A stretch of DNA of 64,000 nucleotides from Microbulbifer sp. YPW1 (GTDB lineage Bacteria; Pseudomonadota; Gammaproteobacteria; Pseudomonadales; Cellvibrionaceae): contig NZ_CP055157.1 in the NCBI RefSeq assembly GCF_013367775.1, positions 4,104,001-4,168,000 of the forward strand, written 5' to 3'. The notes below the pieces were generated by a model. It did not search any database, had not been told where the DNA came from, and was given only the letters and a program-made list of their open reading frames with translations. Shown piece after piece: positions 1-64,000 of the stretch; positions within the stretch are counted from its first letter, which is position 1, and each line of letters starts with the position of its first letter. Position numbers and translations under genes: made by a program.

Positions 1-395
1 CCTTCTCGCAATATCTGGCAAGTACCTGACACGGGTGCGCGGTGCCCCGCAGTGTCAGTTCCAGCGTTATTGTTTTGATGCCAGTAAACTATCACCGGCA
101 AGTCAGGCAGGTCATACCAAAATCACCACAAAAAGTGCACACAGCAGAAAGAATCCACCACACAAGGATAATTTTCTGCAATAATTCATAACTGAAAGCG
201 ATTAGGTGAGAATATTTATCAACTTCTGGCCGGACGGCCGCCCGCAGGCCTATAGCGGGACAGGAATAGTGAATTTCTGCTATGTCTTGGTCACATAATG
301 TATTCTTCCCCTGTGCCGCGACCCGCGGTAGATCGCTTAATTTCACTGAATTTGGCACTCTCAACTACAGAGAATCAGGAACACCGGGAAACTAT
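1..395. other. Left-edge intergenic region, no gene supported
   Basis: No convincing coding region was found before the Lrp-type gene. The stretch from about 100 to 270 is AT-rich compared with the flanking coding sequence and is probably the promoter region of that gene. A possible Lrp-like box is listed separately. Confidence 0.5.
164..178 (+). promoter_or_regulatory. Possible Lrp-like operator
   Basis: The 15 bases AAGGATAATTTTCTG match 12 of 15 positions of the Escherichia coli Lrp consensus YAGHAWATTWTDCTR as I recall it. It lies about 220 bp upstream of an Lrp/AsnC-family gene, so autoregulation is possible. One weak match in AT-rich sequence is thin evidence. Confidence 0.25.
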
Positions 396-878
396 ATGGC
401 CTATCTACTGGACGCCATCGACAAACACATTCTGGAGATCCTTCAGCAGGATGCGACCATCCCCAACATCGAGCTGGCGGAAAAGGTTCACCTGTCACCC
501 TCCCCCTGCTCCCGCCGGGTAAAGAATCTGCACGAACAAGGCTTTATCAAGCGCGCTGTCACCCTGCTGGAACCGGATATGGTCGGCCTGCCGGTGAGCG
601 TGTTTATTCAGGTGACCCTCAACCACCAGGTCAAAAAAGAGCTGCAACACTTCGAATCCACCATTGGCCAGTGGCCGGAAGTGATGGAGTGTTACCTGAT
701 GACCGGGGACTTCGATTATCTGTTGCGGGTGGTGGTACCCAATCTGCATGCTTACCAGGAGTTTCTGGACAAGAAGCTGACCGAACTCCCTGGAATCGAC
801 CACATCAAGAGTAGCTTTTCCCTCAAACAGGTGAGATATCGTACAGAACTTCCGCTGGACCAACTGCTGGAAAAGTAA
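396..878 (+). CDS. Lrp/AsnC family transcriptional regulator
   Basis: The 160-residue product has the usual length and two-domain layout of the Lrp/AsnC family. An N-terminal winged helix-turn-helix (LDAIDKHILEILQQDA, then a recognition helix near SPSPCSRRVKNL) is followed by a C-terminal RAM ligand-binding domain (VMECYLMTGDFDYLLRV). Such proteins are octameric feast/famine regulators that often sense amino acids. I chose the ATG at 396 because it starts MAYLLDAID like other family members and has a GGGAA sequence just upstream. An upstream in-frame start at 282 would add 38 residues unlike the family. The regulated genes are not identifiable here. Confidence 0.9.
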   Translation: MAYLLDAIDKHILEILQQDATIPNIELAEKVHLSPSPCSRRVKNLHEQGFIKRAVTLLEPDMVGLPVSVFIQVTLNHQVKKELQHFESTIGQWPEVMECYLMTGDFDYLLRVVVPNLHAYQEFLDKKLTELPGIDHIKSSFSLKQVRYRTELPLDQLLEK

Positions 879-884
879 CACGCA

Positions 885-1091
885 CTAGCGTCGGAACAAG
901 GACAAAAGGATACTCAGCACCACGCTGACGACGATCATCGTGGTAATAGGGAAATAAAAGCGACTGCGCCCGGATTCGATACGGATATCGCCGGGCAAAC
1001 GCCCAAACCAGTTCAGCAGCCACGGCGCATAATGCAAGATCAAACCAATCCCGGTCAGCATAATCCCCGCGACAATTAACCACCGCGCCAT
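885..1091 (-). CDS. DUF2905 family small membrane protein
   Basis: This 68-residue protein has two hydrophobic segments, about residues 4-27 and 49-66. They flank the conserved LPGDIRIE and FYFPITT motifs typical of the uncharacterised DUF2905 family. Length and motif order match the family. It converges on the Lrp-type gene with only six bases between the stop codons. Its function is unknown; it is presumably an inner-membrane protein. Confidence 0.85.
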   Translation of the reverse strand: MARWLIVAGIMLTGIGLILHYAPWLLNWFGRLPGDIRIESGRSRFYFPITTMIVVSVVLSILLSLFRR

Positions 1092-1439
1092 TACTCCACG
1101 CTCCTCTGTTCGTTACTGGATTTGACCGCATTGGACAATTTGCCCCCAGCACATACAGCTGAACCTTTCCTGTAGTACTCACATCCCACTTGCACTTGCC
1201 GCCGTGCGGCGATGCAAGACGATGTCGGCCAGGGTAAAGAATAGCTATCAACTGCTATTGACGTTCGGCGCATCAGACCCAGCCGACAGCAAAAAACATG
1301 GCAAGCCAGACTCTTCTTTCTACCTGCGTTTTAAGACGGGACATCGATACGTGCAGAAAGTCGACAAATTGGCAGCACCTTGTTGCGCTGATACCATCAG
1401 AGCGACCCTCTGACAGACGCTTCTACAAGGCTAATAACT
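1092..1439. other. Intergenic region, no gene seen
   Basis: This region separates the divergent DUF2905 and amidohydrolase genes. The short open frames here have no family-like sequence or good ribosome binding site. It presumably holds both promoters, but I could not pick out convincing -35/-10 elements. Confidence 0.45.
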
Positions 1440-3092
1440 ATGCGCCTCTCTCATACCCTCGTTGGCGTGTGCGCTATCCTCGCATCCTGGAACCTCCAGG
1501 CCACGACGATCGTACATAACTTCTCCGGTTATCAGACAACCGAACGCGACCTTAACCAGTTCAACACGTTGGTGTTTGACCAGGGCAAGGTACTGGCCAC
1601 CGGTGATTTCGCCGCACTCAGTCAAAAATACCCGCAAGCGACAAAAGTCGATGCCGGCGGCAAGGTGCTGTTACCGGGTTTAATCGATGCCCACGGCCAC
1701 GTTCTGGGACAGGGAAGACTGCAGCAGCAACTGGATCTGCGTGACCTCGACCTCTCGAAGACACTCGATGCGATCAAACAATTTTCACGCAATCAACAAT
1801 CCGGCGATTGGCTGATCGGACGCGGATGGAATCAGGTCCTGTGGCGCGGCAAGCAATTCCCGACACGCCAACAACTCGACGCACTGGATATCGACCAACC
1901 GATCTGGCTGCGCCGTATTGACGGACATGCAGGGTGGGCCAACAGCGCGGCAATGGAGCGCGCGGGAATCACCCGCCAGTCAAAGGCGCCCGCAGGCGGC
2001 GAGATCATTCGCGATAAAAACGGCGAGCCGACGGGTGTACTCGTGGACAATGCAATGGCTCTGCTGGAAAGGGTAATCCCGCAGCCAGACCTCCAGGAAG
2101 AAAAAGCAGCTCTCGGCACCGCATTTGAACTCGCCCTCTCCCTTGGCTTGACCGGCGTCCACGACGCTGGTGTTGAAAAGCAGACACTGGAAGCCTACCG
2201 CCAACTAGCCGCGGAAAAAGCGATCCCGCTACGCATATACCCGATGATCTCCGGCGACGACAAACACCTGCCGGAGCTCCTTGATGCTGGTTATGTCGGC
2301 GCGCCCGATGAAAAGCTCTATGTGCGCAGTATCAAGGTCTATGCCGACGGAGCGCTGGGCAGTCGTGGCGCCGCCCTGCTCCAGCCCTACCATGATCGTC
2401 CGGGCGAAAAAGGCCTGCTGATCCACCAGAAGGATGCGCTGCTAAAGCAAATCAAAATGGCCGCGGACAACAAGTTCCAGGTGAACGTGCATGCCATTGG
2501 CGATCGCGCAAACCACATTGTGCTGGATATATTCCATACACTGAATAAGGAAAATGACCAGAAGCCATTCCGCCACCGCATCGAACATGCCCAGGTTCTG
2601 ACGCTGGAGGATATCGAGCAGTTTCCCACTTTGAACCTGATCGCTTCCATGCAACCGGTGCACGCAACCAGCGACAAGAATATGGCCGGAGATCGCCTCG
2701 GGAAAGAGCGTCTTGAAGGCGCTTACGCGTGGCGGAAATTCCTCAATCAGGGCACCAAAATTGCTTCCGGCTCGGATTTCCCGGTAGAGCCCGTGAACCC
2801 ACTATTCGGACTACACGCCGCAGTCACGCGACGCGACCGGCAAGGGCAGCCCGAAAAAGGCTGGCACGTGGAAGAAGCAATGACAATGGAAGAAGCACTA
2901 CGCTCTTTCACCCTGGACGCTGCCTACGCCAGCCACCAGGAGCAGTTCATCGGCAATCTGGAGCCTGGCAAGTTCGCAGACTTTGTTCTACTAGATCGCG
3001 ATATTTTCAAGATTGACCCGCAAGAGATCTGGAAAGCACAGGTACTGGAAACCTGGGTGGAAGGTGAAAAGGTTTACGCGCGACCCGAATAA
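1440..3092 (+). CDS. Secreted amidohydrolase, YtcJ-like
   Basis: The 550-residue protein starts with a signal peptide (hydrophobic segment about residues 5-20, cleavage near LQA). An amidohydrolase superfamily fold of the YtcJ type follows. The metal-binding motif DAHGH lies near residue 83, HAIGDRAN near 350 supplies a conserved His, and GSDFPVEP in the C-terminal third carries the catalytic Asp. YtcJ-like enzymes hydrolyse N-acyl or other amide substrates, but the substrate here is unknown. It is a single-gene unit with a shared bidirectional terminator downstream. Confidence 0.85.
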   Translation: MRLSHTLVGVCAILASWNLQATTIVHNFSGYQTTERDLNQFNTLVFDQGKVLATGDFAALSQKYPQATKVDAGGKVLLPGLIDAHGHVLGQGRLQQQLDLRDLDLSKTLDAIKQFSRNQQSGDWLIGRGWNQVLWRGKQFPTRQQLDALDIDQPIWLRRIDGHAGWANSAAMERAGITRQSKAPAGGEIIRDKNGEPTGVLVDNAMALLERVIPQPDLQEEKAALGTAFELALSLGLTGVHDAGVEKQTLEAYRQLAAEKAIPLRIYPMISGDDKHLPELLDAGYVGAPDEKLYVRSIKVYADGALGSRGAALLQPYHDRPGEKGLLIHQKDALLKQIKMAADNKFQVNVHAIGDRANHIVLDIFHTLNKENDQKPFRHRIEHAQVLTLEDIEQFPTLNLIASMQPVHATSDKNMAGDRLGKERLEGAYAWRKFLNQGTKIASGSDFPVEPVNPLFGLHAAVTRRDRQGQPEKGWHVEEAMTMEEALRSFTLDAAYASHQEQFIGNLEPGKFADFVLLDRDIFKIDPQEIWKAQVLETWVEGEKVYARPE

Positions 3093-3142
3093 CATTCAAA
3101 TATCATCCGTATTTGCCCCCCGTATCTGAAGCGAGGGAATAA

Positions 3143-3175
3143 AAAAAGCCGCACTCCGAACGGAGCGCGGCTTTT
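3143..3175. terminator. Bidirectional Rho-independent terminator
   Basis: A stem pairs AGCCGC and CTCCG with CGGAG and GCGGCT (one A-C mismatch). It is flanked by an A-run on the left and a T-run on the right, so it can work on both strands. It sits between the convergent amidohydrolase and M3 peptidase genes. Confidence 0.85.
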
Positions 3176-3205
3176 TATTTTACACCTGAGCTATAAGGCT
3201 ATCTT

Positions 3206-5425
3206 TTACTCACCCGTCACTGCGGCGGTGCCTTCCTCGCCCGGCACCGGGAAACCGCGGTCGCGCATCAGCGGTTCGATGCCCGCATCACGGCCGCGGA
3301 ATTTTCGATAGGCTTCAGCCGGATCCATTGCGTTACGCGGTGCAAACAGGTACTTCACCAGCTTGCCGGCCACTTCCTTATCGTAGAAACCACCTTCGGC
3401 TTCGGCAAATGCTTCAGAAGCGTCGGAGGTCAGCACATCCGCCCACATGTAGCCGTAGTAACCCGCGGAGTAACCTTCACCGGAGAAGATGTGTCCGAAG
3501 TGCGGCGTGCGGTGACGCATCACCAGCTCAGACGGCATACCCAATGCATCCAGGGTTTCACGCTCAAACTTGTCGGGATCGATACCCTCAGGATTCGTGG
3601 TGTGCAGCTTCATATCGACCAGTGCCGACGCCAGGTATTCGGTAGTTGCGAAGCCCTGGTTGAAGTTGGCGGCCTTCTTGATTTTGGCTACGAGCTCTGC
3701 CGGAATCGGCTCGCCAGTTTTGGCGTGCACCAGGTAGTTGTCGATGATCGGGTCGGTGCTCAACCAGCGCTCCAGCAACTGGGACTGGAATTCGGTGTAA
3801 TCGCGCACGCCACCGTTCAGGGTCGGGTAGCTCACATTGGAAGCCAGGAAGTGCAGAGCGTGGCCGAACTCGTGGAAGAAAGTCTCTGCATCATCCCAAC
3901 TAACCAGGACGGGCTCGCCGGGTGCACCCTTGATGAAGTTCGAGTTGTTGGAAGCCAGTACGGTTTCCTTGCCATCAAATGTGGTGTGATCGCGATACAT
4001 GCTCGCCCAGGCGCCGGAACGCTTGCCGGAACGCGCGAACGGATCCAGGTACCACAGACCAATGTGCTCACCGGTGGTCTTGTCTTTCACTTCCCAGACT
4101 TTAACGTCTTCATGGAAGACCGGCACACTGCCCTCTTCTACCGGCGTAAAGCTGAAATTGAACAGCTCGCCGGCAACGTAGAACATGCCTTCACGCAGCT
4201 TATCCAGTTGCAGGTACTGCTTCACTTCATCGGAGTTCAGGTCGTACTTCGCCTTGCGCACTTTCTCGGCGTAGTAGCGGTAGTCCCAGGGCTTGATCTT
4301 GATGCCGGCCTTTTCCGCATCGGCAACGGCCTGCATATCCGCCACTTCTTCATGCACACGGGCAACAGCCGCCGGCCACACCGCTTCCATCAGCTCGATG
4401 GCATTTTCCGGGTTCTTCGCCATGCGGTTCTGCAGGCGCCACTGGGCATAGTTGTCGAAGCCCAGCAATGCTACACGCTCATCGCGCAGCTGCAGGATCT
4501 CGGCGATGATTGCATTGTTGTCGTGCTCACCGCCGTTGTCGCCGCGGCTGTAGTAGTTGGTCCACACCTTCTCACGCAGCGCGCGGTCTTCGGAGTAGGT
4601 CAGGAACGGGTCCATGGAGGAGCGGGTGTTCTTGATCGCGTACTTGCCCTTCTGACCTTTTTCTTCAGCCATGGAGGCAGCCGCTTTGACGAAAGATTCG
4701 GGCAGTCCTGCCAGCTGATCTTCGGTCAGGAAAATATCGTAGCCTTCCTCATCCGCCAGCACGTTGTTGGCAAACTTGGTGTGCAGTTCGGCCAGGCGGT
4801 TATTGATTTCCGCGTAGCGCTTCTTGTCTTCACCAGACAGGGTCGCACCGTTGGTCGCGAATTCGTCATACACCAGCTCGACAACGCGCTTCTGCTCGGC
4901 GTTCAGATCGGAATCGTTGCGAGACTCGAACACTGCCTTCACACGCTGGAACAGTTTGTCGTTCTGAATAATCTTGGAGTTAAAGGCGGCCAGTTTCGGG
5001 GCCATTTCCGCCTGTACGGCACGGAACTCCGGAGAAGACATGTTGCCACTCCAGATACCCCAGTAGGTGAATACCTGGCTCAGCGCTTTGCCACTGCGCT
5101 CCATCTCTTCGATGGTATTGGCGAAGGTCGGCGCTTCCGGATTGTTGGCTATCTTGTCGATTTCGGCCAGATTCTGGGCCATGCCGTATTCCAGGGCTGG
5201 CTTGAGGGCTTCCACATCCATCTTGTCGAATGCAGGAACACCGCCGTATGGGCCTACCCACTCCGCCAGCAAGGGATTGCTTTTGGCAACGTCCGCAACG
5301 ATTTCTGCAGAAGCGGATACCTGCTCCGCCGGTTTCGCGGCCTGGACTTGTTCGGGCTCTTTACTGCAACCGGCAACCGTTGCCAGGGCAGCAGCGATGG
5401 ACATCGCGATCAGTGTTTGACGCAT
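3206..5425 (-). CDS. M3 family metallopeptidase lipoprotein, Dcp-like
   Basis: The 739-residue protein carries a lipoprotein signal with lipobox VAGC (Cys at about residue 20). A full M3 peptidase domain follows. The zinc motif HEFGH lies at residues 518-522, and the sequence downstream (ILSGEGYSAGYYGYMWADVL-like, with Gly-Tyr residues that bind substrate in the family) fits peptidyl-dipeptidase Dcp and oligopeptidase A. Members cleave short peptides, and the lipobox suggests a periplasmic, membrane-anchored peptide scavenger. Length is close to Dcp plus a lipoprotein leader. It stands alone. Confidence 0.9.
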   Translation of the reverse strand: MRQTLIAMSIAAALATVAGCSKEPEQVQAAKPAEQVSASAEIVADVAKSNPLLAEWVGPYGGVPAFDKMDVEALKPALEYGMAQNLAEIDKIANNPEAPTFANTIEEMERSGKALSQVFTYWGIWSGNMSSPEFRAVQAEMAPKLAAFNSKIIQNDKLFQRVKAVFESRNDSDLNAEQKRVVELVYDEFATNGATLSGEDKKRYAEINNRLAELHTKFANNVLADEEGYDIFLTEDQLAGLPESFVKAAASMAEEKGQKGKYAIKNTRSSMDPFLTYSEDRALREKVWTNYYSRGDNGGEHDNNAIIAEILQLRDERVALLGFDNYAQWRLQNRMAKNPENAIELMEAVWPAAVARVHEEVADMQAVADAEKAGIKIKPWDYRYYAEKVRKAKYDLNSDEVKQYLQLDKLREGMFYVAGELFNFSFTPVEEGSVPVFHEDVKVWEVKDKTTGEHIGLWYLDPFARSGKRSGAWASMYRDHTTFDGKETVLASNNSNFIKGAPGEPVLVSWDDAETFFHEFGHALHFLASNVSYPTLNGGVRDYTEFQSQLLERWLSTDPIIDNYLVHAKTGEPIPAELVAKIKKAANFNQGFATTEYLASALVDMKLHTTNPEGIDPDKFERETLDALGMPSELVMRHRTPHFGHIFSGEGYSAGYYGYMWADVLTSDASEAFAEAEGGFYDKEVAGKLVKYLFAPRNAMDPAEAYRKFRGRDAGIEPLMRDRGFPVPGEEGTAAVTGE

Positions 5426-5811
5426 CGACTCGATCCTCTAGTAGTTTGCTTAATTAGAATTATGAGTGCCCGGAGTGTACCGCGGGGTGCTAGATCCCGC
5501 TATGCACTGCGCACCACCCCAAAACTTCCTGTCGCGAAGTGCATTGCCCGCAGCACTATCCCCCACCGCTGATCAACCTTTCGGAGGATTTGGCGAGATG
5601 GCATTTTTTGCGCCATTTGATAACGACTTAATAAGTGCATAGTTTCAATGCAGATGCAGAACCCGCAGCAGACTGCGCGCTGCGGGAAACCGTCGAATGA
5701 GGAATGCTTAAGGGGAGTTGTGGAACCAGGGACCAGAGGGATTGAGGAGTGGAGAGATTAAGGAGCGGAAGATTCATGCGCGTCCGCGGCGCAATAGATA
5801 CAACCGGGCCA
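5426..5811. other. Intergenic region, no gene seen
   Basis: This gap lies between the start of the M3 peptidase gene and the stop of the GST gene. It should hold the M3 promoter near 5430-5470, which is locally AT-rich, and the 3' end of the GST transcript. The open frames here lack family features. Confidence 0.45.
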
Positions 5812-6495
5812 TCAGGCCCGGCGCCGGTCCTCTACGACACTGCCAACCGCGAGTAATTCTTCTTCGTGCTCTGTCTCCCGCCAGGGCTCATCCAGAGCCG
5901 CTTCAATCCAGGACTGCACAGCGGGAAGTGCGAGGATTCTCTGGCAATAATCCATTGCCTCGCGCCCCAGAGAGAGCTGGTAACCGGTAATGCGGATTAC
6001 TACCGGTGCAAAGAATGCGTCCACGGCGGTGAACCCCTGCCCCGCCAGAAATGGGCCACCGAACCGCGATAAACCCTGCTTCCACAGCTCCTCAATTCGA
6101 TCCAGGTCTTTCTGCAGAGCCTGATCCACCTCTTTGAGAGCAACGGTGACCCCGCAGCTCATGCTGCACTGATTGCGCAGCGCGAAGAATCCGGCGTGCA
6201 TCTCCGCAGCCGCACAACGCGCCCAGGCCCTCGCCTGCTTGTCTTCAGGCCAGACTGCGGGATGGGATTCGTAGAGATACTCGGTGATGGCAAGGGAATC
6301 CCACACGGTGGTATCGCCATCGACCAGACAGGGCACCAGGCCGGTGGGGGAAAACTTGCGGAATTTGTTCCAGCTGCCGCCCTCGTCGAAGGGCACCAGC
6401 TGCTCTTCAAAGGGAATGTCCAGTTCGGTCGCAAGCAGCCACGGGCGCAGAGACCAGGATGAATAATTTTTGTTGCCGATAAATAACTGATACAT
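5812..6495 (-). CDS. Glutathione S-transferase family protein
   Basis: The 227-residue protein has a thioredoxin-like N-terminal domain. NKNYSSWSLRPWLL places a Ser-rich active-site loop at residues 8-21, and TGLVPCLVDG and DSLAITEYL give the cis-Pro and glutathione-binding motifs. An all-helical C-terminal domain follows. The family conjugates or isomerises electrophiles using glutathione; the substrate is unknown. GGGAG seven bases before the ATG supports the start. It follows the DAHP synthase gene on the same strand by 42 bases and may share its transcript. Confidence 0.85.
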   Translation of the reverse strand: MYQLFIGNKNYSSWSLRPWLLATELDIPFEEQLVPFDEGGSWNKFRKFSPTGLVPCLVDGDTTVWDSLAITEYLYESHPAVWPEDKQARAWARCAAAEMHAGFFALRNQCSMSCGVTVALKEVDQALQKDLDRIEELWKQGLSRFGGPFLAGQGFTAVDAFFAPVVIRITGYQLSLGREAMDYCQRILALPAVQSWIEAALDEPWRETEHEEELLAVGSVVEDRRRA

Positions 6496-6537
6496 CCCGA
6501 TCTCCCTGTTCGGTGGATATTACTGAGTGCGGCCCGA

Positions 6538-7935
6538 TTAATTGCCGCCGTTACGCCCGTCACGCAGCATTTCGGAAATACAGAAAGCCAGCTCAAGGAC
6601 CTGATCCGCATTCAGCCGCGGGTCGCACTGGGTGCGGTAACAGCTGGCCAGATCGGCATCAGAGATCTTCCACGCGCCGCCGGTGCATTCGGTCACGTGC
6701 TGTCCGGTCATCTCCAGGTGAATACCGCCCGGATGCGTACCTTCGGCGCGGTGCACCGCAAAGAAGTCACGAATTTCCCGCAGGATATTATCGAAGTTGC
6801 GGGTCTTGAAACCGCTGGATGCTTTCTCGGTATTGCCGTGCATGGGGTCGGTACTCCATACAACGGAGCGCCCTTCCCTCTCCACGGCGCGCACCAGAGC
6901 GGGCAATTTGTCACCCAGGGTGTCGGCGCCCATGCGGGTAATCAGAGTCAATCGCCCGGGCTCGTTGTTCGGGTTCAGGCGGTCGATCAGGCGGATCAGC
7001 TCATCGGTATCCATACCGGGGCCAACTTTGACACCGATGGGATTCCAGACTCCGGAAAGAAACTCGATATGCGCGGCATCCAGCTGGCGCGTGCGCTCGC
7101 CGATCCACAGCATGTGTGCGGAGCAGTCGTACCACTTGCCGGTGAGACTGTCGGTACGCGTGAGTGCCTGCTCGTAATTCAGCAGCAATGCCTCATGGGA
7201 GGTGTACAGCGTGGTCTCGCGGATGGCCGGTGTATTTGACGAGTTCACCCCGCAAACCGCCATGAATTCCAGCGCGTCCTGCAGACGCTCAGCCAGCTGC
7301 GCGTAGCGATCCCGCTGCGGATTGTTTTCCAGGAAACTCAGGTTCCAGGCGTGTACCTGGTGCAGATCCGCAAGCCCACCCTGGGCAAAAGCGCGCAGCA
7401 GGTTGAGGGTTGCGGCAGACTGATTGTAGGCAGTCAGCATCCGCTGGGGATCCGGCACCCGGGCTTCAGCGGTAAAGTCGATGCCGTTGATGATGTCACC
7501 GCGATAACTTGGCAGCTCGACACCATCCACGCTTTCCATGTCCGCAGAACGCGGCTTTGCATACTGCCCGGCCATGCGCGCCACTTTCACCACTGGCAGA
7601 CTGCCGGCAAAGGTAAGCACCACCGCCATTTGCAACAACACCTTGAAAGTGTCACGAATCCGGTTCGCATTGAAATCCGCAAAAGATTCCGCGCAATCCC
7701 CACCCTGTAGTAAAAATGCTTTCCCCTGAGCCACGTCAGCCAGGTGGCTGCGTAAATCTCTGGCCTCCTGGGCAAATACCAGCGGCGGATAACTGGCCAG
7801 CTGCTGCTCAACTGACTCAACCGCTGCCGCCTGCGGATACTTGGGCTGCTGGTGCGCCTGCAATTTGCGCCAGCTGGCGGGATCCCAGGGTTTGACTAGG
7901 GGCTCTGACACGGGCTTTTCTACCTCAACTTCCAT
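6538..7935 (-). CDS. Class II 3-deoxy-7-phosphoheptulonate synthase
   Basis: The 465-residue protein matches plant/actinobacterial class II DAHP synthases throughout. It starts near the conserved W-x-P-x-SWRKL-like region, then shows [27 protein letters not shown] and [10 protein letters not shown], which line the PEP, erythrose-4-phosphate and metal sites. It catalyses the first step of the shikimate pathway in the cytosol. The aromatic aminotransferase gene just upstream on the same strand acts at the other end of aromatic amino acid metabolism. Confidence 0.95.
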
Positions 7936-7965
7936 TTTCGGCTCTACATCAAAATAGTTACACCA

Positions 7966-7989
7966 GTGCGCTGCAATTCAGCAGCGCAC
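7966..7989. terminator. Stem-loop between aminotransferase and DAHP synthase genes
   Basis: GTGCGCTGC and GCAGCGCAC form a perfect 9-bp stem with a 6-base loop. It lies between two co-directional minus-strand genes. There is no adjacent U-run in the minus-strand transcript, so it may be a weak terminator, a processing site or an attenuator-like element. Confidence 0.45.
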
Positions 7990-8025
7990 TTTACTGGCAT
8001 TTCGCGACTGTCGCCGCGACTGCCA

Positions 8026-9222
8026 TCAGGACTCCAGTACCTCTGCCACGGATTTGCAGAAATACGCCATGTTGCCCTGACTCAGGCCAGCAATGCTGAT
8101 ACGGCTGGAATCTACCATATAAATGGAATAATCCTGCTGTAGCTTTTGCACCTGCTCCGGAGTAATTCCCAAGAATGAGAACATGCCCTTCTGCCGCTGG
8201 ATAAAGCTGAAATCTCCAGCGGCACCAGCGGCCCGCAGGCTTTCAACCACGCCACTGCGCAGACTGTTGATACGCTCGCGCATTTCGGTCAGCTCTGCTT
8301 CCCAGTTGGCGCGCAAGCTGGCGTCGGTAAGGATGGATTCAACAATGGCACCACCGTGGTTCGGCGGCATGGAATAGTTGCCGCGCACGACGTTCAGCAG
8401 CTGGCTCTGGCCGCGATCTGCCGCCGCCGCATCGCTGTAAATCACCATCGCCAGCCCCACGCGCTCACGGTAGAGACCGAAATTTTTGGAGCAGGAAGCC
8501 GCAACCAGCATTTCGGGCACAGATTCTGCCATCAGGCGCAGGCCGTACGCATCCGCATCAAGACTGTCACCAAAGCCCTGGTACGCCATATCGATAAACG
8601 GTGTAAAGCCCTGCTTCTGTGCCATTTCCGCCAGTACTTTCCACTGCTCACGGCTCAGGTCCGCACCGCAGGGGTTGTGGCAGCACGCGTGGAACAGAAC
8701 GAGATCTCCCTCGCCCACCTGCTTCAGGGTTTCCACCATGGCATCAAACTGCAGGCTGCTGGTGGCGCGATCGTAATAGGGATAGCTCTTGATCTGCAGG
8801 CCGGCATTGCCCAGCAGGGGCACGTGGTTGGCCCAGGTCGGGTCGCTCACCCAGATGGTTGCACCCTCTTTGGCGCGATTGGAAAACTCTGCCAGCACAC
8901 GCAGTGCACCACAGCCGCCCGGTGTCTGGGCGGAACGCACCCGATTACCCACCAGTGCCGCATGTCCGGCACCCAGCACCAGTTCCTGCATGGCGGTGTT
9001 GAAACCGGGTGTACCCGCAGGTCCGACATAGGCCTTGGTATCTTCGCTCTGCAGCAGGCGGGTTTCGGCCTCTTTTACCGCTTGCAAAACCGGGGTGTGG
9101 CCTGCTTCGTCTTTATAAACGCCCACCCCCAGGTCGATCTTGTTGGGGTTTTCGTCGGCGCGGTAGGTGGCCAGCAGGCCGAGGATGGGATCCGCAGGAA
9201 GGCTGCTCAGGTGGTCAAACAT
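8026..9222 (-). CDS. Aromatic amino acid/aspartate aminotransferase (class I)
   Basis: The 398-residue protein is a PLP-dependent subgroup Ia aminotransferase of the AspC/TyrB type. The N-terminal LPADPILGL and DLGVGVYKD are diagnostic. The cofactor lysine lies in AASCSKNFGLYRERVG, and HACCHNPCGADL precedes it. Such enzymes transfer amino groups between aspartate or aromatic amino acids and 2-oxoglutarate. I chose the ATG at 9222 because AGGAG lies six bases upstream and the protein then starts MFDHLSSLPADP like the family. I cannot separate TyrB from AspC by eye. Confidence 0.92.
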   Translation of the reverse strand: MFDHLSSLPADPILGLLATYRADENPNKIDLGVGVYKDEAGHTPVLQAVKEAETRLLQSEDTKAYVGPAGTPGFNTAMQELVLGAGHAALVGNRVRSAQTPGGCGALRVLAEFSNRAKEGATIWVSDPTWANHVPLLGNAGLQIKSYPYYDRATSSLQFDAMVETLKQVGEGDLVLFHACCHNPCGADLSREQWKVLAEMAQKQGFTPFIDMAYQGFGDSLDADAYGLRLMAESVPEMLVAASCSKNFGLYRERVGLAMVIYSDAAAADRGQSQLLNVVRGNYSMPPNHGGAIVESILTDASLRANWEAELTEMRERINSLRSGVVESLRAAGAAGDFSFIQRQKGMFSFLGITPEQVQKLQQDYSIYMVDSSRISIAGLSQGNMAYFCKSVAEVLES

Positions 9223-9324
9223 GGTAACTCCTGGTAATTCGTGCAGGTGCACTACGCAGGGTGCACCGGTCGGTAAAATCCAATTCAGTGATTATGGGAT
9301 GAAGCGTGGCAGAAGGTTCGGGAA

Positions 9325-9846
9325 TCAGTCGATCAGGCCGCGATTGGCCCAATCCTGGGCGCGCGCCATCAGCTTTTCGATAATGCTATCGAGCTGATTG
9401 CGCTCCTCCGCGGACAGCGACCCCATGAGATCGTTTTCGTACTGCTGGGCCAGCGGCACAATGCGTTCGTAGACGTCGCGGCCGAGCTCCGACAGGTTCA
9501 GCACCTGGCGACGACGGTCAGCCAGATCTTCACTGCGGGTGATGTAGTCATTCTTGATCAGAATGGAAACGGCGCGACTGATGGCAACCTTGTCCATTGC
9601 CGTCCGCTCTACCAGCTCAGCGGCTGAGAGATTCGGGAAGCGCCCGAGAATGGCCATTACCCGCCAGGCAGGAATGGTCAGATCGAATCGCGCGCTGTAG
9701 GCATCAGCGATCGCATTACTGACCCGGTTGGAAAGCACAGACAGACGATACGGCAGGAATTTCTCCAGGCGCAGATCGTCCGGACGCACTGCATCGATCG
9801 GATCAGAAAACTCAGTGATATCGCTCTTGGTATTATCTATTGTCAT
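9325..9846 (-). CDS. MarR family transcriptional regulator
   Basis: The 173-residue protein has a MarR winged helix. A dimerisation helix comes first (YRLSVLSNRVSNAIADAY), then the DNA-binding region around LSAAELVERTAMDKVAISRAV and the wing DLADRRRQVLNLSELG. MarR dimers are usually repressors released by small phenolic or similar ligands. The ATG at 9846 gives a normal length; an upstream in-frame TTG at 9891 would add 15 residues and run into the operator. Two operator-like repeats lie just upstream. The gene is divergent from maiA, so aromatic catabolism is a plausible target. Confidence 0.9.
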   Translation of the reverse strand: MTIDNTKSDITEFSDPIDAVRPDDLRLEKFLPYRLSVLSNRVSNAIADAYSARFDLTIPAWRVMAILGRFPNLSAAELVERTAMDKVAISRAVSILIKNDYITRSEDLADRRRQVLNLSELGRDVYERIVPLAQQYENDLMGSLSAEERNQLDSIIEKLMARAQDWANRGLID

Positions 9847-10216
9847 CGCGGTCCATTCACCTGCTGCTGGACGGGTTGTACCAGGTTTCAAATGTAACTA
9901 AGATTGGTTTCAATTGTAACCACTATTGCAGGAAATTTTTGGCAGCCTTGGGGATTGGGTAGCTGCCACCGATGAAACTTCAAGCATCGGGTACGCCTGT
10001 ACAACTACAGGCGAGATTGGGCGCGCATTATACGGCGTTTGACGCCATTTTTGTTACCCTCTGAGGGTTTCTACGAAAACTATTTGCGCGCTGAGCGCGC
10101 GCTCTCCCGGAGCCTCCCGTAAAAGTACCCACCCCCAACAAATTTTCACACTTTTCGCGCGCCCCCTTGCCCGACACCCCCGGCGTAACGGGGCCACTCC
10201 ATACAGGGAATCATTT
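9847..10216. other. Divergent promoter region between marR-type gene and maiA
   Basis: No gene is seen. The left end carries two MarR-type operator repeats, listed separately. The rest is C-rich toward maiA and should hold the maiA promoter, but I could not identify clear promoter hexamers. Confidence 0.5.
9884..9921. promoter_or_regulatory. Tandem MarR-type operators
   Basis: GGTTTCAATTGTAACC (9906-9921) is a near-perfect palindrome. GGTTTCAAATGTAACT (9884-9899) repeats it at 14 of 16 positions. The two copies are 22 bp apart, about two helical turns, so two dimers could bind the same face. They lie 38-75 bp upstream of the MarR gene start, which suggests autorepression. Confidence 0.7.
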
Positions 10217-10852
10217 ATGGAACTACACGGCTACTTTCGTTCATCCGCCAGCTATCGCGTACGCATCGCACTGAACCTCAAAGGACTTAGCTACGACTAT
10301 CATCCGGTAAACCTGCTGAAAGGGGAACAAGTAGAGGCGCGTTACCGCAGCCTGAACCCCCAGGGGCTGGTTCCCGCATTGATCGAGAGCGGCCATGTGT
10401 TTACCCAGTCCCTCGCCATCCTGGAATGGCTGGACGAACAGCACCCGGAGCCTGCACTGCTACCCCACGACGCCCTCGGCAGAGCCCGTGTCCGTGCCCT
10501 CGCCTACAACGTCGCCTGTGATATCCAGCCGGTGCAGAACCTGCGCGTGCTCAAATATATCCAATCGGAACTGGGTGCCAGCGATGAACAGAAAGTGGAG
10601 TGGATTCGCCACTGGGTTACCGGCGGCTTTCAAGCGCTGGAAACCCAGCTGGATGGACAGGGCGGCACCTTCGCTGGTGGTGATACGCCCGGACTGTTTG
10701 AATGCTGCCTGATTCCGCAAATCTACAACGCGGAACGTTTCGGCGTGTCACTCGATGCCTTTCCCCGCATAGCGACAATCGCAAAAGCCTGCGCGGAGCT
10801 TCCCGCCTTTGAACAGGCGCGCCCGGAGAATCAGCCGGACAGCACCATCTGA
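10217..10852 (+). CDS. maiA: Maleylacetoacetate isomerase (zeta-class GST)
   Basis: The 211-residue protein has the zeta GST signature SSASYRVRIALNLKG at residues 10-24. The conserved NPQGLVPAL and QSLAILEWL follow, with an all-helical C-terminal half (NLRVLKYI near residue 112). It uses glutathione for cis-trans isomerisation of maleylacetoacetate in tyrosine/homogentisate catabolism, or of maleylpyruvate. No hmgA or fahA gene is adjacent in the window, so the exact substrate is inferred from family identity. Confidence 0.88.
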   Translation: MELHGYFRSSASYRVRIALNLKGLSYDYHPVNLLKGEQVEARYRSLNPQGLVPALIESGHVFTQSLAILEWLDEQHPEPALLPHDALGRARVRALAYNVACDIQPVQNLRVLKYIQSELGASDEQKVEWIRHWVTGGFQALETQLDGQGGTFAGGDTPGLFECCLIPQIYNAERFGVSLDAFPRIATIAKACAELPAFEQARPENQPDSTI

Positions 10853-10861
10853 TCGCGAGCG

Positions 10862-11893
10862 CTACTCACCCTGCGAAGGAGCCTCTGTGGGATCACCCGC
10901 AATCGGCAGGGGCTCTTTGAAGGTAAGCGTGCGGTAGGGAAAGGGAATCTCTATACCGGCTTCATCCAGTGCCCGCTTCACTGCGGTGACCACCTCGCCC
11001 CGGGATCGACGCTCCTCAAACGGTGTCGAGCCCGCCCACCAGGTGACCTCGATATCGATACTGCTGTCGCCAAAAGCCTGCGGGAACACCTGAATCGGCT
11101 CGTCATCCCGCACGGTTTCGCACTCGCCAACCGCCCCCTTGATCACTTCCACCGCACTGGCAACGTCTTCACCGTAGGCGACACCGGCAATGATGGTGAT
11201 ACGACGCTTGTTGCGATCGGTGAGGATTTCGCAGGGATTTTTGAACAGGAACAGGTTGGGCACGATCACCAGCTCACCGGTGGTGCGGCGAATCGTGGTA
11301 TTGCGCACTTCCACTGCCTCTACCCTGCCCTCAACGTTCTCACACTTGATAACGTCGCCCGCCTCGAACGGGAACCGCCACAGGATCAGGATACCGGCAA
11401 AGAAATTCTCGAAAATATCCTTGAATGCGAACCCTACCGCCACCGATAGCAACCCCAACCCTCCCAGCGCCTTGGCGGGGGTCAAACCAGGAAATAACAC
11501 CATGGCGGTAAACAGTAGCCCGATCAGCCAGATAAAGATTCTGGTCAGACGAACCATCAGATCTTGCAGGGACGGACGCGGGGTAGTCTTTCTTGCAAAT
11601 CGGCGGGCAAATTTTCCCGCTACGGTAGCGATTCCCCAGGTCACCACCAGCATCAAAACACTGGCAATAAAGAATGGAATATGCGCGAGAAACCCTTCCC
11701 AGATATTGCTCAGGGAAGCCATCACTGTTTCCACCACACTGCTCAGCGAGGATGGATCGGCCTTGGCAAGCTCCAGCGATTCCGCCAGCTCTTTCGCCTT
11801 ATCAGTGTCTACTGGCAGAGTGGGATTGGACTGTATCGACCCGCCAGTGGAGAGCAGATCGGAAGCAGACAAAGAAAGGCGGGTCACAAACAT
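10862..11893 (-). CDS. MscS family mechanosensitive ion channel
   Basis: The 343-residue protein has membrane helices at about residues 70-95 and 118-140. They are followed by the Gly/Ala-rich pore helix region LGGLGLLSVAVGFAFKDIFEN and the beta domain (FEAGDVIKCENVEGRVEAVEVRN-type) typical of MscS. The C-terminal alpha/beta region FGDSSIDIEVTWW is also conserved. Such channels open under membrane tension to release solutes in hypo-osmotic shock. It converges on maiA with nine bases between them. Confidence 0.92.
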   Translation of the reverse strand: MFVTRLSLSASDLLSTGGSIQSNPTLPVDTDKAKELAESLELAKADPSSLSSVVETVMASLSNIWEGFLAHIPFFIASVLMLVVTWGIATVAGKFARRFARKTTPRPSLQDLMVRLTRIFIWLIGLLFTAMVLFPGLTPAKALGGLGLLSVAVGFAFKDIFENFFAGILILWRFPFEAGDVIKCENVEGRVEAVEVRNTTIRRTTGELVIVPNLFLFKNPCEILTDRNKRRITIIAGVAYGEDVASAVEVIKGAVGECETVRDDEPIQVFPQAFGDSSIDIEVTWWAGSTPFEERRSRGEVVTAVKRALDEAGIEIPFPYRTLTFKEPLPIAGDPTEAPSQGE

Positions 11894-11981
11894 GGCCGGT
11901 TACAGTCGCGCTCAGATTCAGTCGAACTTGTACCAGCCTAGCAAATTGCCAGCCGGGGGCATTCAGGTCGGGGCGGGTAAT

Positions 11982-12899
11982 TCACGCCTCGTCACACACA
12001 TAGTCCTCGAGCCTCAGCCACTTGGTGGCGATCCACTTCTCACCAGCAATGACGGGACTCCCTCCATGTAGCGTTCGCTGGTCCAGCTCCCCGTGCTCGT
12101 TGGCGTAAGAGAAAAACAGCCCGCAACCCTTTCTGGGGAGAACATCCAGCGAGACCCGCGGAAACACCGTCGATCCCCCCGCCTCTACATCATTCAGATA
12201 CATGATCATGGTACCAACGCGCTGCCCGCCCCTGGACAACACCCGCTGGTTACCCGCTCTCTCGGGATTGAAGTAATCGAAATGTGGTCGGTATTCGGCA
12301 CCCGGCTCATAGTGCAGGATCTGCATCGACTCACCGCGGCTTGCCGGTATCCCCAACAGCCGTTCAATACGGGATTCGATACCTGCGATCAGTGGATTGG
12401 CGCCTGGCCGGTAATAGGTTCCGGAACTGGTGCGCGCCGCTTCCACGTCATAGGTGCCGCGATCGGCGTTAACTACACGGGAGGGGGTGAGCTTTGCCCG
12501 CGACATCTCGATCAGCGCGTCGCACTCGATATCCGATAACAGACTGCCGAACATCACGATATTGGGTTGCTTGATCGAAAGCAGGACTTCTACCTGGCGA
12601 TCGCCAAGGTCGTAGAGGTTCTTGGTGGGCTCAAACAGGCGAAAGCGCTCTCCGTCATCCGACTTGCCGGTAGCGCCGGGGGCACTTGTGGTGTCTACCC
12701 CTCCGCCGGACACTAAAGGTTGCCGAGTAGCGGGCTGCGCCGCCCGATAGTCAGCAATACACTGCTCCACTGCATCCGCAATGGATGTTTGATATCCCGC
12801 CTTCAGCAGCGCATCAATCATCGCGGACTGGCTCTGGCCTCGCCTGACCGCATCGCGCATCCACTGCTGAAGGTCCGATTGAAGCTCAGCAAACTCCAC
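11982..12899 (-). CDS. Prolyl 4-hydroxylase-like 2OG-Fe(II) oxygenase
   Basis: The 305-residue protein has a P4Hc double-stranded beta-helix domain in its second half. The iron ligands are the His and Asp of YRPHFDYF and the distal His of TLHGGSPV, with Lys in GEKWIATKW binding 2-oxoglutarate. The first 80 residues form a small helical region with no clear assignment. Bacterial members hydroxylate prolyl or other protein residues. The start is a GTG with AGGAG five bases upstream. Confidence 0.88.
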   Translation of the reverse strand: MEFAELQSDLQQWMRDAVRRGQSQSAMIDALLKAGYQTSIADAVEQCIADYRAAQPATRQPLVSGGGVDTTSAPGATGKSDDGERFRLFEPTKNLYDLGDRQVEVLLSIKQPNIVMFGSLLSDIECDALIEMSRAKLTPSRVVNADRGTYDVEAARTSSGTYYRPGANPLIAGIESRIERLLGIPASRGESMQILHYEPGAEYRPHFDYFNPERAGNQRVLSRGGQRVGTMIMYLNDVEAGGSTVFPRVSLDVLPRKGCGLFFSYANEHGELDQRTLHGGSPVIAGEKWIATKWLRLEDYVCDEA

Positions 12900-13243
12900 A
12901 AGACACTCCTTTGTCTTCGTTTCGGCTATACGTCACCTTGACGATAGAGGTCAATTTTCGACCTCAGTATAGTTCTATCCCGTCGGCCCATTTCCCCAGG
13001 GCATCGCGAACATTTACAGCACGAAGCCCGAAAGATTCCGGGGTTGAACCCACTGCTGCCACAGCTGTCTATCGGTGGGCACCATCTTCGGAAAAAGTTC
13101 GTGCCACATGTGAACTGGGGCAACAAAAATTCCGTGAGGATCGCGTCGATTCAGAATAACCTTTGTTTAAGAAAAATTGTACCGGCGTCTAATTGACCGC
13201 CAAACTGCCCATCTACTGACCATGCTACTCGAGGGGAACCCGC
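12900..13243. other. Intergenic region, no gene seen
   Basis: This region lies between the divergent P4H-like and LEA14-like genes. Only the ribosome binding site of the downstream gene (GAGGGG near 13231) and AT-rich patches near 12945-12970 and 13150-13190 stand out. Confidence 0.45.
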
Positions 13244-13807
13244 TTGATTTACTCGCTCCGTCACTCATTTCACACCCTGTCCCGCAAACGGCTTCGCAAT
13301 CGCCAGCAGCCCGGAAACTCCCCGGCAACGGGCAAGCGGTTGTGGGCTGCCCTCCTCCTGCTGCTCCCGCTGGCGGTGCTCCCTGGGTGCGCCGTACTGT
13401 CGCCAGACTTTGAAAAGCCGGAGGTACAGGTAACTGCACTGGAACCCCTGCCCAACAACCACAGTGGCGATCTGCGCTTTCGTATCCACTTGCGTGTATT
13501 CAACCCTAACAATAGCGAGCTCGCCCTGTCCGGCCTCTACTACACCCTGAAGCTGGCCGGCCACAAAGTGGTCACCGGCACCTCCAGCAACCTGCCGGTG
13601 ATTCCCGCCTACGGTCAGCAGGCGATCAGTGTCGACGCGTCAGCAAATCTGATGGGGTCATTTATGGCGGCCGCAGAGTTGCTTCGACTACAGGGGAACA
13701 CAGTGCCCTACGAGCTGGAGGCGAAGCTGGGCCTGCAGCGGTCCATCCTGCCGGCGATCCGGGTCAGCAAGCAGGGGAACATTCAGCTGGGGCAATATCA
13801 GCGCTGA
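13244..13807 (+). CDS. LEA type 2 (LEA14-like) lipoprotein
   Basis: The 187-residue protein has a basic N-terminus and a hydrophobic stretch ending in the lipobox LPGC (Cys near residue 44). A LEA14/WHy-type beta domain follows, with the typical RVFNPNNSELALSGLYYTLKL pattern (in parts). These domains occur in small bacterial envelope lipoproteins of unclear role. No ATG is available before the lipobox. The TTG at 13244 has GAGGGG seven bases upstream and is therefore the best start. Confidence 0.8.
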   Translation: MIYSLRHSFHTLSRKRLRNRQQPGNSPATGKRLWAALLLLLPLAVLPGCAVLSPDFEKPEVQVTALEPLPNNHSGDLRFRIHLRVFNPNNSELALSGLYYTLKLAGHKVVTGTSSNLPVIPAYGQQAISVDASANLMGSFMAAAELLRLQGNTVPYELEAKLGLQRSILPAIRVSKQGNIQLGQYQR

Positions 13808-13836
13808 TGCGCAGGAAGTGAGATCAAAGGGAAAGT

Positions 13837-13862
13837 GCGGGCCGGTGGAATCACCGGCCCGC
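13837..13862. terminator. GC-rich hairpin between convergent genes
   Basis: GCGGGCCGGTG and CACCGGCCCGC form a perfect 11-bp stem with a GAAT loop between the convergent LEA14-like and anti-sigma-like genes. There is no strong T-run on either side, so it is a probable but not textbook terminator. Confidence 0.6.
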
Positions 13863-13887
13863 AGAAACAGGACAGGGCTAGCGGGCG

Positions 13888-14304
13888 CTAGCCGCGGCGT
13901 GCAGCCAGGATGCCCCCGGTCATGGCGGCCATGGAGCTGACAATACCAATTCCCACCAGGCTGTAGAGACTGATGCTCTGCGCAGCCATCACGGTGAGGA
14001 CTTCTTCCAGGGGAAACTGCCAACAGACTATCGCCGAGGCCGCAACCACTGCGCCGTACTGGTAGCGGTTCGCCCTGCGCTCAGCCCGCTTGGCCGGCGC
14101 CGGCGGCAACTCCGCCATCACCCGTTCGCAGAAGCCGTCATTGTCCAGGTGTGGCTCATTGAACTGCAATTGCTGAGACAACCAGGTGTCAAAGTCCGGC
14201 TCATCACCCCCAAACGTATCGGGAGCGGGCCTTACAACACCGTCTGTAATTACCATACCTGTAATACCTGCAGTATCACTGTTCGAATTTCGGGAATCAG
14301 CCAC
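13888..14304 (-). CDS. Putative membrane anti-sigma factor-like protein
   Basis: The 138-residue protein is acidic over its first 70 residues. A basic linker (KRAERRANRYQYG) and two hydrophobic segments follow, at about residues 82-97 and 110-133. Its start overlaps the end of the ECF sigma gene by eight bases, the normal arrangement for an anti-sigma factor that tethers its sigma factor at the membrane. No zinc-binding ZAS motif is visible, so the assignment rests on position and topology. Confidence 0.6.
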   Translation of the reverse strand: MADSRNSNSDTAGITGMVITDGVVRPAPDTFGGDEPDFDTWLSQQLQFNEPHLDNDGFCERVMAELPPAPAKRAERRANRYQYGAVVAASAIVCWQFPLEEVLTVMAAQSISLYSLVGIGIVSSMAAMTGGILAARRG

Positions 14305-14851
14305 TGGCTACCTCCTCTCGCCAGGCCTGCAGTAGAGTCTGCAATTTGGCCCTTGCGCGATTTACGTGGGATTTTACCGTGCCCAGCGGCAACTTCATAA
14401 TAGTGGCCGCTTCCTCGTGTGAAAAGCCGCGCTGCATACACAGATGCACCGCCTGTCTCTGGGCGTCACTCAATTCCCCCATTGCCGAATTCAGATCCCT
14501 GGCCATACCCAACTGCTGTGCTTCTTCGACACTCTCCTGGGCTTGCGCGCGGTCCACTGCCTCCTGATCCACATCTGGTGCATTCTTGCGCTTGTGGCTC
14601 ATGACCAGATTGTAGGCGATGCGGTACAACCAGGTACTGAAACGCGCATCCCCACGAAACGCAGGCAGCGCCTTGTAGGCCTTGATAAAAGCCTCTTGCG
14701 CCATGTCGTCGGCGAGTCCCTGGTCGCCATTGCACAGCTGGCGGAGCGAGAAACGCAGCTGTGACTGATAGCGACGAACCAGCTGGGCGTAGGCCCGCTG
14801 GTCCCCGTCGTCGACGACGCGCTTGATCAGATCCTCATCATTGAGGTCCAT
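14297..14851 (-). CDS. ECF RNA polymerase sigma factor (RpoE-like)
   Basis: The 184-residue protein has sigma region 2 (LVRRYQSQLRFSLRQL, then DDMAQEAFIKAYKALPAF and WLYRIAYNLVMSHKR) and region 4 (SHEEAATIMKLPLGTVKSHVNRARAKL). This is the normal two-domain layout of extracytoplasmic-function sigma factors. It starts a minus-strand unit with the putative anti-sigma gene. A membrane-protein gene lies 12 bases upstream on the same strand, so all three may be co-transcribed. Confidence 0.93.
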   Translation of the reverse strand: MDLNDEDLIKRVVDDGDQRAYAQLVRRYQSQLRFSLRQLCNGDQGLADDMAQEAFIKAYKALPAFRGDARFSTWLYRIAYNLVMSHKRKNAPDVDQEAVDRAQAQESVEEAQQLGMARDLNSAMGELSDAQRQAVHLCMQRGFSHEEAATIMKLPLGTVKSHVNRARAKLQTLLQAWREEVASG

Positions 14852-14863
14852 GGATGGCTGTCC

Positions 14864-15739
14864 TTAACCCGCTTGCTGTTGGTCGTGCTTCCAGTTGATA
14901 TAGCGGGCGATCCCGATAAACAGGGGGATCAACCCGAGACTACCGACACCAACACCCGCTGAGGCAGACAGCCAGATAAAGATCGCGGCGCCGATGGCAA
15001 TCAGGGTGATCCCCCGGTCCTTGGTGGTAGCCGTGCTCTGACCATCCAGGGCATCCAGCAGTTCCGGCGGGATATCGCGTCCCTCAGACACCATACGGTT
15101 GATGTTTTCCATCACCAGTTGCTTCTTGCGATAGCTGTTGCGCGTCACCAGCCACACGATCAGGATCGGGGTACCAAAGACCGCGAGAATCGCGACAATC
15201 CCGATCAGCCAGTCCATATCCGGCCCCCTGGAGCGACCACCGCGCTCTTGTGACACGTGGATTTCGTGGGTGCGCTCGTGCATACGCTCGGCACGTTCCT
15301 TAGCGCGCTCGGCCCGTTCCATATCGGCATTGATCCCGATGCTGATATTGCGCGGCACCGACTCCAGCGCCTCTTCGACGACCACTCCCGTGTCGTCGAG
15401 CACACCTTTCTCCACGAGCTGCTCGTAGATGCGACGAGTCACTGCACCGCCAAACTCCTCGCCGAGGTCGATCTCCACATTAGCGCTCTCGCCGTGCTCA
15501 TCCCGCGTATGAATCCGCAGGCGGCCATCTTCCTGGCGCAGAATCCGCACCTGTTTGGTCACCTTGTCCTTCGCAGGAGGCTCCGGCGCCACCGCGGGGG
15601 CCGGCGGCTCGGGTGGCTGCGGCGCTACGGCGTCCTCCTGTGCCAGCAAAGTGCCAGAGACTCCCATCGCCAGGGTCGCTGCGATCGCGAGCGCCCAGCC
15701 GGGCAGTCGGTTACGCACAATTGATTCTTTCGCTCTCAT
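14864..15739 (-). CDS. DUF6249-like membrane protein
   Basis: From the ATG at 15739 the protein has 291 residues. A signal sequence or anchor (WALAIAATLAMGVSGTLL) is followed by a Pro/Ala-rich stretch, then a charged helix-forming region rich in Arg and Glu (ERAERAKERAERMHER). Three hydrophobic segments form the C-terminal membrane part, which resembles the DUF6249 family. An upstream start at 15937 would add 66 basic residues ahead of the signal. It precedes the ECF sigma gene, so a link to envelope stress is plausible. The function is unknown. Confidence 0.65.
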   Translation of the reverse strand: MRAKESIVRNRLPGWALAIAATLAMGVSGTLLAQEDAVAPQPPEPPAPAVAPEPPAKDKVTKQVRILRQEDGRLRIHTRDEHGESANVEIDLGEEFGGAVTRRIYEQLVEKGVLDDTGVVVEEALESVPRNISIGINADMERAERAKERAERMHERTHEIHVSQERGGRSRGPDMDWLIGIVAILAVFGTPILIVWLVTRNSYRKKQLVMENINRMVSEGRDIPPELLDALDGQSTATTKDRGITLIAIGAAIFIWLSASAGVGVGSLGLIPLFIGIARYINWKHDQQQAG

Positions 15740-16045
15740 TGGTGTTATCTCGCTCTTACTAGTCTGACCCGAGGTAAACTGGCCCCTTGCAGGGACCCGG
15801 GACCTTTCTCGCGTCAGAGTGTACCTTTTTCGAGCACCCTGTATCAGGGGCACAATCCGGGTTACCTTACTGACTGTGACTTGGCCGGGCTTTACCCTTC
15901 CCCTGATGGACGCCGGAGATGCGCCCTTTGGATGCAAAGCCGGCGCAAATAATTCAGCGGGCCCGGAATCACGACCGATCTGCCAGGCAGGTGACCGGGC
16001 CTGAGGCCGGTCAATCGCCGCAACATAGCCATAAACGGGGTATTC
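15740..16045. other. Intergenic region, no gene seen
   Basis: This region separates the divergent DUF6249-like and DUF924 genes. It should hold both promoters. No convincing small gene or repeat was found. Confidence 0.4.
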
Positions 16046-16687
16046 ATGACTTCAGACGCGCTCACCGTCACCTCAATCACCCACCCTGCCGACATTCTCT
16101 CTTTCTGGTTCGGCAGCCCTGCGCTGGACGGAGAAACCCCGGAGCAACAGCGCGCCCGCTGGTTCCAACGCAATGACGAATTTGACCGTGAGATCCGCAA
16201 TCGTTTCGAAAAGGCCATCGACGCAGCACTGGCTGGGGAGCTGGTCAGCTGGAGCGACACCGCCGAAGGCCAGTTGGCCCTGGTCCTTCTCTGCGACCAG
16301 TTCACCCGCAATATCTACCGAGGTTCGCCCAAAGCCTTCGCCGGAGACCCGATTGCGCTGGAGATCACCCAGGCAATGATTCGCAACAATCACCAGTGCA
16401 AGCTGGGGCTGCACCAGCGCGCATTTGCCGGCATGCCACTGGAGCACTCGGAGCTGGCTGAGGTACAGGCCCAGTCGGTGGCCTACTTCGACCAGTTGCG
16501 CACGGATTACAGCGAGGACAACGCCGGCCCGCAGGCCGCCAAGCTGGCCGGGGACTACTATCGCTTTGCCGTGGCCCACCAGAAAGTCATCGAGCAGTTC
16601 GGACGCTACCCCCACCGCAACGCCGCGCTCGGCCGAGAGAACACTCCGCAAGAGCAGGAATGGCTGGACAGCGGGGGTGGTTTTTAA
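16046..16687 (+). CDS. DUF924 family protein
   Basis: The 213-residue protein shows the DUF924 hallmarks. FWFGSPALDGETPEQQRARWF lies near the N-terminus in parts, and the strongly conserved LCDQFTRNIYRGSPKAFAGD lies near residues 88-107. HQRAFAGMPLEHSE follows. The family is all-helical with a tetratricopeptide-like fold and has no settled function. Its stop codon overlaps the start of the LysE gene (TAATG), so the two are translationally coupled. Confidence 0.88.
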   Translation: MTSDALTVTSITHPADILSFWFGSPALDGETPEQQRARWFQRNDEFDREIRNRFEKAIDAALAGELVSWSDTAEGQLALVLLCDQFTRNIYRGSPKAFAGDPIALEITQAMIRNNHQCKLGLHQRAFAGMPLEHSELAEVQAQSVAYFDQLRTDYSEDNAGPQAAKLAGDYYRFAVAHQKVIEQFGRYPHRNAALGRENTPQEQEWLDSGGGF

Positions 16688-17313
16688 TGGACTGGTTAGC
16701 CTGGCTTTCTCTCGCTGGCGTCTGTGCCCTGGGTGCCATGTCCCCGGGGCCGAGCCTGTTGATCGTGGTGCGCAATGCCAGCACCGGTTTTGCCCACGGG
16801 GCCGCCTGCGCCATCGCCCACGGTGCCGGCATTGGCGGTTACGCGCTGCTGACGGCCCTGGGACTAAGCCTGGTGCTGACGAATTCCCCGGTACTGTTCA
16901 CCGGCCTGCAATGGGGCGGCGCCCTGTTTCTAGTGTATCTGGGCTGGAAGTCCATACGCGCGCCCGCGCCAAAGGCGTCTGACGCGGCGACTTCGGAGAC
17001 CGACGTCCCCCGTCAATCCATTGCTGCAGCCGCAGCACAAGGCTTCGGGATCGCCCTGTTCAATCCCAAGGTGGCGCTGTTTTTCGCAGCCCTGTTCAGC
17101 CAGTTTGTCGGTGCCGAGCAGGCCACGGCCACCAAGTTCGCCATGGCCGGTGTGGCCGCAGGTATCGATACACTCTGGTATTTGCTGGTCAGTGCGGCCA
17201 TCTACTTTGGCCGCCGCAGGGGCATGCGCCCCGGGCGCTGGAGCCATCGCCTGCAGCAGCTGTTCGGCATTCTGCTGATTGCCCTCGCCGGTCGTCTGCT
17301 GTGGCAGATTTGA
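16687..17313 (+). CDS. LysE/RhtB family amino acid exporter
   Basis: The 208-residue protein has about six hydrophobic segments and the family's N-terminal GAMSPGPSLLIVVRNA motif. IALFNPKVALFFAALFSQF follows mid-protein. Such proteins export amino acids or their derivatives across the inner membrane. The start at 16687 overlaps the DUF924 stop codon. The substrate cannot be predicted. Confidence 0.9.
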   Translation: MDWLAWLSLAGVCALGAMSPGPSLLIVVRNASTGFAHGAACAIAHGAGIGGYALLTALGLSLVLTNSPVLFTGLQWGGALFLVYLGWKSIRAPAPKASDAATSETDVPRQSIAAAAAQGFGIALFNPKVALFFAALFSQFVGAEQATATKFAMAGVAAGIDTLWYLLVSAAIYFGRRRGMRPGRWSHRLQQLFGILLIALAGRLLWQI

Positions 17314-17316
17314 CGG

Positions 17317-17345
17317 TTGACACTGGACAGGCATACAGATACTGT
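17317..17345 (+). promoter_or_regulatory. Predicted SOS promoter of yebG with LexA box
   Basis: TTGACA (17317-17322) and TACTGT (17340-17345) are spaced by exactly 17 bp. The spacer holds CTGGACAGGCATACAG (17323-17338), which matches the LexA consensus CTGT-N8-ACAG except at one base. LexA bound here would block RNA polymerase, as expected for a DNA-damage-inducible yebG. Confidence 0.75.
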
Positions 17346-17427
17346 ACATTCATCCAACTCAATAACAATTTACGGTTATTGTCCGGATTCAGCCCGGAAT
17401 CACTGTATAAGACAACAGGAGGCCATT

Positions 17428-17730
17428 ATGGCGGTAGTAGCGGTTTGGAAATGCGATAGAGACGGAGCCATGTTCGACAACAAAAAAGATGCCGAAGAAC
17501 ACGACAAGATGCTGGAACTGGCTGCCAATATTACTGCGCTGATCGAGCGCAATATTGAAGGCGTTTCGGAAGAAGCCAGCGAAGAAATCGGCCTGATGCT
17601 CGCCAAGCGTCGCGAAGTGCTGGCCAAGGCCTGTAAAGGCAAGCCGGAAGAACTGCTCGCCGCAGAAGAAACCAGCGAGCAATCAGATAACAGTGGTGAA
17701 AACGTCACCCCGCTCGCTGCCAACCAGTAA
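17428..17730 (+). CDS. yebG: YebG family DNA damage-inducible protein
   Basis: The 100-residue protein begins MAVVAVWKCDRDGAMFDNKKD, in parts identical in pattern to E. coli YebG, with a helical acidic C-terminus. YebG is an SOS-induced protein of unclear biochemical role. AGGAGG six bases upstream of the ATG at 17428 fixes the start. The LexA-type promoter about 90 bp upstream agrees with SOS control. Confidence 0.88.
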   Translation: MAVVAVWKCDRDGAMFDNKKDAEEHDKMLELAANITALIERNIEGVSEEASEEIGLMLAKRREVLAKACKGKPEELLAAEETSEQSDNSGENVTPLAANQ

Positions 17731-17801
17731 TTCTGGCAGCTCGCGCAACCGGCGCCCCCACCGGTTGCGCATATTCCCCAGAAATTCCATCCCTGTACTC
17801 T

Positions 17802-17824
17802 GCCCGGCTTGCCGGGCTTTTTTT
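17802..17824 (+). terminator. Rho-independent terminator after yebG
   Basis: GCCCGGC and GCCGGGC form a 7-bp stem with a TT loop, followed directly by a run of seven T residues. Confidence 0.85.
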
Positions 17825-17874
17825 ATACTGCGCCAGGCAGTCTCTGCCTGGCGCGTTCAGCCGGAATAGCTGGT

Positions 17875-18267
17875 TTAGAACACTGCACTTATATCGATCA
17901 CCGCGAGGATGATAATGACCAGCCAGGTCAACGAGGTGCCGATAAAACGACCGGGGTGATAGCCGCCGCTACCCGCAGACAGGCCGATTGCATGCAACAG
18001 ACGGCCAAATAACAGCGCAGCGCCCAGGCAGTGCAGCCACAGATGAGACAGGCCGTTGATTTCCGCAATCAACATCAGGATCAGGGCCAGCGGGATATAT
18101 TCGACCGCGTTGGCGTGGATCCGCACCGCGATCTCCCCCTGCTTGTCGCCGCCCGTCCCCAACCCCACTTTCTTGCCGCGACGAAACGCGACCACCTTGA
18201 ACGCCAGGGCTATGACCAGCAGCGCACAAAGTCCTGCGTAAAGTGCGGTTACATCAATACTCAACAT
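17875..18267 (-). CDS. MAPEG family membrane protein
   Basis: The 130-residue protein has four hydrophobic segments. The MAPEG signature region is clear: RIHANAVEYIPLALILM near residues 50-66, then LLFGRLLHAIGL. Members of this glutathione/eicosanoid-metabolism family are trimeric membrane proteins, and bacterial ones can show glutathione transferase activity. It stands alone on the minus strand. Confidence 0.88.
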   Translation of the reverse strand: MLSIDVTALYAGLCALLVIALAFKVVAFRRGKKVGLGTGGDKQGEIAVRIHANAVEYIPLALILMLIAEINGLSHLWLHCLGAALLFGRLLHAIGLSAGSGGYHPGRFIGTSLTWLVIIILAVIDISAVF

Positions 18268-18318
18268 ATGCTCACCATTTCGCTTGAAACTCCTGTTAAC
18301 GTTTTTTCGGATTGATCG

Positions 18319-19614
18319 TTATTTTTTGTAACCGTGTCCGGTACCGGACTGTGGATGCAGATAACGGTCGCGCAGGCGCGTCGAGCGGTTCACCAGGGAT
18401 TGTGGCTTGCCATCAATCACCACCAGCTCTGCGTAGCTGGTGACCTCGAGGGGATCTCCGCTCCACAATACCAGGTCGGCGACGCCGCCCGGTGCCAGCA
18501 CACCGCCCTCGAGGCCGAATACCGAAGCCGCGTTGGCGGTGATCGCACGCACCCCTTCTTCAAAGGGCAGGCCATACGCCACCGCATTGCCCGCCCCCTG
18601 TCGTGACAGATAGCTGTTGTGGGACCCAGCGTAACCTGGCCCACTGATCACCACCGTCACACCCGCCTTTTGCAACAGCGCTGCGTTATCCATACGCGCG
18701 CCCAGTTTCTCAAAGGCATCCGGGGAATTCCCCATGACATCCACGATCACAGGTACCCGTGCTGAAGCCAGTTGCTCAGCCACCATCCAGCCCTCGGCAG
18801 CGCCCTCCACAATCAGTTTCAGTTTGTACTGCTCTGCAAGCGCGAGTAATTGCAGGATATCACTGGCCCGGTTCGCCGTGATCAATAGGGGCTGCTCTCC
18901 CGTCAACAGTGGCTGCAGGGATTCAAGATCATCAATGGAATAATCCAGTTCGCGCCACTCTCCGCGACGGATAGCATCGCGGTTATCGGCATATTCTTTC
19001 GCCTGCGCCAGGGCGCCTTCAATCTGCGCATAGGCCCGGGCCCGACTGCCGCCTGCCAGCTCCGCCCCGTACTCGCCGAAATAGACTTTCTGCACCAGCG
19101 CATCGTTGATAATACTGTCGAATTCACCGGTGAGCTTGATAGCGAATCCCTGCCCGGCAAATATCTTCTCCTGGCTGCTCGGTACCACAACTGCGCGGGT
19201 GACGCCGCCGGCGCGATTGAAGGGGATCAGGGTAGAGTGCGGGTTAAAAGCCACCGATGGATTGAACCCGGCACCGATGGATACGTCCTCGATCGCGCTG
19301 TCGTTGGTGGAAGCTGCCGCGCCGATTTCGGTAAGCCCCAGTTCACTGCTCGGGGCAATGATGCCCGGGGTCACCACCTTGCCGCGGCCGTCGATAACCA
19401 GGTCTGCATTCAGATTACCGAGGTCTTCGGCCACCTGCTCGATACGCCCGTCTTTTACCAGCAGGTCCCCCATCTGCAGGGTGCCCTGATCGCCCAGGGT
19501 GATAACCTTGGCGTCCTTGATGAGCAGTGTCTGTGCAGTTGCCAGTGGTACAGCAACCACCGCAGAAACCAGAGAGGCGACGGCGCCAATTTTGAATGCC
19601 TGCTTAATACCCAT
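18319..19614 (-). CDS. Secreted amidohydrolase, imidazolonepropionase-like
   Basis: The 431-residue protein has a signal peptide (cleavage near TAQT, residue 28). It has the small beta domain of the amidohydrolase superfamily (KDAKVITLGD, VKDGRIEQV) and a C-terminal GGVLAPGGVADLVLWSGDPLEV element. The usual HxH metal motif after VVTPGII is replaced by APSSELG, so the enzyme may be catalytically altered or may act as a partner of its neighbour. It starts inside the stop codon of that neighbour (TAATG). Confidence 0.85.
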   Translation of the reverse strand: MGIKQAFKIGAVASLVSAVVAVPLATAQTLLIKDAKVITLGDQGTLQMGDLLVKDGRIEQVAEDLGNLNADLVIDGRGKVVTPGIIAPSSELGLTEIGAAASTNDSAIEDVSIGAGFNPSVAFNPHSTLIPFNRAGGVTRAVVVPSSQEKIFAGQGFAIKLTGEFDSIINDALVQKVYFGEYGAELAGGSRARAYAQIEGALAQAKEYADNRDAIRRGEWRELDYSIDDLESLQPLLTGEQPLLITANRASDILQLLALAEQYKLKLIVEGAAEGWMVAEQLASARVPVIVDVMGNSPDAFEKLGARMDNAALLQKAGVTVVISGPGYAGSHNSYLSRQGAGNAVAYGLPFEEGVRAITANAASVFGLEGGVLAPGGVADLVLWSGDPLEVTSYAELVVIDGKPQSLVNRSTRLRDRYLHPQSGTGHGYKK

Positions 19615-21056
19615 TAGCGCTGCCCTCCTTCCGGCAGGCGTTCGCCTTCCGCGTTGAGAATACCCAGTTCAAAATCACTGTGCGGCTGTCGCTCGGGGTT
19701 GTCCCGGTCGTACATCAGCACACCGTCGATAAACACTTTTTCCGCTTTGCTGTACACACTGAATGGGTTGCCGGACCAGACCACCACATCGGCCATCTTG
19801 CCTTTCTCCAGGCTGCCGGTAACTTCATCGACGCCGAGCGCGCGCGCAGGGTTCAGGGTCATCCAGGCCACCGCATGGCGGGGTTCAATATGGAAGCCGG
19901 CGCGCTGACCAGCGAGCATGGCTTTGGCGGTTTCTTCATTGAGGTGCTGGATACCGATGGCGGAATCCGAATGGATCATGGCGCAGGCCTTGGCCTGGTC
20001 GACGATAGCGATATTGGCTTCGGTCATATCAAAGGCTTCGTGTTTGAAGCCCCACCAGTCTGCCCACATCGCTGCACACACTTTGTTTTCGGCGAGCAGA
20101 TCTGCCACCTTGTAGGCCTCGACCGCGTGGTGGAAGGTGGAGATCTGGAAATCGAACTCCTTGGCAATGTCCATCATGATGGCCATTTCCTCACCGCGAT
20201 AGCAGTGGTTATGCACCAGGATATCGCCGTTTAATACCCCCGCCAGGGTCTCCATCTGCAGGTCCCGCTCCGGCTCCTCACCGCCGTTCTCGTGGTAACT
20301 TTCCCACTTGTCGCGGTAGGCGGCTGCGGAGATCCAGGCCTGTCGATAGCCCGCCACATTTCCCATACGCGTGGAGGGCAAGGTGCCCTTGCCGCCATAT
20401 ACGCGTTTCGGGTTCTCGCCGCAGGCCATTTTCAAGCCGTAGGGCGCACCGGGAAATTTCATATCCTGCACACTGCGCCCGGGTACATTCTTGAGGGTCA
20501 CCCCGCGGCCGCCAAACAGGTTGGCTGAACCCGGCAGGATCTGCAGCGTGGTAACGCCTCCCGCAAGTGCCAGTGCGAACTGGGGATCCTGGGTCCACAC
20601 CGAGTGCTCGGCCCACACCTGTGCGGTGTTCGGTGCAGTCATCTCGTTGCCGTCCTGGGAGGATTCAATGGCCGGCGCCGGATAGTCGCCCAGGTGGGAG
20701 TGAACATCGATAATACCCGGGGTTACCCATTTACCGGCACCTTCCACCACCATGCCTTTTTTGGGCACTTTCAGCTCTTCACCAACCGCTGCGATTTTTC
20801 CGTCCTTCAGCAGCACATCGGTCTTGTTCAACTGCTCCCCAGTGCCGGTCAGCAGCGTAGCACCACGAATCAGGACCGGACCGGCTTCGTCCGCTTTATA
20901 AGTAGAGGGGAAAGCATCCTGCCGGGAAAAATCAGCCCCTTTTGACTTGGCTTCGTCATCTCCCCCGCAGGCAGTCAATGTCAGTGCCATAGCTGCACTG
21001 CAGGCCGTTGCCAACAGACGTCGCACCACCTTTGTCGATTCCAGAGCTGGCCGCAT
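19614..21056 (-). CDS. Amidohydrolase lipoprotein, imidazolonepropionase-like
   Basis: The 480-residue protein begins with a lipoprotein signal with lipobox LTAC. An amidohydrolase domain follows with the intact metal motif VHSHLGD after VTPGIID, and HNHCYRGEEM and IHSDSAIG further on. The C-terminal GSLEKGKMADVVVWSGNPF is typical. AGGAGG four bases before the ATG at 21056 fixes the start; an upstream in-frame start lacks this. It is coupled to the next amidohydrolase gene, so the two probably form a periplasmic pair, perhaps a peptide or hydantoin-like amidase. The substrate is unknown. Confidence 0.88.
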   Translation of the reverse strand: MRPALESTKVVRRLLATACSAAMALTLTACGGDDEAKSKGADFSRQDAFPSTYKADEAGPVLIRGATLLTGTGEQLNKTDVLLKDGKIAAVGEELKVPKKGMVVEGAGKWVTPGIIDVHSHLGDYPAPAIESSQDGNEMTAPNTAQVWAEHSVWTQDPQFALALAGGVTTLQILPGSANLFGGRGVTLKNVPGRSVQDMKFPGAPYGLKMACGENPKRVYGGKGTLPSTRMGNVAGYRQAWISAAAYRDKWESYHENGGEEPERDLQMETLAGVLNGDILVHNHCYRGEEMAIMMDIAKEFDFQISTFHHAVEAYKVADLLAENKVCAAMWADWWGFKHEAFDMTEANIAIVDQAKACAMIHSDSAIGIQHLNEETAKAMLAGQRAGFHIEPRHAVAWMTLNPARALGVDEVTGSLEKGKMADVVVWSGNPFSVYSKAEKVFIDGVLMYDRDNPERQPHSDFELGILNAEGERLPEGGQR

Positions 21057-21267
21057 CGCCCCTCCTACTTGTTTTACTGTTATTAGGAAATTTTCATAAA
21101 CAGATCCCATGCTATCAGCAATTCAGGAATCCGCCAGTCTGCCAACTGGTACTGCCCAGTGAATTCTATTTGCGCTGCAGGTCACAGAATGCACGAGAAC
21201 CCGCCCTAGACAAGGGCAAACCACCATGATGCAATTTAGATTCTCTCCTTGAATCCAGGATGGGCGG

Positions 21268-22905
21268 ATGGAAAAACCAATAAATACAGGCGCAACTCAG
21301 CCTGCGGTGCACACTGGACAACCCGGTTTACAGGGAGATTCGCGAGAAGTATACGAAGCACTGCGCAAAAGTGAGGAGCGCTACCGGGAACTGGTGGAAC
21401 ACGCCAACTCCATCATCCTGCGTTGGGATAAAAACGGTGTCATCAGCTTCTTCAACGAGTATGCGCAGAATTTTTTTGGATTCAGCGAAGAAGAGATCAT
21501 CGGTAAACACGTGGTTGGGACTATCGTCCCCGAGAGTGAAAGCACCGGCCGCGATCTGCGCCCTCTGATGGACCATATCTGCAATCACCCCAACGAACAC
21601 CGCTACAACGTCAATGAAAACATTACCAAGGACGGCTCTCGCGTCTGGGTAGCCTGGACCAATAAAATCCTCACCGATGACACAGGTAACGCCATCGGTG
21701 TACTCAGTATCGGCAGCGACATCACCAAACAGCGACAGCTGGAAGAAGAATTGCGTCAGGCCCAGAAAATGCAGGCCATCGGTGAGCTCGCCGGGGGGAT
21801 CGCCCACGACTTCAACAATATGGTGCACGGTATTGCAGGCTTTGCCGAAGTCATTCACCAGATGACCGTCGATAAAAAGATTGCACAGTACGCCAGCCAG
21901 ATCCTTACCACGGCACACCACGCCGCGGAACTTACCAAGCAACTGCTCACCTTTGCCCGCAAAGGTTCCTACCAGCTCAACGACTGCAATACCCACGATA
22001 TCGTGCGCGACGTGTGCGCCATGCTCAAACGCACCATTGATCGCAGAATCGTCATCCGACAACAGCTGTCGGCAGGGCTGCCCCATATCAAAGGGGATTC
22101 CGCGCAATTGAAGAGTGCCCTGCTGAATCTGGGAATCAACGCGAAAGATGCCATGCCCTCAGGAGGTGTGCTGGAATTCAGTACCCGCAATATTACCGTG
22201 AACGAGCCCCTGGCGATCTCCGACTTTCAGCTGGAGCCGGGCCAGTATCTGCAGATCCATGTAAGTGACAACGGAATGGGTATGACGGAAGAAGTCCGCC
22301 AGAGAATTTTCGAGCCGTTTTTCACCACCAAATCCAGCGGGCGCGGTGCCGGATTGGGACTAGCCGCAGTTTACGGCACCACTCACATGCACCGGGGCGC
22401 CATCCAGTGTCGATCCGAAATCGGCAAAGGCAGTAGCTTTGATCTCTACCTGCCCATCAGCAAGGATTGCAGCAAACACCTGAAAAACAAACAGGACAAC
22501 GAGATACCGGAACGGCCCATTCGCATGATGGTCGTGGACGACGAAGCAATCGTACGCAGTTACTCGAAAACCCTGTTTGAAATGCACGGCCACCACGTGG
22601 ACACCTTCGCCACCGCCAGTGAAGCCATCGCATTCTATGGGCATAATTATGCGGAAATTGACCTGGTGCTACTGGACATGATCATGCCGCATATGGACGG
22701 CCAGCAGTTGTTTGCCGAATTGAAGCAGATCAACCCGGATATCAAAGCCATGCTGGCCACCGGGTACAGTGTGGAAAGTAAGGTACAGGAAATTGTCGAA
22801 GACGGAATCCTCGACTGCCTGAAGAAACCCTTCACCTACGATCAGCTGCAGCGGAAAATCACTGACATGCTGTCTGAAGGGCATCTACAGGCAGCACCAT
22901 CCTGA
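21268..22905 (+). CDS. Hybrid sensor histidine kinase (PAS-HisKA-HATPase-REC)
   Basis: The 545-residue protein has a PAS domain (about residues 30-155, [18 protein letters not shown]). A HisKA domain follows with phospho-acceptor His180 in GGIAHDFNN, then an HATPase_c domain ([13 protein letters not shown], then [11 protein letters not shown]). The C-terminal receiver carries acidic residues in VVDDE and phospho-acceptor Asp470 in [12 protein letters not shown]. It lacks membrane segments, so it is a cytosolic sensor. No DNA-binding partner is adjacent. The signal is unknown. Confidence 0.93.
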
Positions 22906-22953
22906 GTCTGCGGTGGATGAATGGGAGACATGGAATGGCAAATCGATCAGCCG

Positions 22954-23289
22954 CTAGTAATGCATGATCTTGATGACTTTTTCACCGCTGTCGCACTCCC
23001 CCACCACTTCCGGTTCGGTAATCTTTGATCCGAGCTGGATGACCTTGTTGGACGGGTAGGAGACAAAACACGCGTAGTTGAAATTGACCGCCCAATTGCA
23101 GCGTATCAGCCCGTCATCCTCCTCGTAGAATCGCTCCTGACAGAAACTCAGATACGGGCTCTGCCCACCCCCCAATTGCGTCTGGCCGGGATCTTCCGTC
23201 TGCGCCAGGGCGTACCCGGCAGCGATCAGTACCCCGGCAATCAGCGTACCAACGCTGATGGCTCCGGGAATTCGATTACAGCGACTCAT
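22954..23289 (-). CDS. Hypothetical secreted protein
   Basis: The 111-residue protein has a signal peptide-like start (hydrophobic residues about 11-28, AYALAQ-like cleavage). A small mature domain with four Cys residues follows (SFCQERF, LIRCNWAVNFNYACFVSY, VGECDSG), possibly two disulfides. I recognise no family. It is a single-gene unit converging on the histidine kinase gene. Confidence 0.6.
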   Translation of the reverse strand: MSRCNRIPGAISVGTLIAGVLIAAGYALAQTEDPGQTQLGGGQSPYLSFCQERFYEEDDGLIRCNWAVNFNYACFVSYPSNKVIQLGSKITEPEVVGECDSGEKVIKIMHY

Positions 23290-23453
23290 CTCAACACCTG
23301 AAAAGTGCCCACTACTCCCTTGAGACTAGCAGCTGCGGCGCCTGTTTCCTTGCCTTGTTTAACCAGAATGTTTGACCAGCCAGTTCCCCCCTTCCGCTGT
23401 TATCATACCCCCAGCCATTCCACGCCCACGAAGTACGGACCCCCTCAACGACC

Positions 23454-23849
23454 ATGTCAGCCTCCTGTTACTGCTGCTCCGGCAAGCCATTCAGCCAGTG
23501 TTGTGAGATCTATCTCTCCGGCAAGGCCTATCCCAACACCGCCGAGGCGCTGATGCGCAGCCGCTACAGTGCTTACGTGACCGGCAACCTCCCCTACCTG
23601 CGCAAGACCTGGCACCCCGACACCTGCCCCGAGCTGGACAGCAATGACCTGCAGACGCGCTGGACCAGACTGGAAGTCATCAAGAGTAAACAGGGGCTGA
23701 AAAAGTCCATCGTCGAATTCAAGGCGTGGTTCAGTGACGAGCGCGAAGGAGGTGCTGGAAGTGAGGAACGTGCGCTGCATGAAATCTCCCTGTTCAAACT
23801 GAACAAGAAGCGCTGGGTCTATGTGTCACCGCTGGACGCGTGGCCGTGA
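23454..23849 (+). CDS. YchJ family protein (SEC-C motif)
   Basis: The 131-residue protein opens with the zinc-binding SEC-C-like motif CYCCSGKPFSQCC. The diagnostic ALMRSRYSAYVTGN and FKAWF-type strands follow. This is the layout of the YchJ/UPF0225 family (NTF2-like fold plus zinc motif). Its function is not settled. The pseudouridine synthase gene starts 34 bases after its stop. Confidence 0.88.
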   Translation: MSASCYCCSGKPFSQCCEIYLSGKAYPNTAEALMRSRYSAYVTGNLPYLRKTWHPDTCPELDSNDLQTRWTRLEVIKSKQGLKKSIVEFKAWFSDEREGGAGSEERALHEISLFKLNKKRWVYVSPLDAWP

Positions 23850-23883
23850 GTCGCCAATTGGCCGTTACCGGGTGCGTATCGAC

Positions 23884-24678
23884 ATGACCAGCCACCTCGA
23901 GCCCACAATCCTGTTTGAGGATGAACACCTGCTCGCCGCCTACAAGCCGGAGGGCTGGCTAGTGCACCGTTCGGGGATAGATCCCCACGAAGACCGAATC
24001 CTGCTCCAGTACCTGCGGGATCTCGCCGGCGCTCACCTGTACCCGGTCCACCGCCTCGACAAGCCTACCTCCGGCGTTATCGTGTTCGGTAAAACCAGCG
24101 AGGCCGCGGCGGGCCTGCAGGCACAACTGGACAGCGACAGCTCGGTCAAACACTACCTGGCCGTCTGCCGCGGCTACTGCCCGGAAGAGGGAGTAATCGA
24201 CCACCCCCTGCCGCCGGTGGCGGACTTCAAACACCAGCGCAAACGCCCCAAAAGTGAGCTGCCCCGCCAGGACGCGATTACGCTGTTCCGCCGCCTCGGT
24301 ACCGTCGAACTGCCCTACCTCGTGGATCGATATCCCACGAGTCGCTACTCACTGGTGGAAGTACAACTCAAGACCGGGCGTCGCCACCAGATCCGACGGC
24401 ACTTCAAGCATATTTCGCACCCGCTGATCGGGTGCCCGAAATACGGGAAGTCCACCCATAACCACTTCTTTGCCGCTCAGTTTGGCTGCGCCCGATTGCT
24501 TCTGCATGCGCACAGGCTGCAACTGGAACACCCGGTAACCGGCGAGGCCATGCTGTTGCAATCCGAGCCCCAGGGCTGTTTTCAGCAGTTGATCCAGCAG
24601 TTTGGCTGGACGCTTACACCGGAAATTTTGGCGCCAGATTTCACCGCCGGGACGCGCAAAATCCCGCCAGTGTCGTAA
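23884..24678 (+). CDS. truC: RluA family pseudouridine synthase, TruC-like
   Basis: The 264-residue protein carries the RluA catalytic motif HRLDKPTSGV (catalytic Asp in RLD) near residue 60. The later KTGRRHQIRRHFKHISHPLIG is typical of TruC, which modifies U65 of some tRNAs. Length and lack of an S4 domain fit TruC rather than RluC or RluD. I chose the ATG at 23884 (MTSHLEPTIL) because the upstream extension overlaps the YchJ gene and has no family similarity. Confidence 0.85.
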   Translation: MTSHLEPTILFEDEHLLAAYKPEGWLVHRSGIDPHEDRILLQYLRDLAGAHLYPVHRLDKPTSGVIVFGKTSEAAAGLQAQLDSDSSVKHYLAVCRGYCPEEGVIDHPLPPVADFKHQRKRPKSELPRQDAITLFRRLGTVELPYLVDRYPTSRYSLVEVQLKTGRRHQIRRHFKHISHPLIGCPKYGKSTHNHFFAAQFGCARLLLHAHRLQLEHPVTGEAMLLQSEPQGCFQQLIQQFGWTLTPEILAPDFTAGTRKIPPVS

Positions 24679-24768
24679 GGTTAAAGCAAGCGCAATCAAT
24701 AATTTGGTTATAACAGCTGTACAGCAATGATTGCGCCGTAGAAGCTTACAGCGCCGCTTGAGGCTTGC

Positions 24769-26142
24769 ATGTCTACAGATCTCGTTGATGCACAGGTATC
24801 CCCCACCGGACAGTTCGATATCCTGTCCAAATACGAAATTCATAAACTGACCCGCCACAGCCACGGCCCGCATTACCAGACCTTCCGCAATTGCTCCCTC
24901 GCCGTTCTGAACTGCGGGAACTACATGGATGACGGCAAGGAGCTGCTGGAAAAGTACGCAGACTTTGACATCGCGGTGGTGCCCACAGAACGCAGTGTCA
25001 AACTGGAGGTGAAAAACGCCCCCGCGTCGGCGTTCGTCGATGGCAAGATGATCCAGGGAATCGCCGAGCACCTGTTTGCGGTGCTGCGGGACATCATTTA
25101 CGTCAACAGCGAAATTACCGGCGACCCGCGCTACGACCTGGTATCCGCGCAGGGTGTTACCGATGCGGTTTTCCATATCCTGCGCAATGCCGGCACCTTT
25201 GATGGGGACCGCACCCCCAGGCTGGTGGTGTGCTGGGGCGGTCACTCCATCTCTCAGGAGGAGTACGACTACACCAAGCGCGTGGGTTACCAGCTGGCGT
25301 TACGGCATCTGGATATCTGCACCGGCTGCGGTCCCGGTGCCATGAAAGGCCCCATGAAAGGCGCCACCATTGGCCACGCCAAGCAACGCTACCGGCACGG
25401 GCAGTATCTGGGAATCACCGAGCCCGGTATCATTGCCGCGGAAGCGCCCAACCCGATCGTCAATGAACTGGTGATCATGCCGGATATCGAAAAACGCCTG
25501 GAAGCGTTTGTACGCACCGGCCACGGCATCATTGTATTTCCTGGCGGTGCCGGTACCGCCGAGGAAATCCTGTATCTGCTGGGCATACTCCTGCACGAGG
25601 ACAACCGGAACCAGCCCTTCCCGGTTATTTTTACCGGGCCGGCCAGTGCCGCTGACTATTTCATCCGCATCGACCAGTTTATTGCCTCCACCCTCGGGGA
25701 AGCGGCCCGCTCCAAGTATCAGATCATCATCGACGACTCGGAGGAAGTGGCCCGGCAAATGGCGAAAGGTATCCAGGCTGTGCGGCAATACCGCAAGGAA
25801 GGGGGTGATGCATATTACTTCAACTGGCAATTGAAGGTTTCCACGGAGTTCCAGAGGCCTTTTGCCCCCACCCACGAAAACATGCGCAACCTGGCCCTGC
25901 ACACCAATCAGGAGCCCTACCTGCTGGCTGCGAATTTACGCAGGGCTTTTTCCGGCATTGTCTCGGGCAATGTGAAAGACGAAGGTATCCGCAATGTTGA
26001 GAAAAACGGTCCCTACGAGCTGTATGGGGACCCGGAGTTGATGCGCAGTATGGATACCCTGCTGGAATCCTTTGCCAAACAGCACCGCATGAAACTGCCA
26101 GGCAAGGAGTACGTACCCTGCTATCGGATTACCCGCGACTGA
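24769..26142 (+). CDS. ppnN: Pyrimidine/purine nucleotide 5'-monophosphate nucleosidase
   Basis: The 457-residue protein matches the PpnN (YgdH) architecture and length. It has an N-terminal regulatory domain and a LOG domain with the phosphate-binding motif VFPGGAGTAEEILYLLG near residue 250. GCGPGAMKGPMKGA precedes it. PpnN cleaves nucleoside monophosphates to ribose-5-phosphate and base and is controlled by (p)ppGpp in E. coli. It has its own terminator downstream. Confidence 0.93.
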   Translation: MSTDLVDAQVSPTGQFDILSKYEIHKLTRHSHGPHYQTFRNCSLAVLNCGNYMDDGKELLEKYADFDIAVVPTERSVKLEVKNAPASAFVDGKMIQGIAEHLFAVLRDIIYVNSEITGDPRYDLVSAQGVTDAVFHILRNAGTFDGDRTPRLVVCWGGHSISQEEYDYTKRVGYQLALRHLDICTGCGPGAMKGPMKGATIGHAKQRYRHGQYLGITEPGIIAAEAPNPIVNELVIMPDIEKRLEAFVRTGHGIIVFPGGAGTAEEILYLLGILLHEDNRNQPFPVIFTGPASAADYFIRIDQFIASTLGEAARSKYQIIIDDSEEVARQMAKGIQAVRQYRKEGGDAYYFNWQLKVSTEFQRPFAPTHENMRNLALHTNQEPYLLAANLRRAFSGIVSGNVKDEGIRNVEKNGPYELYGDPELMRSMDTLLESFAKQHRMKLPGKEYVPCYRITRD

Positions 26143-26166
26143 TCACTCGCGGCAAAAACAAAAGGT

Positions 26167-26202
26167 AAAAAAAGCGCAGCCCGAGGGCTGCGCTTTTTTT
26201 TC
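26167..26202. terminator. Bidirectional terminator between ppnN and gcvP
   Basis: AGCGCAGCCC and GGGCTGCGCT form a stable stem, flanked by an A-run on one side and a long T-run on the other. It serves both convergent genes. Confidence 0.9.
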
Positions 26203-29095
26203 AGTCTTCCATGTAGTCCGCCATCGGCGGGCAGGAACACACCAGGTTTTTATCCCCGTAGACATTATCCACCCGCCCCACCGGTGGCCAGTATTTTCGC
26301 TGGCGCAGGCTTTCCAGCGGAAACACCGCTTCAACACGGCTGTAGTCATGCTCCCAGGACTCCGCAGCCAACACTTCCGCAGTGTGCGGTGCGTTGACCA
26401 GCGGATTGCTGTGTAGGGACCACTCGCCCCGCTCCACCCTGGCAATCTCCTCGCGAATCTGAATCATCGCGTCACAGAAACGGTCCAGCTCTTCCACCGA
26501 CTCACTTTCCGTAGGCTCGATCATCAGCGTTCCCGCCACCGGGAATGACATGGTGGGCGCGTGGAAGCCGTAGTCGATCAGGCGCTTGGCCACGTCGTCG
26601 ACGGAAATACCACTGCTTTCCTTCAGCGGTCGCAGGTCCACGATGCACTCGTGGGCCACGCGGCCATTGGCACCGCGATACAGAATCGGATAGCTGTCCT
26701 GCAGGCGCGCGGCGATATAGTTCGCGTTCACGATCGCCAGCTCGGTAGCCTTGCGCAATCCATCGCGCCCCATCATGCGGATATACATCCAGGTAATCGG
26801 CAGGATACTCGCACTACCTGCAGTGGCTGCGGAAACCGGCGCGCCGTTGCGACCGGCCTGGGCCATGCCCTTGCTGCTGGCGGATACCGCGCCCGGCAGG
26901 AATTCCGCCAGATGCGCACCAACCGCCACCGGCCCCACGCCCGGACCACCACCACCGTGGGGAATACAGAAGGTCTTGTGCAGGTTCAGGTGGGAAACAT
27001 CACCGCCAAACTTGCCCGGCTGGCACAGGCCCACCATGGCGTTGAGGTTGGCACCGTCGATATACACCTGGCCACCATGGCTATGTACGATCTCGGCGAT
27101 CTCGCTGATGCCTTCCTCGAACACGCCGTGGGTGGACGGATAGGTGACCATGATCGCGGCCAGTCGCGCGGCGTGTTCACTCGCTTTCGCGCGCAGATCT
27201 TCCAGGCTGACATTGCCGTTTTCGTCACACTTCACCACCACCACGCGCATACCACACATCTGCGCGGAGGCCGGATTGGTGCCATGGGCAGAGCTGGGAA
27301 TCAGACAGATATCGCGCTCCGCTTCGCCGCGGCTGGCGTGATAGGCGCGAATCGCCAGCAGCCCCGCGTACTCCCCCTGGGAACCCGCATTGGGTTGCAG
27401 GGAAATGGCATCGTAGCCGGTGATCTCACACAGCATGGACTCGAGGCTATCGATCATCGCGCTGTAACCATGCACCTGCTCTGCGGGCGCAAGCGGATGC
27501 ACGTTGGCAAATTCAGGCCAGGTCACCGGCAGCATTTCTGCGGTGGCATTCAACTTCATGGTGCAGGAGCCCAGCGGGATCATCGAGCGATCCAGGGCGA
27601 TATCCCGATCCGCCAGGGTGCGCAGGTAGCGCAGCATTTCGGTTTCGGAATGGTAGCGGTTGAACACCTCGTGACTGAGTAGCGAACCGCTGCGCAGCAG
27701 GTTGCCCGGCAGCACCGGTGCTTCGCGGGCCTCAATGGCGTCGAAGCTCAAGCGGTTATCCGCATCAAACAGCGACCACAGCACTTCGACATCTTCGCGG
27801 GTTGCGGTTTCATCCAGGGAAATCCCCACGTACTCGCCGTCGATATTCCGCAGGTTGAGCCCCCGGCTCTTCGCTGCTTCGTGCACCTTTGCGCTGCCGG
27901 CTTGAACACGCACAGTAAGGGTGTCAAACCAGGTATCGTTATCCAGCTCGAATCCGAGCTCCTGCAATCCCAGCGCCAGCACGCTGGTCAGGTAATGCAC
28001 CCGGGCGGCAATGGTACGCAGCCCCTTGGGACCGTGATACACCGCATACATGGAAGCCATTACCGCCAGCAGAACCTGCGCGGTACAGATATTGGAAGTG
28101 GCCTTTTCACGGCGGATATGCTGTTCACGGGTCTGCAGGGCAAGGCGGTATGCCGGTTTGCCATTGGCATCGATGGACTGCCCGACCAAACGACCCGGCA
28201 GCGAACGCTTGTAGGAGGCGCGCGTCGCCATGTACGCCGCATGCGGGCCACCAAAGCCCATGGGAACACCGAAACGCTGCGTGGAACCGACAGCGACATC
28301 CGCACCCAGCTCGCCCGGCGAGGTGAGCAGCACCAGGCTCAGGATATCTGCCGCCATCACCGCCAGGCCGCGCTGCTCGTGTACCGCGTCGATCACCGCG
28401 CGGTAATCGCGCACTGCGCCACTGGCACCGGGGTACTGCAACAGCACACCAAACACGGAACTCGCATCCAGTTCTGTGGTGGGGTCACCGACAATCACCT
28501 CAATGCCCAGCGGCTCCGCGCGGGTCTGCAGCACTTCGATGGTCTGCGGCAGGCAATCGCGATCCACAAAGAATACCTGCGCCCTGGATTTCGACATACG
28601 CTGACACAGGGTCATGGCCTCGGCCGCGGCAGTGGCTTCATCCAGCATTGACGCATTCGCCAGGTCCATACCGGTGAGATCACTGACCATGGTCTGGAAG
28701 TTGAACAGCGCCTCCAGCCGGCCTTGGGAAATCTCCGGCTGGTAAGGCGTATAGGCTGTGTACCAGGCGGGATTCTCAAGGATATTACGCAGCACAACAT
28801 TGGGCGTGCGGGTCCCGTAATAGCCCTGGCCGATAAAGGAGCGGAATGGCTTGTTGTCACTTGCCAGCGCGCGCAACTCGGCCAGCGCTTCGTGCTCGGG
28901 CATGCCCTCTTCGAGCGCCAGGGCGCCCGACATACGGATACCGCCGGGCACCACCTCATCGATAAACGCCTCGAGGCTGTCGTGCCCCAGCGCTTTCAGC
29001 ATGTGCGCAAGATCGCCGTCCGCAGGGCCGATATGACGATGGGTAAATTCATCGCGACGCTCCAGGGCGCGCAGGGTTTGCTTGGCTTGCAACAT
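26201..29095 (-). CDS. gcvP: Glycine dehydrogenase (decarboxylating), P protein
   Basis: The 964-residue protein has the full length of the fused homodimeric P protein. The N-terminal RHIGP motif lies near residue 20, and the PLP lysine lies in [18 protein letters not shown] in the C-terminal half. It decarboxylates glycine and passes the aminomethyl group to the lipoyl arm of GcvH. It is the last gene of the glyA-sdaA-gcvT-gcvH-gcvP operon and is 24 bases from gcvH. Confidence 0.97.
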
Positions 29096-29119
29096 TTGGG
29101 TCTCCTCCGCTCCGGGAAA

Positions 29120-29494
29120 TTACTCGCCGTCGATCAGCGCGGTATAGGCATCCGCACTCAGCAGCTGGTCCAGGTCCGCGGGGTTTTGCGGGCGCACACG
29201 CATAAACCAGCCCTCGCCCATGGGATCGCTGTTGACCAACTCCGGATCGTCCGGCAGTGCGCCGTTGATCGCGACCACGGTAGCGGCGAATGGCAGGGAT
29301 ATATCACCTGCGGCTTTTACCGATTCGATCACCGCGACCTCATCACCGGCCGCCAGCTCGGCGCCCTCCTCCGGCAGCTCCACAAATACCACATCACCCA
29401 GCTGTGACTGGGCAAAATCGGTAATGCCTACGGTGACTTCATCGCCGTCGACGGAGAACCACTCGTGGCTTTCGGTGTATTTCACGTTACTCAT
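29120..29494 (-). CDS. gcvH: Glycine cleavage system H protein
   Basis: The 124-residue lipoyl-carrier protein has the lipoylation site Lys in IESVKAAGDI near residue 65. The family-typical opening YTESHEWF is present. It shuttles the aminomethyl group between the P, T and L proteins. It lies between gcvT and gcvP in the operon. Confidence 0.96.
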   Translation of the reverse strand: MSNVKYTESHEWFSVDGDEVTVGITDFAQSQLGDVVFVELPEEGAELAAGDEVAVIESVKAAGDISLPFAATVVAINGALPDDPELVNSDPMGEGWFMRVRPQNPADLDQLLSADAYTALIDGE

Positions 29495-29534
29495 GTTCTT
29501 TTTCCCTGAAATTCAAATGTGATGTTGCAGCCGC

Positions 29535-30650
29535 TTAACCGCGGTAGTAGCGCTGGGGTACGAAAGGCGTCTTGGTCACGACGATCGGTACCGTCTTGCC
29601 GCGTACCAGGGCCTGCAGGTCGGTGCCGACTTTCTCGTAGCCGCGATCCACATAACCCATGCCGACAGCAGCACCCAGGGTGGGGCCGTATCCGCCACTG
29701 GTGACCTTGCCCACGACATTGCCGGCCTCGTCGATAATGTCGGCACCGGCGCGTACCGGGATCTTGCCCTGTACCGAGAAGCCCACGCGCTTGCGCGCAA
29801 CGCCGTCGGCAATCTGCCCAAGTACGACCTCTGCGCCGAGGAAACCACCCGCCTTGGCGCCGTCGGCGCGGCGGGACTTGGCGATGCTCCACAGCAGGCT
29901 CGCTTCTACCGGCGTTTTGTCGCTGTCCATATCGTTGCCGTACAGACACAATCCGGCTTCCAGGCGCAGGGTGTCGCGGGCACCGAGACCAATCATCTGC
30001 ACACGACCATCTTCCAGTAGCTTGCGGGCAACTTTTTCCACGGCACTGGCAGCAACGGAAATTTCAAAGCCGTCTTCGCCGGTGTACCCGGAGCGCGTCA
30101 CATAACAGTCTTCGCCAAACAGCTCGACGCGCGCACCGTGCATAAACGTCAGCGCGCGGGTTGCCGGTGCCAGCGCGCCGATCAGCTCACCGGCCATGGG
30201 GCCCTGAACGGCGAGCAGTGCCTGCTGGCCGAGCACGCGGATATCACAGCCGCGCAGGTGTTGCTGCAAGTGTGCGATATCCGCTGCCGCGGTGGCTGCG
30301 TTCACCACCAGGAAAAATTCATCATTGCCCCAGCGGGTAATAATCAGGTCATCGAGAATCCCGCCCGTTTCCGAAGTCATCACGGCGTAGCACTGCTGGT
30401 TGATCTCCAGGGCCTGCACGTCGATCGGCAATAGCTTTTCCAGCGCGCTCGCCGCATCGCTGCCGCTGACCACCAGCTGGCCCATATGGGAAACATCGAA
30501 TACACCGACCGCTTCGCGGGTGTGCAGATGCTCCTGGACGATACCGGCGCGGTATTGAACCGGCATGGCGTAGCCGGCAAACGGCACCATCTTGCCGCCA
30601 AGTTCCTTATGCAGGTCGTACAAGGGAGTCTTGCGTACTTCGTTATTCAT
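29535..30650 (-). CDS. gcvT: Aminomethyltransferase, glycine cleavage T protein
   Basis: The 371-residue protein opens with TPLYDLHKELGGKMVPFAGY and has FDVSHMGQ near residue 50. RSGYTGEDGFEI binds folate and substrate, and GLGARDTLRLEAGLCLYGNDM follows. It transfers the methylene unit to tetrahydrofolate and releases ammonia. It starts 13 bases after sdaA. Confidence 0.96.
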   Translation of the reverse strand: MNNEVRKTPLYDLHKELGGKMVPFAGYAMPVQYRAGIVQEHLHTREAVGVFDVSHMGQLVVSGSDAASALEKLLPIDVQALEINQQCYAVMTSETGGILDDLIITRWGNDEFFLVVNAATAAADIAHLQQHLRGCDIRVLGQQALLAVQGPMAGELIGALAPATRALTFMHGARVELFGEDCYVTRSGYTGEDGFEISVAASAVEKVARKLLEDGRVQMIGLGARDTLRLEAGLCLYGNDMDSDKTPVEASLLWSIAKSRRADGAKAGGFLGAEVVLGQIADGVARKRVGFSVQGKIPVRAGADIIDEAGNVVGKVTSGGYGPTLGAAVGMGYVDRGYEKVGTDLQALVRGKTVPIVVTKTPFVPQRYYRG

Positions 30651-30663
30651 GGTTCTCTAGTCC

Positions 30664-32064
30664 TTAGCATTCGATAACGCTGACGGGCAGATCGATGGCG
30701 TTCACCGCCAGGCCACCGCGCGCGGTTTCTTTGTATTTGTCCTGCATGTCGCGACCGGTATCGCGCATGGTGCGAATGACTTTGTCGAGGGAGATAAAGT
30801 GTTCGCCATCACCGCGCAGGGCCATGCGCGCAGCGCTGATCGCCTTTACCGAAGCCATGGCGTTGCGCTCGATACAGGGCACCTGCACCAGGCCGCCCAC
30901 CGGATCGCAGGTGAGCCCCAGGTTGTGCTCCATGGCGATTTCCGCTGCGTTTTCCACCTGTTGCGGGGTACCGTCCAGCACCTCTGCCAGCCCGGCCGCA
31001 GCCATGGAACAGGCGGAGCCGACCTCGCCCTGGCAACCCACTTCGGCGCCGCTGATGGAAGCGTTCTTCTTGAACAGAATGCCCACCGCGGCGGCGGTGA
31101 GCAGGAAGCGGATAACATCCTCTTCCGTGGGATTTCTGGAAAAGCGCATAAAGTAATGCAGCACCGCCGGAATAATTCCGGCCGCGCCATTGGTGGGAGC
31201 GGTGACGATGCGACCCCCCGCTGCGTTTTCTTCATTCACTGCCAGCGCATACAGGGTCACCCAGTCCAGTGCCGACAGGGGGTCGGACAGACAGGCTTCC
31301 GGGCGGCTGCGCAGCTGCTGGTAAAGGTTGGCCGCACGGCGTTTTACCTTGAGGCCACCGGGCAGGATGCCCTCGTTGTGCATACCGTTGGTCACGCAGT
31401 CCTGCATCACCTGCCAGATTTTCATCAGCCCCGCACGGGTGTCCGCTTCGCTGCGCCAGGCGGCCTCATTGGCCAGCATCACGTCGCTGATCTTGAGGTT
31501 TTCCCGCGTACAGATCGCCAGCAATTCTTCCGCAGTATCGAACTCGTACGGTACCGCCAGTGCCTGTTCCAGCGCATTCTCCGATTGCGCCTCGGCTTCA
31601 GTCACCACAAAGCCACCACCGATGGAGTAATAAACTTCCTCCGCCACAACCCGCTCGCGCGCATCCAGCGCGGTAAAGCGCATGCCATTGGCGTGCAGCG
31701 GCAGTTCTTCCTCACCGATCAGCAGGAGATCCTGCTGCGGGTCAAAGGCGATTACCCGTTCACCGTCCAGATTCAGGCTGCAGCACTGCTCTATCGCCGC
31801 AACACGCTCATCGACGGTATTGGTATCCACCAGCTCCGGTTGCTCACCTTCCAGCCCCAGCATTACCGCCTTGGTAGTGCCGTGGCCGACACCGGTGGCA
31901 CCGAGAGAGCCGAACATGTGTGCGGTCACCCGGGACACATCCGCGAAGCAGCCCCTGTCGCGCAACAATTGCAGGAACAGGGCCGCCGCCTTCATCGGCC
32001 CCACGGTGTGGGAACTGGAGGGACCGATACCGATTTTGAACAGGTCAAAGACACTCAGCGACAT
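30664..32064 (-). CDS. sdaA: L-serine ammonia-lyase, iron-sulfur-dependent
   Basis: The 466-residue single-chain enzyme has the [16 protein letters not shown] motif near the N-terminus. The cysteines expected for the 4Fe-4S cluster are in the C-terminal alpha domain ([16 protein letters not shown], then [19 protein letters not shown]). It converts L-serine to pyruvate and ammonia. Placed between glyA and gcvT, it lets the operon carry glycine through serine to pyruvate. Only two bases separate it from glyA. Confidence 0.96.
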
Positions 32065-32066
32065 GT

Positions 32067-33365
32067 TCAGCCCGCTCCGTCAGTCTTCGCGGGATATACC
32101 GGGAAGCGTGCACACAGTGCCTGCACATCGGACCGCACGCGCGCCTGAACTTCGGCCAACGCCGCTTGTTGCGCGTCTGTCTGCTCGAGTTTTTCGAGGA
32201 TGTCGCACATCCAGTCCGCCAGCTGTTCCGCCTCTGCGGTGCCCATGCCACGCGCGGTAATCGCGGGCGTACCAATACGGACGCCGCTGGTAACAAAAGG
32301 CGACTGCGGATCGTTGGGTACCGTGTTTTTGTTGACGGTGATATGTGCCGCGCCCAGCGCTGCATCCGCGGCCTTGCCGGTCACGCCGCGCTTGCTGAGG
32401 TCGATCAGCAATAGATGGTTTTCGGTACCGCCGGACACGATGTCAAAGCCACGCCCGATAAATACCGCTGCCATGGCTTTCGCGTTATCAATCACGCGCT
32501 GCTGGTACGCCACGAACTCCGGTGCCAGCGCCTCCTTGAGGGCCACCGCCTTGGCGGCGATCACGTGCATCAGCGGGCCGCCCTGGATACCGGGGAAGAT
32601 CAGCGAGTTGAATTTCTTACCCAGCCCCTCGGGATCGCGGGCCAGAATCAGGCCGCCGCGGGGGCCGCGCAGGGTTTTATGGGTAGTGGTGGTGACCACA
32701 TCGGCCACCGGTACCGGGTTCGGGTACAGCCCCGCTGCCACGAGGCCCGCCACATGCGCCATATCCACGAACAGATAGGCGCCGACCTTGTCGGCGATGG
32801 TGCGGAAACGGGTCCAGTCCATCACTTGGGAATAGGCAGAGAAGCCCGCCACGATCATCTTCGGCTTGTGTTCCAGCGCCAGCCGCTCGACTTCGTCGTA
32901 ATCGACTTCACCGGTCTCCGGATTGAGACCGTACTGCACCGCGTTGTACAGGCGGCCGGAGAAATTCGGCTTTGCGCCATGGGTCAGGTGGCCACCGTGA
33001 TCCAGGGACAGCCCCAGGAAGGTATCCCCCGGCTGCAGCAGGGCCATGTAGACCGCGGCATTGGCCTGGGATCCGGAGTGCGGCTGCACATTGGCGTACT
33101 CGGCACCGAACAGCTCGCAGGCGCGGTCAATGGCCAGTTGCTCCACCACATCCACGTGTTCGCAGCCACCGTAGTAGCGCTTCGCCGGATAGCCCTCGGC
33201 GTACTTGTTGGTAAGTACCGAGCCCTGCGCCGCCATGACCGCCTGGCTGGTGTAATTCTCGGAAGCGATCAGTTCAATATGTGCTTCCTGACGCGCGCGC
33301 TCGGCTTCGATTGCGGCAAAAACCTCGCCGTCGACGGCTTTGAGGTGGGTCTCTACGGGGTCCAT
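32067..33365 (-). CDS. glyA: Serine hydroxymethyltransferase
   Basis: The 432-residue PLP enzyme has the cofactor lysine in [16 protein letters not shown]. Family motifs [12 protein letters not shown] and GSQANAAVY are also present. It interconverts glycine plus methylene-THF and serine plus THF. AGGAG lies seven bases upstream of the ATG. It is the first gene of the glycine-to-pyruvate operon and is divergent from a LysR gene, which probably controls it. Confidence 0.97.
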
Positions 33366-33426
33366 GGCTCTCTCCTGATTCTTATGTATTGAGCGATGCT
33401 AGCCCCGCCGATAGAATCTGTTAAAT

Positions 33427-33449
33427 TTATACTTCTGATCCTCCTATAA
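33427..33449. promoter_or_regulatory. Possible LysR-type operator in the glyA/lysR divergent region
   Basis: TTATA and TATAA half-sites are separated by 13 bases in the 93-bp gap between glyA and the divergent LysR gene. That is near the T-N11-A layout of LysR boxes. The gap is short, so one operator probably serves both promoters. Confidence 0.4.
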
Positions 33450-33458
33450 GATTTTCTT

Positions 33459-34328
33459 ATGCAACTCTCCCACAAGAACCTCCCTACCGAATGGCTGCGC
33501 ACCCTGGTCACTGTGGTGGACTGCGGCGGCTTCAGCCAGGCAGGGGAACTGCTCGCACGCACACAGCCTGCGATCAGTCGGCAGATCAAGGAGTTGGAAG
33601 AACGGCTGGGCAGACAGCTGCTGCTGCGCTCGGGGCGCACCCTGAACCTGACCGAGAGCGGCCTGCGGGTCTACGACCAGGCGAAGAAGATACTCGCCCT
33701 CAACGACGAGCTGGTATTCGAGTTCAGCGGCGCCTCGGTAACCGGCAAACTGCACCTGGGGATTCCCAGTGAATTCGCCTCGGTGCTGCTGCCGCGCATT
33801 ATCGGCCAGTTTTCCCAGAGCTACCCGGAAGTATCCCTGGAAGTCACCAGTGACCTCAGCCGCAACCTGCTGGCCAAAGGACACAGGGATACGTTTGACC
33901 TGATACTGGCGCTGCAGGAAAAACCGGACGCCGCAGAGGGACAGCTGGTAATACGCGACGACCTGGTGTGGGTCGCCAGCCACAAGCACTCGGCGCACCT
34001 GCTGAAGCCGCTGCCACTGGTACTGGCTCCCGAGGGGTGTATCTATCGCAAGCGGGCGCAATCGGTGCTGCAGTCTGCGGGTATCGCGTCGCGCAATGTA
34101 TTTACCATTCCCGACCTGAACGGTATCCAGTCAGCACTGGAAGCGGGACTCGGGATCACGGCTCTCACCCGCAGCACCGTGCCGGAGTCCCTGCGTATAC
34201 TCCGCCCCTCCCGCGCCCTGCCGAAACTGGGAGAGATATCCATCGGGCTCCACTTCAAGAACCGCCGTCCCAGCGAGGCCGCGATGCGGCTTGCGGAGCA
34301 CCTGCAGAGTGGGCTTAGCCTGAGCTAG
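33459..34328 (+). CDS. LysR family transcriptional regulator
   Basis: The 289-residue protein has the N-terminal LysR helix-turn-helix (LRTLVTVVDCGGFSQAGELLARTQPAISRQIKELE, given here in overlapping parts) and a periplasmic-binding-like effector domain. Its divergent position beside glyA-sdaA-gcvTHP makes it the likely regulator of glycine use. Pseudomonas aeruginosa controls a similar operon with GcsR, which is a TyrR-like activator and not a LysR protein. Confidence 0.9.
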   Translation: MQLSHKNLPTEWLRTLVTVVDCGGFSQAGELLARTQPAISRQIKELEERLGRQLLLRSGRTLNLTESGLRVYDQAKKILALNDELVFEFSGASVTGKLHLGIPSEFASVLLPRIIGQFSQSYPEVSLEVTSDLSRNLLAKGHRDTFDLILALQEKPDAAEGQLVIRDDLVWVASHKHSAHLLKPLPLVLAPEGCIYRKRAQSVLQSAGIASRNVFTIPDLNGIQSALEAGLGITALTRSTVPESLRILRPSRALPKLGEISIGLHFKNRRPSEAAMRLAEHLQSGLSLS

Positions 34329-34362
34329 ACAGTCATTAGCATTTACGCCCTACAATAGACAT

Positions 34363-34845
34363 ATGCCAAATCCGACACCTAACCACCAATACTGCTGGTC
34401 AACCTTCGATGAGCTGACGACCTGCCAACTCCATGAAATCCTGCAAGCACGCCAGGAAGTCTTTGTCGTAGAACAAGACTGCGCTTATCAGGACGTAGAC
34501 GGCAAAGATCCCGTTGCCTGGCACCTCGCCTGCTGGGACGGCCATGCCGATACCCCCAGCCTCCTCGCCTACCTGCGCGTGGTGATGCCAGGGAGAAAAT
34601 ATACCGAGCCCTCTATCGGCCGCGTGCTGACACGCAAACACGTACGGGGCGCAGGCGTCGGCAGAGAGCTGATGCGACTGGGAATTGAATACACCCTGTG
34701 CGAACTCCCACGGGCTTCTATCCGTATATCCGCGCAGTTATATCTGAAGCGCTTTTACGAAGAGCTTGGCTTTGTACAAACTTCAGAACCTTACGACGAG
34801 GACGGGATTCCGCATATCGAAATGTTGCGTACCGAGTCCGAGTGA
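34363..34845 (+). CDS. ElaA-like GNAT family N-acetyltransferase
   Basis: The 160-residue protein resembles ElaA. LQARQEVFVVEQDCAYQDVDG lies near residues 28-48, and the acetyl-CoA loop is near RKHVRGAGVGRELM. The C-terminal FYEELGFVQTSEPYDEDGIPHIEM is typical. The substrate is unknown. It precedes the SRAP gene by 24 bases and may be co-transcribed with it. Confidence 0.9.
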   Translation: MPNPTPNHQYCWSTFDELTTCQLHEILQARQEVFVVEQDCAYQDVDGKDPVAWHLACWDGHADTPSLLAYLRVVMPGRKYTEPSIGRVLTRKHVRGAGVGRELMRLGIEYTLCELPRASIRISAQLYLKRFYEELGFVQTSEPYDEDGIPHIEMLRTESE

Positions 34846-34869
34846 GCGCAATCCTTAAACAGGACTATC

Positions 34870-35517
34870 ATGTGCAGCCTATTTGACGCAGATGACGATG
34901 CCGGCCTGGAGCGATTTATTGAAGAGCACGGCATCCACCACCCGCAGCAGATGATATTCGGCCGCCGGCGGCGCCCTACGTCCAAAATCAGTATCGTCAC
35001 CGCTCGCCACGGAGAACCCGCGGTGGAGAACGCCATCTGGCACCTCTATCTGCAGCGCGATGGCGATGGCTGGAAACCCCACAAGAAATACTGGTCCATT
35101 AACAGCAACTGGAAAAAACTGGGCCAGCGCCCGGAATACCGAAAATCCCGCTGCCTGATTCCCGCCACCGCCTGGGTAGAAAGCCAGCATGGTAAAAACC
35201 CCGTTGAATTCACCTTTGGCGATCACAAACCATTCTTTTTCTGCGGGCTGTATAAAACCTGGGGCGAGACCCTGAGTTGCAGCATCATCACCCTGGATGC
35301 GCATCCGGATACCGCCAGGTACCACGAAAAGAGCTTCCCGATGATCGCGCCGGATAACGAAGAATTTATTGCGCGGTGGCTGGGGCCGGATGAGGACACC
35401 CATCCATTCGAACCCTATTTGCGTCCGGATACCACGGCGGGCGGCGCCCCGCTTTACGTTCAGCCCGTCACGCGCGCGACCGCGACGGAATACACCGGTC
35501 CCCGACTGCAGGTTTGA
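34870..35517 (+). CDS. SRAP domain protein (YedK/HMCES-like)
   Basis: The 215-residue protein has Cys at position 2, the nucleophile that bonds to abasic sites in single-stranded DNA after Met removal. CLIPATAWVES with its conserved Glu lies mid-protein, and YHEKSFPMI carries the conserved His. The family shields abasic sites at replication forks. The first residues differ from the common MCGR start, but the Cys is kept. Confidence 0.88.
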   Translation: MCSLFDADDDAGLERFIEEHGIHHPQQMIFGRRRRPTSKISIVTARHGEPAVENAIWHLYLQRDGDGWKPHKKYWSINSNWKKLGQRPEYRKSRCLIPATAWVESQHGKNPVEFTFGDHKPFFFCGLYKTWGETLSCSIITLDAHPDTARYHEKSFPMIAPDNEEFIARWLGPDEDTHPFEPYLRPDTTAGGAPLYVQPVTRATATEYTGPRLQV

Positions 35518-35611
35518 AACCGCTGGTACGCAGCTTGGGACGATATCCGCCTCGGCCTCAGTCACTACGTTGCCGCGCCTACTCTGCAAACGACCCCGCC
35601 ACAATAAATCT

Positions 35612-35626
35612 ATTGTTATATCTATA
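35612..35626 (+). promoter_or_regulatory. Predicted island operator 1 (symporter promoter)
   Basis: ATTGTTATATCTATA matches the island consensus AWTGWTATATCWWTA. ACAAT six bases upstream forms an inverted repeat with the leading ATTGT. It lies about 60 bp before the symporter start. The same motif precedes five other units of the island. Confidence 0.6.
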
Positions 35627-35684
35627 GATTTTTTATACCTTTCTGACTCAACCCTCTCTCACGCTATACAAGTGGGGAATCCCC

Positions 35685-37139
35685 ATGGACGTTTCCGTTG
35701 CTGTATATACCCTGATCATCTACAAGATCATTCTGATATTCATCGGCTTCTGGAGCCAAAGACGTACCAGGGATACCGAAGACTATTTTCTCGGTGGGCG
35801 AAACCTGGGACCGGTAGTGGCAGCCATCAGCTACGGCGCCAGCAGTGCCTCTGCGTGGACGCTACTCGGGATGAGCGGTGTTACCTACATGCTGGGCCTA
35901 CCCGCCATCTGGATAGCCGCGGGGGCAATTTTGGGCTGCGCTGTCGCCTGGATCTGGATCGCCCCGCGACTGATGCAATATACCCGCGCCAGGAACCAGA
36001 TTACCCTCACGGAATTTCTTGCTGAGAACCCCGAACAAGCTTCAACAGGGAATTCAGCACAGGTCGCCAAAATTGCGTCTGCAATCATCCTGCTCTCATT
36101 CATTTTCTACATAGCCGCACAATTCCAGGGCTCGGCAACCACCTTTGCGAACGTGTTCGGACTGCCACTGGCAGAAAGCCTGATTGCAGGTGCAGCCATC
36201 ATTACCATATATACCTTTCTCGGCGGCTTCTGGGCCGCCAGCATAACGGACACATTGCAGGGTGGATTGATGCTGATCGCCGCCATTCTGCTGCCGGGTA
36301 CGGCGTTTATCTATCTTGGCGGCTGGGAGTCGATACAGGGTTACAGCATTTTCACTGACCAGTCTCTGACACTCACAGGAGAGAACGCAGGGCTTGCCGC
36401 CGCAGGTTTCATCGCTGGCAACCTGGCGGTGGGGATCGGCACGCTCGGCCAACCACACTTGCTGAACCGCTTTATGGCGCTGCGGGATCAGCGCGCGCTT
36501 AAAACTGCGCAGGTACTGGCGATTGGCTGGATATCGCTGATGTTCCTCAGCATGTTCGCCCTTGGCCTCATGGGTAAAGTCCTGTTACCGGACCTGGCAG
36601 ATCCAGAGGCTTTATTCTTCGAGCTATCCAGCCAGTTGCTCCCTCCATTTATCGGCGCGATCCTGCTGGCCGCGGTTCTATCCGCCATTATGTCTACCGC
36701 CGATAGCATGCTTCTCGTGGTTGCCGCCACCATCTCCAATGACCTGCAGTTCCAGCGGTTACTACCGGGCCGGGAGCTGTTGCTGTCGCGCGTGTCCATG
36801 GTCGCCGTTGCAACACTGGCAGTGCTGGTGGCCATGTTTTTACCAGCGACGATATTCGAACGTGTGCTATTTGCGTGGATTGCCATCGGATCTGCGTTTG
36901 CGCCGACGATTCTTGCACGGCTCTCGGGTATACCGATTTACCCGAAAGATGTCACACGCTCCATGATTACCGGGTTTGTGCTCGCAGTGGCCTTTTACCT
37001 GCGCCCCAACACCCCTGGTGACTGGGCTGAGAGGCTCGTCCCCTTCTCCGCTGCGATGGCAGTTTTGCTTGCACCCATGTTATTCCAGCGCTTTCTCAGC
37101 AGACTCCGCACTCGTACCACCTCGGACCCCGCCAGATAA
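35685..37139 (+). CDS. Sodium/solute symporter (SSS family)
   Basis: The 484-residue protein has about 13 hydrophobic segments and the SSS/PutP hallmark DYFLGGRNLGPVVAAISYGASSASAWTLLG (overlapping parts at residues 29-58). LAAVLSAIMSTADSMLLV follows in the second half and contains Na+-site residues. It imports an organic solute with sodium across the inner membrane. PutP-like sequence does not prove proline as substrate. The island operator in front ties it to the catabolic genes. GGGG eight bases before the ATG supports the start. Confidence 0.88.
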   Translation: MDVSVAVYTLIIYKIILIFIGFWSQRRTRDTEDYFLGGRNLGPVVAAISYGASSASAWTLLGMSGVTYMLGLPAIWIAAGAILGCAVAWIWIAPRLMQYTRARNQITLTEFLAENPEQASTGNSAQVAKIASAIILLSFIFYIAAQFQGSATTFANVFGLPLAESLIAGAAIITIYTFLGGFWAASITDTLQGGLMLIAAILLPGTAFIYLGGWESIQGYSIFTDQSLTLTGENAGLAAAGFIAGNLAVGIGTLGQPHLLNRFMALRDQRALKTAQVLAIGWISLMFLSMFALGLMGKVLLPDLADPEALFFELSSQLLPPFIGAILLAAVLSAIMSTADSMLLVVAATISNDLQFQRLLPGRELLLSRVSMVAVATLAVLVAMFLPATIFERVLFAWIAIGSAFAPTILARLSGIPIYPKDVTRSMITGFVLAVAFYLRPNTPGDWAERLVPFSAAMAVLLAPMLFQRFLSRLRTRTTSDPAR

Positions 37140-37187
37140 AACAACCATAAAGGTCTCCACCGGGCTCTGGTTGGACAGCAGGAAGCC

Positions 37188-37224
37188 AAATAAAAAGCCG
37201 CGCATAAAGCGCGGCTTTTTATTT
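37188..37224. terminator. Perfect bidirectional Rho-independent terminator
   Basis: A 16-bp perfect inverted repeat (AAATAAAAAGCCGCGC and its complement) with an ATAAA loop separates the convergent symporter and Rieske genes. The A and T tracts let it act on both strands. Confidence 0.93.
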
Positions 37225-37263
37225 CATCATCTTTGGACCTTTTTCAGGTCCACTGCAAAACGA

Positions 37264-38433
37264 TCAGGTAGTCTCCGGCTCAGGCTCCACCTGTACATTC
37301 ACCGGACGTCGGGTCGGCGCCACCAATGGCACCGTATCCAGTGCCCATTTGAAATGGGGATTGGTTCGACGCGCGGGAGAAGGAATGGTAAACACCTTTT
37401 CACCTTCGAAAGGCCGCATGGCTTTGGTATCGATCTTCCAGCCTTTCTCTTCGATATGCTTCCTGCGGATCATACGCCAGGCGCCCATAAACTTGTCCTG
37501 CTCCACAGACACCTCGTTCTCGAGAGACTCGGGCAGGTAGTTGGGGGAAAGTTCCGCAACAATCTCGCCATCTTCCCCAAAGACTTTGCTGGTGCGCTTC
37601 TTCGCACCCTTATCAAATATCGACCACTTGAAGAAGTTCCGCACCTGTACCGCAAACGAGCGAGTGGTGTTTTCATCTACCGGTGTATTGGCGTCAAAGA
37701 TGATCATCTCCATCCAGGAGTTCACTTTGATATGCAGGCGCACACAGTGTCCCGGCAGATAGAAAGACGGCGTCACATACGTCGCTTCCTTGTCGCGACG
37801 GAAGAACTTCATCAGCCCGAAATTACCCTGCAGCTGCGGCGGATAAAGTACGTTGTCAGAAGAGCCCCAGTACTCACCGCGATCCACCTTCAGAATCTTG
37901 TTTTTATCGGCCATTTCCTTGTAGCCGAAGCCGGGGTGCACGAAGGAGGTATGCGCGATATCGATACCGTTTTCGACCACCCGATCAACCGAACCCTTCC
38001 AGTTGTATTCGACTTCAACCGGGCGCCAGTTGGCCTTGTCTTCGTACTCAGGGAACTCGGGAATCGGGTAGCGCTCTTCTTCCGGGAGATCACCAAGGAA
38101 CACCCAGATCATGCCGTAACGCTCTTCCGTGGGATAAGCGTCAATACGCGCGCGCTCCGGGATCGGCGCATCCTCACCCCGCGATGGGATGAACTTTACC
38201 TTACCTTCCGCATCAAATTCCCAGCCGTGATAAGGACAGGCCACACAATCGCGCTCGGTGGTCCAGCCTTTGGACAGTGCGCCACCGCGGTGAATACACA
38301 CATCACTCAGGCAGTTCACCTTGCCGCTTTTGTCGCGAAACAGAACGAAATTCTGTCCCAGCATTTTCACCCGAACGGGCTTGTCTTTTACCGCCTTGGA
38401 CCACTCTGCTACATACCAAAGGTTAGTCAGCAT
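37264..38433 (-). CDS. Rieske non-heme iron oxygenase, possible tetrapyrrole ring-opening oxygenase
   Basis: The 389-residue protein has an N-terminal Rieske domain. The [2Fe-2S] ligands are Cys46/His48 and Cys66/His69, in a C-x-H-R-x16-C-x2-H spacing like the plant PaO/CAO/TIC55 group, although many bacterial oxygenases share it. The mononuclear iron motif is Asn155-Asp158-His161-His166. No reductase or ferredoxin gene is adjacent. It lacks the C-terminal CxxC and membrane anchor of plant pheophorbide a oxygenase, so it is not a simple orthologue. The ATG at 38433 has AGGTGG just upstream. It is the last gene of the minus-strand operon. Opening a tetrapyrrole ring is an inference from the RCCR-like neighbour; an aromatic or N/O-demethylating oxygenase is the alternative. 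Confidence 0.85.
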   Translation of the reverse strand: MLTNLWYVAEWSKAVKDKPVRVKMLGQNFVLFRDKSGKVNCLSDVCIHRGGALSKGWTTERDCVACPYHGWEFDAEGKVKFIPSRGEDAPIPERARIDAYPTEERYGMIWVFLGDLPEEERYPIPEFPEYEDKANWRPVEVEYNWKGSVDRVVENGIDIAHTSFVHPGFGYKEMADKNKILKVDRGEYWGSSDNVLYPPQLQGNFGLMKFFRRDKEATYVTPSFYLPGHCVRLHIKVNSWMEMIIFDANTPVDENTTRSFAVQVRNFFKWSIFDKGAKKRTSKVFGEDGEIVAELSPNYLPESLENEVSVEQDKFMGAWRMIRRKHIEEKGWKIDTKAMRPFEGEKVFTIPSPARRTNPHFKWALDTVPLVAPTRRPVNVQVEPEPETT

Positions 38434-38494
38434 GATTACCACCTCAGTGCGTTATTGATCTAATCTGTTTACGTTATATGGCAACAGCAAGATC

Positions 38495-38515
38495 ACTTAT
38501 TTTGTATTTATAAGT
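38495..38515. promoter_or_regulatory. Inverted repeat upstream of the Rieske gene
   Basis: ACTTAT and ATAAGT flank nine AT-rich bases in the 93-bp gap between the CaiB gene and the Rieske gene. It may be an operator or promoter giving the oxygenase separate control. It does not match the main island motif well. Confidence 0.35.
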
Positions 38516-38526
38516 AATTTTTTCTG

Positions 38527-39642
38527 TCATATTTCCTGACCCGAGGCCAAAAAACTCTGATTGTGTTCACCGAGTTTCGGCAAGCAGGTATTTACCTGTG
38601 CCGGCTCGTGTAAAAACTTGATCGGCACCCCGAGATGCCGATTACCTGCGTCATCTTCAAAAACCATTTCCCGAACGCGCAGATGCTCTTCTTTCAGGGC
38701 TTCATCGAGAAGACGAACCGGCGACCAGCAGACATCCAAGCCTTCGAACCAATCGCTCCACTGAGCGAGTGTACGGCCGGCAAATTCCTTTTTCAGAAAC
38801 TCAATTGCCTCTTCCTGATCGCCGGGCGGACGCTCACAGGCAGCGGCCAATTCGGGTCGACCCAAACGGGAAAAGAGGTTTTTGGCAAATTTGATTTCAC
38901 TGCCACCCAGTGTCAGATGCCGCCCGTCCGCCGTACGGTAGATACGGTACATGGCATTGCCGCCCCAGGAGCGTTCCTGCTTGACGACCGGTGAGCGATT
39001 TTCCGCAAACACAGGGCCAAGCGCGTTGGGCAACCAGGCCACCAGGCTGTCCTGCATGGAGATATCCAGGTAGTCCCCGCACCCGGTTTCGTTCCGCCGC
39101 AGTAACGCCATCAGTATGCCCGAAAGCCCCATCAATGACGCGGCCATATCTGCCACCGGCATCGCGGGAGAACAGGGTTCCCCATCGGCGCCCTCATTGA
39201 GAAATACCGTTCCGGATTCAGCCTGGATACTGAGATCATGGGCGGGCTTCTGACTTTTGGGGCCGGACTGGCCAAAGGCGGAAATGGAGCAGTAAACCAG
39301 GCGGGGATTGCGCGCACTCAATGTGGCGTAGTCGAGCCCCAGACGGGCCATGGCGCCGGGGCGGAAGCCCTCGACAAACACATCGGCCTCATCAATCAGG
39401 GCCAGTAGCTGGGCCTTCTGCTCTTCATCCTTGAGATTCAGACAGAGACTCTTCTTGCCCCGATGGGTATTGCGAAACCAGACGGCCTCGCCATTTTTGC
39501 GCAAGCCGATGTTGCGGGTAGGTTCTCCGGAGGGAGGCTCGACCTTGATCACCTCCGCGCCGTGGTCCGCCATCATCATGGTCAGGTGCGGACCGGGCAG
39601 GAACAGTGAAAGGTCGACGACACGTATGCCTTGCAGCTTCAT
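38527..39642 (-). CDS. CaiB/BaiF family CoA-transferase (copy 1)
   Basis: The 371-residue class III CoA-transferase opens GIRVVDLSLFLPGPHLTMMMADHGAEVIKVEPP, given here in overlapping parts, which is typical of the family. GFRPGAMARLGLDY follows. The catalytic Asp is expected in the region DMAASLMGLSG. Class III enzymes move CoA between carboxylic acids, often from succinyl-CoA. It lies next to a second CaiB gene, and such pairs sometimes form heteromers. In this island it probably activates a branched diacid. Confidence 0.85.
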   Translation of the reverse strand: MKLQGIRVVDLSLFLPGPHLTMMMADHGAEVIKVEPPSGEPTRNIGLRKNGEAVWFRNTHRGKKSLCLNLKDEEQKAQLLALIDEADVFVEGFRPGAMARLGLDYATLSARNPRLVYCSISAFGQSGPKSQKPAHDLSIQAESGTVFLNEGADGEPCSPAMPVADMAASLMGLSGILMALLRRNETGCGDYLDISMQDSLVAWLPNALGPVFAENRSPVVKQERSWGGNAMYRIYRTADGRHLTLGGSEIKFAKNLFSRLGRPELAAACERPPGDQEEAIEFLKKEFAGRTLAQWSDWFEGLDVCWSPVRLLDEALKEEHLRVREMVFEDDAGNRHLGVPIKFLHEPAQVNTCLPKLGEHNQSFLASGQEI

Positions 39643-39682
39643 TGGGCGAATTGCCTCCGGTCAGAACAGAGTGACGCCCAAC

Positions 39683-40876
39683 TTAGATAACCTGCCCGTT
39701 TCTCCACGCGGCAATTTCCGCCGCGGAATAACCGAGCCCGAGTAGCAGGTCCTCGCTGTCCGCACCAAGCGCTGAACAGCCAGTTCCAGTGGGCCTGTTT
39801 CCGTCAAATTTTAACGGGCTTGCGAGCAGCCTGAATTGACTATTGTCAACATGTGGCAGTGACTGCAGCATGCCGGTCTGGGCCAGCCAGGGATTCTGCA
39901 TGGCCTGGGCGAAGCTGTTCACCGGGGCCAGCGGCAGACGCCCCGCAAACACACTCACCCAGTGGGTGTTCGGCTGTTTGGAGAACTCGGCATCCAGGAT
40001 TTCCGTAAGCACCTCCCGGTTCTCACGGCGCAATGCGACCGTTCTGAAGCGCGCATCGTCAAGCAGGTCCACTCGCCCCAACCCTTCGGCAAGGATCTGC
40101 CAGAACTTCTCCGTCATGGCCATCACAAACACCCAGCCATCGGCACTGCGATAAATCTGGCAGGGTACCGTTGACGGATGGCCGGAACGGGGAACACGGG
40201 TGGTCTCGTGATCGCGATTCAGGTACCAGGTAGCCGGGTATGTCAGCTGGGTAGCCGCCACATCGAACAGGTTCACATCCACATCGCGACCGGCACCGCC
40301 GCGCAAAACGCCGACAAGCGTACCGAGCACGGCCATGGCAAGCGTCACCCCGCTCATGAAGTCCACCATCGACAGGCCAAAGCGTGCGGGCGGTGTGCCC
40401 GGCTCTCCGGTGAGGTCCATAAAACCCATCTCGGCCTGCATCAGATAATCGTATCCAGGCCAGGTGGCGCGATCATTGTCGCGGCCGTAGGCGGAAAGGT
40501 GCCCGCAGATGATTTCCCGCTTTACCGCGCCCAGACTGTCGTAGTCCAGACCCAGTTTTGCGGGCTGATCGCCGCGCAGGTTATTCATCACGATGTCTGC
40601 GCTCTGCACCAGTCGCTCGAAGATTTTCCGACCTTGCGCGCTCTTGAGGTCCAGCGTCAGGCTCTTCTTGCTGCGATTGAAGGTCTGGAAAAAATCGCTG
40701 TCGTTATCCCCCAGAAAATAGGGACCGGACTTTCGGGCGATATCGCCACCAGTAGCCGGGTTCTCTATTTTGATGACCTCAGCCCCCATATCCGCAAGCT
40801 GCATGGAGCCGAAAGGTCCGGCCCCGTACTGCTCCACGGCAATAACGCGGATTCCCGCCAGTGGCTTATCCTGCAT
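39683..40876 (-). CDS. CaiB/BaiF family CoA-transferase (copy 2)
   Basis: The 397-residue protein has VIAVEQYGAGPFGSMQLADMGAEVIKIENP (overlapping parts) at its start. FNRSKKSLTLDLKS follows, and FGLSMVDFMSGVTLAMAVLG should hold the catalytic Asp. The start overlaps the stop of the acyl-CoA dehydrogenase gene (TAATG), so the two are coupled. With MaoC and CitE it resembles the mesaconate/itaconate CoA-transferase, hydratase and lyase modules. Confidence 0.88.
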   Translation of the reverse strand: MQDKPLAGIRVIAVEQYGAGPFGSMQLADMGAEVIKIENPATGGDIARKSGPYFLGDNDSDFFQTFNRSKKSLTLDLKSAQGRKIFERLVQSADIVMNNLRGDQPAKLGLDYDSLGAVKREIICGHLSAYGRDNDRATWPGYDYLMQAEMGFMDLTGEPGTPPARFGLSMVDFMSGVTLAMAVLGTLVGVLRGGAGRDVDVNLFDVAATQLTYPATWYLNRDHETTRVPRSGHPSTVPCQIYRSADGWVFVMAMTEKFWQILAEGLGRVDLLDDARFRTVALRRENREVLTEILDAEFSKQPNTHWVSVFAGRLPLAPVNSFAQAMQNPWLAQTGMLQSLPHVDNSQFRLLASPLKFDGNRPTGTGCSALGADSEDLLLGLGYSAAEIAAWRNGQVI

Positions 40877-42048
40877 TACAGATTCGCCTCGCGCGCTGCC
40901 AGCTGCTTGGCAATGATGATGCGCTGCATTTCATTGGTACCCTCACCCACGCACATCAACATGGCATCGCGATAGTAGCGTTCAATTTCATACTCAGTGG
41001 AAAATCCGTAGCCGCCAAAGATACGCATGGCTTCCTGGGCACAGAAAACACCGGCCTCACTGGCGAAATACTTGGCCATGCCCGCTTCCATATCGCAGCG
41101 CTCACCGCTGTCATACATGCGTGCGGCCTGATCTACCAGCAGTTTGGCCGCCTCAACTTTCGCTGCCATTTCGCCAAGTTTCAGCTGGATTGCCTGGTGC
41201 TGGATGATCGGCTTGCCAAAGGTTTCCCGTTCCGTGGCGTAGCGCACGGCCAGCTTCAATGCGCCCTGAGCTATACCGGCACCGCGAGCGGCAACATTGA
41301 TACGACCGAGTTCCAGGCCGCCCACCGACATATGGAATCCACGGCCTTCTTCGCCACCTATCAGGTCATCAGCGGAAACGCGGAAATCCTCGAATACCAC
41401 CTCCGCCGTATCAATAGCGCGATAACAGGTCTTCTTGATCTTGTTGATAGTGATACCCGGCAACAGGTTACCGGCATCATCTTTGGTGCGGATGGCAAAC
41501 AGCGACATGCCGCGATGTCGGGGCTCTGCATTGGGATTGGTTTTGACCAGCAGGCCGAGACAATTGCCATTGACCGCGTTGGTGATCCACATCTTGCTGC
41601 CATTGATCACGTAGCTGTCGCCATCGCGTTTTGCCACGCAGCGGATCGCCTGCAAATCGGAACCGGCATTGGGTTCAGTCAATGCGATACCGCCGCGCAA
41701 TGCGCCCTCAGCCATCAGTGGCAGAAAGCGCTGCTTCTGCTCTTCGGTGCCAAAGCGCTCCACTGCAGCGGCCATGATCAGGTGGGAATTGAAAATGCCA
41801 CCCGGGGCCATCCACACCGCAGAGATTTTCTGCACAATACGTGCATAGGTGCTGGCGGAAAGCGCCAGTCCGCCATAGCTTTCACCGATGGTGGCACCAA
41901 ACAGCCCCAGGGACTTCATGGTTTCCACCAGCTCGTGGGGATACTCGTCGGCGAGATCCTTTTCCCGCGCGATCGGCGCAACATCGTTGGCCACAAAGCG
42001 GTCTATGGTATCGAGGATCGCGGCCTCATCTTCTGCAGTCCAGCTCAT
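40876..42048 (-). CDS. Acyl-CoA dehydrogenase
   Basis: The 390-residue protein has all three ACAD domains. GGIALTEPNAGSDLQAIRC binds FAD/substrate, SKMWITNAVNGN follows, and the C-terminal IFGGYGFSTEYEIERYYRDAM is near residues 340-360 with the usual catalytic Glu region. It introduces a 2,3-double bond into an acyl-CoA using FAD. AGGAG upstream of the ATG at 42048 supports the start. It lies between the MaoC and CaiB genes, so its substrate is probably the CoA ester made by those transferases. Confidence 0.93.
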   Translation of the reverse strand: MSWTAEDEAAILDTIDRFVANDVAPIAREKDLADEYPHELVETMKSLGLFGATIGESYGGLALSASTYARIVQKISAVWMAPGGIFNSHLIMAAAVERFGTEEQKQRFLPLMAEGALRGGIALTEPNAGSDLQAIRCVAKRDGDSYVINGSKMWITNAVNGNCLGLLVKTNPNAEPRHRGMSLFAIRTKDDAGNLLPGITINKIKKTCYRAIDTAEVVFEDFRVSADDLIGGEEGRGFHMSVGGLELGRINVAARGAGIAQGALKLAVRYATERETFGKPIIQHQAIQLKLGEMAAKVEAAKLLVDQAARMYDSGERCDMEAGMAKYFASEAGVFCAQEAMRIFGGYGFSTEYEIERYYRDAMLMCVGEGTNEMQRIIIAKQLAAREANL

Positions 42049-42076
42049 TACTGTCTCCTGTTACTGCTCGCCTGGA

Positions 42077-42595
42077 TCAATAGTTCACCTTGTCTTCCAT
42101 TTCCGACCCGCGCTTCCACACCAGGACCTTGCGCAGAAAGGAACATACTTCGGTGCCATCCTGCTTGGTGCCACGTGTGCGCACGGTGACGATGCCCTGG
42201 TTGGGACGCGACTTGGATTCCCGCATGTCCAAAACCTCAGACTCGGCGTACAGGGTATCCCCCACAAACAGCGGCGCGGTCATGCGGATATCGTCCCACC
42301 CCAGGTTGGCGATCGCTTTCTGGCTGATATCCGTCACACTCATACCGACCATCAGGGCCACAGTGAACGGACTGCACACCAACGGCTTGCCGAACTCGGT
42401 GCCCTCCGCGTATACCTTGTCGAAGTGCGCGGGATGGGTATTCATAGTCAACAGGGTGAACCAGGTGTTATCGGTTTCGGTGATGGTCCGCCCCGGTCGA
42501 TGCTCATAGGTATCGCCCACTTTGAAATCTTCAAAGAAACGTCCAAAGGTCTCACGGTAGCGGTTTTCACCAACCTGCTTTACTTCTCCAGCCAT
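42077..42595 (-). CDS. MaoC family enoyl-CoA hydratase, mesaconyl-CoA hydratase-like
   Basis: The 172-residue hotdog-fold protein reads GRFFEDFKVGDTYEHRPGRTITETDNTWFTLLTMNTHPAHFD in overlapping parts. This is the MaoC hydratase-2 motif with the Asp/His dyad, and it is very like mesaconyl- and itaconyl-CoA hydratases. It would hydrate a branched unsaturated dicarboxyl-CoA. The ATG at 42595 (MAGEVKQVG) fits the family length; an upstream in-frame start would overlap citE. It is paired with the CitE-type lyase gene 19 bases away. Confidence 0.87.
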   Translation of the reverse strand: MAGEVKQVGENRYRETFGRFFEDFKVGDTYEHRPGRTITETDNTWFTLLTMNTHPAHFDKVYAEGTEFGKPLVCSPFTVALMVGMSVTDISQKAIANLGWDDIRMTAPLFVGDTLYAESEVLDMRESKSRPNQGIVTVRTRGTKQDGTEVCSFLRKVLVWKRGSEMEDKVNY

Positions 42596-42614
42596 AGCAA
42601 TTTTCCACTGCGGT

Positions 42615-43448
42615 TTACACAAATTCTTTTTCAGTATTTCCACGGGCAATCAGCCTGCGCGCGCTGTCCACGATGGGCTGATCCACCATGCGGCCGTTCA
42701 CCACCACGGCGCCGCCACGGGCCTGCTCAAAGGCATCGACAATATCCCGGGCCTGGCGCAGGGCCTCGGCGGTTGGGGCAAAACCCCGATGAATCCCGTT
42801 AATCTGCGCGGGGTGAATGGCGGCCTTGGCGGCATAGCCCAGCGCGGCGACACGGCGCGTTTCAGCCTCCAGCCCCTGGGAGTCCCGCACATCCAGGAAC
42901 GGCACATCAATTAGCGGCAGGCGGTAGGCAGCGGCAATCACAGCCATCTGCGAACGCGCCCACAACAGAGGCTCCCAAGCGAATTCCGCGCCCAGCTGTG
43001 CGGCGAAATCACCGCCGCCAAACATCACCGCATCGAGGGTGCTATCGCGGCAGATCGCTTCCATAGCCAGCAGTCCCGATGCACTTTCCACTAGTGCGAT
43101 CCACCCCACGGGCTGGCCCAGCAAGGTTGCCGCGGTGGCGACATCGCCAGCGCTTTCGGTTTTCGCCAACATCAATCTCGCGGGCAATCGGGCTTTGGAA
43201 AGCGCGTATAGATCTGCCCTACCCTCATCACTTTCTGCAGCGCTGACGCGAATCACAATGCGCTGAAGCAGAGACGGATCACATCCTTCGAGAAAGTCGC
43301 ACACCAGGCTGCGTGCATCCGCTTTCTGCGCCACTGGCACAGCATCTTCCAGATCAATGCACACCAGGTCGGCATCGCTGTCCAGTGCCTTCTCAAACCT
43401 ATCGGGACGGTGCCCGGGAACGAACAACAGGCTGCGTGCGTTAAACAT
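42615..43448 (-). CDS. CitE/HpcH family lyase, citramalyl-CoA lyase-like
   Basis: The 277-residue TIM-barrel protein opens RSLLFVPGHRPDRFEKAL and has the metal site region DLVCIDLEDAVP. VMFGGGDFAAQLGA and AAIHPAQINGIHRGF follow. Members cleave malyl-, citramalyl- or citryl-CoA type thioesters to a 2-oxoacid plus acyl-CoA. With the MaoC and CaiB genes it suggests cleavage of a citramalyl-CoA-like intermediate to pyruvate. The start overlaps the stop of the upstream hydrolase gene by one base. Confidence 0.9.
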   Translation of the reverse strand: MFNARSLLFVPGHRPDRFEKALDSDADLVCIDLEDAVPVAQKADARSLVCDFLEGCDPSLLQRIVIRVSAAESDEGRADLYALSKARLPARLMLAKTESAGDVATAATLLGQPVGWIALVESASGLLAMEAICRDSTLDAVMFGGGDFAAQLGAEFAWEPLLWARSQMAVIAAAYRLPLIDVPFLDVRDSQGLEAETRRVAALGYAAKAAIHPAQINGIHRGFAPTAEALRQARDIVDAFEQARGGAVVVNGRMVDQPIVDSARRLIARGNTEKEFV

Positions 43449-44347
43449 CAGAAGCGCTCCCAGCCGCGCAATGGTTCGCGCACCTGACTTTGCGGCACCT
43501 TCTCTGCAAAGGCGTCGGCGATACTCGCGCGCGTGGTAAACCAGACACCGTCCTGGGCGGCGGCGTAACGCAGGAATTCATCCAGCGCACCGATCCTTCC
43601 CGGGCGACCGATAATGCGCAGGTGCAGGCCCAGCGACATCATGCGCGTCCGGCTTGCGCCCTCGGCCAACAGCGTATCCAGTGTGCGGCAGGCGTAATCA
43701 AGCCAGGCCTGCGGGGTCAGCGATGGCGCTGTCCAGAATTTCATATCGTTGGAGTCGATTGCGTACGGCAGCACCAGCATGGGTTTATCCGATCCCTGCA
43801 CCGGGGCCCAGAAGGGCTCATCTGCACTGTAGTCGTCCATGTGGTAATCAAAGCCCTCCTCCTGCAACAATCGGCGTGTATTGTCCGTATGCAGGTAGCG
43901 GCTGAGCCAGCCACGGGGGCGCTGCCCGGTGGTTTGCTTGATCGACGCAATGGCATCGCGGATAAATTTCCGCTCTTGCTCTTCGTTCATGGAGAACTGG
44001 TGTTGCCAGCGATAACCGTGGCTGCACACTTCGTGCTCACCCTCGGCAATAAAGCGTGCGATCTGCGGAGCCCGCTCCAGGGCCACTGCTGCCGCGCAGA
44101 AAGTGGCCGGTACCTGATAGCGTTCCAGCAACGCCTGAATACGCGGCCAGCCTTCGCGAATCCCGTATTCATAATTGCTTTCGTTGGCGTGGGCGCGAAT
44201 CGGCTTGCGCGGCGCCACACCCAGCTCGTCCACGGGCTCCGGGCCGCGATCCCCGTCGAGCAGTGTGCTCTCGGAGCCCTCTTCCACATTCACCACAATC
44301 GAGAGTGCAAGCCGGGCATCTCCCGGCCAGTTAACGCTTTTCCTCAT
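43448..44347 (-). CDS. PuuE/cyclic imidase-like polysaccharide deacetylase-family hydrolase (copy 1)
   Basis: The 299-residue protein has a NodB-type fold but follows the PuuE allantoinase pattern. NWPGDARLALSIVVNVEEGSES opens it in parts, SNYEYGIREGWPRI follows, and EVCSHGYRWQHQFSMNEEQE carries the conserved His. This branch of the superfamily hydrolyses cyclic amides: PuuE acts on allantoin, and related bacterial imidases act on cyclic imides. No purine catabolic genes are nearby, so a cyclic imide is the better guess. I prefer the ATG at 44347 (GGAG 11 bases upstream) to one at 44401 inside the SDR gene. Confidence 0.8.
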   Translation of the reverse strand: MRKSVNWPGDARLALSIVVNVEEGSESTLLDGDRGPEPVDELGVAPRKPIRAHANESNYEYGIREGWPRIQALLERYQVPATFCAAAVALERAPQIARFIAEGEHEVCSHGYRWQHQFSMNEEQERKFIRDAIASIKQTTGQRPRGWLSRYLHTDNTRRLLQEEGFDYHMDDYSADEPFWAPVQGSDKPMLVLPYAIDSNDMKFWTAPSLTPQAWLDYACRTLDTLLAEGASRTRMMSLGLHLRIIGRPGRIGALDEFLRYAAAQDGVWFTTRASIADAFAEKVPQSQVREPLRGWERF

Positions 44348-44372
44348 GCCCGGTATTACTCCGTTTACTGGC

Positions 44373-45227
44373 TCAGTGATATTCCTCACCGCCCGAGACA
44401 TTCATCGCCTCGCCGGTGATGTAAGACGCTTCATCGGAACAGAGAAAGGCGCAGGCCTTGGCGGTATCGTCCTGCAATCCCGGGCGCCCGAGCGGAATAC
44501 GCGCACGCATGTCTTCCATATACCGATCGTGGCCCTTACCGGTTACCTCGGAAAAGTGCGCGTTCTGCCAGGCTCCCAGGCCCGTGGTCACGTGGTTCGG
44601 GCAGATGGTATTGACGGTGATACCCGCAGGCCCCAGCTCCTGTGCTGCAGAGCGGGTCAGGCCGATGAGCCCGTGCTTGGATGCGGTATAAGCAGATGCA
44701 TGGGCAAAACCGGATTTGGATGCCTGGCTGCCGATGTTGATGATGCGGCCACCGCGCCCCTGGCGCAGCATGATCTCGGCGGCGTACTTGATACCGAGGA
44801 AGGCACCGCGGAGGTTGACCCCCAACACCGCATCCCACTTATCAACGCCCATGTCCACGACCGGATCCATCAGGTAACCGATTCCGGCATTGTTGACCCA
44901 GATATCCAGGCTACCGAAATGCCCGAGGGCGAATTCCGCCGCAGCCTGGACCTCCTGCGCATCGAGTACATTGCAGGCAACCGTGGCAACATCGCCACCG
45001 GCTGCGCGGATTTCCGCGGCGATCTCTTCCATCTCGGCAGATGTACCCACTGCCTGCTCCGGCAGGTTCTCGCCAGCGGCGTGACCGATATCGGTCAGCA
45101 CTACTTTTACGCCTTCCTGTGCCAGGCGTTTCGCCATGGCTTCTCCCAATCCCTTGCGTCGCCCGGCGCCGGTGATCACCGCCACCTTGCCAGCCAGCTC
45201 CGGATACTTGCCCTGCACTTCTGTCAT
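44373..45227 (-). CDS. Short-chain dehydrogenase/reductase
   Basis: The 284-residue classical SDR has a nucleotide-binding TGAGRRKGLG motif, NNAG, and the catalytic SQASKSGFAHASAYTASKHG with Ser, Tyr and Lys. LTDIGHAA at the end of strand 2 has an acidic residue, which favours NAD over NADP. It ends with the common ITGEAMNVSGG. The ribosome binding site AAGGAGG is excellent. It is the second gene of the RedY-like-SDR-imidase-CitE-MaoC-ACAD-CaiB-CaiB operon. The substrate is probably an alcohol or ketone intermediate of the pathway. Confidence 0.92.
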   Translation of the reverse strand: MTEVQGKYPELAGKVAVITGAGRRKGLGEAMAKRLAQEGVKVVLTDIGHAAGENLPEQAVGTSAEMEEIAAEIRAAGGDVATVACNVLDAQEVQAAAEFALGHFGSLDIWVNNAGIGYLMDPVVDMGVDKWDAVLGVNLRGAFLGIKYAAEIMLRQGRGGRIINIGSQASKSGFAHASAYTASKHGLIGLTRSAAQELGPAGITVNTICPNHVTTGLGAWQNAHFSEVTGKGHDRYMEDMRARIPLGRPGLQDDTAKACAFLCSDEASYITGEAMNVSGGEEYH

Positions 45228-45253
45228 GCTGCGCCTCCTTGAAACGGGTCTGG

Positions 45254-45565
45254 TTAGATGGCTTCGGTCAGCATGAATTGCGGGTTATCCGCAAACTGCT
45301 GAAACTCCGACGCAACCTTTTGCATGGTCTCGCTGGACACATCCGCACCCAACTGCTGCATATCCTTCACCACCAGCAACTCGACGTACTGGTATGGCGC
45401 CGGCGCCTCCACGCCCAGGAGACCGGTGGTACGCAGTACGGAAAAATCGTCGATGGAGTTCAGCTTGCGCACGGTAGGAAGGTCGGTGGTCTTCGCCCAC
45501 TCCTCGTAGTCAGAAGGGCTAACGCCCGGCTTGAGGTTGAACAGCACAACAATAGTGGTAGTCAC
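45254..45565 (-). CDS. Small alpha/beta-barrel protein, RedY/HapK-like
   Basis: The 103-residue protein starts TTTIVVLFNLKPGVSPSDYEEWAKTTDLPTVRKL (in overlapping parts), a ferredoxin-like dimeric alpha/beta-barrel pattern as in EthD/Dabb proteins. The sequence reminds me most of RedY/HapK-like proteins linked to tripyrrole (prodiginine) clusters; that is memory and has not been searched. The start is a GTG with GGAGG seven bases upstream. It is the first gene of the long minus-strand operon and has an operator-like palindrome about 50 bp upstream. Confidence 0.65.
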   Translation of the reverse strand: MTTTIVVLFNLKPGVSPSDYEEWAKTTDLPTVRKLNSIDDFSVLRTTGLLGVEAPAPYQYVELLVVKDMQQLGADVSSETMQKVASEFQQFADNPQFMLTEAI

Positions 45566-45616
45566 GATAGCGCCTCCGCCTGATGGTCATTGATGTAGCC
45601 ATCCTATTCTTGAGCT

Positions 45617-45638
45617 AATGTTATGTCAATATAACATT
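45617..45638. promoter_or_regulatory. Predicted island operator 2 (RedY-like operon promoter)
   Basis: AATGTTAT and ATAACATT form a perfect 8-bp inverted repeat with a 6-base spacer, 51 bp upstream of the GTG start. The first 15 bases, AATGTTATGTCAATA, match the island consensus AWTGWTATATCWWTA at all but two positions (9 and 13 differ or are degenerate). Confidence 0.6.
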
Positions 45639-45796
45639 TAACGCGACACGTACATCCTGGAGTTCAACGAGAGACCGGTTACTGCGGGCATACACGCAGA
45701 CGGCTGAAGAAGGGAAGGAATCCGAAAGGGGGAAACGCAGCCGTGTGCGCCCGAGAGCGCACCGGCGTTGAGAGAACAGGGAAGAAAACGGGAGCG

Positions 45797-46453
45797 TCAG
45801 GCCTTGGCGGCAAGCCCCTCGACAAAAGCGTGGTAGGCAGTGCGCACCTCCTGCAACACGTCCCGCACTGGAGCAAAGCTGTTGACCCAGGCCCACCAGG
45901 CCCCGAGACCGGGAAACTCTTCCAGCGGCTCCGCCATCTCCACCAGCGGCGCCAGCTCCTGCAAGTACAGCATCGTGGGCGCCAGAGCGATATCCCCCAG
46001 GTTCAGCGGACGCTCGCCACCACCAAAACTGGCCAGCAACCGCTCGCCTTTGAGCAGCTCGGCACGCAGGCTTTGGGCGATCTCCGCAGTATCACCTGCA
46101 GCCCCGATGGCAACACGGAACAGAGGGAAAAGCGCATTTGTTGCAAGATGAAGGTCGGCGTATCGGCCCAGCATACGCATCTGCGCACGGCCCAGCGCAC
46201 TCTCCGGAACCAGTGAACCGCCGTTTGCGATCCCCGCCTCAGAAAGGTACTCCATGATCGCCCAACTCTCGGCAATGGCTTCTCCGCCGGAAAGCTCCAG
46301 CACCGGCACCTTACCCAGAGGAAAACGCTGCATAAACGCCTCGGTACGCAGCGGTACTGGCGGCGGCAGAATTTCCAGCGGCAGCCCCTCAAGACGGGCC
46401 TGGATTCGGACCCGCGCGGCATACGGGGAATGAGGAAGGCTAAACAGTTTCAA
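45797..46453 (-). CDS. Glutathione S-transferase family protein
   Basis: The 218-residue protein has a thioredoxin-like N-domain (MKLFSLPHSPYAARVRIQARLEGL in parts, with Ser/Tyr active-site candidates at residues 5-11). FPLGKVPVLELSGGEAIAESWAIMEYL gives the cis-Pro and glutathione-binding residues. An all-helical C-domain follows. In this island a GST could isomerise maleate-like diacids, cleave an ether or detoxify reactive imides. It lies 16 bases after the membrane-protein gene on the same strand. Confidence 0.85.
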   Translation of the reverse strand: MKLFSLPHSPYAARVRIQARLEGLPLEILPPPVPLRTEAFMQRFPLGKVPVLELSGGEAIAESWAIMEYLSEAGIANGGSLVPESALGRAQMRMLGRYADLHLATNALFPLFRVAIGAAGDTAEIAQSLRAELLKGERLLASFGGGERPLNLGDIALAPTMLYLQELAPLVEMAEPLEEFPGLGAWWAWVNSFAPVRDVLQEVRTAYHAFVEGLAAKA

Positions 46454-46469
46454 GGGCTCTCTCCCACAG

Positions 46470-47135
46470 TCAGTAAATCAGGTGCAGTCCGTAAGCCGCA
46501 TTGGCCAACAGCCCCACCCAGATGGCGTAGACAAACGGGCGACAGGACGCGATGGAACTGCGAATGGATCGATTCACAGAATCACTTTCGTCACCGGACA
46601 TCAATTTCCCCCAGGCCGCACCAAACGATTTCAGCCTCACCCGGATCATCAGCCCGCACAACACCAGCAGCGCAAAGATTCCGAGCTTGATGGCCAGCCA
46701 GTCCGACGGGAAGATGACGTTGCTGATCAGCGCGTAGACTGCCAGCGACAGCAACAGGACGATAATACCTACACGAAAGTAGAAATCGAACCGGGTCAGC
46801 GCCGGCACAAACGACTTTCCATGGGCGAAATGCAAGGTTGCCACCATGAGCAGCCACCCCAGGGAAAAGGCCCACGCCAGCCACAGCCATCCCGCGGCCA
46901 CCGTGAACTGTCCGCTCATATGTGCCATCTGCAATCCCAGCGGCAGTATCAATGGCATACAAAAACGTGGCCCCTGGTCACACCCCATCATGATCGTGAG
47001 CGCGGTATTGCGCGCCTGCGGCGAAAGGTCGGAACGGGTCACATAGCGACTTGCATAAAAGGTGCCGAGATCTCCCCCCAGCCAGTAGACAAAGCACAGA
47101 TTGTGCAGGAGCTTTACAAACAGATACGTACTCAT
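46470..47135 (-). CDS. Membrane protein, CopD/DUF2269-like
   Basis: The 221-residue protein has about five hydrophobic segments. It starts YLFVKLLHNLCFVYWLGGDLGTF, with a conserved-looking His and WxGG as in CopD-like or DUF2269-like proteins. Several His residues in or near membrane segments (positions about 11, 72, 102) could bind heme or metal. It is the first gene of a two-gene unit with a GST and is divergent from the isochorismatase operon. The role is unknown. Confidence 0.65.
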   Translation of the reverse strand: MSTYLFVKLLHNLCFVYWLGGDLGTFYASRYVTRSDLSPQARNTALTIMMGCDQGPRFCMPLILPLGLQMAHMSGQFTVAAGWLWLAWAFSLGWLLMVATLHFAHGKSFVPALTRFDFYFRVGIIVLLLSLAVYALISNVIFPSDWLAIKLGIFALLVLCGLMIRVRLKSFGAAWGKLMSGDESDSVNRSIRSSIASCRPFVYAIWVGLLANAAYGLHLIY

Positions 47136-47288
47136 GCTGGTTAATTCTTATCAGTTGAGGTAACAATATCGAACAGACGGTATTGCGTTAACGATACCGG
47201 CAAAAGGCGCCCAACGCACCGACCACGAAATCACCCGAAGTGGTCGGAAGCAAAAGCCGCGCTGGAGCCACATTGCCGCATTAGTTAT

Positions 47289-47303
47289 ATTGATATACCA
47301 TTA
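47289..47303. promoter_or_regulatory. Predicted island operator 3 (amidase operon/membrane protein divergent promoter)
   Basis: ATTGATATACCATTA differs from the near-palindrome in front of gntR (AATGATATATCATTA) at only two of 15 bases. It lies 50 bp upstream of the isochorismatase gene and 153 bp from the divergent membrane-protein gene. Confidence 0.65.
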
Positions 47304-47353
47304 GAACAACAAATACAATAGCAAGCACCGCCAGTCATTGCTCGGGAGCCCCA

Positions 47354-48019
47354 ATGGAAACAACAACAAAAACAGCCAAAGAACTCTACCTGGAAATCAA
47401 AGCCAATCCGGCGCGCAAGCGGTTTGGATTCGGCCGCAAGGCCGTACTGGTCAATATCGACCCGCAAAAGGCCTACACCCGTACCGATCTGTTCAAAACT
47501 GCCTACGAGACCGACCCCAACCAGCTGCACTATGTCAACGAGCTGGCCAAGGGCTTCCGCGCCCGGGGCTGGCCGGTGGTTTGGACCCATGTCGCGTACA
47601 TGGATTCCGGGGAGGATGCCGGTATCTGGGGAACCCGCACCGATACACCGGACTCCCTCCAGAACATCAAGTTTGACTCCACCCGCAGCGAGTTCGACGA
47701 TCGCCTGGAGATCGACCGCAAACGCGATGTCATTTACTGCAAGAAAATGCCCAGTGCATTTTTTGAAACCCAGTTGCAATCCCTGCTGGTCTGGCATCAG
47801 GTGGACACGGTCATTCTGACCGGTGGTTCTACTTCCGGCTGCATCCGCGCGACAGCCGTGGACAGCCTCTCCCGGGGCTACCGAACCATCGTTCCCGAGG
47901 AGTGCGTGGCCGATAAGCACGAAAGCTACCACTACGCCAACCTGACCGATCTGTCACTGAAATATGCCGACGTCGTCGATGTGGCCGAAGTCTTCCAGTG
48001 GCTGGAGCGAGGCGAATAA
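47354..48019 (+). CDS. Isochorismatase-family cysteine amidohydrolase
   Basis: The 221-residue protein has the catalytic triad of the N-carbamoylsarcosine amidase/maleamate amidase branch. The triad is Asp36 (VNIDPQKAY), Lys131 (CKKMPSAFF) and Cys163 (GGSTSGCIRATAVD). Maleamate amidase NicF belongs to this family, so the protein is a good candidate half-amidase acting after ring opening of a cyclic imide. Siderophore isochorismatase is unlikely because no enterobactin-type genes are nearby. GGGAG precedes the ATG. Its stop overlaps the next start (TAATG). Confidence 0.88.
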   Translation: METTTKTAKELYLEIKANPARKRFGFGRKAVLVNIDPQKAYTRTDLFKTAYETDPNQLHYVNELAKGFRARGWPVVWTHVAYMDSGEDAGIWGTRTDTPDSLQNIKFDSTRSEFDDRLEIDRKRDVIYCKKMPSAFFETQLQSLLVWHQVDTVILTGGSTSGCIRATAVDSLSRGYRTIVPEECVADKHESYHYANLTDLSLKYADVVDVAEVFQWLERGE

Positions 48020-49014
48020 TGACTGCGGATACCCCCCAGAAACCCGACCCCGGTTTCTACGACTACTGGCCCTATCACCAGCGCCCCAAGCTGACCTGGC
48101 CAAACGGTGCCAAAGTGGCTTTCTGGGTCGCGCCCAATATCGAGTTTTACGAACTGAACCCGCCGGCCAACCCCCACCGCAAAGCCTGGCCACAGCCGAG
48201 CCCGGCGGTGCCGGGATACAGTATTCGCGATTACGGCAACCGCGTCGGCCACATGCGCCAGATGGCATTGCTGGACAAATACGGCGTGCGCGGCTCCATC
48301 TCCCTGTCCACCGCCCTGTGCGACCACCATCCGGAAATCATTGAGCTGTGTCGCGAGCGCCAGTGGGAGTTTTTCAGTCACGGGATTTACAACACGCGCT
48401 ACACCTACGGCATGTCTGCCGAACAGGAGCGCAGCATGATCCGCGACTCCATGGAAACCATTTATCGCCATACCGGGCAGAAGTGTGCCGGCTATCTCGC
48501 GCCGGCACTGTCTCACTCGGAAGAGACCCTGGACCTGTTTGCGGAGGTGGGCACCGAGCTGTTCGGCAATGACGCCGGGTTTTATACCTGCGACCTGTTC
48601 CACGATGACCAACCCACTCCCATCAACCTGCGCAGCGGTAAGCGCTTTGTTTCGGTGCCCTACTCGCTGGAGATGAACGACACCATCGCCTACGTGGTGA
48701 ACAAGGTCGAGCCGCGCCGCTACGGACAGATGCTGAAAGAGAATTTCGACCGGCTTTACCAGGAGGGGGCAGAGAGCGGCACCGTAATGTGCATCCCCAC
48801 CCATAACTACCAGGTGAGCTGCCCGCATCGAATGCGCGCGTTCGAAGAAGCGCTGGAATACATTACCGGCCACTCCGATGTCTGGGTGACCACCGGCCGT
48901 GAAATCGCCGAATACTATCTCCAACACTATTACGATGCCGCGCGTGCGGATATTCAAACAAAGAGCCAAAGCACCCAGAGGGAACCGGCCAGCCCGGAGG
49001 TAAGCTGCCCATGA
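48019..49014 (+). CDS. PuuE/cyclic imidase-like hydrolase (copy 2)
   Basis: The 331-residue protein has TWPNGAKVAFWVAPNIEFYEL and IRDYGNRVGHMRQMALLDKYGVRG, features of the imidase-like branch of the polysaccharide deacetylase superfamily. EFFSHGIYNTRYTYG follows, with AGYLAPALSHSEETLDL after it. It is predicted to hydrolyse a cyclic amide or imide. I start it at the ATG at 48019, coupled to the amidase gene. It is coupled in turn to copy 3 by ATGA overlap. The C-terminal 20 residues are polar and probably disordered. Confidence 0.83.
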   Translation: MTADTPQKPDPGFYDYWPYHQRPKLTWPNGAKVAFWVAPNIEFYELNPPANPHRKAWPQPSPAVPGYSIRDYGNRVGHMRQMALLDKYGVRGSISLSTALCDHHPEIIELCRERQWEFFSHGIYNTRYTYGMSAEQERSMIRDSMETIYRHTGQKCAGYLAPALSHSEETLDLFAEVGTELFGNDAGFYTCDLFHDDQPTPINLRSGKRFVSVPYSLEMNDTIAYVVNKVEPRRYGQMLKENFDRLYQEGAESGTVMCIPTHNYQVSCPHRMRAFEEALEYITGHSDVWVTTGREIAEYYLQHYYDAARADIQTKSQSTQREPASPEVSCP

Positions 49015-49955
49015 GCAAACAGAAAGGCCTGGGGGCCGAACATCTGGAATATCCGCAACGCCACTACGGCATGGATCACGACCACTATCCATGGCAGATG
49101 CTCACGCAGCGGCAACCGGTACAGTGGGCCGAGGGAAAGCTCGCCCTTTGGGTGAATGTCAGCCTGCAGTTTTTCCCGCTCAACCAGCGTGGCAAACCCT
49201 TTCCACCACCCGGCGGCATGACCATGCCCTACCCGGATTTACGCCACTTTTCCCTGCGGGACTATGGCAACCGGGTGGGCATCTATCGCATTTTGCGTGC
49301 GCTGGACCGGTACGGCGTGCGCCCGACGTTTGCGGTCAACGGGGAGCTCGCACAGCGCACCCCGTACCTGATGCACATGCTGCGCGAACGCGGCGACGAG
49401 ATCATTGCACACGGCTGGAACATGGACTGCCCCCACTACGGCGGCCAGCCCCTCGATGAAGAAAAAAACCTGATGGGTAAAACCCTGGACGCCCTGCGAA
49501 AGGAAAGCGGACAAGCCGTTACCGGCTGGCTGAGTCCCGGCAAGGTTCACAGTGAAAATACACCAGCCCTGCTTGCAGAAAGTGGGGTCGAGTACTTCTG
49601 TGACTGGGTCAATGACGATATGCCCTACCGCTTCCACACCGGCAGTGGAGACCTCTGGGCCATGCCGCTGTCCACCGAGCTGGAGGACCAGTTCATCCTG
49701 CGCAACAACCTCCATTCGGAAACGTCCTACGCGGAGCAGATAGAAGATGCCTGTCGATTCCTGCTCGCGGAGGCGCGCCAGCAGGGAGGACGGATCCTCG
49801 CGCTCAACGTCCATCCGTGGATGCTGGGGCAACCGCACCGGATCAAATATTTCGAGCGCGTGCTGGAGTTCATCACCGCACAGCACGATGTGTTCAGCGC
49901 ACCTGCGAGCACACTGCTACAACAGTGTTCACAGCCGGAACTCGAGCCCGCATAA
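49011..49955 (+). CDS. PuuE/cyclic imidase-like hydrolase (copy 3)
   Basis: The 314-residue protein shares SLRDYGNRVGIYRILRALDRYGVRP with copy 2. EIIAHGWNMDCPHYGG and VTGWLSPGKVHSENTPALL are in matching places. Its N-terminal third differs (LWVNVSLQFFPLNQRGK), so copies 2 and 3 may form a heteromer or act on different rings. ATGA overlap with copy 2 indicates strict co-expression. Confidence 0.82.
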   Translation: MSKQKGLGAEHLEYPQRHYGMDHDHYPWQMLTQRQPVQWAEGKLALWVNVSLQFFPLNQRGKPFPPPGGMTMPYPDLRHFSLRDYGNRVGIYRILRALDRYGVRPTFAVNGELAQRTPYLMHMLRERGDEIIAHGWNMDCPHYGGQPLDEEKNLMGKTLDALRKESGQAVTGWLSPGKVHSENTPALLAESGVEYFCDWVNDDMPYRFHTGSGDLWAMPLSTELEDQFILRNNLHSETSYAEQIEDACRFLLAEARQQGGRILALNVHPWMLGQPHRIKYFERVLEFITAQHDVFSAPASTLLQQCSQPELEPA

Positions 49956-49978
49956 AGTGCCACTGGCATTTGACATAG

Positions 49979-49993
49979 AATGATATATCATTA
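49979..49993. promoter_or_regulatory. Predicted island operator 4 (gntR autoregulation)
   Basis: AATGATATATCATT (49979-49992) is a perfect 14-bp palindrome 33 bp upstream of the chosen gntR start. With the following A it gives the reference copy of the 15-bp island motif. Its position suggests that the GntR protein binds its own promoter. Confidence 0.7.
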
Positions 49994-50025
49994 TGCGCTT
50001 TCGACCGGGCGAAGGACACAATGCT

Positions 50026-50808
50026 ATGGATGCGGTAAAAACACTGTTCAGTAAACAGCAGCTGGAATCACTGACAGAAGAGTCGCACGCGCCACTCTAC
50101 TATCAACTGTATGCCCTGCTGAAAAATGCCATTCTGAACGGCACGCTCGAGCGCGGCGATCAGATGCCGACCGAGTTACAACTTGCTGAAGCTTTCGGTG
50201 TTTCCCGCATCACCGCCAAGCGCGCCATGGATGAGCTGGCGGGAGAGAGCCTGGTGGAGCGACGCCGCGGCAAAGGTACTCACGTTATTTATGAGTACAA
50301 GCAGCAGCCGGTAAAGGCTCCGCTGGTAGGCATGCTGCAGGAAATCGAAAGTATGGCGCGGCACTCCGACGTGGATGTCCGCTCCTGCGAGATGTTGCAA
50401 CCACCGGCAGAAATTCGCGAGGAACTCGGCCTCGGCACAGGCGAGACTGCGCTACTGCTGGAACGTACCCGTTCCCGCGACGGTGCCCCCTTCGGTTACT
50501 ACGTGAGCTGGACGGCAGGGTTGACCCGCAAGGTATCTGCCAAACAATTTGCCAAAACGCCGCGACTGGAAATTTTCCGCAAGCAGGGCCTGCAAATCAC
50601 CCACGTCACCCAGACTCTCAGCGCCGAGGCGGCCACCAGTGAAAGCGCACGCGAACTGGCGACCACAGTGGGGGCACCGTTACTCAGCCTGACCCGCCGC
50701 TCTTACAGCAAGGTGGACGGCAAAGAGCAACTGGTGGATCTCCTTCATGTGCTCTACCACCCCGACCGCTTCAAATACCAGATGGATCTGAAGGCAGACG
50801 AAATCTGA
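50026..50808 (+). CDS. GntR/UTRA (HutC-type) transcriptional regulator
   Basis: The 260-residue protein has an N-terminal GntR winged helix (PLYYQLYALLKNAILNGTLERGDQMPTELQLAEAFGVSRITAKRAMDEL, overlapping parts). A UTRA ligand domain follows, with ALLLERTRSRDGAPFGYYVSW and LLSLTRRSYS. HutC-type regulators are usually repressors released by a pathway metabolite. The ATG at 50026 has GAAGGA upstream; an alternative ATG at 49993 would overlap the operator. It is the only dedicated regulator seen in the island and the best candidate to bind the repeated motif. Confidence 0.92.
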   Translation: MDAVKTLFSKQQLESLTEESHAPLYYQLYALLKNAILNGTLERGDQMPTELQLAEAFGVSRITAKRAMDELAGESLVERRRGKGTHVIYEYKQQPVKAPLVGMLQEIESMARHSDVDVRSCEMLQPPAEIREELGLGTGETALLLERTRSRDGAPFGYYVSWTAGLTRKVSAKQFAKTPRLEIFRKQGLQITHVTQTLSAEAATSESARELATTVGAPLLSLTRRSYSKVDGKEQLVDLLHVLYHPDRFKYQMDLKADEI

Positions 50809-50814
50809 TTCCGG

Positions 50815-51564
50815 TCAGGTAACAGTACCTACCGTTGAGGGTGAGGAAGCAATGGCGTGTGGCCAGAGCTGCTCACCCGGCCAAATCCCCTCCAGTTTTT
50901 TCAGACGGACAGTCCATTCACTGCTCCCCTGCCGCCAGCAGTACTCCCGCAAAAGCCCCTGTCGCAAGCGATAAATCACACCGTCTTCATAGCGACCGCC
51001 CGAGTATTCGAAACAGTCCAGTGACTCGCCAGCGTACTCACCGGCTTCAGTGTTTAGATAGCGCACACGACGCCCGGAGAACTCAGGTGTAAATATTTTT
51101 TCGGTCTGTGCAGGCTCCCGGATCCAGGGAACCAAAATACGTGCCTCGCCGCCGTCCTGTGCCATCATTTTTCCCAGTAACTGCCCCGCAAAAATACGCA
51201 GCAGCGGGAAATACAGCGCCCCCGTAATCGCAATACTTCTAGACGGGCTTCCGGCACTGCGAAAACGGTAGACGCCATCGTTATGGCACCCTTCCCCGGC
51301 ACGGTAGCAAGCCATAGCGACACACGCCTTACGCCCAACATCAAGCCAGCGCAACACACAGCGCTTGATCTCCCCACCAGCCACCTCAGCATGCGCGGAT
51401 ATCACCACCGACAGGGCCGGTATCTCGCGCTGACTGCTAAGCCGGAACCCGCCGGCCTTGCGAGACAGCGCCCAGGATTCACTAATCGGCACAGGCACAC
51501 CATCGCACAGGTATTCATATTCCCCCCGGGCCAGCACATCACCTTCCCCGCCGCAACGATTCAA
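50815..51564 (-). CDS. Unknown protein coupled to the double nitrilase
   Basis: The 249-residue protein starts with TTG inside the stop region of the nitrilase gene (TTGA overlap), with GAGGAAGC upstream. I recognise no family. It seems rich in beta strands (GVYRFRSAGSPSRSIAITGALYFPLL, then YEDGVIYRLRQGLLREY) and has no signal peptide or membrane helix. A lipocalin-like ligand-binding fold is possible but unproven. The coupling suggests joint action with the nitrilase. Confidence 0.6.
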   Translation of the reverse strand: MNRCGGEGDVLARGEYEYLCDGVPVPISESWALSRKAGGFRLSSQREIPALSVVISAHAEVAGGEIKRCVLRWLDVGRKACVAMACYRAGEGCHNDGVYRFRSAGSPSRSIAITGALYFPLLRIFAGQLLGKMMAQDGGEARILVPWIREPAQTEKIFTPEFSGRRVRYLNTEAGEYAGESLDCFEYSGGRYEDGVIYRLRQGLLREYCWRQGSSEWTVRLKKLEGIWPGEQLWPHAIASSPSTVGTVT

Positions 51565-53258
51565 AGCGTCGCTTCCTCTGTCACCAGCAGGCGTGCGGTA
51601 GATTGGTGCGCGCGACTGCGCAGCAGGTGCGTATTAGCGGAGATCATTTTGTTGGCGGCTGCCTGCGGATGCAGGCTCCCGATGGTGACTTCGCCGGCTT
51701 GCAAAGTGACCAGCGGCTTGTTGATATTGCCATCGAAGCGGCGCTCCGGCCACGGTGTCATCAGGGTAAATTCCCGCTCCAGACTGGCAAGCATTCCCCC
51801 CCTACCACCGAGAGCCGAGGAAGCCAGGCAGACGCGATTTTCCGCAGCGCGCGCGGAAAACAGTAACGGTAAATCACGCAGGCGTCCTGCGCGACCCGCA
51901 GCCTCTGGCGACAGTGGCGCCAGTAAACAGTGCGCCCCTGCAAGGGCCGCCATACGCGCCAGCTCCGGATAAAGACTGTCGTTACCCACCAGGATCGCCA
52001 CGCGTCCCCAGGACAAATCCACCACCTGAAGCTCGCGGCCCGCCGGTCGCAACCCGAGCGGACATCGATGAATCTGCGGCTGCGCCATTCGGCGGCCACC
52101 ACCATCCAGTAACACCCCGGTATGCTGCCAGCCATTTTCCCCCCGCTCGATAATAGTGGTGCATACCTGGATGTCCTTTTCCCGGCAGACTTCCACGATT
52201 TGCGCTTCCGCTTCACGGCACAGTGCCGCTGTCAGGGCCCAGTCGTGCGCAGCGCTGCGCACCGGGAATATCGCGGGCAGCAAAGCCAGCTCGACGGTTT
52301 GCGGTAGCGCACGCAACAGGTCTGTCGCACGAACAATCGCCCCAAGCCCCTCGCCCTCAGGGTCCAGCAGGGCAACCTCAATGTACTGGGCGGCATCAGA
52401 AGCGGGATCACAGGCCTGCCCTGCGAGCGGCTCGTAGAGCGACGGTCTGCGGCGAGCCAAAGCCCCCAGGCTCAACTGTTGACGCTCACCGCGTTCGGGC
52501 AGGTCTGCATATACCACTGCCTCCTGACCGCGCGCACTCGCTGCCAACGCATTGCCGTCGGGCCCGACCACCTGACTCTCGCCTGCCCCGTACAGCAATG
52601 CCTCAGGGATCGCCGTCATTACACTCACTGATGGAATCTCCTCGGCGGGAACCAGCGGCCCCACCTTGTTGGCCGCCACCAGGAACAGGCGATTTTCAGC
52701 AGCCCGGGCCCGCACATGCAGGCTGGCTTCGTCGAAAGCAAAAGAATTGAGGGAATTGCACAGCAGGTCGGCCCCCGCCAGTGCCAGGCGTCGCGAAGGT
52801 TCAAAGCTGATGCCATCGCGGCAGGCAATAAAGCCGATTTTTCCGAGCTCCGTATCCACTAGCCCACCTGCACGGGTAGCCGGGACAAAAAAGTCATTTT
52901 CATGCCCCATCAGACTCTGCTTGTCCGCTTCACCAAGCAGGCTCCCATCGGGACCGTACAGCAGAGAGGTGACGGTAATTGCGGGAGCCTCTCGTCGCAG
53001 GGAAACGTTGATCAGTATGTAGCAGCGATAGCGCTGTGCGCGCTCGGCAATAGCGCTTAGAAAATCACCTTCCAGAGTAACGGCGCAGTCCCACGCCTGC
53101 TCCTGGTCTCGATACCACGAAATGTGATTACAGAATTCCGGCAACACCATCAGGCGCGCACCTCCTGCAGCGGCGACATCGATCATACGCAAACAGGTGT
53201 TGAGGTTGTCGGTGATATCCGTACCCGTCGCGAACTGCAATGCAGCAACCCTTGGCAT
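51561..53258 (-). CDS. Tandem nitrilase-superfamily amidohydrolase with degenerate second domain
   Basis: The 565-residue protein contains two carbon-nitrogen hydrolase domains. The first keeps the Glu41-Lys113-Cys146 triad (VLPEF, EADKQSL, FIACRDG). In the second, all three positions are changed: Ala329, Gln395 and Asn426 replace Glu, Lys and Cys. The C-terminal copy is therefore probably structural or regulatory. The family hydrolyses amides, carbamoyl groups or nitriles. I chose the ATG at 53258, which has GGGGG five bases upstream; an earlier GTG/ATG adds a short non-family tail. It is divergent from the NOL-like SDR across a shared operator. Confidence 0.85.
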   Translation of the reverse strand: MPRVAALQFATGTDITDNLNTCLRMIDVAAAGGARLMVLPEFCNHISWYRDQEQAWDCAVTLEGDFLSAIAERAQRYRCYILINVSLRREAPAITVTSLLYGPDGSLLGEADKQSLMGHENDFFVPATRAGGLVDTELGKIGFIACRDGISFEPSRRLALAGADLLCNSLNSFAFDEASLHVRARAAENRLFLVAANKVGPLVPAEEIPSVSVMTAIPEALLYGAGESQVVGPDGNALAASARGQEAVVYADLPERGERQQLSLGALARRRPSLYEPLAGQACDPASDAAQYIEVALLDPEGEGLGAIVRATDLLRALPQTVELALLPAIFPVRSAAHDWALTAALCREAEAQIVEVCREKDIQVCTTIIERGENGWQHTGVLLDGGGRRMAQPQIHRCPLGLRPAGRELQVVDLSWGRVAILVGNDSLYPELARMAALAGAHCLLAPLSPEAAGRAGRLRDLPLLFSARAAENRVCLASSALGGRGGMLASLEREFTLMTPWPERRFDGNINKPLVTLQAGEVTIGSLHPQAAANKMISANTHLLRSRAHQSTARLLVTEEATL

Positions 53259-53324
53259 AGTTTCCCCCATTCGATGATTGCGTAAAGGAACCGCGATATT
53301 TACTATCAACCCAACAATTGTACT

Positions 53325-53339
53325 ATTGTTATATCTTTA
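53325..53339. promoter_or_regulatory. Predicted island operator 5 (nitrilase/SDR divergent promoter)
   Basis: ATTGTTATATCTTTA differs from operator 1 at a single base. AACAAT six bases before it mirrors ATTGTT, giving an inverted repeat. It sits near the middle of the 131-bp gap between the two divergent starts, about 50 bp from the SDR start and 66 bp from the nitrilase start. Confidence 0.65.
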
Positions 53340-53389
53340 TTACACTAGCGAAAACACACCCCTCCACTACGGCATCGGGAACCCGCAAT

Positions 53390-54187
53390 ATGGCAAACAT
53401 CGTCATCACTGGCAGTACCAAGGGTATCGGTTTCGGCCTGGCCAAGGCCTTCCTCGCAACCGGTCACAAAGTTGTTATCAGCGGTCGCAGCGAAAAGAGC
53501 GTGCGCGATGCCCTGGAGCGCCTGCAAACACCGGCCTGCAAGTGTCAGGGGTTCGCCTGTGACACCAGTGACCCAGAACAGGTAAACGCTTTGTGGCAGT
53601 TTGCACACACATCCCTCGGCAGCGTGGATATCTGGGTCAACAATGCAGGCCTTGCGCGAACTGGCTGGTCAATCCTGGATATTCCCCAGGAAGAAATTTC
53701 GGCAATGGTCCACACCAATCTGATGGGAACCATCAACGGTTGTCGTGTAGCGGCAACCGGCATGCAGCAACAGGGGCACGGCAAGATTTTCAATATGCTT
53801 GGCGGCGGCAGCGACGGGGAATATTTTCCGGGAATGGGCATTTACGGTAGTACCAAGCGCGGGCTGGACTATTTTACCGATGCCCTCGCCAAGGAGCTGA
53901 AACCCAGTGGCATACTGGTGGGGAAAATACGCCCGGGAATGGTCGTCACCGAAGCGATCATCCGGGAAGCCAAGGCCAATCCGGAGCGGTTTGCCCGCTC
54001 GCGGAAATTTATGAACAACCTGGTGGATCAGGTAGATACCGTTGCGGCCTATCTGGCCGGGAAAATACTCGACTGCAACAAGAGTGGTGAAAAGATCCGC
54101 TGGCTGACCGGTGGGAAAATGGCCGCACGCATGTTGGTAGGCATGGTACGCAAGCGCGAAGACCAGTTCGCGCGGCACGGACTGTAA
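53390..54187 (+). CDS. SDR resembling plant chlorophyll b reductase (NYC1/NOL)
   Basis: The 265-residue SDR has NIVITGSTKGIGFGLAKAFL at the start, NNAG, FNMLGGGSDG, and the catalytic YGSTKRG with Tyr and Lys. From memory, plant NYC1/NOL reads VVITGSTKGLGKALAREFL, GIACDVCKPEDVE, INIWINNAG, FNMDGAGS, YGSTKCGL and SPGMVLTELL. Matching pieces here are GFACDTSDPEQV, VDIWVNNAG, FNMLGGGS, YGSTKRGL and RPGMVVTEAI in the same order. NYC1/NOL reduce the 7-formyl group of chlorophyll b. The gene leads the operon that contains the RCCR-like gene. Function on a tetrapyrrole is inference. Confidence 0.8.
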   Translation: MANIVITGSTKGIGFGLAKAFLATGHKVVISGRSEKSVRDALERLQTPACKCQGFACDTSDPEQVNALWQFAHTSLGSVDIWVNNAGLARTGWSILDIPQEEISAMVHTNLMGTINGCRVAATGMQQQGHGKIFNMLGGGSDGEYFPGMGIYGSTKRGLDYFTDALAKELKPSGILVGKIRPGMVVTEAIIREAKANPERFARSRKFMNNLVDQVDTVAAYLAGKILDCNKSGEKIRWLTGGKMAARMLVGMVRKREDQFARHGL

Positions 54188-54238
54188 CCGGCAAAAATAA
54201 CACTCGGGCAGCATCCCGCACACATGAGGCAATCGACG

Positions 54239-55573
54239 ATGGCTCAACCGCACTGGCTTGGTATCCAACTAGCGTCGGGGGTTTCCCGCGGCAACTTTGC
54301 CACCTACTTGTTTGCTGTATTCATTTCCTCGGGGTATGCCGGCGCACTCTCGGTACTACAGCCCGGGCTGTTACATGTCATGGGGATCGCGGCAGATACC
54401 CAGGCCATGCTCACCGGTTATCTGGGGGCGCTGCAAGAGCTGGTATTCATTCTTTTGCTCGGCGCCGCAGGTGCGCTTTCCGATCGCATTGGCCGCCGCC
54501 CGGTTTACGTTTTTGGCCTGGCCGTTACCGGTATCGGCTTCACGCTGTACCCCCACGCCAGTTCCATTACACAGCTTGTCGTGTTCCGCCTGCTCGTAGC
54601 GGTCGGTAGTGCGGCCATGATCGGCATGATGGTGACAGTGGTAGCGGACTACGCTGCCGAGCGCTCCCGCGGGCGCGCCAACGGGCAACAGGCGTTGGCA
54701 GCCACCCTCGGCGCCTTTATCCCGCCGGTGCTCGCAAGCTTGCCGAAAGTATTCAGCAGCCAGGGATTGGATGAACTCGCCGCGCAGCAGTGGACCTTTG
54801 CGGTGGGCGGTGCGCTGGGCATGGTTGCCGCAGCTGTGGTCCTTGCGGGTCTGGCTCCGAAAGTTGTACAAGCAACGACCACAGCACGGGAGTCCTTCAA
54901 AAACACAATACTCGGTGGTCTGCGGGCTGCGCGTGATCCCCAAACTGCTCTTTCTTACGGCGCGGCGTTTATATCCCGCGGCGACCTCGCTGTGACCGGC
55001 GCGTTCATCTCTTTATGGCTGGTGCAATACGGCACCCGCGAACTGGGACTCACCGCCAGCGAGGCGATGTTCCAGCTGGCGGTACCGCGGGTACTGGCAA
55101 CCGTAGCCGGCGCCCTGCTCGGCTCCCTGATCATGGGACGCATCGCCGATCGCACCTCCCGCGTGACCGCTGTGGCCATGGCCTCGGGGCTCGCCGCCGC
55201 AGTGTACAGCGCCGTGTTCCTGATTTCCGACCCTTCCGCAGACTGGGTAATCGGCCTGCTATTTGTCATGGGTATTGCCGAGATCAGCGCCTTTGTCAGC
55301 AGCCAGGCCCTGGTTGGCCAACAAGCACCGGAAGCATACCGCGGGGCAACCATTGGCTTCTTCGGCGTTGCCGGCGCCTTCGGGATTCTGTTGGGCACCT
55401 CTGGCGGCGGTGTGCTGTTTGCAAAAATTTCTCCAAGTGCCCCTTTTGTACTATTCGGTGCACTCAATTTTGCGGTATTTGTATGGAGCATGTGGCTTCG
55501 CAAAAGACTGAACAATAAAACAGCGGAACCTGCCCAGGCTCCCGCATCAGCAATATCAACCAGCCAAATATGA
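54239..55573 (+). CDS. Major facilitator superfamily transporter
   Basis: The 444-residue protein has 12 predicted membrane segments and the MFS motif A-like GALSDRIGRRPVYVFG after helix 2. A second copy, GRIADRTSRVTAVAM, is in the C-half. It would move an organic compound across the inner membrane, either importing a pathway substrate or exporting a product. The ATG at 54239 has AGG nine bases upstream; the ATG at 54224 is an alternative. It lies between the NOL-like SDR and the RCCR-like gene, nine bases from the latter. Confidence 0.88.
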   Translation: MAQPHWLGIQLASGVSRGNFATYLFAVFISSGYAGALSVLQPGLLHVMGIAADTQAMLTGYLGALQELVFILLLGAAGALSDRIGRRPVYVFGLAVTGIGFTLYPHASSITQLVVFRLLVAVGSAAMIGMMVTVVADYAAERSRGRANGQQALAATLGAFIPPVLASLPKVFSSQGLDELAAQQWTFAVGGALGMVAAAVVLAGLAPKVVQATTTARESFKNTILGGLRAARDPQTALSYGAAFISRGDLAVTGAFISLWLVQYGTRELGLTASEAMFQLAVPRVLATVAGALLGSLIMGRIADRTSRVTAVAMASGLAAAVYSAVFLISDPSADWVIGLLFVMGIAEISAFVSSQALVGQQAPEAYRGATIGFFGVAGAFGILLGTSGGGVLFAKISPSAPFVLFGALNFAVFVWSMWLRKRLNNKTAEPAQAPASAISTSQI

Positions 55574-55582
55574 GTTATTGAT

Positions 55583-56395
55583 ATGGAAAACGCACAAAAT
55601 CTCACCAAAGAATTCGCCGCGCATCTGGGCGGTGATACGCATATCGATACCAGTGACATTTTCAACACAGTCATGGCGACCCGCGACGCCATCTGGGAAA
55701 TGATCCAGAACAGCCTGTCATTAAAAGAGGACCTGCGCTGCCAGGACCTGCACAATTTTGACGATCTGAACGGTGAACATGTCGGCCGCGTACGCACCTT
55801 CACCGGTGATGCCTCACCGGTGGACTGGGTGATTCACTCCAATATCGGCACACCGCAGAAAACGTTCACCAATATTCACCTGACAATCTATATGGATGAC
55901 AGCGTGGATATTCCCCATCTGGGAATGGCCTTCGGCACCCTGCCCGATGCGTTTTTCTACATTGACCCCATGCCGCGCTATGAGCCGCTGTCCTACCCGG
56001 ACTATCTGCAGAAATACCTCGCGCCGCTCAACAGCATTTACATGGAACTGCAGAACGATCTGTTCGAGGCCGGCGTCAAGCCATTCAACGCCGCCATGCC
56101 GTTTATCCGCTCATCCCTGTCCCCGGTAGCGCTGGCCGGTGTCGTGCCGCTGGATTTCTATCGTGAAAAGGTAGAACCAAAGATTTTTGCCTATGTTGAG
56201 CACTGGCTGGGCCTGGTGCACGCAGCCAAGCCGGTTGAGTCCGCAGAAGTACGTGCGCAGTTGAAACAACGGGACCAGCTGATCCGCCGCAATATCGTAC
56301 ACCTCGACCCGGCCAACCCGATCGCCGAACGTCTCGTCGGCAAACCCCTGGCCGACCGCCTGGTGCGCATTCTGTGTGCAGAAGAGCGTTCTTGA
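55583..56395 (+). CDS. Red chlorophyll catabolite reductase-like protein
   Basis: The 270-residue protein aligns with plant RCCR (ACD2) over nearly its full length, recalled from memory. LHNFDDLNG parallels VRNFNNPNG, SPVDWVI (79-84) parallels SPIDFVI, YIDPMPRYEPLSYPDYLQKY parallels ILDLPHRKDLVLNPDYLKEY, and FIRSSLSPVA parallels FVRSAFSPTA. Asp242 falls where the plant catalytic Asp291 lies, but the place of Glu154 holds Ala116. The plant enzyme uses ferredoxin to reduce the C15/C16 bond of red chlorophyll catabolite and is related to ferredoxin-dependent bilin reductases. No signal peptide is present, so it is cytosolic. It is co-transcribed with the SDR, MFS, lyase and ALDH genes. A linear tetrapyrrole substrate is likely; which one is unknown. 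Confidence 0.85.
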   Translation: MENAQNLTKEFAAHLGGDTHIDTSDIFNTVMATRDAIWEMIQNSLSLKEDLRCQDLHNFDDLNGEHVGRVRTFTGDASPVDWVIHSNIGTPQKTFTNIHLTIYMDDSVDIPHLGMAFGTLPDAFFYIDPMPRYEPLSYPDYLQKYLAPLNSIYMELQNDLFEAGVKPFNAAMPFIRSSLSPVALAGVVPLDFYREKVEPKIFAYVEHWLGLVHAAKPVESAEVRAQLKQRDQLIRRNIVHLDPANPIAERLVGKPLADRLVRILCAEERS

Positions 56396-56428
56396 TGCAA
56401 TTTTTTCCACCACGGCGGGACCTGCATA

Positions 56429-57295
56429 ATGCCTGATACGCTGCCCCAATTACTCGCAAGCGGCACCGTGCTCTCGGTGCCAGGCATCTACGATGGACTC
56501 AGCGCCCGGCTGGTGGAGCTGGCGGGCTTTGAGGCTGCCTTCCTGTCCGGTGCCTGCCTGTCGTTTGCACGCTTCGGGCGCCCGGATATGGGACTGGTCA
56601 GTGCGTCAGAGGTGGCGGACACCGTAGCCGTCATCCGCGAGCGCACGGAGCTGCCACTGATCGTGGATATGGACACCGGCTTCGGCAATGCGCTCAATGT
56701 AAAGCGCACCGTTGCTACGTTTGAGCGCGCCGGCGCATCCGCTCTGCAGATGGAAGACCAGCTGATGCCCAAACGCTGCGGGCACATGCAGGGCAAACAG
56801 GTGATCAGCTGTGGAGAAATGGTCGGCAAGATTCACGCCGCCCTGGATGCACGGCGCAGCACCAAAACGCTAATTTTCGCGCGTACCGACGCCCTTGGCG
56901 TCAACGGCTTTGACGACGCGCTGGAAAGGGCCGAACGCTATCTGGAAGCCGGCGCTGATGCCATCTTCATCGAGGCGCCCAAAACCGTGGAACAGATGCG
57001 GGCCATCGGCGAGCAGCTCGGCGGGCGCACGCCACTGATTCACAATCTGGTCGAGGGGGGAAACTCTCCAGTACAGACCCTGGAAGAGTTGCGCGCGCTG
57101 AACTATCGCATCGCCCTTTACCCCGCCTCCCTGCTGCACCTGTTCATTCCGGCTGCACAGGACATGCTGGCGGAACTGCGCCACAGCGGGCACCTGCAGG
57201 CCAGGCGCAAGCAGATGATCGATCTGGCGGCCGTGAACAATCTCCTTGGCGCCGATGAACTGCTGGCAGCCAGCGAAGAATACCAATACGAATAA
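56429..57295 (+). CDS. Isocitrate lyase/PEP mutase superfamily lyase, dimethylmalate or methylisocitrate lyase-like
   Basis: The 288-residue TIM-barrel protein has SVPGIYDGLSARLVELAGFEAAFLSG in its opening, the Mg-binding VDMDTGFGNALNV, and the catalytic loop KRCGHMQGK near residue 112. KRCGH with its Cys marks the C-C lyase branch, as opposed to the phosphonomutases. Relatives cleave methylisocitrate or 2,3-dimethylmalate to pyruvate plus an acid. In this island an alkylmalate from a dialkylmaleimide is an attractive substrate, by inference. Confidence 0.88.
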   Translation: MPDTLPQLLASGTVLSVPGIYDGLSARLVELAGFEAAFLSGACLSFARFGRPDMGLVSASEVADTVAVIRERTELPLIVDMDTGFGNALNVKRTVATFERAGASALQMEDQLMPKRCGHMQGKQVISCGEMVGKIHAALDARRSTKTLIFARTDALGVNGFDDALERAERYLEAGADAIFIEAPKTVEQMRAIGEQLGGRTPLIHNLVEGGNSPVQTLEELRALNYRIALYPASLLHLFIPAAQDMLAELRHSGHLQARRKQMIDLAAVNNLLGADELLAASEEYQYE

Positions 57296-57308
57296 ACGGT
57301 ACCGATTT

Positions 57309-58781
57309 ATGAACCGTGACTACTCATTGCCCGAGCTCACCAATTACATCGACGGTGTATTCAGCGCGCCCACCACAAGCCGCGGATATTACCTGTGCGA
57401 TGCCAATTCCGGCGAACCCCTGCAGGAGCGGCGTAACAGCGACGCTGGCCAGGTGTCGAATGCTCTGGAAGCGGCAGACCGGATCCACGCCGAAGCCACA
57501 TGGGAAGAAACGCCAGCCCATGAACGCGCTACAGTTCTGGAAAACATCGCGGAAGAGCTCAGCGGTGAGACTTATGCGGACACCATCAGTACCGCCGATA
57601 GCCTTACCTCCGGCGCCATCATCCGCACCACACGCAAAATGGCCAAAATTCTCCCGATGGTATTTCGGGGCGCTGCAGCCTATCTGCGCGAAGGACACCT
57701 GGAGCAAAAGGTACCCGGCCCCTGTGGTGAAGTGGAGTATCTGCGACGCCCCTGGGGGCCTGCCCTGCTGATCGCTCCCTGGAATGGCCCCACTGCCATC
57801 GCCTCCCACAAGATTGCCAGCGCCCTGGCAGCGGGTGCTCCCTGTATTCTGAAGCCATCGGAATTTACCCCCCACTCCGCAGTGATGATGGCACGGGCCG
57901 CGCATCGCGCCGGCCTACCCGCAGGCGCATTTCAGCTGGTACTGGGGGATCGAACAGTGGGCGCAACCATGGTGGAGGATCCGCGCATCAAAGCGGTGTC
58001 GTTCACTGGAGGACTGGCCGGCGGTCGCGCTATTGCCCGCGCCTGTGCCGACGACTTTATTCCCACGCAACTGGAACTCGGCGGCAACAATCAGCTGGTG
58101 GTATTTGAAGATGCGGACCTGGATAAGGCCGCAACCGGCATCGCCTACGGCCTCACCAACCTCAATGGTCAGTGGTGCCGCGCACTGGGGCGACTGCTGG
58201 TGCATGAATCCGTAAAGGACGCCCTGCTCGACAAGGTGCTGAGCCTGCTATCCAGCTTGCGCCTCGGCCACTCTCTCGACGAACAAAGCGATATGGGGCC
58301 ACTGGTGCACCGCGGCCACTTCGAGCAGGTACAGGCCGACATTGAGCGGCTACAGGCGAAAGGCGGACAACTGCTTTGCTCCACCCCGCTGCCGGACCTG
58401 AAAGGCAATTTTATTGCCCCGACCCTGGTGGATGGGTGCCAGCCAGCGGATACCCGCGAGGAAATATTCGGCCCCGTGGCAGCGGTACACACCTTCCGTA
58501 ACGACGAGGAAGCCCTGGCGCTGGCAAACGGTACCGACCTGGGACTGGCGGGCTATGTGTACAGCGAAAATACCGAGCGCGCCTTCGCCTTCGCCCGGCG
58601 CATGCGCACGGGTGGTGTGAAGATTAACGGCTACAGCCTGCTGAGTATTGGCCAGGGCACCCCGCGCGGTGCCTGGGGCCTGTCAGGGCTCGGAGAGGAA
58701 GGTCATGCCCAGTCGATCGAGTTCTTTACCGGAGCACGGGTAATCGGCATATCGCCACAGGATGCACTCGGGGGACGCTGA
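57309..58781 (+). CDS. NAD(P)-dependent aldehyde dehydrogenase
   Basis: The 490-residue protein has the ALDH fold. It has LIAPWNGPTAIASHKIASALAAG, KPSEFTPHSA, catalytic Glu in LELGGNN and catalytic Cys in NGQWCRALGR. EEIFGPVAAV and the C-terminal strands are also present. It would oxidise an aldehyde released in the pathway, such as a formyl side-chain fragment. The ATG at 57309 gives the normal length; an upstream in-frame start would overlap the lyase gene. It is the last gene of the plus-strand operon. Confidence 0.92.
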   Translation: MNRDYSLPELTNYIDGVFSAPTTSRGYYLCDANSGEPLQERRNSDAGQVSNALEAADRIHAEATWEETPAHERATVLENIAEELSGETYADTISTADSLTSGAIIRTTRKMAKILPMVFRGAAAYLREGHLEQKVPGPCGEVEYLRRPWGPALLIAPWNGPTAIASHKIASALAAGAPCILKPSEFTPHSAVMMARAAHRAGLPAGAFQLVLGDRTVGATMVEDPRIKAVSFTGGLAGGRAIARACADDFIPTQLELGGNNQLVVFEDADLDKAATGIAYGLTNLNGQWCRALGRLLVHESVKDALLDKVLSLLSSLRLGHSLDEQSDMGPLVHRGHFEQVQADIERLQAKGGQLLCSTPLPDLKGNFIAPTLVDGCQPADTREEIFGPVAAVHTFRNDEEALALANGTDLGLAGYVYSENTERAFAFARRMRTGGVKINGYSLLSIGQGTPRGAWGLSGLGEEGHAQSIEFFTGARVIGISPQDALGGR

Positions 58782-58808
58782 GGCGTCTCCCCTGGTACGC
58801 CGCTGGAT

Positions 58809-59255
58809 TTAATCGACCAGCGAGATCTCTTCCAGCTGCTGAGGCTGTGCAATCTGAATCACCGCCTTGGAAAATTTCGGTGGACCGAAGCGGGGAACAT
58901 GGCCATTGGAGAGGCCCACCGGCTCCTTCGGAATGCCGATAAAGTTGCGATCCATTTCGCCATTGGCGTTGTTGTCATGATGCACACTAATGGCGTATTG
59001 ACCGTACGGCAGGCTCAGGTCCACGGCAAGTTTTCCATCCGCGAGACTCTCAAGCCCCACCTCCTGCGCGTAGAACTTGGTCTCACCGAGAAACGTATCT
59101 TTTGAGTCGTATACAGCGATATACAGTTTCCCGACCTGGGACTGGATATTCGAAACGGTCAGTTTGATATTCGCCGTTTCGGCACTGGCAAGCACCGGCC
59201 CGCAGGTGAACACCACAAGTACAGCACGGAAAAAACGCAGTATTGGATCATTCAT
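58809..59255 (-). CDS. DUF2141 secreted protein
   Basis: The 148-residue protein has a signal peptide (cleavage near ASAET). A DUF2141 beta-sandwich follows: KLYIAVYDSKDTFLG, YGQYAISVHHDNNANGEMDRNFIGIPKEPVGLSN in overlapping parts, and FGPPKF. The DNNANGEMD loop looks like a calcium-binding site. Its function is unknown; members often accompany carotenoid or outer-membrane genes. It follows the HMG-CoA-lyase-like gene by 62 bases and may be its last co-transcribed gene. Confidence 0.85.
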   Translation of the reverse strand: MNDPILRFFRAVLVVFTCGPVLASAETANIKLTVSNIQSQVGKLYIAVYDSKDTFLGETKFYAQEVGLESLADGKLAVDLSLPYGQYAISVHHDNNANGEMDRNFIGIPKEPVGLSNGHVPRFGPPKFSKAVIQIAQPQQLEEISLVD

Positions 59256-59317
59256 CGGTCAGCTCTCCTTTCAGGCCGAAACAGCGCCATTTTTGTTGGT
59301 ACGTACATCCGGTGTAC

Positions 59318-60235
59318 TCAGATGAGCGGCGACTCTTTTTCAAGCTGCAAGCGACGCCAGGTATCCGCGCGGCCACCGGTGGTGACACCCAGCATCTCAC
59401 CCACCAGCTGGCCTGCCGCCATCAGTGCGGGCAGATCAATTCCGGTATCGAACCCCATCTGCTCGAGCAACATCACCACATCTTCACTGGCTACGTTACC
59501 CGTGGCCCCAGGGGCAAACGGGCAACCGCCGATACCGCCAATAGAACTATCGAATTTGCGGATGCCCGACTCGAGCGCCGCATACACATTCGCCAGGCCA
59601 AACGCACGGGTATCATGGAAATGACAGGCCAGCTTTCCAGCGCCGTACTCCTGTGCCAACGCGCCCATCAATCGCCCCACTGCCCTCGGGTTCGCAGCAC
59701 CGATCGTATCGGCAATGTTCACATCGTCCGCCCCCATGGCGAACAAGCGCCCCGCCAGGTCCAGCACCCGGCCCGGTTCGGTCGCCCCCTCAAAGGGACA
59801 ACACCATGCTACCGCAATGCAGGCCACCACGCGCACGCCGTCGGTTCTGGCGGCGGCGCAAATTTCCTGTGCCTGCGCCAGTGATTCCTCAATCGACATG
59901 CGCACGTTGCGCTGGTTCATGGTTTCGCTGGCGCATACCACCAGCACAACGGTGCCGGCACCCGCATCGCGTGCCAGTGTGTATCCTTTGAGGTTGGGAA
60001 TGAGCACCTGAAAGTCCACCCCGGCATCCGCCGACAAACCGGCGAGCACCGCATCGGTGCCAGCCATTGCCGGCACTGCCTTTGGCGACACAAAAGCGCC
60101 CGCCTCCACCGATCGCACACCTGCCTTGAGCAGTCCGCGAATCAGTTGTACGCGCTGGTCCACAGACAGTACTCGGGTTTGATTCTGCAGCCCGTCGCGC
60201 GGGCCCACATCATTGATCAGTATCTTTTCACGCAT
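59318..60235 (-). CDS. HMG-CoA lyase-family enzyme
   Basis: The 305-residue DRE-TIM barrel enzyme starts INDVGPRDGLQNQ. It has the metal-binding HFHDTRAFGLANV and the catalytic GGIGGCPFAPGATGNVASED with its Cys. HMG-CoA lyase makes acetoacetate and acetyl-CoA, and relatives cleave citramalyl-CoA-like thioesters. It follows a CaiB gene by 54 bases, a pairing that suggests CoA transfer followed by cleavage of a 3-hydroxy-diacyl-CoA. It is the second CoA-ester lyase of the island. Confidence 0.9.
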   Translation of the reverse strand: MREKILINDVGPRDGLQNQTRVLSVDQRVQLIRGLLKAGVRSVEAGAFVSPKAVPAMAGTDAVLAGLSADAGVDFQVLIPNLKGYTLARDAGAGTVVLVVCASETMNQRNVRMSIEESLAQAQEICAAARTDGVRVVACIAVAWCCPFEGATEPGRVLDLAGRLFAMGADDVNIADTIGAANPRAVGRLMGALAQEYGAGKLACHFHDTRAFGLANVYAALESGIRKFDSSIGGIGGCPFAPGATGNVASEDVVMLLEQMGFDTGIDLPALMAAGQLVGEMLGVTTGGRADTWRRLQLEKESPLI

Positions 60236-60289
60236 ACCGTAATCCCTATCTTGCGCCCGTTACCTGCGCACGTTAAAAGCCGTTTACCA

Positions 60290-61489
60290 TCACGCCGCGT
60301 CGCCGCCTTGCTTGAGCGCCTCGATATCTGCGGATGTATAACCGCAGAGCTCACTTAGAACCTGATCGGTATGCTGACCAATATGCGGCGCCGGCGAGAA
60401 GGAATCCTCGTGGGTGCGGGACAGTTTGATAGGATTCCCCGGAGCCTTGGTGGTCTTCCCGTTCGGGTGGGCAATATCCACCACCATGTTGCGGTGCAGC
60501 ACCTGCGGATCGCGCAGCGCTTGCTCCAGATTGTTGATCGGCGCACAGGGAATACGCTGGGCTTCAAGCTGTGCCAGCCAGGCATCAGTGGTGTCGGTGG
60601 CGAAAACCTCCGCCAGCTTGCTGTCGATAAGGTCCTTGTCCGCGAACCGCCCGGGCTGTCCGTCGTACTTGGGATCATCAAACTCCGGCACATTCACTAC
60701 CGGCTTCAGGTTCTGCCAGAAGTTGTCGGTAATCACCGCAATGATGATGAAACCATCGGAAGTCGCGTAGCTGTTGTAAGGCACATGCACAAAGTGCGCG
60801 TTGCCGATGGGGTACGGGTTTTTACCACTGAGGAAATGCATGGTCGCCATGTAGTTCAGCATGGAAATCTGGCAGTCAACCATGGAGATATCGACGTGCT
60901 GGCCGCGATTGCTGGTGGCGCGCTCGGCAATCGCCGCGAGAATCCCCATCACCGCAAACATGCCACCGCCAAGGTCCCCGATGGGAATACCCGCACGCAC
61001 CGGGTTGGAGGGGTCGTCACCGGTAATCGACATACCACCGCCGTATGCCTGGGCCACCTGATCGAATGCCGGGCGCTTGGCACCGGGGCCATCTGAACCG
61101 AAGCCGGAAACACAGCAGGTAATAATGCGCGGGTTGATCTCACTCAATGTGTCGTAATCAATGCCCAGGCGCTCGGGAACACCGGGGCCAAAATTGCTGA
61201 TCACCACATCCGCCTGTTTTACCAGATCGTAAAATACCTGCTGGCCGCGCTCGCTTTTCAGGTTGAGTGCCACACTGCGCTTGTTGCGGTTGAGGGTCAG
61301 GTAATAGGCACCGAAGCCATCAATGGAGTTCTCCGGATCATTCGCAAGTAACTTGCGAGTGCCCTCTCCGGCCAGCGGTTCGACCTTGATCAGATCTGCC
61401 CCCAGGTCAGCGAGAATCATCGCCCCATAGGGCCCGGACAACATATGGGTAAGGTCCAGTATTCGAATGCCATTCAGCGCCTTGTTCAT
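60290..61489 (-). CDS. CaiB/BaiF family CoA-transferase (copy 3)
   Basis: The 399-residue protein opens with IRILDLTHMLSGPYGAMILADLGADLIKVEPL, overlapping parts shown. LTLNRNKRSVALNLKS follows, and GIPIGDLGGGMFAVMGILAA holds the expected catalytic Asp. AAGGAG lies six bases before the ATG. It is the first gene of a two- or three-gene unit with the HMG-CoA lyase-like gene. An island operator lies 45-60 bp upstream. Confidence 0.88.
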   Translation of the reverse strand: MNKALNGIRILDLTHMLSGPYGAMILADLGADLIKVEPLAGEGTRKLLANDPENSIDGFGAYYLTLNRNKRSVALNLKSERGQQVFYDLVKQADVVISNFGPGVPERLGIDYDTLSEINPRIITCCVSGFGSDGPGAKRPAFDQVAQAYGGGMSITGDDPSNPVRAGIPIGDLGGGMFAVMGILAAIAERATSNRGQHVDISMVDCQISMLNYMATMHFLSGKNPYPIGNAHFVHVPYNSYATSDGFIIIAVITDNFWQNLKPVVNVPEFDDPKYDGQPGRFADKDLIDSKLAEVFATDTTDAWLAQLEAQRIPCAPINNLEQALRDPQVLHRNMVVDIAHPNGKTTKAPGNPIKLSRTHEDSFSPAPHIGQHTDQVLSELCGYTSADIEALKQGGDAA

Positions 61490-61533
61490 TGGCCACTCCT
61501 TCCTAAATCAGCGATCAGACCACAATAAAGTAT

Positions 61534-61548
61534 ATTGTTATAATTTTA
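61534..61548. promoter_or_regulatory. Predicted island operator 6 (CaiB copy 3 promoter)
   Basis: ATTGTTATAATTTTA matches operator 5 at 13 of 15 bases. ACAAT seven bases before it forms an inverted repeat with ATTGT. It lies 45 bp upstream of the CaiB start on the minus strand. Confidence 0.55.
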
Positions 61549-61610
61549 ATACTTTATGGCGCACTCGGATAGAGTCAGCGGCGCGATTCGCTGCGGAAAT
61601 CAGCATCGGA

Positions 61611-61649
61611 AAATAAAAAGACCCGCGGCGGCAAAAGCCGGCACGGGTC
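61611..61649 (-). terminator. Rho-independent terminator after the 322-residue membrane protein gene
   Basis: On the minus strand GACCCG-x-GCCGGC and GCCGCC-x-CGGGTC pair around a TTTT loop. TTTTTATTTT follows directly. It separates this gene from the CaiB/HMG-CoA-lyase-like unit. Confidence 0.8.
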
Positions 61650-61674
61650 AGCGAGAGAAAATCGACGTTGGCAA

Positions 61675-62643
61675 TCAGATGGACTTGCCGGTTTCCGGGT
61701 TGACCGGGGTCTTCCAGAACAGATACATGAGCGCAAAGTATCCCACCAGGATGGCTGTTGCCGTAACGGGATATTCCAGATAAAACACCCACGGCTCCCG
61801 GAACCAGCCCCACAGCACCGCCTGCTCGGGCAGATACCAGAAAACCCCACCTACCGCGATCGCATAGCGGATCGCCAGACCGGCCTCTTTCTGCTTGAGC
61901 TGTTTGGCGATAATGATTGCCGACCAGATGGCGACAGCACCAAACGCAATATAGTTGGCGATATGGTGCAGGCCGACAATCCGCTCGTCGTTCACGATCA
62001 GCATCAGCGTGTACATAAACCAGTTAACAAAAAACAGTTCGACTGCCGCCACGCGGGCATACTGGGGCTTGTAGCCCTTGGTCGGCTTACCAGGCCGCAG
62101 GCCAAACAACTTGCGCACCCACAGAATCAGGCGGCAACGCACATCCTGGTTCAGACCCATGTAGATCATCAGCATAAAGCAGAACAGCGTACTGCTCTGC
62201 AGGAATACATGCGCCCCCATAAAATAGGGCCGGGGAATCGAGGTGTCACCGGAAAATAATGCTGTGACTTCCGCTTTACCCAGATACTGAATGCCAGCGT
62301 CCGTCTGCGCCAGCGCAAAATTATTCTCAGCACCAATAAAGTGCAGGTACATCTCAAACCAGAACACCCAGATCAGTGATCCACCCACAAATCCCATCCA
62401 GGTGCCCCGGACCTCATTGTGTTTCAACCCCCTCCACACAATGACCAATCCCAGCAGGCCGATCACAAACGCCACCGCGTATGAGATTGCCATGGGAATG
62501 CCCGCATAGATGAGTGTCACCAGGTAGATGTGGGCGATCATTTTTTCCAGCACGATCCATGTCAATGCCAGAAGACCAAGATAGGGAGCACTGTAAATTC
62601 GGGATTTTATTCCGGAGGGATATTCAATCGCGGCGACGGCCAT
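61675..62643 (-). CDS. Polytopic membrane protein of unknown function
   Basis: The 322-residue protein has about eight hydrophobic segments and many aromatic residues. His residues lie in or near membranes (KMIAHIYLV, FEMYLHFIGAEN, GAHVFLQS, GLHHIANYIAF). This pattern could suit heme or metal binding or electron transfer, but I know no family. GAGG eight bases upstream of the ATG supports the start. It is a single-gene unit between the CaiB unit and the TonB receptor, so a membrane electron carrier or transporter for the pathway is one guess. Confidence 0.65.
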   Translation of the reverse strand: MAVAAIEYPSGIKSRIYSAPYLGLLALTWIVLEKMIAHIYLVTLIYAGIPMAISYAVAFVIGLLGLVIVWRGLKHNEVRGTWMGFVGGSLIWVFWFEMYLHFIGAENNFALAQTDAGIQYLGKAEVTALFSGDTSIPRPYFMGAHVFLQSSTLFCFMLMIYMGLNQDVRCRLILWVRKLFGLRPGKPTKGYKPQYARVAAVELFFVNWFMYTLMLIVNDERIVGLHHIANYIAFGAVAIWSAIIIAKQLKQKEAGLAIRYAIAVGGVFWYLPEQAVLWGWFREPWVFYLEYPVTATAILVGYFALMYLFWKTPVNPETGKSI

Positions 62644-62784
62644 TGTCGTTACCTCTTTATCTTTTTACTTATTTTCTAATTTTTCTTAGCGCTATCAGGT
62701 CATAGCCACTGCATGTGTTTTTATTTTGCGCAGTATCTCAATGAGCCAAAGCCGCTAAAGCGCACTGTCTTTCTATACGTGAAA

Positions 62785-62809
62785 CGCCCGCGACACAAGG
62801 TCGCGGGCG
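62785..62809 (-). terminator. Stem-loop after the TonB receptor gene
   Basis: CGCCCGCGAC and GTCGCGGGCG form a perfect 10-bp stem around ACAAG just past the receptor stop codon. On the minus strand only a short T-run follows, so termination strength is uncertain. Confidence 0.65.
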
Positions 62810-62819
62810 GCCATTTTCA

Positions 62820-64000
62820 TCAGAAGTTATAGCTGACCCGCAGGCCCGCTGTGCGCGGTTCCGGCAAGAAGAGCTCAACGGTCTGCGGTGTGATAGCCCC
62901 GCCCGGCAGGAAGCCGTAATCCACGTTGCTCAGACCGAACTTGACCTTGTCGTCATCCAGAAGGTTATCGACGTAGAACACCAGGTCGAGGCTGTCGAAC
63001 CGCACCCCACCCTGGAAATCCACCAGCCAATAGGACGGCAGCCAGGCGTTGTTGCCGCGATCCAGGTAACGCTTGGATTCATAACTGCCGATCAGCTCGG
63101 TGAAGTAGCCCGCGCCAGTGGCGAATTCACCGTCGTAGCGGATAGACAACAGCCCGGCGTGTTCGGCGGAGTTCAGGAACTGCGTGCCGGAATAGTCACC
63201 ATCCTCGGTCTGAGTCCACAGTTTGTCGAACGAACTGACGTTACCCACATCGCCTATTGTGAAGTCCTGAACCTCGGTATCGCTCAACACGTAGCTGGCG
63301 CCGAAGGTCCAGTTGGCGGACGGGCGGTAGATCGCGCTCAGCTCCATACCGCGCAGTTCACTCTCCCCTGCGTTGGCAACCGCGGCATTGGTAGTACCGG
63401 TCTGCGGGTCCGTCACAAAATGGGAGATCTGCTGATTGCTGTAATCGTACAGGTAGAAGGCACCGTTCAACTGCAGGCGGTTGTTCAGCAGATTGCTCTT
63501 GAAGCCGGTCTCGTATACCGACAGTTCTTCAGGCTTGTAATCACCACTTGAGATGTCGCCATTGCCATCGGCTGTGGACATACCGCCGGGCTTGAAGCCT
63601 TCCGCGTAGGAGGCATACACCATCAGGTTGTCCATCATCTGCCAGTCCAGGCCTACCCGCGGCACAAAGGAACTGTCTGTGCGGGCGTACGTCTGGTACT
63701 CAGCCGTCGTTGGCATGAACGTCATCGGGTCCAATACCGGGATACCCATCAGGCCATTGAATTGCGTACTCAGCGGCAAGCTGACGTATTCAATATCCTC
63801 TTCAAGGTAGCGCCCTTCCGCCGTCAAACGCCAGTTGTCCGCGAAGTTGTAGTTGATGGAGAATGCGAGAGACACGTGGTCAGTATCACGAGTCATGGGA
63901 ATGGGCAGAGGTGTAGGACCCGTCTGGTGATTCACCAGGCCAAATCCACCCATCCACTGATCGAGGTACGCATCCCAGAATTCTTTACTGACACCGTCGC
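62820..64000 (-). CDS. TonB-dependent receptor, partial (5' end outside window)
   Basis: The reading frame stays open to the right edge, so only the C-terminal 390 or so residues are seen. They show outer-membrane beta-barrel features: alternating strands, YASYAEGFKPGGMSTADGNGD, RLQLNGAFYLYDYSNQQI, ELRGMELSAIYRPS and a C-terminal aromatic AGLRVSYNF. These are typical of TonB receptors of the FyuA/IroN-like carbohydrate or xenobiotic group. The plug and any sigma/TonB motifs lie beyond the window. As the last island gene visible it is the likely outer-membrane entry route for a bulky substrate such as a tetrapyrrole. Confidence 0.92.
   Translation of the reverse strand, partial: DGVSKEFWDAYLDQWMGGFGLVNHQTGPTPLPIPMTRDTDHVSLAFSINYNFADNWRLTAEGRYLEEDIEYVSLPLSTQFNGLMGIPVLDPMTFMPTTAEYQTYARTDSSFVPRVGLDWQMMDNLMVYASYAEGFKPGGMSTADGNGDISSGDYKPEELSVYETGFKSNLLNNRLQLNGAFYLYDYSNQQISHFVTDPQTGTTNAAVANAGESELRGMELSAIYRPSANWTFGASYVLSDTEVQDFTIGDVGNVSSFDKLWTQTEDGDYSGTQFLNSAEHAGLLSIRYDGEFATGAGYFTELIGSYESKRYLDRGNNAWLPSYWLVDFQGGVRFDSLDLVFYVDNLLDDDKVKFGLSNVDYGFLPGGAITPQTVELFLPEPRTAGLRVSYNF

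Follow-up and report, generated by a model that had tools for sequence, protein, structure and literature searches.

A gene cluster of about 67 kb in Microbulbifer sp. YPW1, running with 63 called genes from position 35685 to about 103,000 (coordinates of the window, the 64,000-nt stretch that was analysed), is on balance best read as a catabolic island in which linear tetrapyrroles, probably chlorophyll-derived, would be broken down to central metabolites. We infer its substrate, order of steps and products from folds, families and co-occurrence; alkyl-maleates, pyruvate and acyl units are the likely end products. A tetrapyrrole substrate is well supported, and the evidence for chlorophyll in particular as its source is suggestive. 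The first-pass annotation had placed about 28 contiguous genes at 35601..64000. The gene caller indeed returned 28 genes (g035-g062) between 35685 and the window end (Table 1), and Pfam scans recovered every named family at or near its given coordinates: three CoA-transferases, all of class III; a dehydrogenase and a hydratase; lyases of the HpcH/CitE, PrpB-like and HMGL-like kinds; isochorismatase-type and CN_hydrolase amidases; three imidase-like proteins, which belong to the PuuE-type/polysaccharide-deacetylase family; SSF and MFS transporters; and a TonB receptor. However, the window truncates the cluster: g062 crosses its edge, extending to 65423, and related genes follow, among them those of a second PF06405 protein (g095) and of a third protein with this fold (g071). 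The genes lie on both strands and therefore form several transcription units. Nitrilase, short-chain dehydrogenase (SDR) and MFS genes occur in duplicated modules (g052/g072, 41%; g053/g075, 43%; g054/g073, 38% in the paralogue comparison). Most NCBIfam enzyme calls on the cluster proteins fall short of their cut-offs, and several pathways may be encoded side by side here. Targeted literature searches found no bacterial cluster of this make-up.

Table 1. Cluster genes within the window, with Pfam or NCBIfam scores in bits. Pfam scans of g053, g054 and g057 began at longer starts (53318, 54224 and 57246, respectively).
Gene	Product or family	Position	Strand	Evidence
g035	Sodium:solute symporter family transporter	35685..37139	+	PF00474 201.3; putative pathway link, from position
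g036	Rieske non-heme-iron oxygenase, VanA-type C-terminal domain	37264..38433	-	PF00355 77.7, PF19112 68.6
g037	Class III CoA-transferase	38527..39642	-	PF02515 344.8; nearest NCBIfam mesaconate CoA-transferase 179.4, below cut-off 700
g038	Class III CoA-transferase	39683..40876	-	PF02515 348.1; nearest NCBIfam succinate-glutarate CoA-transferase 219.5, below cut-off 750
g039	Acyl-CoA dehydrogenase	40876..42048	-	PF00441 164.3; acryloyl-CoA reductase 316.1, glutaryl-CoA dehydrogenase 260.9, both below cut-off
g040	MaoC-type enoyl-CoA hydratase, RipB/Ich-like	42077..42595	-	PF01575 75.3; NF038241 244.5, below cut-off 340
g041	CitE-type C-C lyase, RipC-like	42615..43448	-	PF03328 100; NF038242 227, below cut-off 375
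g042	PuuE-type cyclic-amide hydrolase, imidase candidate	43448..44347	-	PF01522 60.9
g043	Short-chain dehydrogenase	44373..45227	-	PF13561 197.4
g044	HapK/RedY-like small protein	45254..45565	-	PF11639 40.3, cut-off 25
g045	Glutathione-S-transferase-like	45797..46333	-	PF13409 29.8, cut-off 25
g046	Membrane protein, no Pfam family over cut-off	46470..47135	-	Kept in locus L016
g047	Isochorismatase-type amidase, maleamate-amidase candidate	47354..48019	+	PF00857 102.3
g048	PuuE-type cyclic-amide hydrolase, imidase candidate	48019..49014	+	PF01522 32
g049	PuuE-type cyclic-amide hydrolase, imidase candidate	49011..49955	+	PF01522 39
g050	GntR/UTRA transcription regulator	50026..50808	+	PF00392 70.3, PF07702 67.5
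g051	Protein without Pfam match	50815..51537	-	Weak coding score, yet kept in L008-L011, L013, L015
g052	CN_hydrolase (nitrilase-superfamily amidase), module 1	51561..53150	-	PF00795 143.9; paralogue g072
g053	Short-chain dehydrogenase, module 1	53390..54187	+	PF00106 136.9; paralogue g075
g054	MFS transporter, module 1	54380..55573	+	PF07690 129.7; paralogue g073
g055	RCCR-family bilin reductase homologue, module 1	55583..56395	+	PF06405 50.0; fold match
g056	PrpB/isocitrate-lyase-superfamily C-C lyase	56429..57295	+	PF13714 146.4
g057	Aldehyde dehydrogenase	57309..58781	+	PF00171 397.2
g058	DUF2141 protein	58809..59255	-	PF09912 97.4; kept in L032, L033
g059	HMG-CoA-lyase-family lyase	59318..60235	-	PF00682 159; NF004283 333.4, above cut-off 246
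g060	Class III CoA-transferase	60290..61489	-	PF02515 412.4; succinate-glutarate CoA-transferase 296.3, below cut-off 750
g061	Membrane protein, no Pfam match	61675..62643	-	Pfam scan
g062	TonB-dependent receptor	62820..64000, continues to 65423	-	PF00593 130.9, PF07715 79.5 (full gene)

The reading rests on three proteins of the RCCR/bilin-reductase fold. Both g055, where an RCCR-like reductase had been proposed, and g095 (55.6 bits) exceed the PF06405 gathering cut-off of 24.9 bits; g071, the third, has 1,772 database relatives and matched neither PF06405 nor any other family in Pfam scans. Of 369 genomes from the class, four (one of them the host) have a PF06405 match, against none of 14 control genomes, so that the g055 match exceeds chance. 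The predicted structure of g055 (AF2, pLDDT 91) is an alpha/beta/alpha sandwich that matches solved RCCR and bilin reductase structures over most of the chain; Foldseek ranks 1-9 are all Arabidopsis RCCR, and the model also matches ferredoxin-dependent bilin reductases (PcyA, PebA, PebB, HY2; PF05996). The latter share the fold, and some relatives carry a precomputed PF05996 tag, but g055 itself stays below that cut-off (23.5 vs 31 bits), and its sequence profile is nearer RCCR (3.1e-20) than bilin reductases (8.5e-9). The three types are strictly distinct at the active-site acid positions. The Pro+5 residue, which we take to be the position of Glu154 in plant RCCR, is Ala in 46 of 50 g055-like, Val/Ile in 102 of 106 g095-like and Asp in 119 of 120 g071-like proteins (4, 4 and 1 have no motif match), with equivalence set by counting from the conserved Pro, where aligners put a short gap for RCCR and g071. 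Unlike plant-type RCCR, the g055 and g095 types show no acid where bilin reductases carry their central one and appear to be without one catalytic acid, whereas the g071 type retains the central Asp position of bilin reductases. Conversely, the motif D-x3-R-x6-D-P-x-N is found in 49/50 g055-like, 106/106 g095-like and 0/120 g071-like proteins; its acid aligns with an Asp of Arabidopsis RCCR, presumably Asp291.

An analogy with plants had been drawn through NYC1/NOL, PaO and RCCR. The RCCR part of it holds; the PaO and NYC1/NOL parts are loose. The Rieske oxygenase predicted at g036 is present, with intact Rieske (CxH-x-CxxH) and mononuclear-iron (N-x2-D-x2-H-x4-H) motifs. At E <= 0.001, the Pfam scan reported Rieske, VanA_C and a weak KshA_C domain only, with no PaO C-terminal domain, and the protein resembles VanA, sterol demethylases and purine demethylases; it is not of the type of pheophorbide a oxygenase. 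The dehydrogenase g053, which the first-pass annotation called NYC1/NOL-like, could be confirmed at the level of the SDR family only: the NAD-binding and YxxxK motifs that it shares with g075 are generic to SDRs, as are the PDB matches of g075. According to one account, the plant PAO/phyllobilin pathway has PaO, RCCR, NYC1/NOL and PPH among its members and linear phyllobilins as products (PMC8219035). Like that pathway, the cluster unites a Rieske oxygenase and SDRs with reductases that Pfam, profile and fold place in the RCCR family; unlike it, the cluster is bacterial, with three reductase types differing in active-site acids, a VanA-type Rieske enzyme and a far larger set of downstream carbon-chain enzymes. 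Instead of chlorophyll, the substrate might be phycobilins or other preformed bilins, whether from red algae, cyanobacteria or animals, with the Rieske enzyme acting on a fragment and no macrocycle being opened. The bilin reductases among the fold matches, the lack of a reported PaO-type domain in g036 and the score of the host alpha/beta hydrolase g097, below the chlorophyllase cut-off (PF07224, 15.2 vs 26 bits), would all suit this; a search for SGR gave no match either, but carries no weight in this question. We consider it unlikely, given the profile nearer RCCR and the PF07224 proteins above the cut-off in related loci of Thalassotalea (L014, 46.2 bits) and Rheinheimera (L015, 48.6 bits), although PAF-AH scores these about equally (47.8 and 40.0).

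Downstream enzymes recall known routes for branched diacids. The candidate imidases g042, g048 and g049 (253.3, 104.5 and 87.5 bits) all missed the PuuE allantoinase cut-off (TIGR03212, 424.6); the best PDB chains of g042 are 1z7a, a hypothetical protein, and 3cl6, PuuE. PDB relatives of g047 are isochorismatase-family and N-carbamoylsarcosine amidohydrolases. Both g063 and g065 belong to the Amdase/maleate isomerase superfamily (PF17645; 62.5 and 41.3 bits, cut-off 25.9), with maleate cis-trans isomerases as best PDB matches. The lyase g056 is nearest to methylisocitrate lyase in the PDB (2.8e-54) and carries a KRCGH motif at residue 115; it scored below the TIGR02317 equivalog cut-off (266.2 vs 354.4 bits). 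Similarly, g040 and g041 missed the equivalog cut-offs of itaconate-pathway RipB and RipC, and g091 fell just short of LeuC (TIGR00170, 554.4 vs 560.25 bits), a separate LeuC being encoded elsewhere in the genome (768.1 bits). Among methylcitrate/itaconate-type enzymes, only LeuD-type and broad LeuC subfamily models were passed; g090 exceeds the LeuD cut-off (TIGR00171, 209.7 vs 116.25), so g090/g091 may have LeuCD-type activity. With an MmgE/PrpD pair (g088 and g089, the latter assigned by homology to g088), the PrpB-like lyase and the LeuCD-like hydratase, the cluster resembles the methylcitrate cycle (PrpD/AcnD/PrpB), and its RipB- and RipC-like enzymes with CoA-transferases resemble itaconate degradation (RipABC). 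Nicotinate fermentation uses dimethylmaleate hydratase and dimethylmalate lyase. Unlike in these three systems, the substrates here would be larger alkyl-maleates.

Co-occurrence ties part of this set to the reductases. In all nine related loci, which include three from three genera outside Microbulbifer, RCCR, a g056-like lyase and a maleate-isomerase-like gene lie within 21 kb. The loci of the other genera hold two RCCRs, an SDR, an MFS carrier and an epimerase-type reductase besides this lyase gene and the maleate-isomerase-like one; judged from their matched genes, they do not look like the steroid or allantoin operons that would have spoken against a tetrapyrrole pathway. A g053-like SDR stands beside RCCR in L012 and L014-L016. 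Imidase-like genes had no match in these four loci, among them the 20-kb loci from the three other genera, nor in two 10-kb contigs of another family (L032, L033). The joint pathway of the first-pass annotation is partly supported: the evidence favours a tetrapyrrole substrate and catabolism, but no imidase-like gene was matched beside RCCR in loci outside Microbulbifer. Within that genus, RCCR, the Rieske oxygenase, g048 and the maleate-isomerase-like gene share an identical profile (12 of 48 genomes); in one of the 12 (G374), the imidase-like genes lie far from RCCR, yet the unlinked set is kept. Were the RCCR-like proteins to detoxify phototoxic chlorophyll breakdown products, the neighbouring catabolic genes could act on cyclic imides, aromatics, alkyl-dicarboxylates or other unrelated compounds and share the accessory island by coincidence. 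Many generic catabolic families under curated cut-offs, the use of both strands, the lack of matched imidase-like genes next to RCCR outside Microbulbifer and their distance from it in G374 would fit such an arrangement. The constant company of lyase and maleate-isomerase-like genes across genera, the identical profiles and the retention in G374 make it quite improbable.

Biosynthesis of a bilin chromophore or pyrrole natural product, with the other enzymes tailoring the product, is hardly credible: bilin reductases are usually biosynthetic and the HapK/RedY-like g044 is reminiscent of prodiginine clusters, but CoA-transferases, lyases and beta-oxidation-type enzymes abound among the genes, with a TonB receptor, and a profile search of the host genome found no PF01126 heme oxygenase (the control search was positive in 3 of 14 genomes). 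Gene content and this absence support a catabolic role. The absence also sets the cluster apart from pre-PcyA clusters of heterotrophic bacteria, in which genes for heme oxygenase, V4R and globin proteins are described (PMC10151467).

In the catabolic route that we favour, the TonB receptor and MFS/SSF carriers would import tetrapyrroles or their fragments, and g036, with the rubredoxin/reductase g077, would open or oxidise the macrocycle or bilin. The reductases g055, g095 and g071, with SDR- and epimerase-type reductases, would then reduce different parts of the conjugated system, and the oxygenases g066 and g070, with the flavin reductase g079, may cut the chain to one-ring lactams or imides. 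PuuE-type hydrolases and nitrilase- and isochorismatase-type amidases could convert these to alkyl-maleates, to be hydrated and cleaved by the maleate-isomerase-like g063/g065, LeuCD-like g090/g091, PrpB/RipC/HMGL-type enzymes and CoA-transferases. A putative scheme from maleimide through maleamate and maleate to pyruvate is chemically coherent. On paper, the hematinic-acid diacid is a one-carbon homologue of 2-methyl-cis-aconitate, so that methylcitrate-cycle-type steps would give pyruvate and glutarate; the methyl-ethyl diacid would give pyruvate and butyrate. Tentatively, then, the chlorophyll or bilin ring may be mineralised, with three catalytic RCCR-fold types in duplicated nitrilase-SDR-MFS-reductase modules processing opened tetrapyrroles, the hematinic-acid and methyl-ethyl dialkyl-maleates being handled as methylcitrate/itaconate homologues to yield pyruvate and glutarate or butyrate, and g071 representing a bilin-reductase family that is new, has no Pfam model and is common among Gammaproteobacteria of marine origin.

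The gene families that the first-pass annotation had reported were all present in the window (positions 4104001-4168000 of a 4.58-Mb genome in one contig), but the window end is not the cluster end. Following the sequence for 70 kb beyond the window, with genes called by a simple codon-score script, revealed genes of the cluster continuing past position 64000, to a total of 63 called genes (g035-g097) over ~67 kb, membership being provisional for individual genes. The GC content of the cluster (0.579 and 0.601) is near that of the flanks (0.583 and 0.559), and recent transfer thus has no compositional sign. Since it is conserved at 72-73% in Thalassotalea and Rheinheimera, g076 probably belongs to the core of the cluster. 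Within the window, g044 (45254-45565) matched the HapK/RedY-like family PF11639 (40.3 bits; cut-off, 25), which is known from prodiginine clusters. Three giant called genes (2317, 2545, and 1458 codons) lie 3' of the cluster, at window coordinates 110366-131244.

Genes of the cluster at and beyond the window end (positions in continued window coordinates)
Gene	Position	Assignment
	reaches 65423, across window end	TonB receptor
g063, g065	past window	Amdase/maleate-isomerase-like proteins
g066	past window	class A flavin monooxygenase-like
g067	past window	second isochorismatase-type amidase
	past window	alpha/beta hydrolase
	past window	aldehyde dehydrogenase
g070	past window	acyl-CoA-dehydrogenase/flavin-monooxygenase-like
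g071	past window	RCCR/bilin-reductase-fold protein
g072 / g073 / g075	past window	second CN_hydrolase / MFS / SDR
g076	80040-80684 (outside window)	matches no Pfam family
g077	past window	rubredoxin-rubredoxin reductase fusion
g078	82391-83362 (outside window)	matches no Pfam family
	past window	fourth CoA-transferase; methyltransferase
g079	past window	flavin reductase
g080	past window	second HMGL-type lyase
	past window	enoyl-CoA hydratase; amidase; PaaK-like ligase; MmgE/PrpD
g090/g091	past window	LeuCD-like pair
g094	past window	epimerase-type
g095	past window	second RCCR

The reductases g055 and g095 belong to the RCCR family (PF06405), and g071 represents a family that counts 1,772 database proteins and has no Pfam model. 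Pfam, Foldseek, and sequence-profile evidence, three independent kinds, concur on RCCR, and a chance match was therefore rejected. The closest relatives of g071 (97%) and g055 (93%) are from Microbulbifer; no protein recognisable as plant occurred among the 120 profile-search matches listed, and a PDB search with g071 as query returned no match. RCCR and bilin reductases tied in the Foldseek and VIA lists, so that fold alone does not decide the substrate. The active-site acid positions of RCCR are Glu154 and Asp291 (residue numbers set by hand on aligned chains). Motifs were tallied in 276 retrieved proteins, none dropped, assigned by best BLAST match as g055-like (50, including one partial match, P0048), g095-like (106), or g071-like (120). 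The first acid position, equated by counting from a conserved Pro (Pro + 5) rather than by structural superposition at a place where aligners gap for RCCR and g071, is Ala in 46/50 g055-like proteins (motif unmatched in 4), Val or Ile in 102/106 g095-like proteins (unmatched in 4), and Asp in 119/120 g071-like proteins (unmatched in 1). The second motif, D-x3-R-x6-D-P-x-N, was found in 49/50, 106/106, and 0/120 of these proteins, respectively. The acids are thus divided among the three types, none of which is a plain copy of plant RCCR, and this division fits three different reductions by the three types.

Two of these reductases, g055 and g071, each adjoin one CN_hydrolase-SDR-MFS set, with paralogue pairs g052/g072 (CN_hydrolase, 41%), g053/g075 (SDR, 43%), and g054/g073 (MFS, 38%); judged from these likenesses, the nitrilase-SDR-MFS-reductase module looks duplicated. 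Nine related loci of 20.8 kb each, six of them titled Microbulbifer, all carry g055, g054, g056-like (PrpB-like lyase), and maleate-isomerase-like genes. One of the Microbulbifer-titled contigs is named Biformimicrobium in another source. The gene order g094-g053-g095-(g096)-g054-g055 is common to locus L012 and those of Thalassotalea (L014), Rheinheimera (L015), and Thalassomonas, the last of which adds LeuCD-like, HMGL-like, CoA-transferase, and CN_hydrolase genes inside the same 20 kb. Genes of the PuuE type, the imidase candidates, were matched in L008-L011 and L013 and unmatched in the 20.8-kb loci L012 and L014-L016. The Rieske oxygenase g036 is present in L014 and L015, and also on one of two contigs of another family that hold RCCR, g071, g063, CN_hydrolase, g070, MFS, and aldehyde dehydrogenase genes in 10 kb. 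In genome G368 (L034, 6229-18823), a distant g071 relative (29%) adjoins a matched CoA-transferase, and UbiD-like and nitrilase-like genes were recognised by eye only. Across the genus, PF06405, g036 (E <= 1e-60), g048 (1e-40), and g065 (1e-30) occur in the same 12 of 48 genomes, a shared profile that mostly reflects linkage in one island; nonetheless, the set is complete in G374, where, on a contig of 4.5 Mb, the RCCRs (at 0.16 Mb) are far from the imidase-like genes (at 3.92 Mb). At class level, PF06405 and g071 were each found in 4/369 genomes, the identical four with the host counted, and since three of these belong to two sparsely sampled lineages, few independent events are represented. 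A family search around G244, covering three genomes, found both genes in two.

Tetrapyrrole catabolism is a fairly probable role for this cluster. Homologues in steroid, lignin-aromatic, or allantoin operons, together with lack of an RCCR/FDBR structural match, had been named beforehand as what would speak against it. Likeness to steroid enzymes extends to g070/g079 (HsaA/HsaB, under cut-off) and g036 (105.2 bits against the 4beta-methylsterol monooxygenase model; cut-off, 600), but RCCR-fold proteins are out of place in steroid degradation, which we rejected. Ordinary allantoin use was also rejected, as the PuuE scores fall far under cut-off and, among the genes looked at, no further allantoin gene came to notice. 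Concerning the tetrapyrrole supply, PF01126 heme oxygenase, the only heme-opening family searched, had no match in the host genome (control positive in 3/14); a bilin would thus likely be imported or derived from an imported macrocycle. Chlorophyll may be the main source. Downstream of the RCCR pair, the Thalassotalea (L014, 18929-19951; 46.2 bits) and Rheinheimera (L015, 16584-17597; 48.6 bits) loci encode proteins over the cut-off for the chlorophyllase family PF07224, but their PAF-AH family scores are near-equal and host g097, with 15.2 bits, is under the chlorophyllase cut-off; taken together, this is a weak point in favour of chlorophyll. A search for SGR was without match in any control. 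The nearest PDB relatives of g036 are NdmA, SxtDIOX/SxtT, and related demethylases, and it carries a VanA_C domain, whereas the plant-type PaO domain was not seen.

Hematinic acid and dialkylmaleimides are described as oxidation products of chlorophyll and heme in PMC7318184, where leaves are reported to contain hematinic acid and no maleimides, a mild point against maleimide supply. In the putative maleate route, imide ring opening by PuuE-type g042, g048, or g049 would yield dialkyl-maleates. The diacid that hematinic acid would yield, HOOC-C(CH3)=C(COOH)-CH2CH2-COOH, is a homologue of 2-methyl-cis-aconitate with one carbon more, and its hydration and cleavage by methylcitrate-cycle/itaconate-like enzymes could give pyruvate and glutarate. 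Further step candidates are isochorismatase-type g047 and g067, maleate-isomerase-like g063 and g065, LeuCD-like g090/g091, PrpB-like g056 (with KRCGH), RipB/RipC-like g040 and g041, HMGL-like g059 and g080, and CoA-transferases whose closest models are those for glutarate and mesaconate. The proposed imidase-to-lyase scheme has cluster candidates for each step, but nearly all score under equivalog cut-offs (models passed: HMGL, LeuD, and a broad LeuC subfamily), so they may well act on other substrates than the enzymes after which they are called. A leucine role for g090/g091 was rejected, because the genome encodes a higher-scoring LeuC at another place, yet g090 alone exceeds the LeuD cut-off.

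Plants open chlorophyll to phyllobilins. Chlorophyll turnover (synthesis and breakdown) amounts to ~10^12 kg a year, according to PMC7318184. Among the best-matching open-licence papers, none described genes by which bacteria carry the opened rings through to central metabolism, nor a bacterial RCCR or bilin/chlorophyll catabolic cluster; in PMC10151467 and PMC13193486, RCCR-related bacterial sequences served as the outgroup of bilin-reductase trees. The cluster offers a chemical scheme that can be put to the test, with its genes named and with relatives in culture that carry it (such as M. agarilyticus and M. elongatus). It also contributes the g071 type as a bilin-reductase-fold family and is relevant to the origin of plant RCCR.
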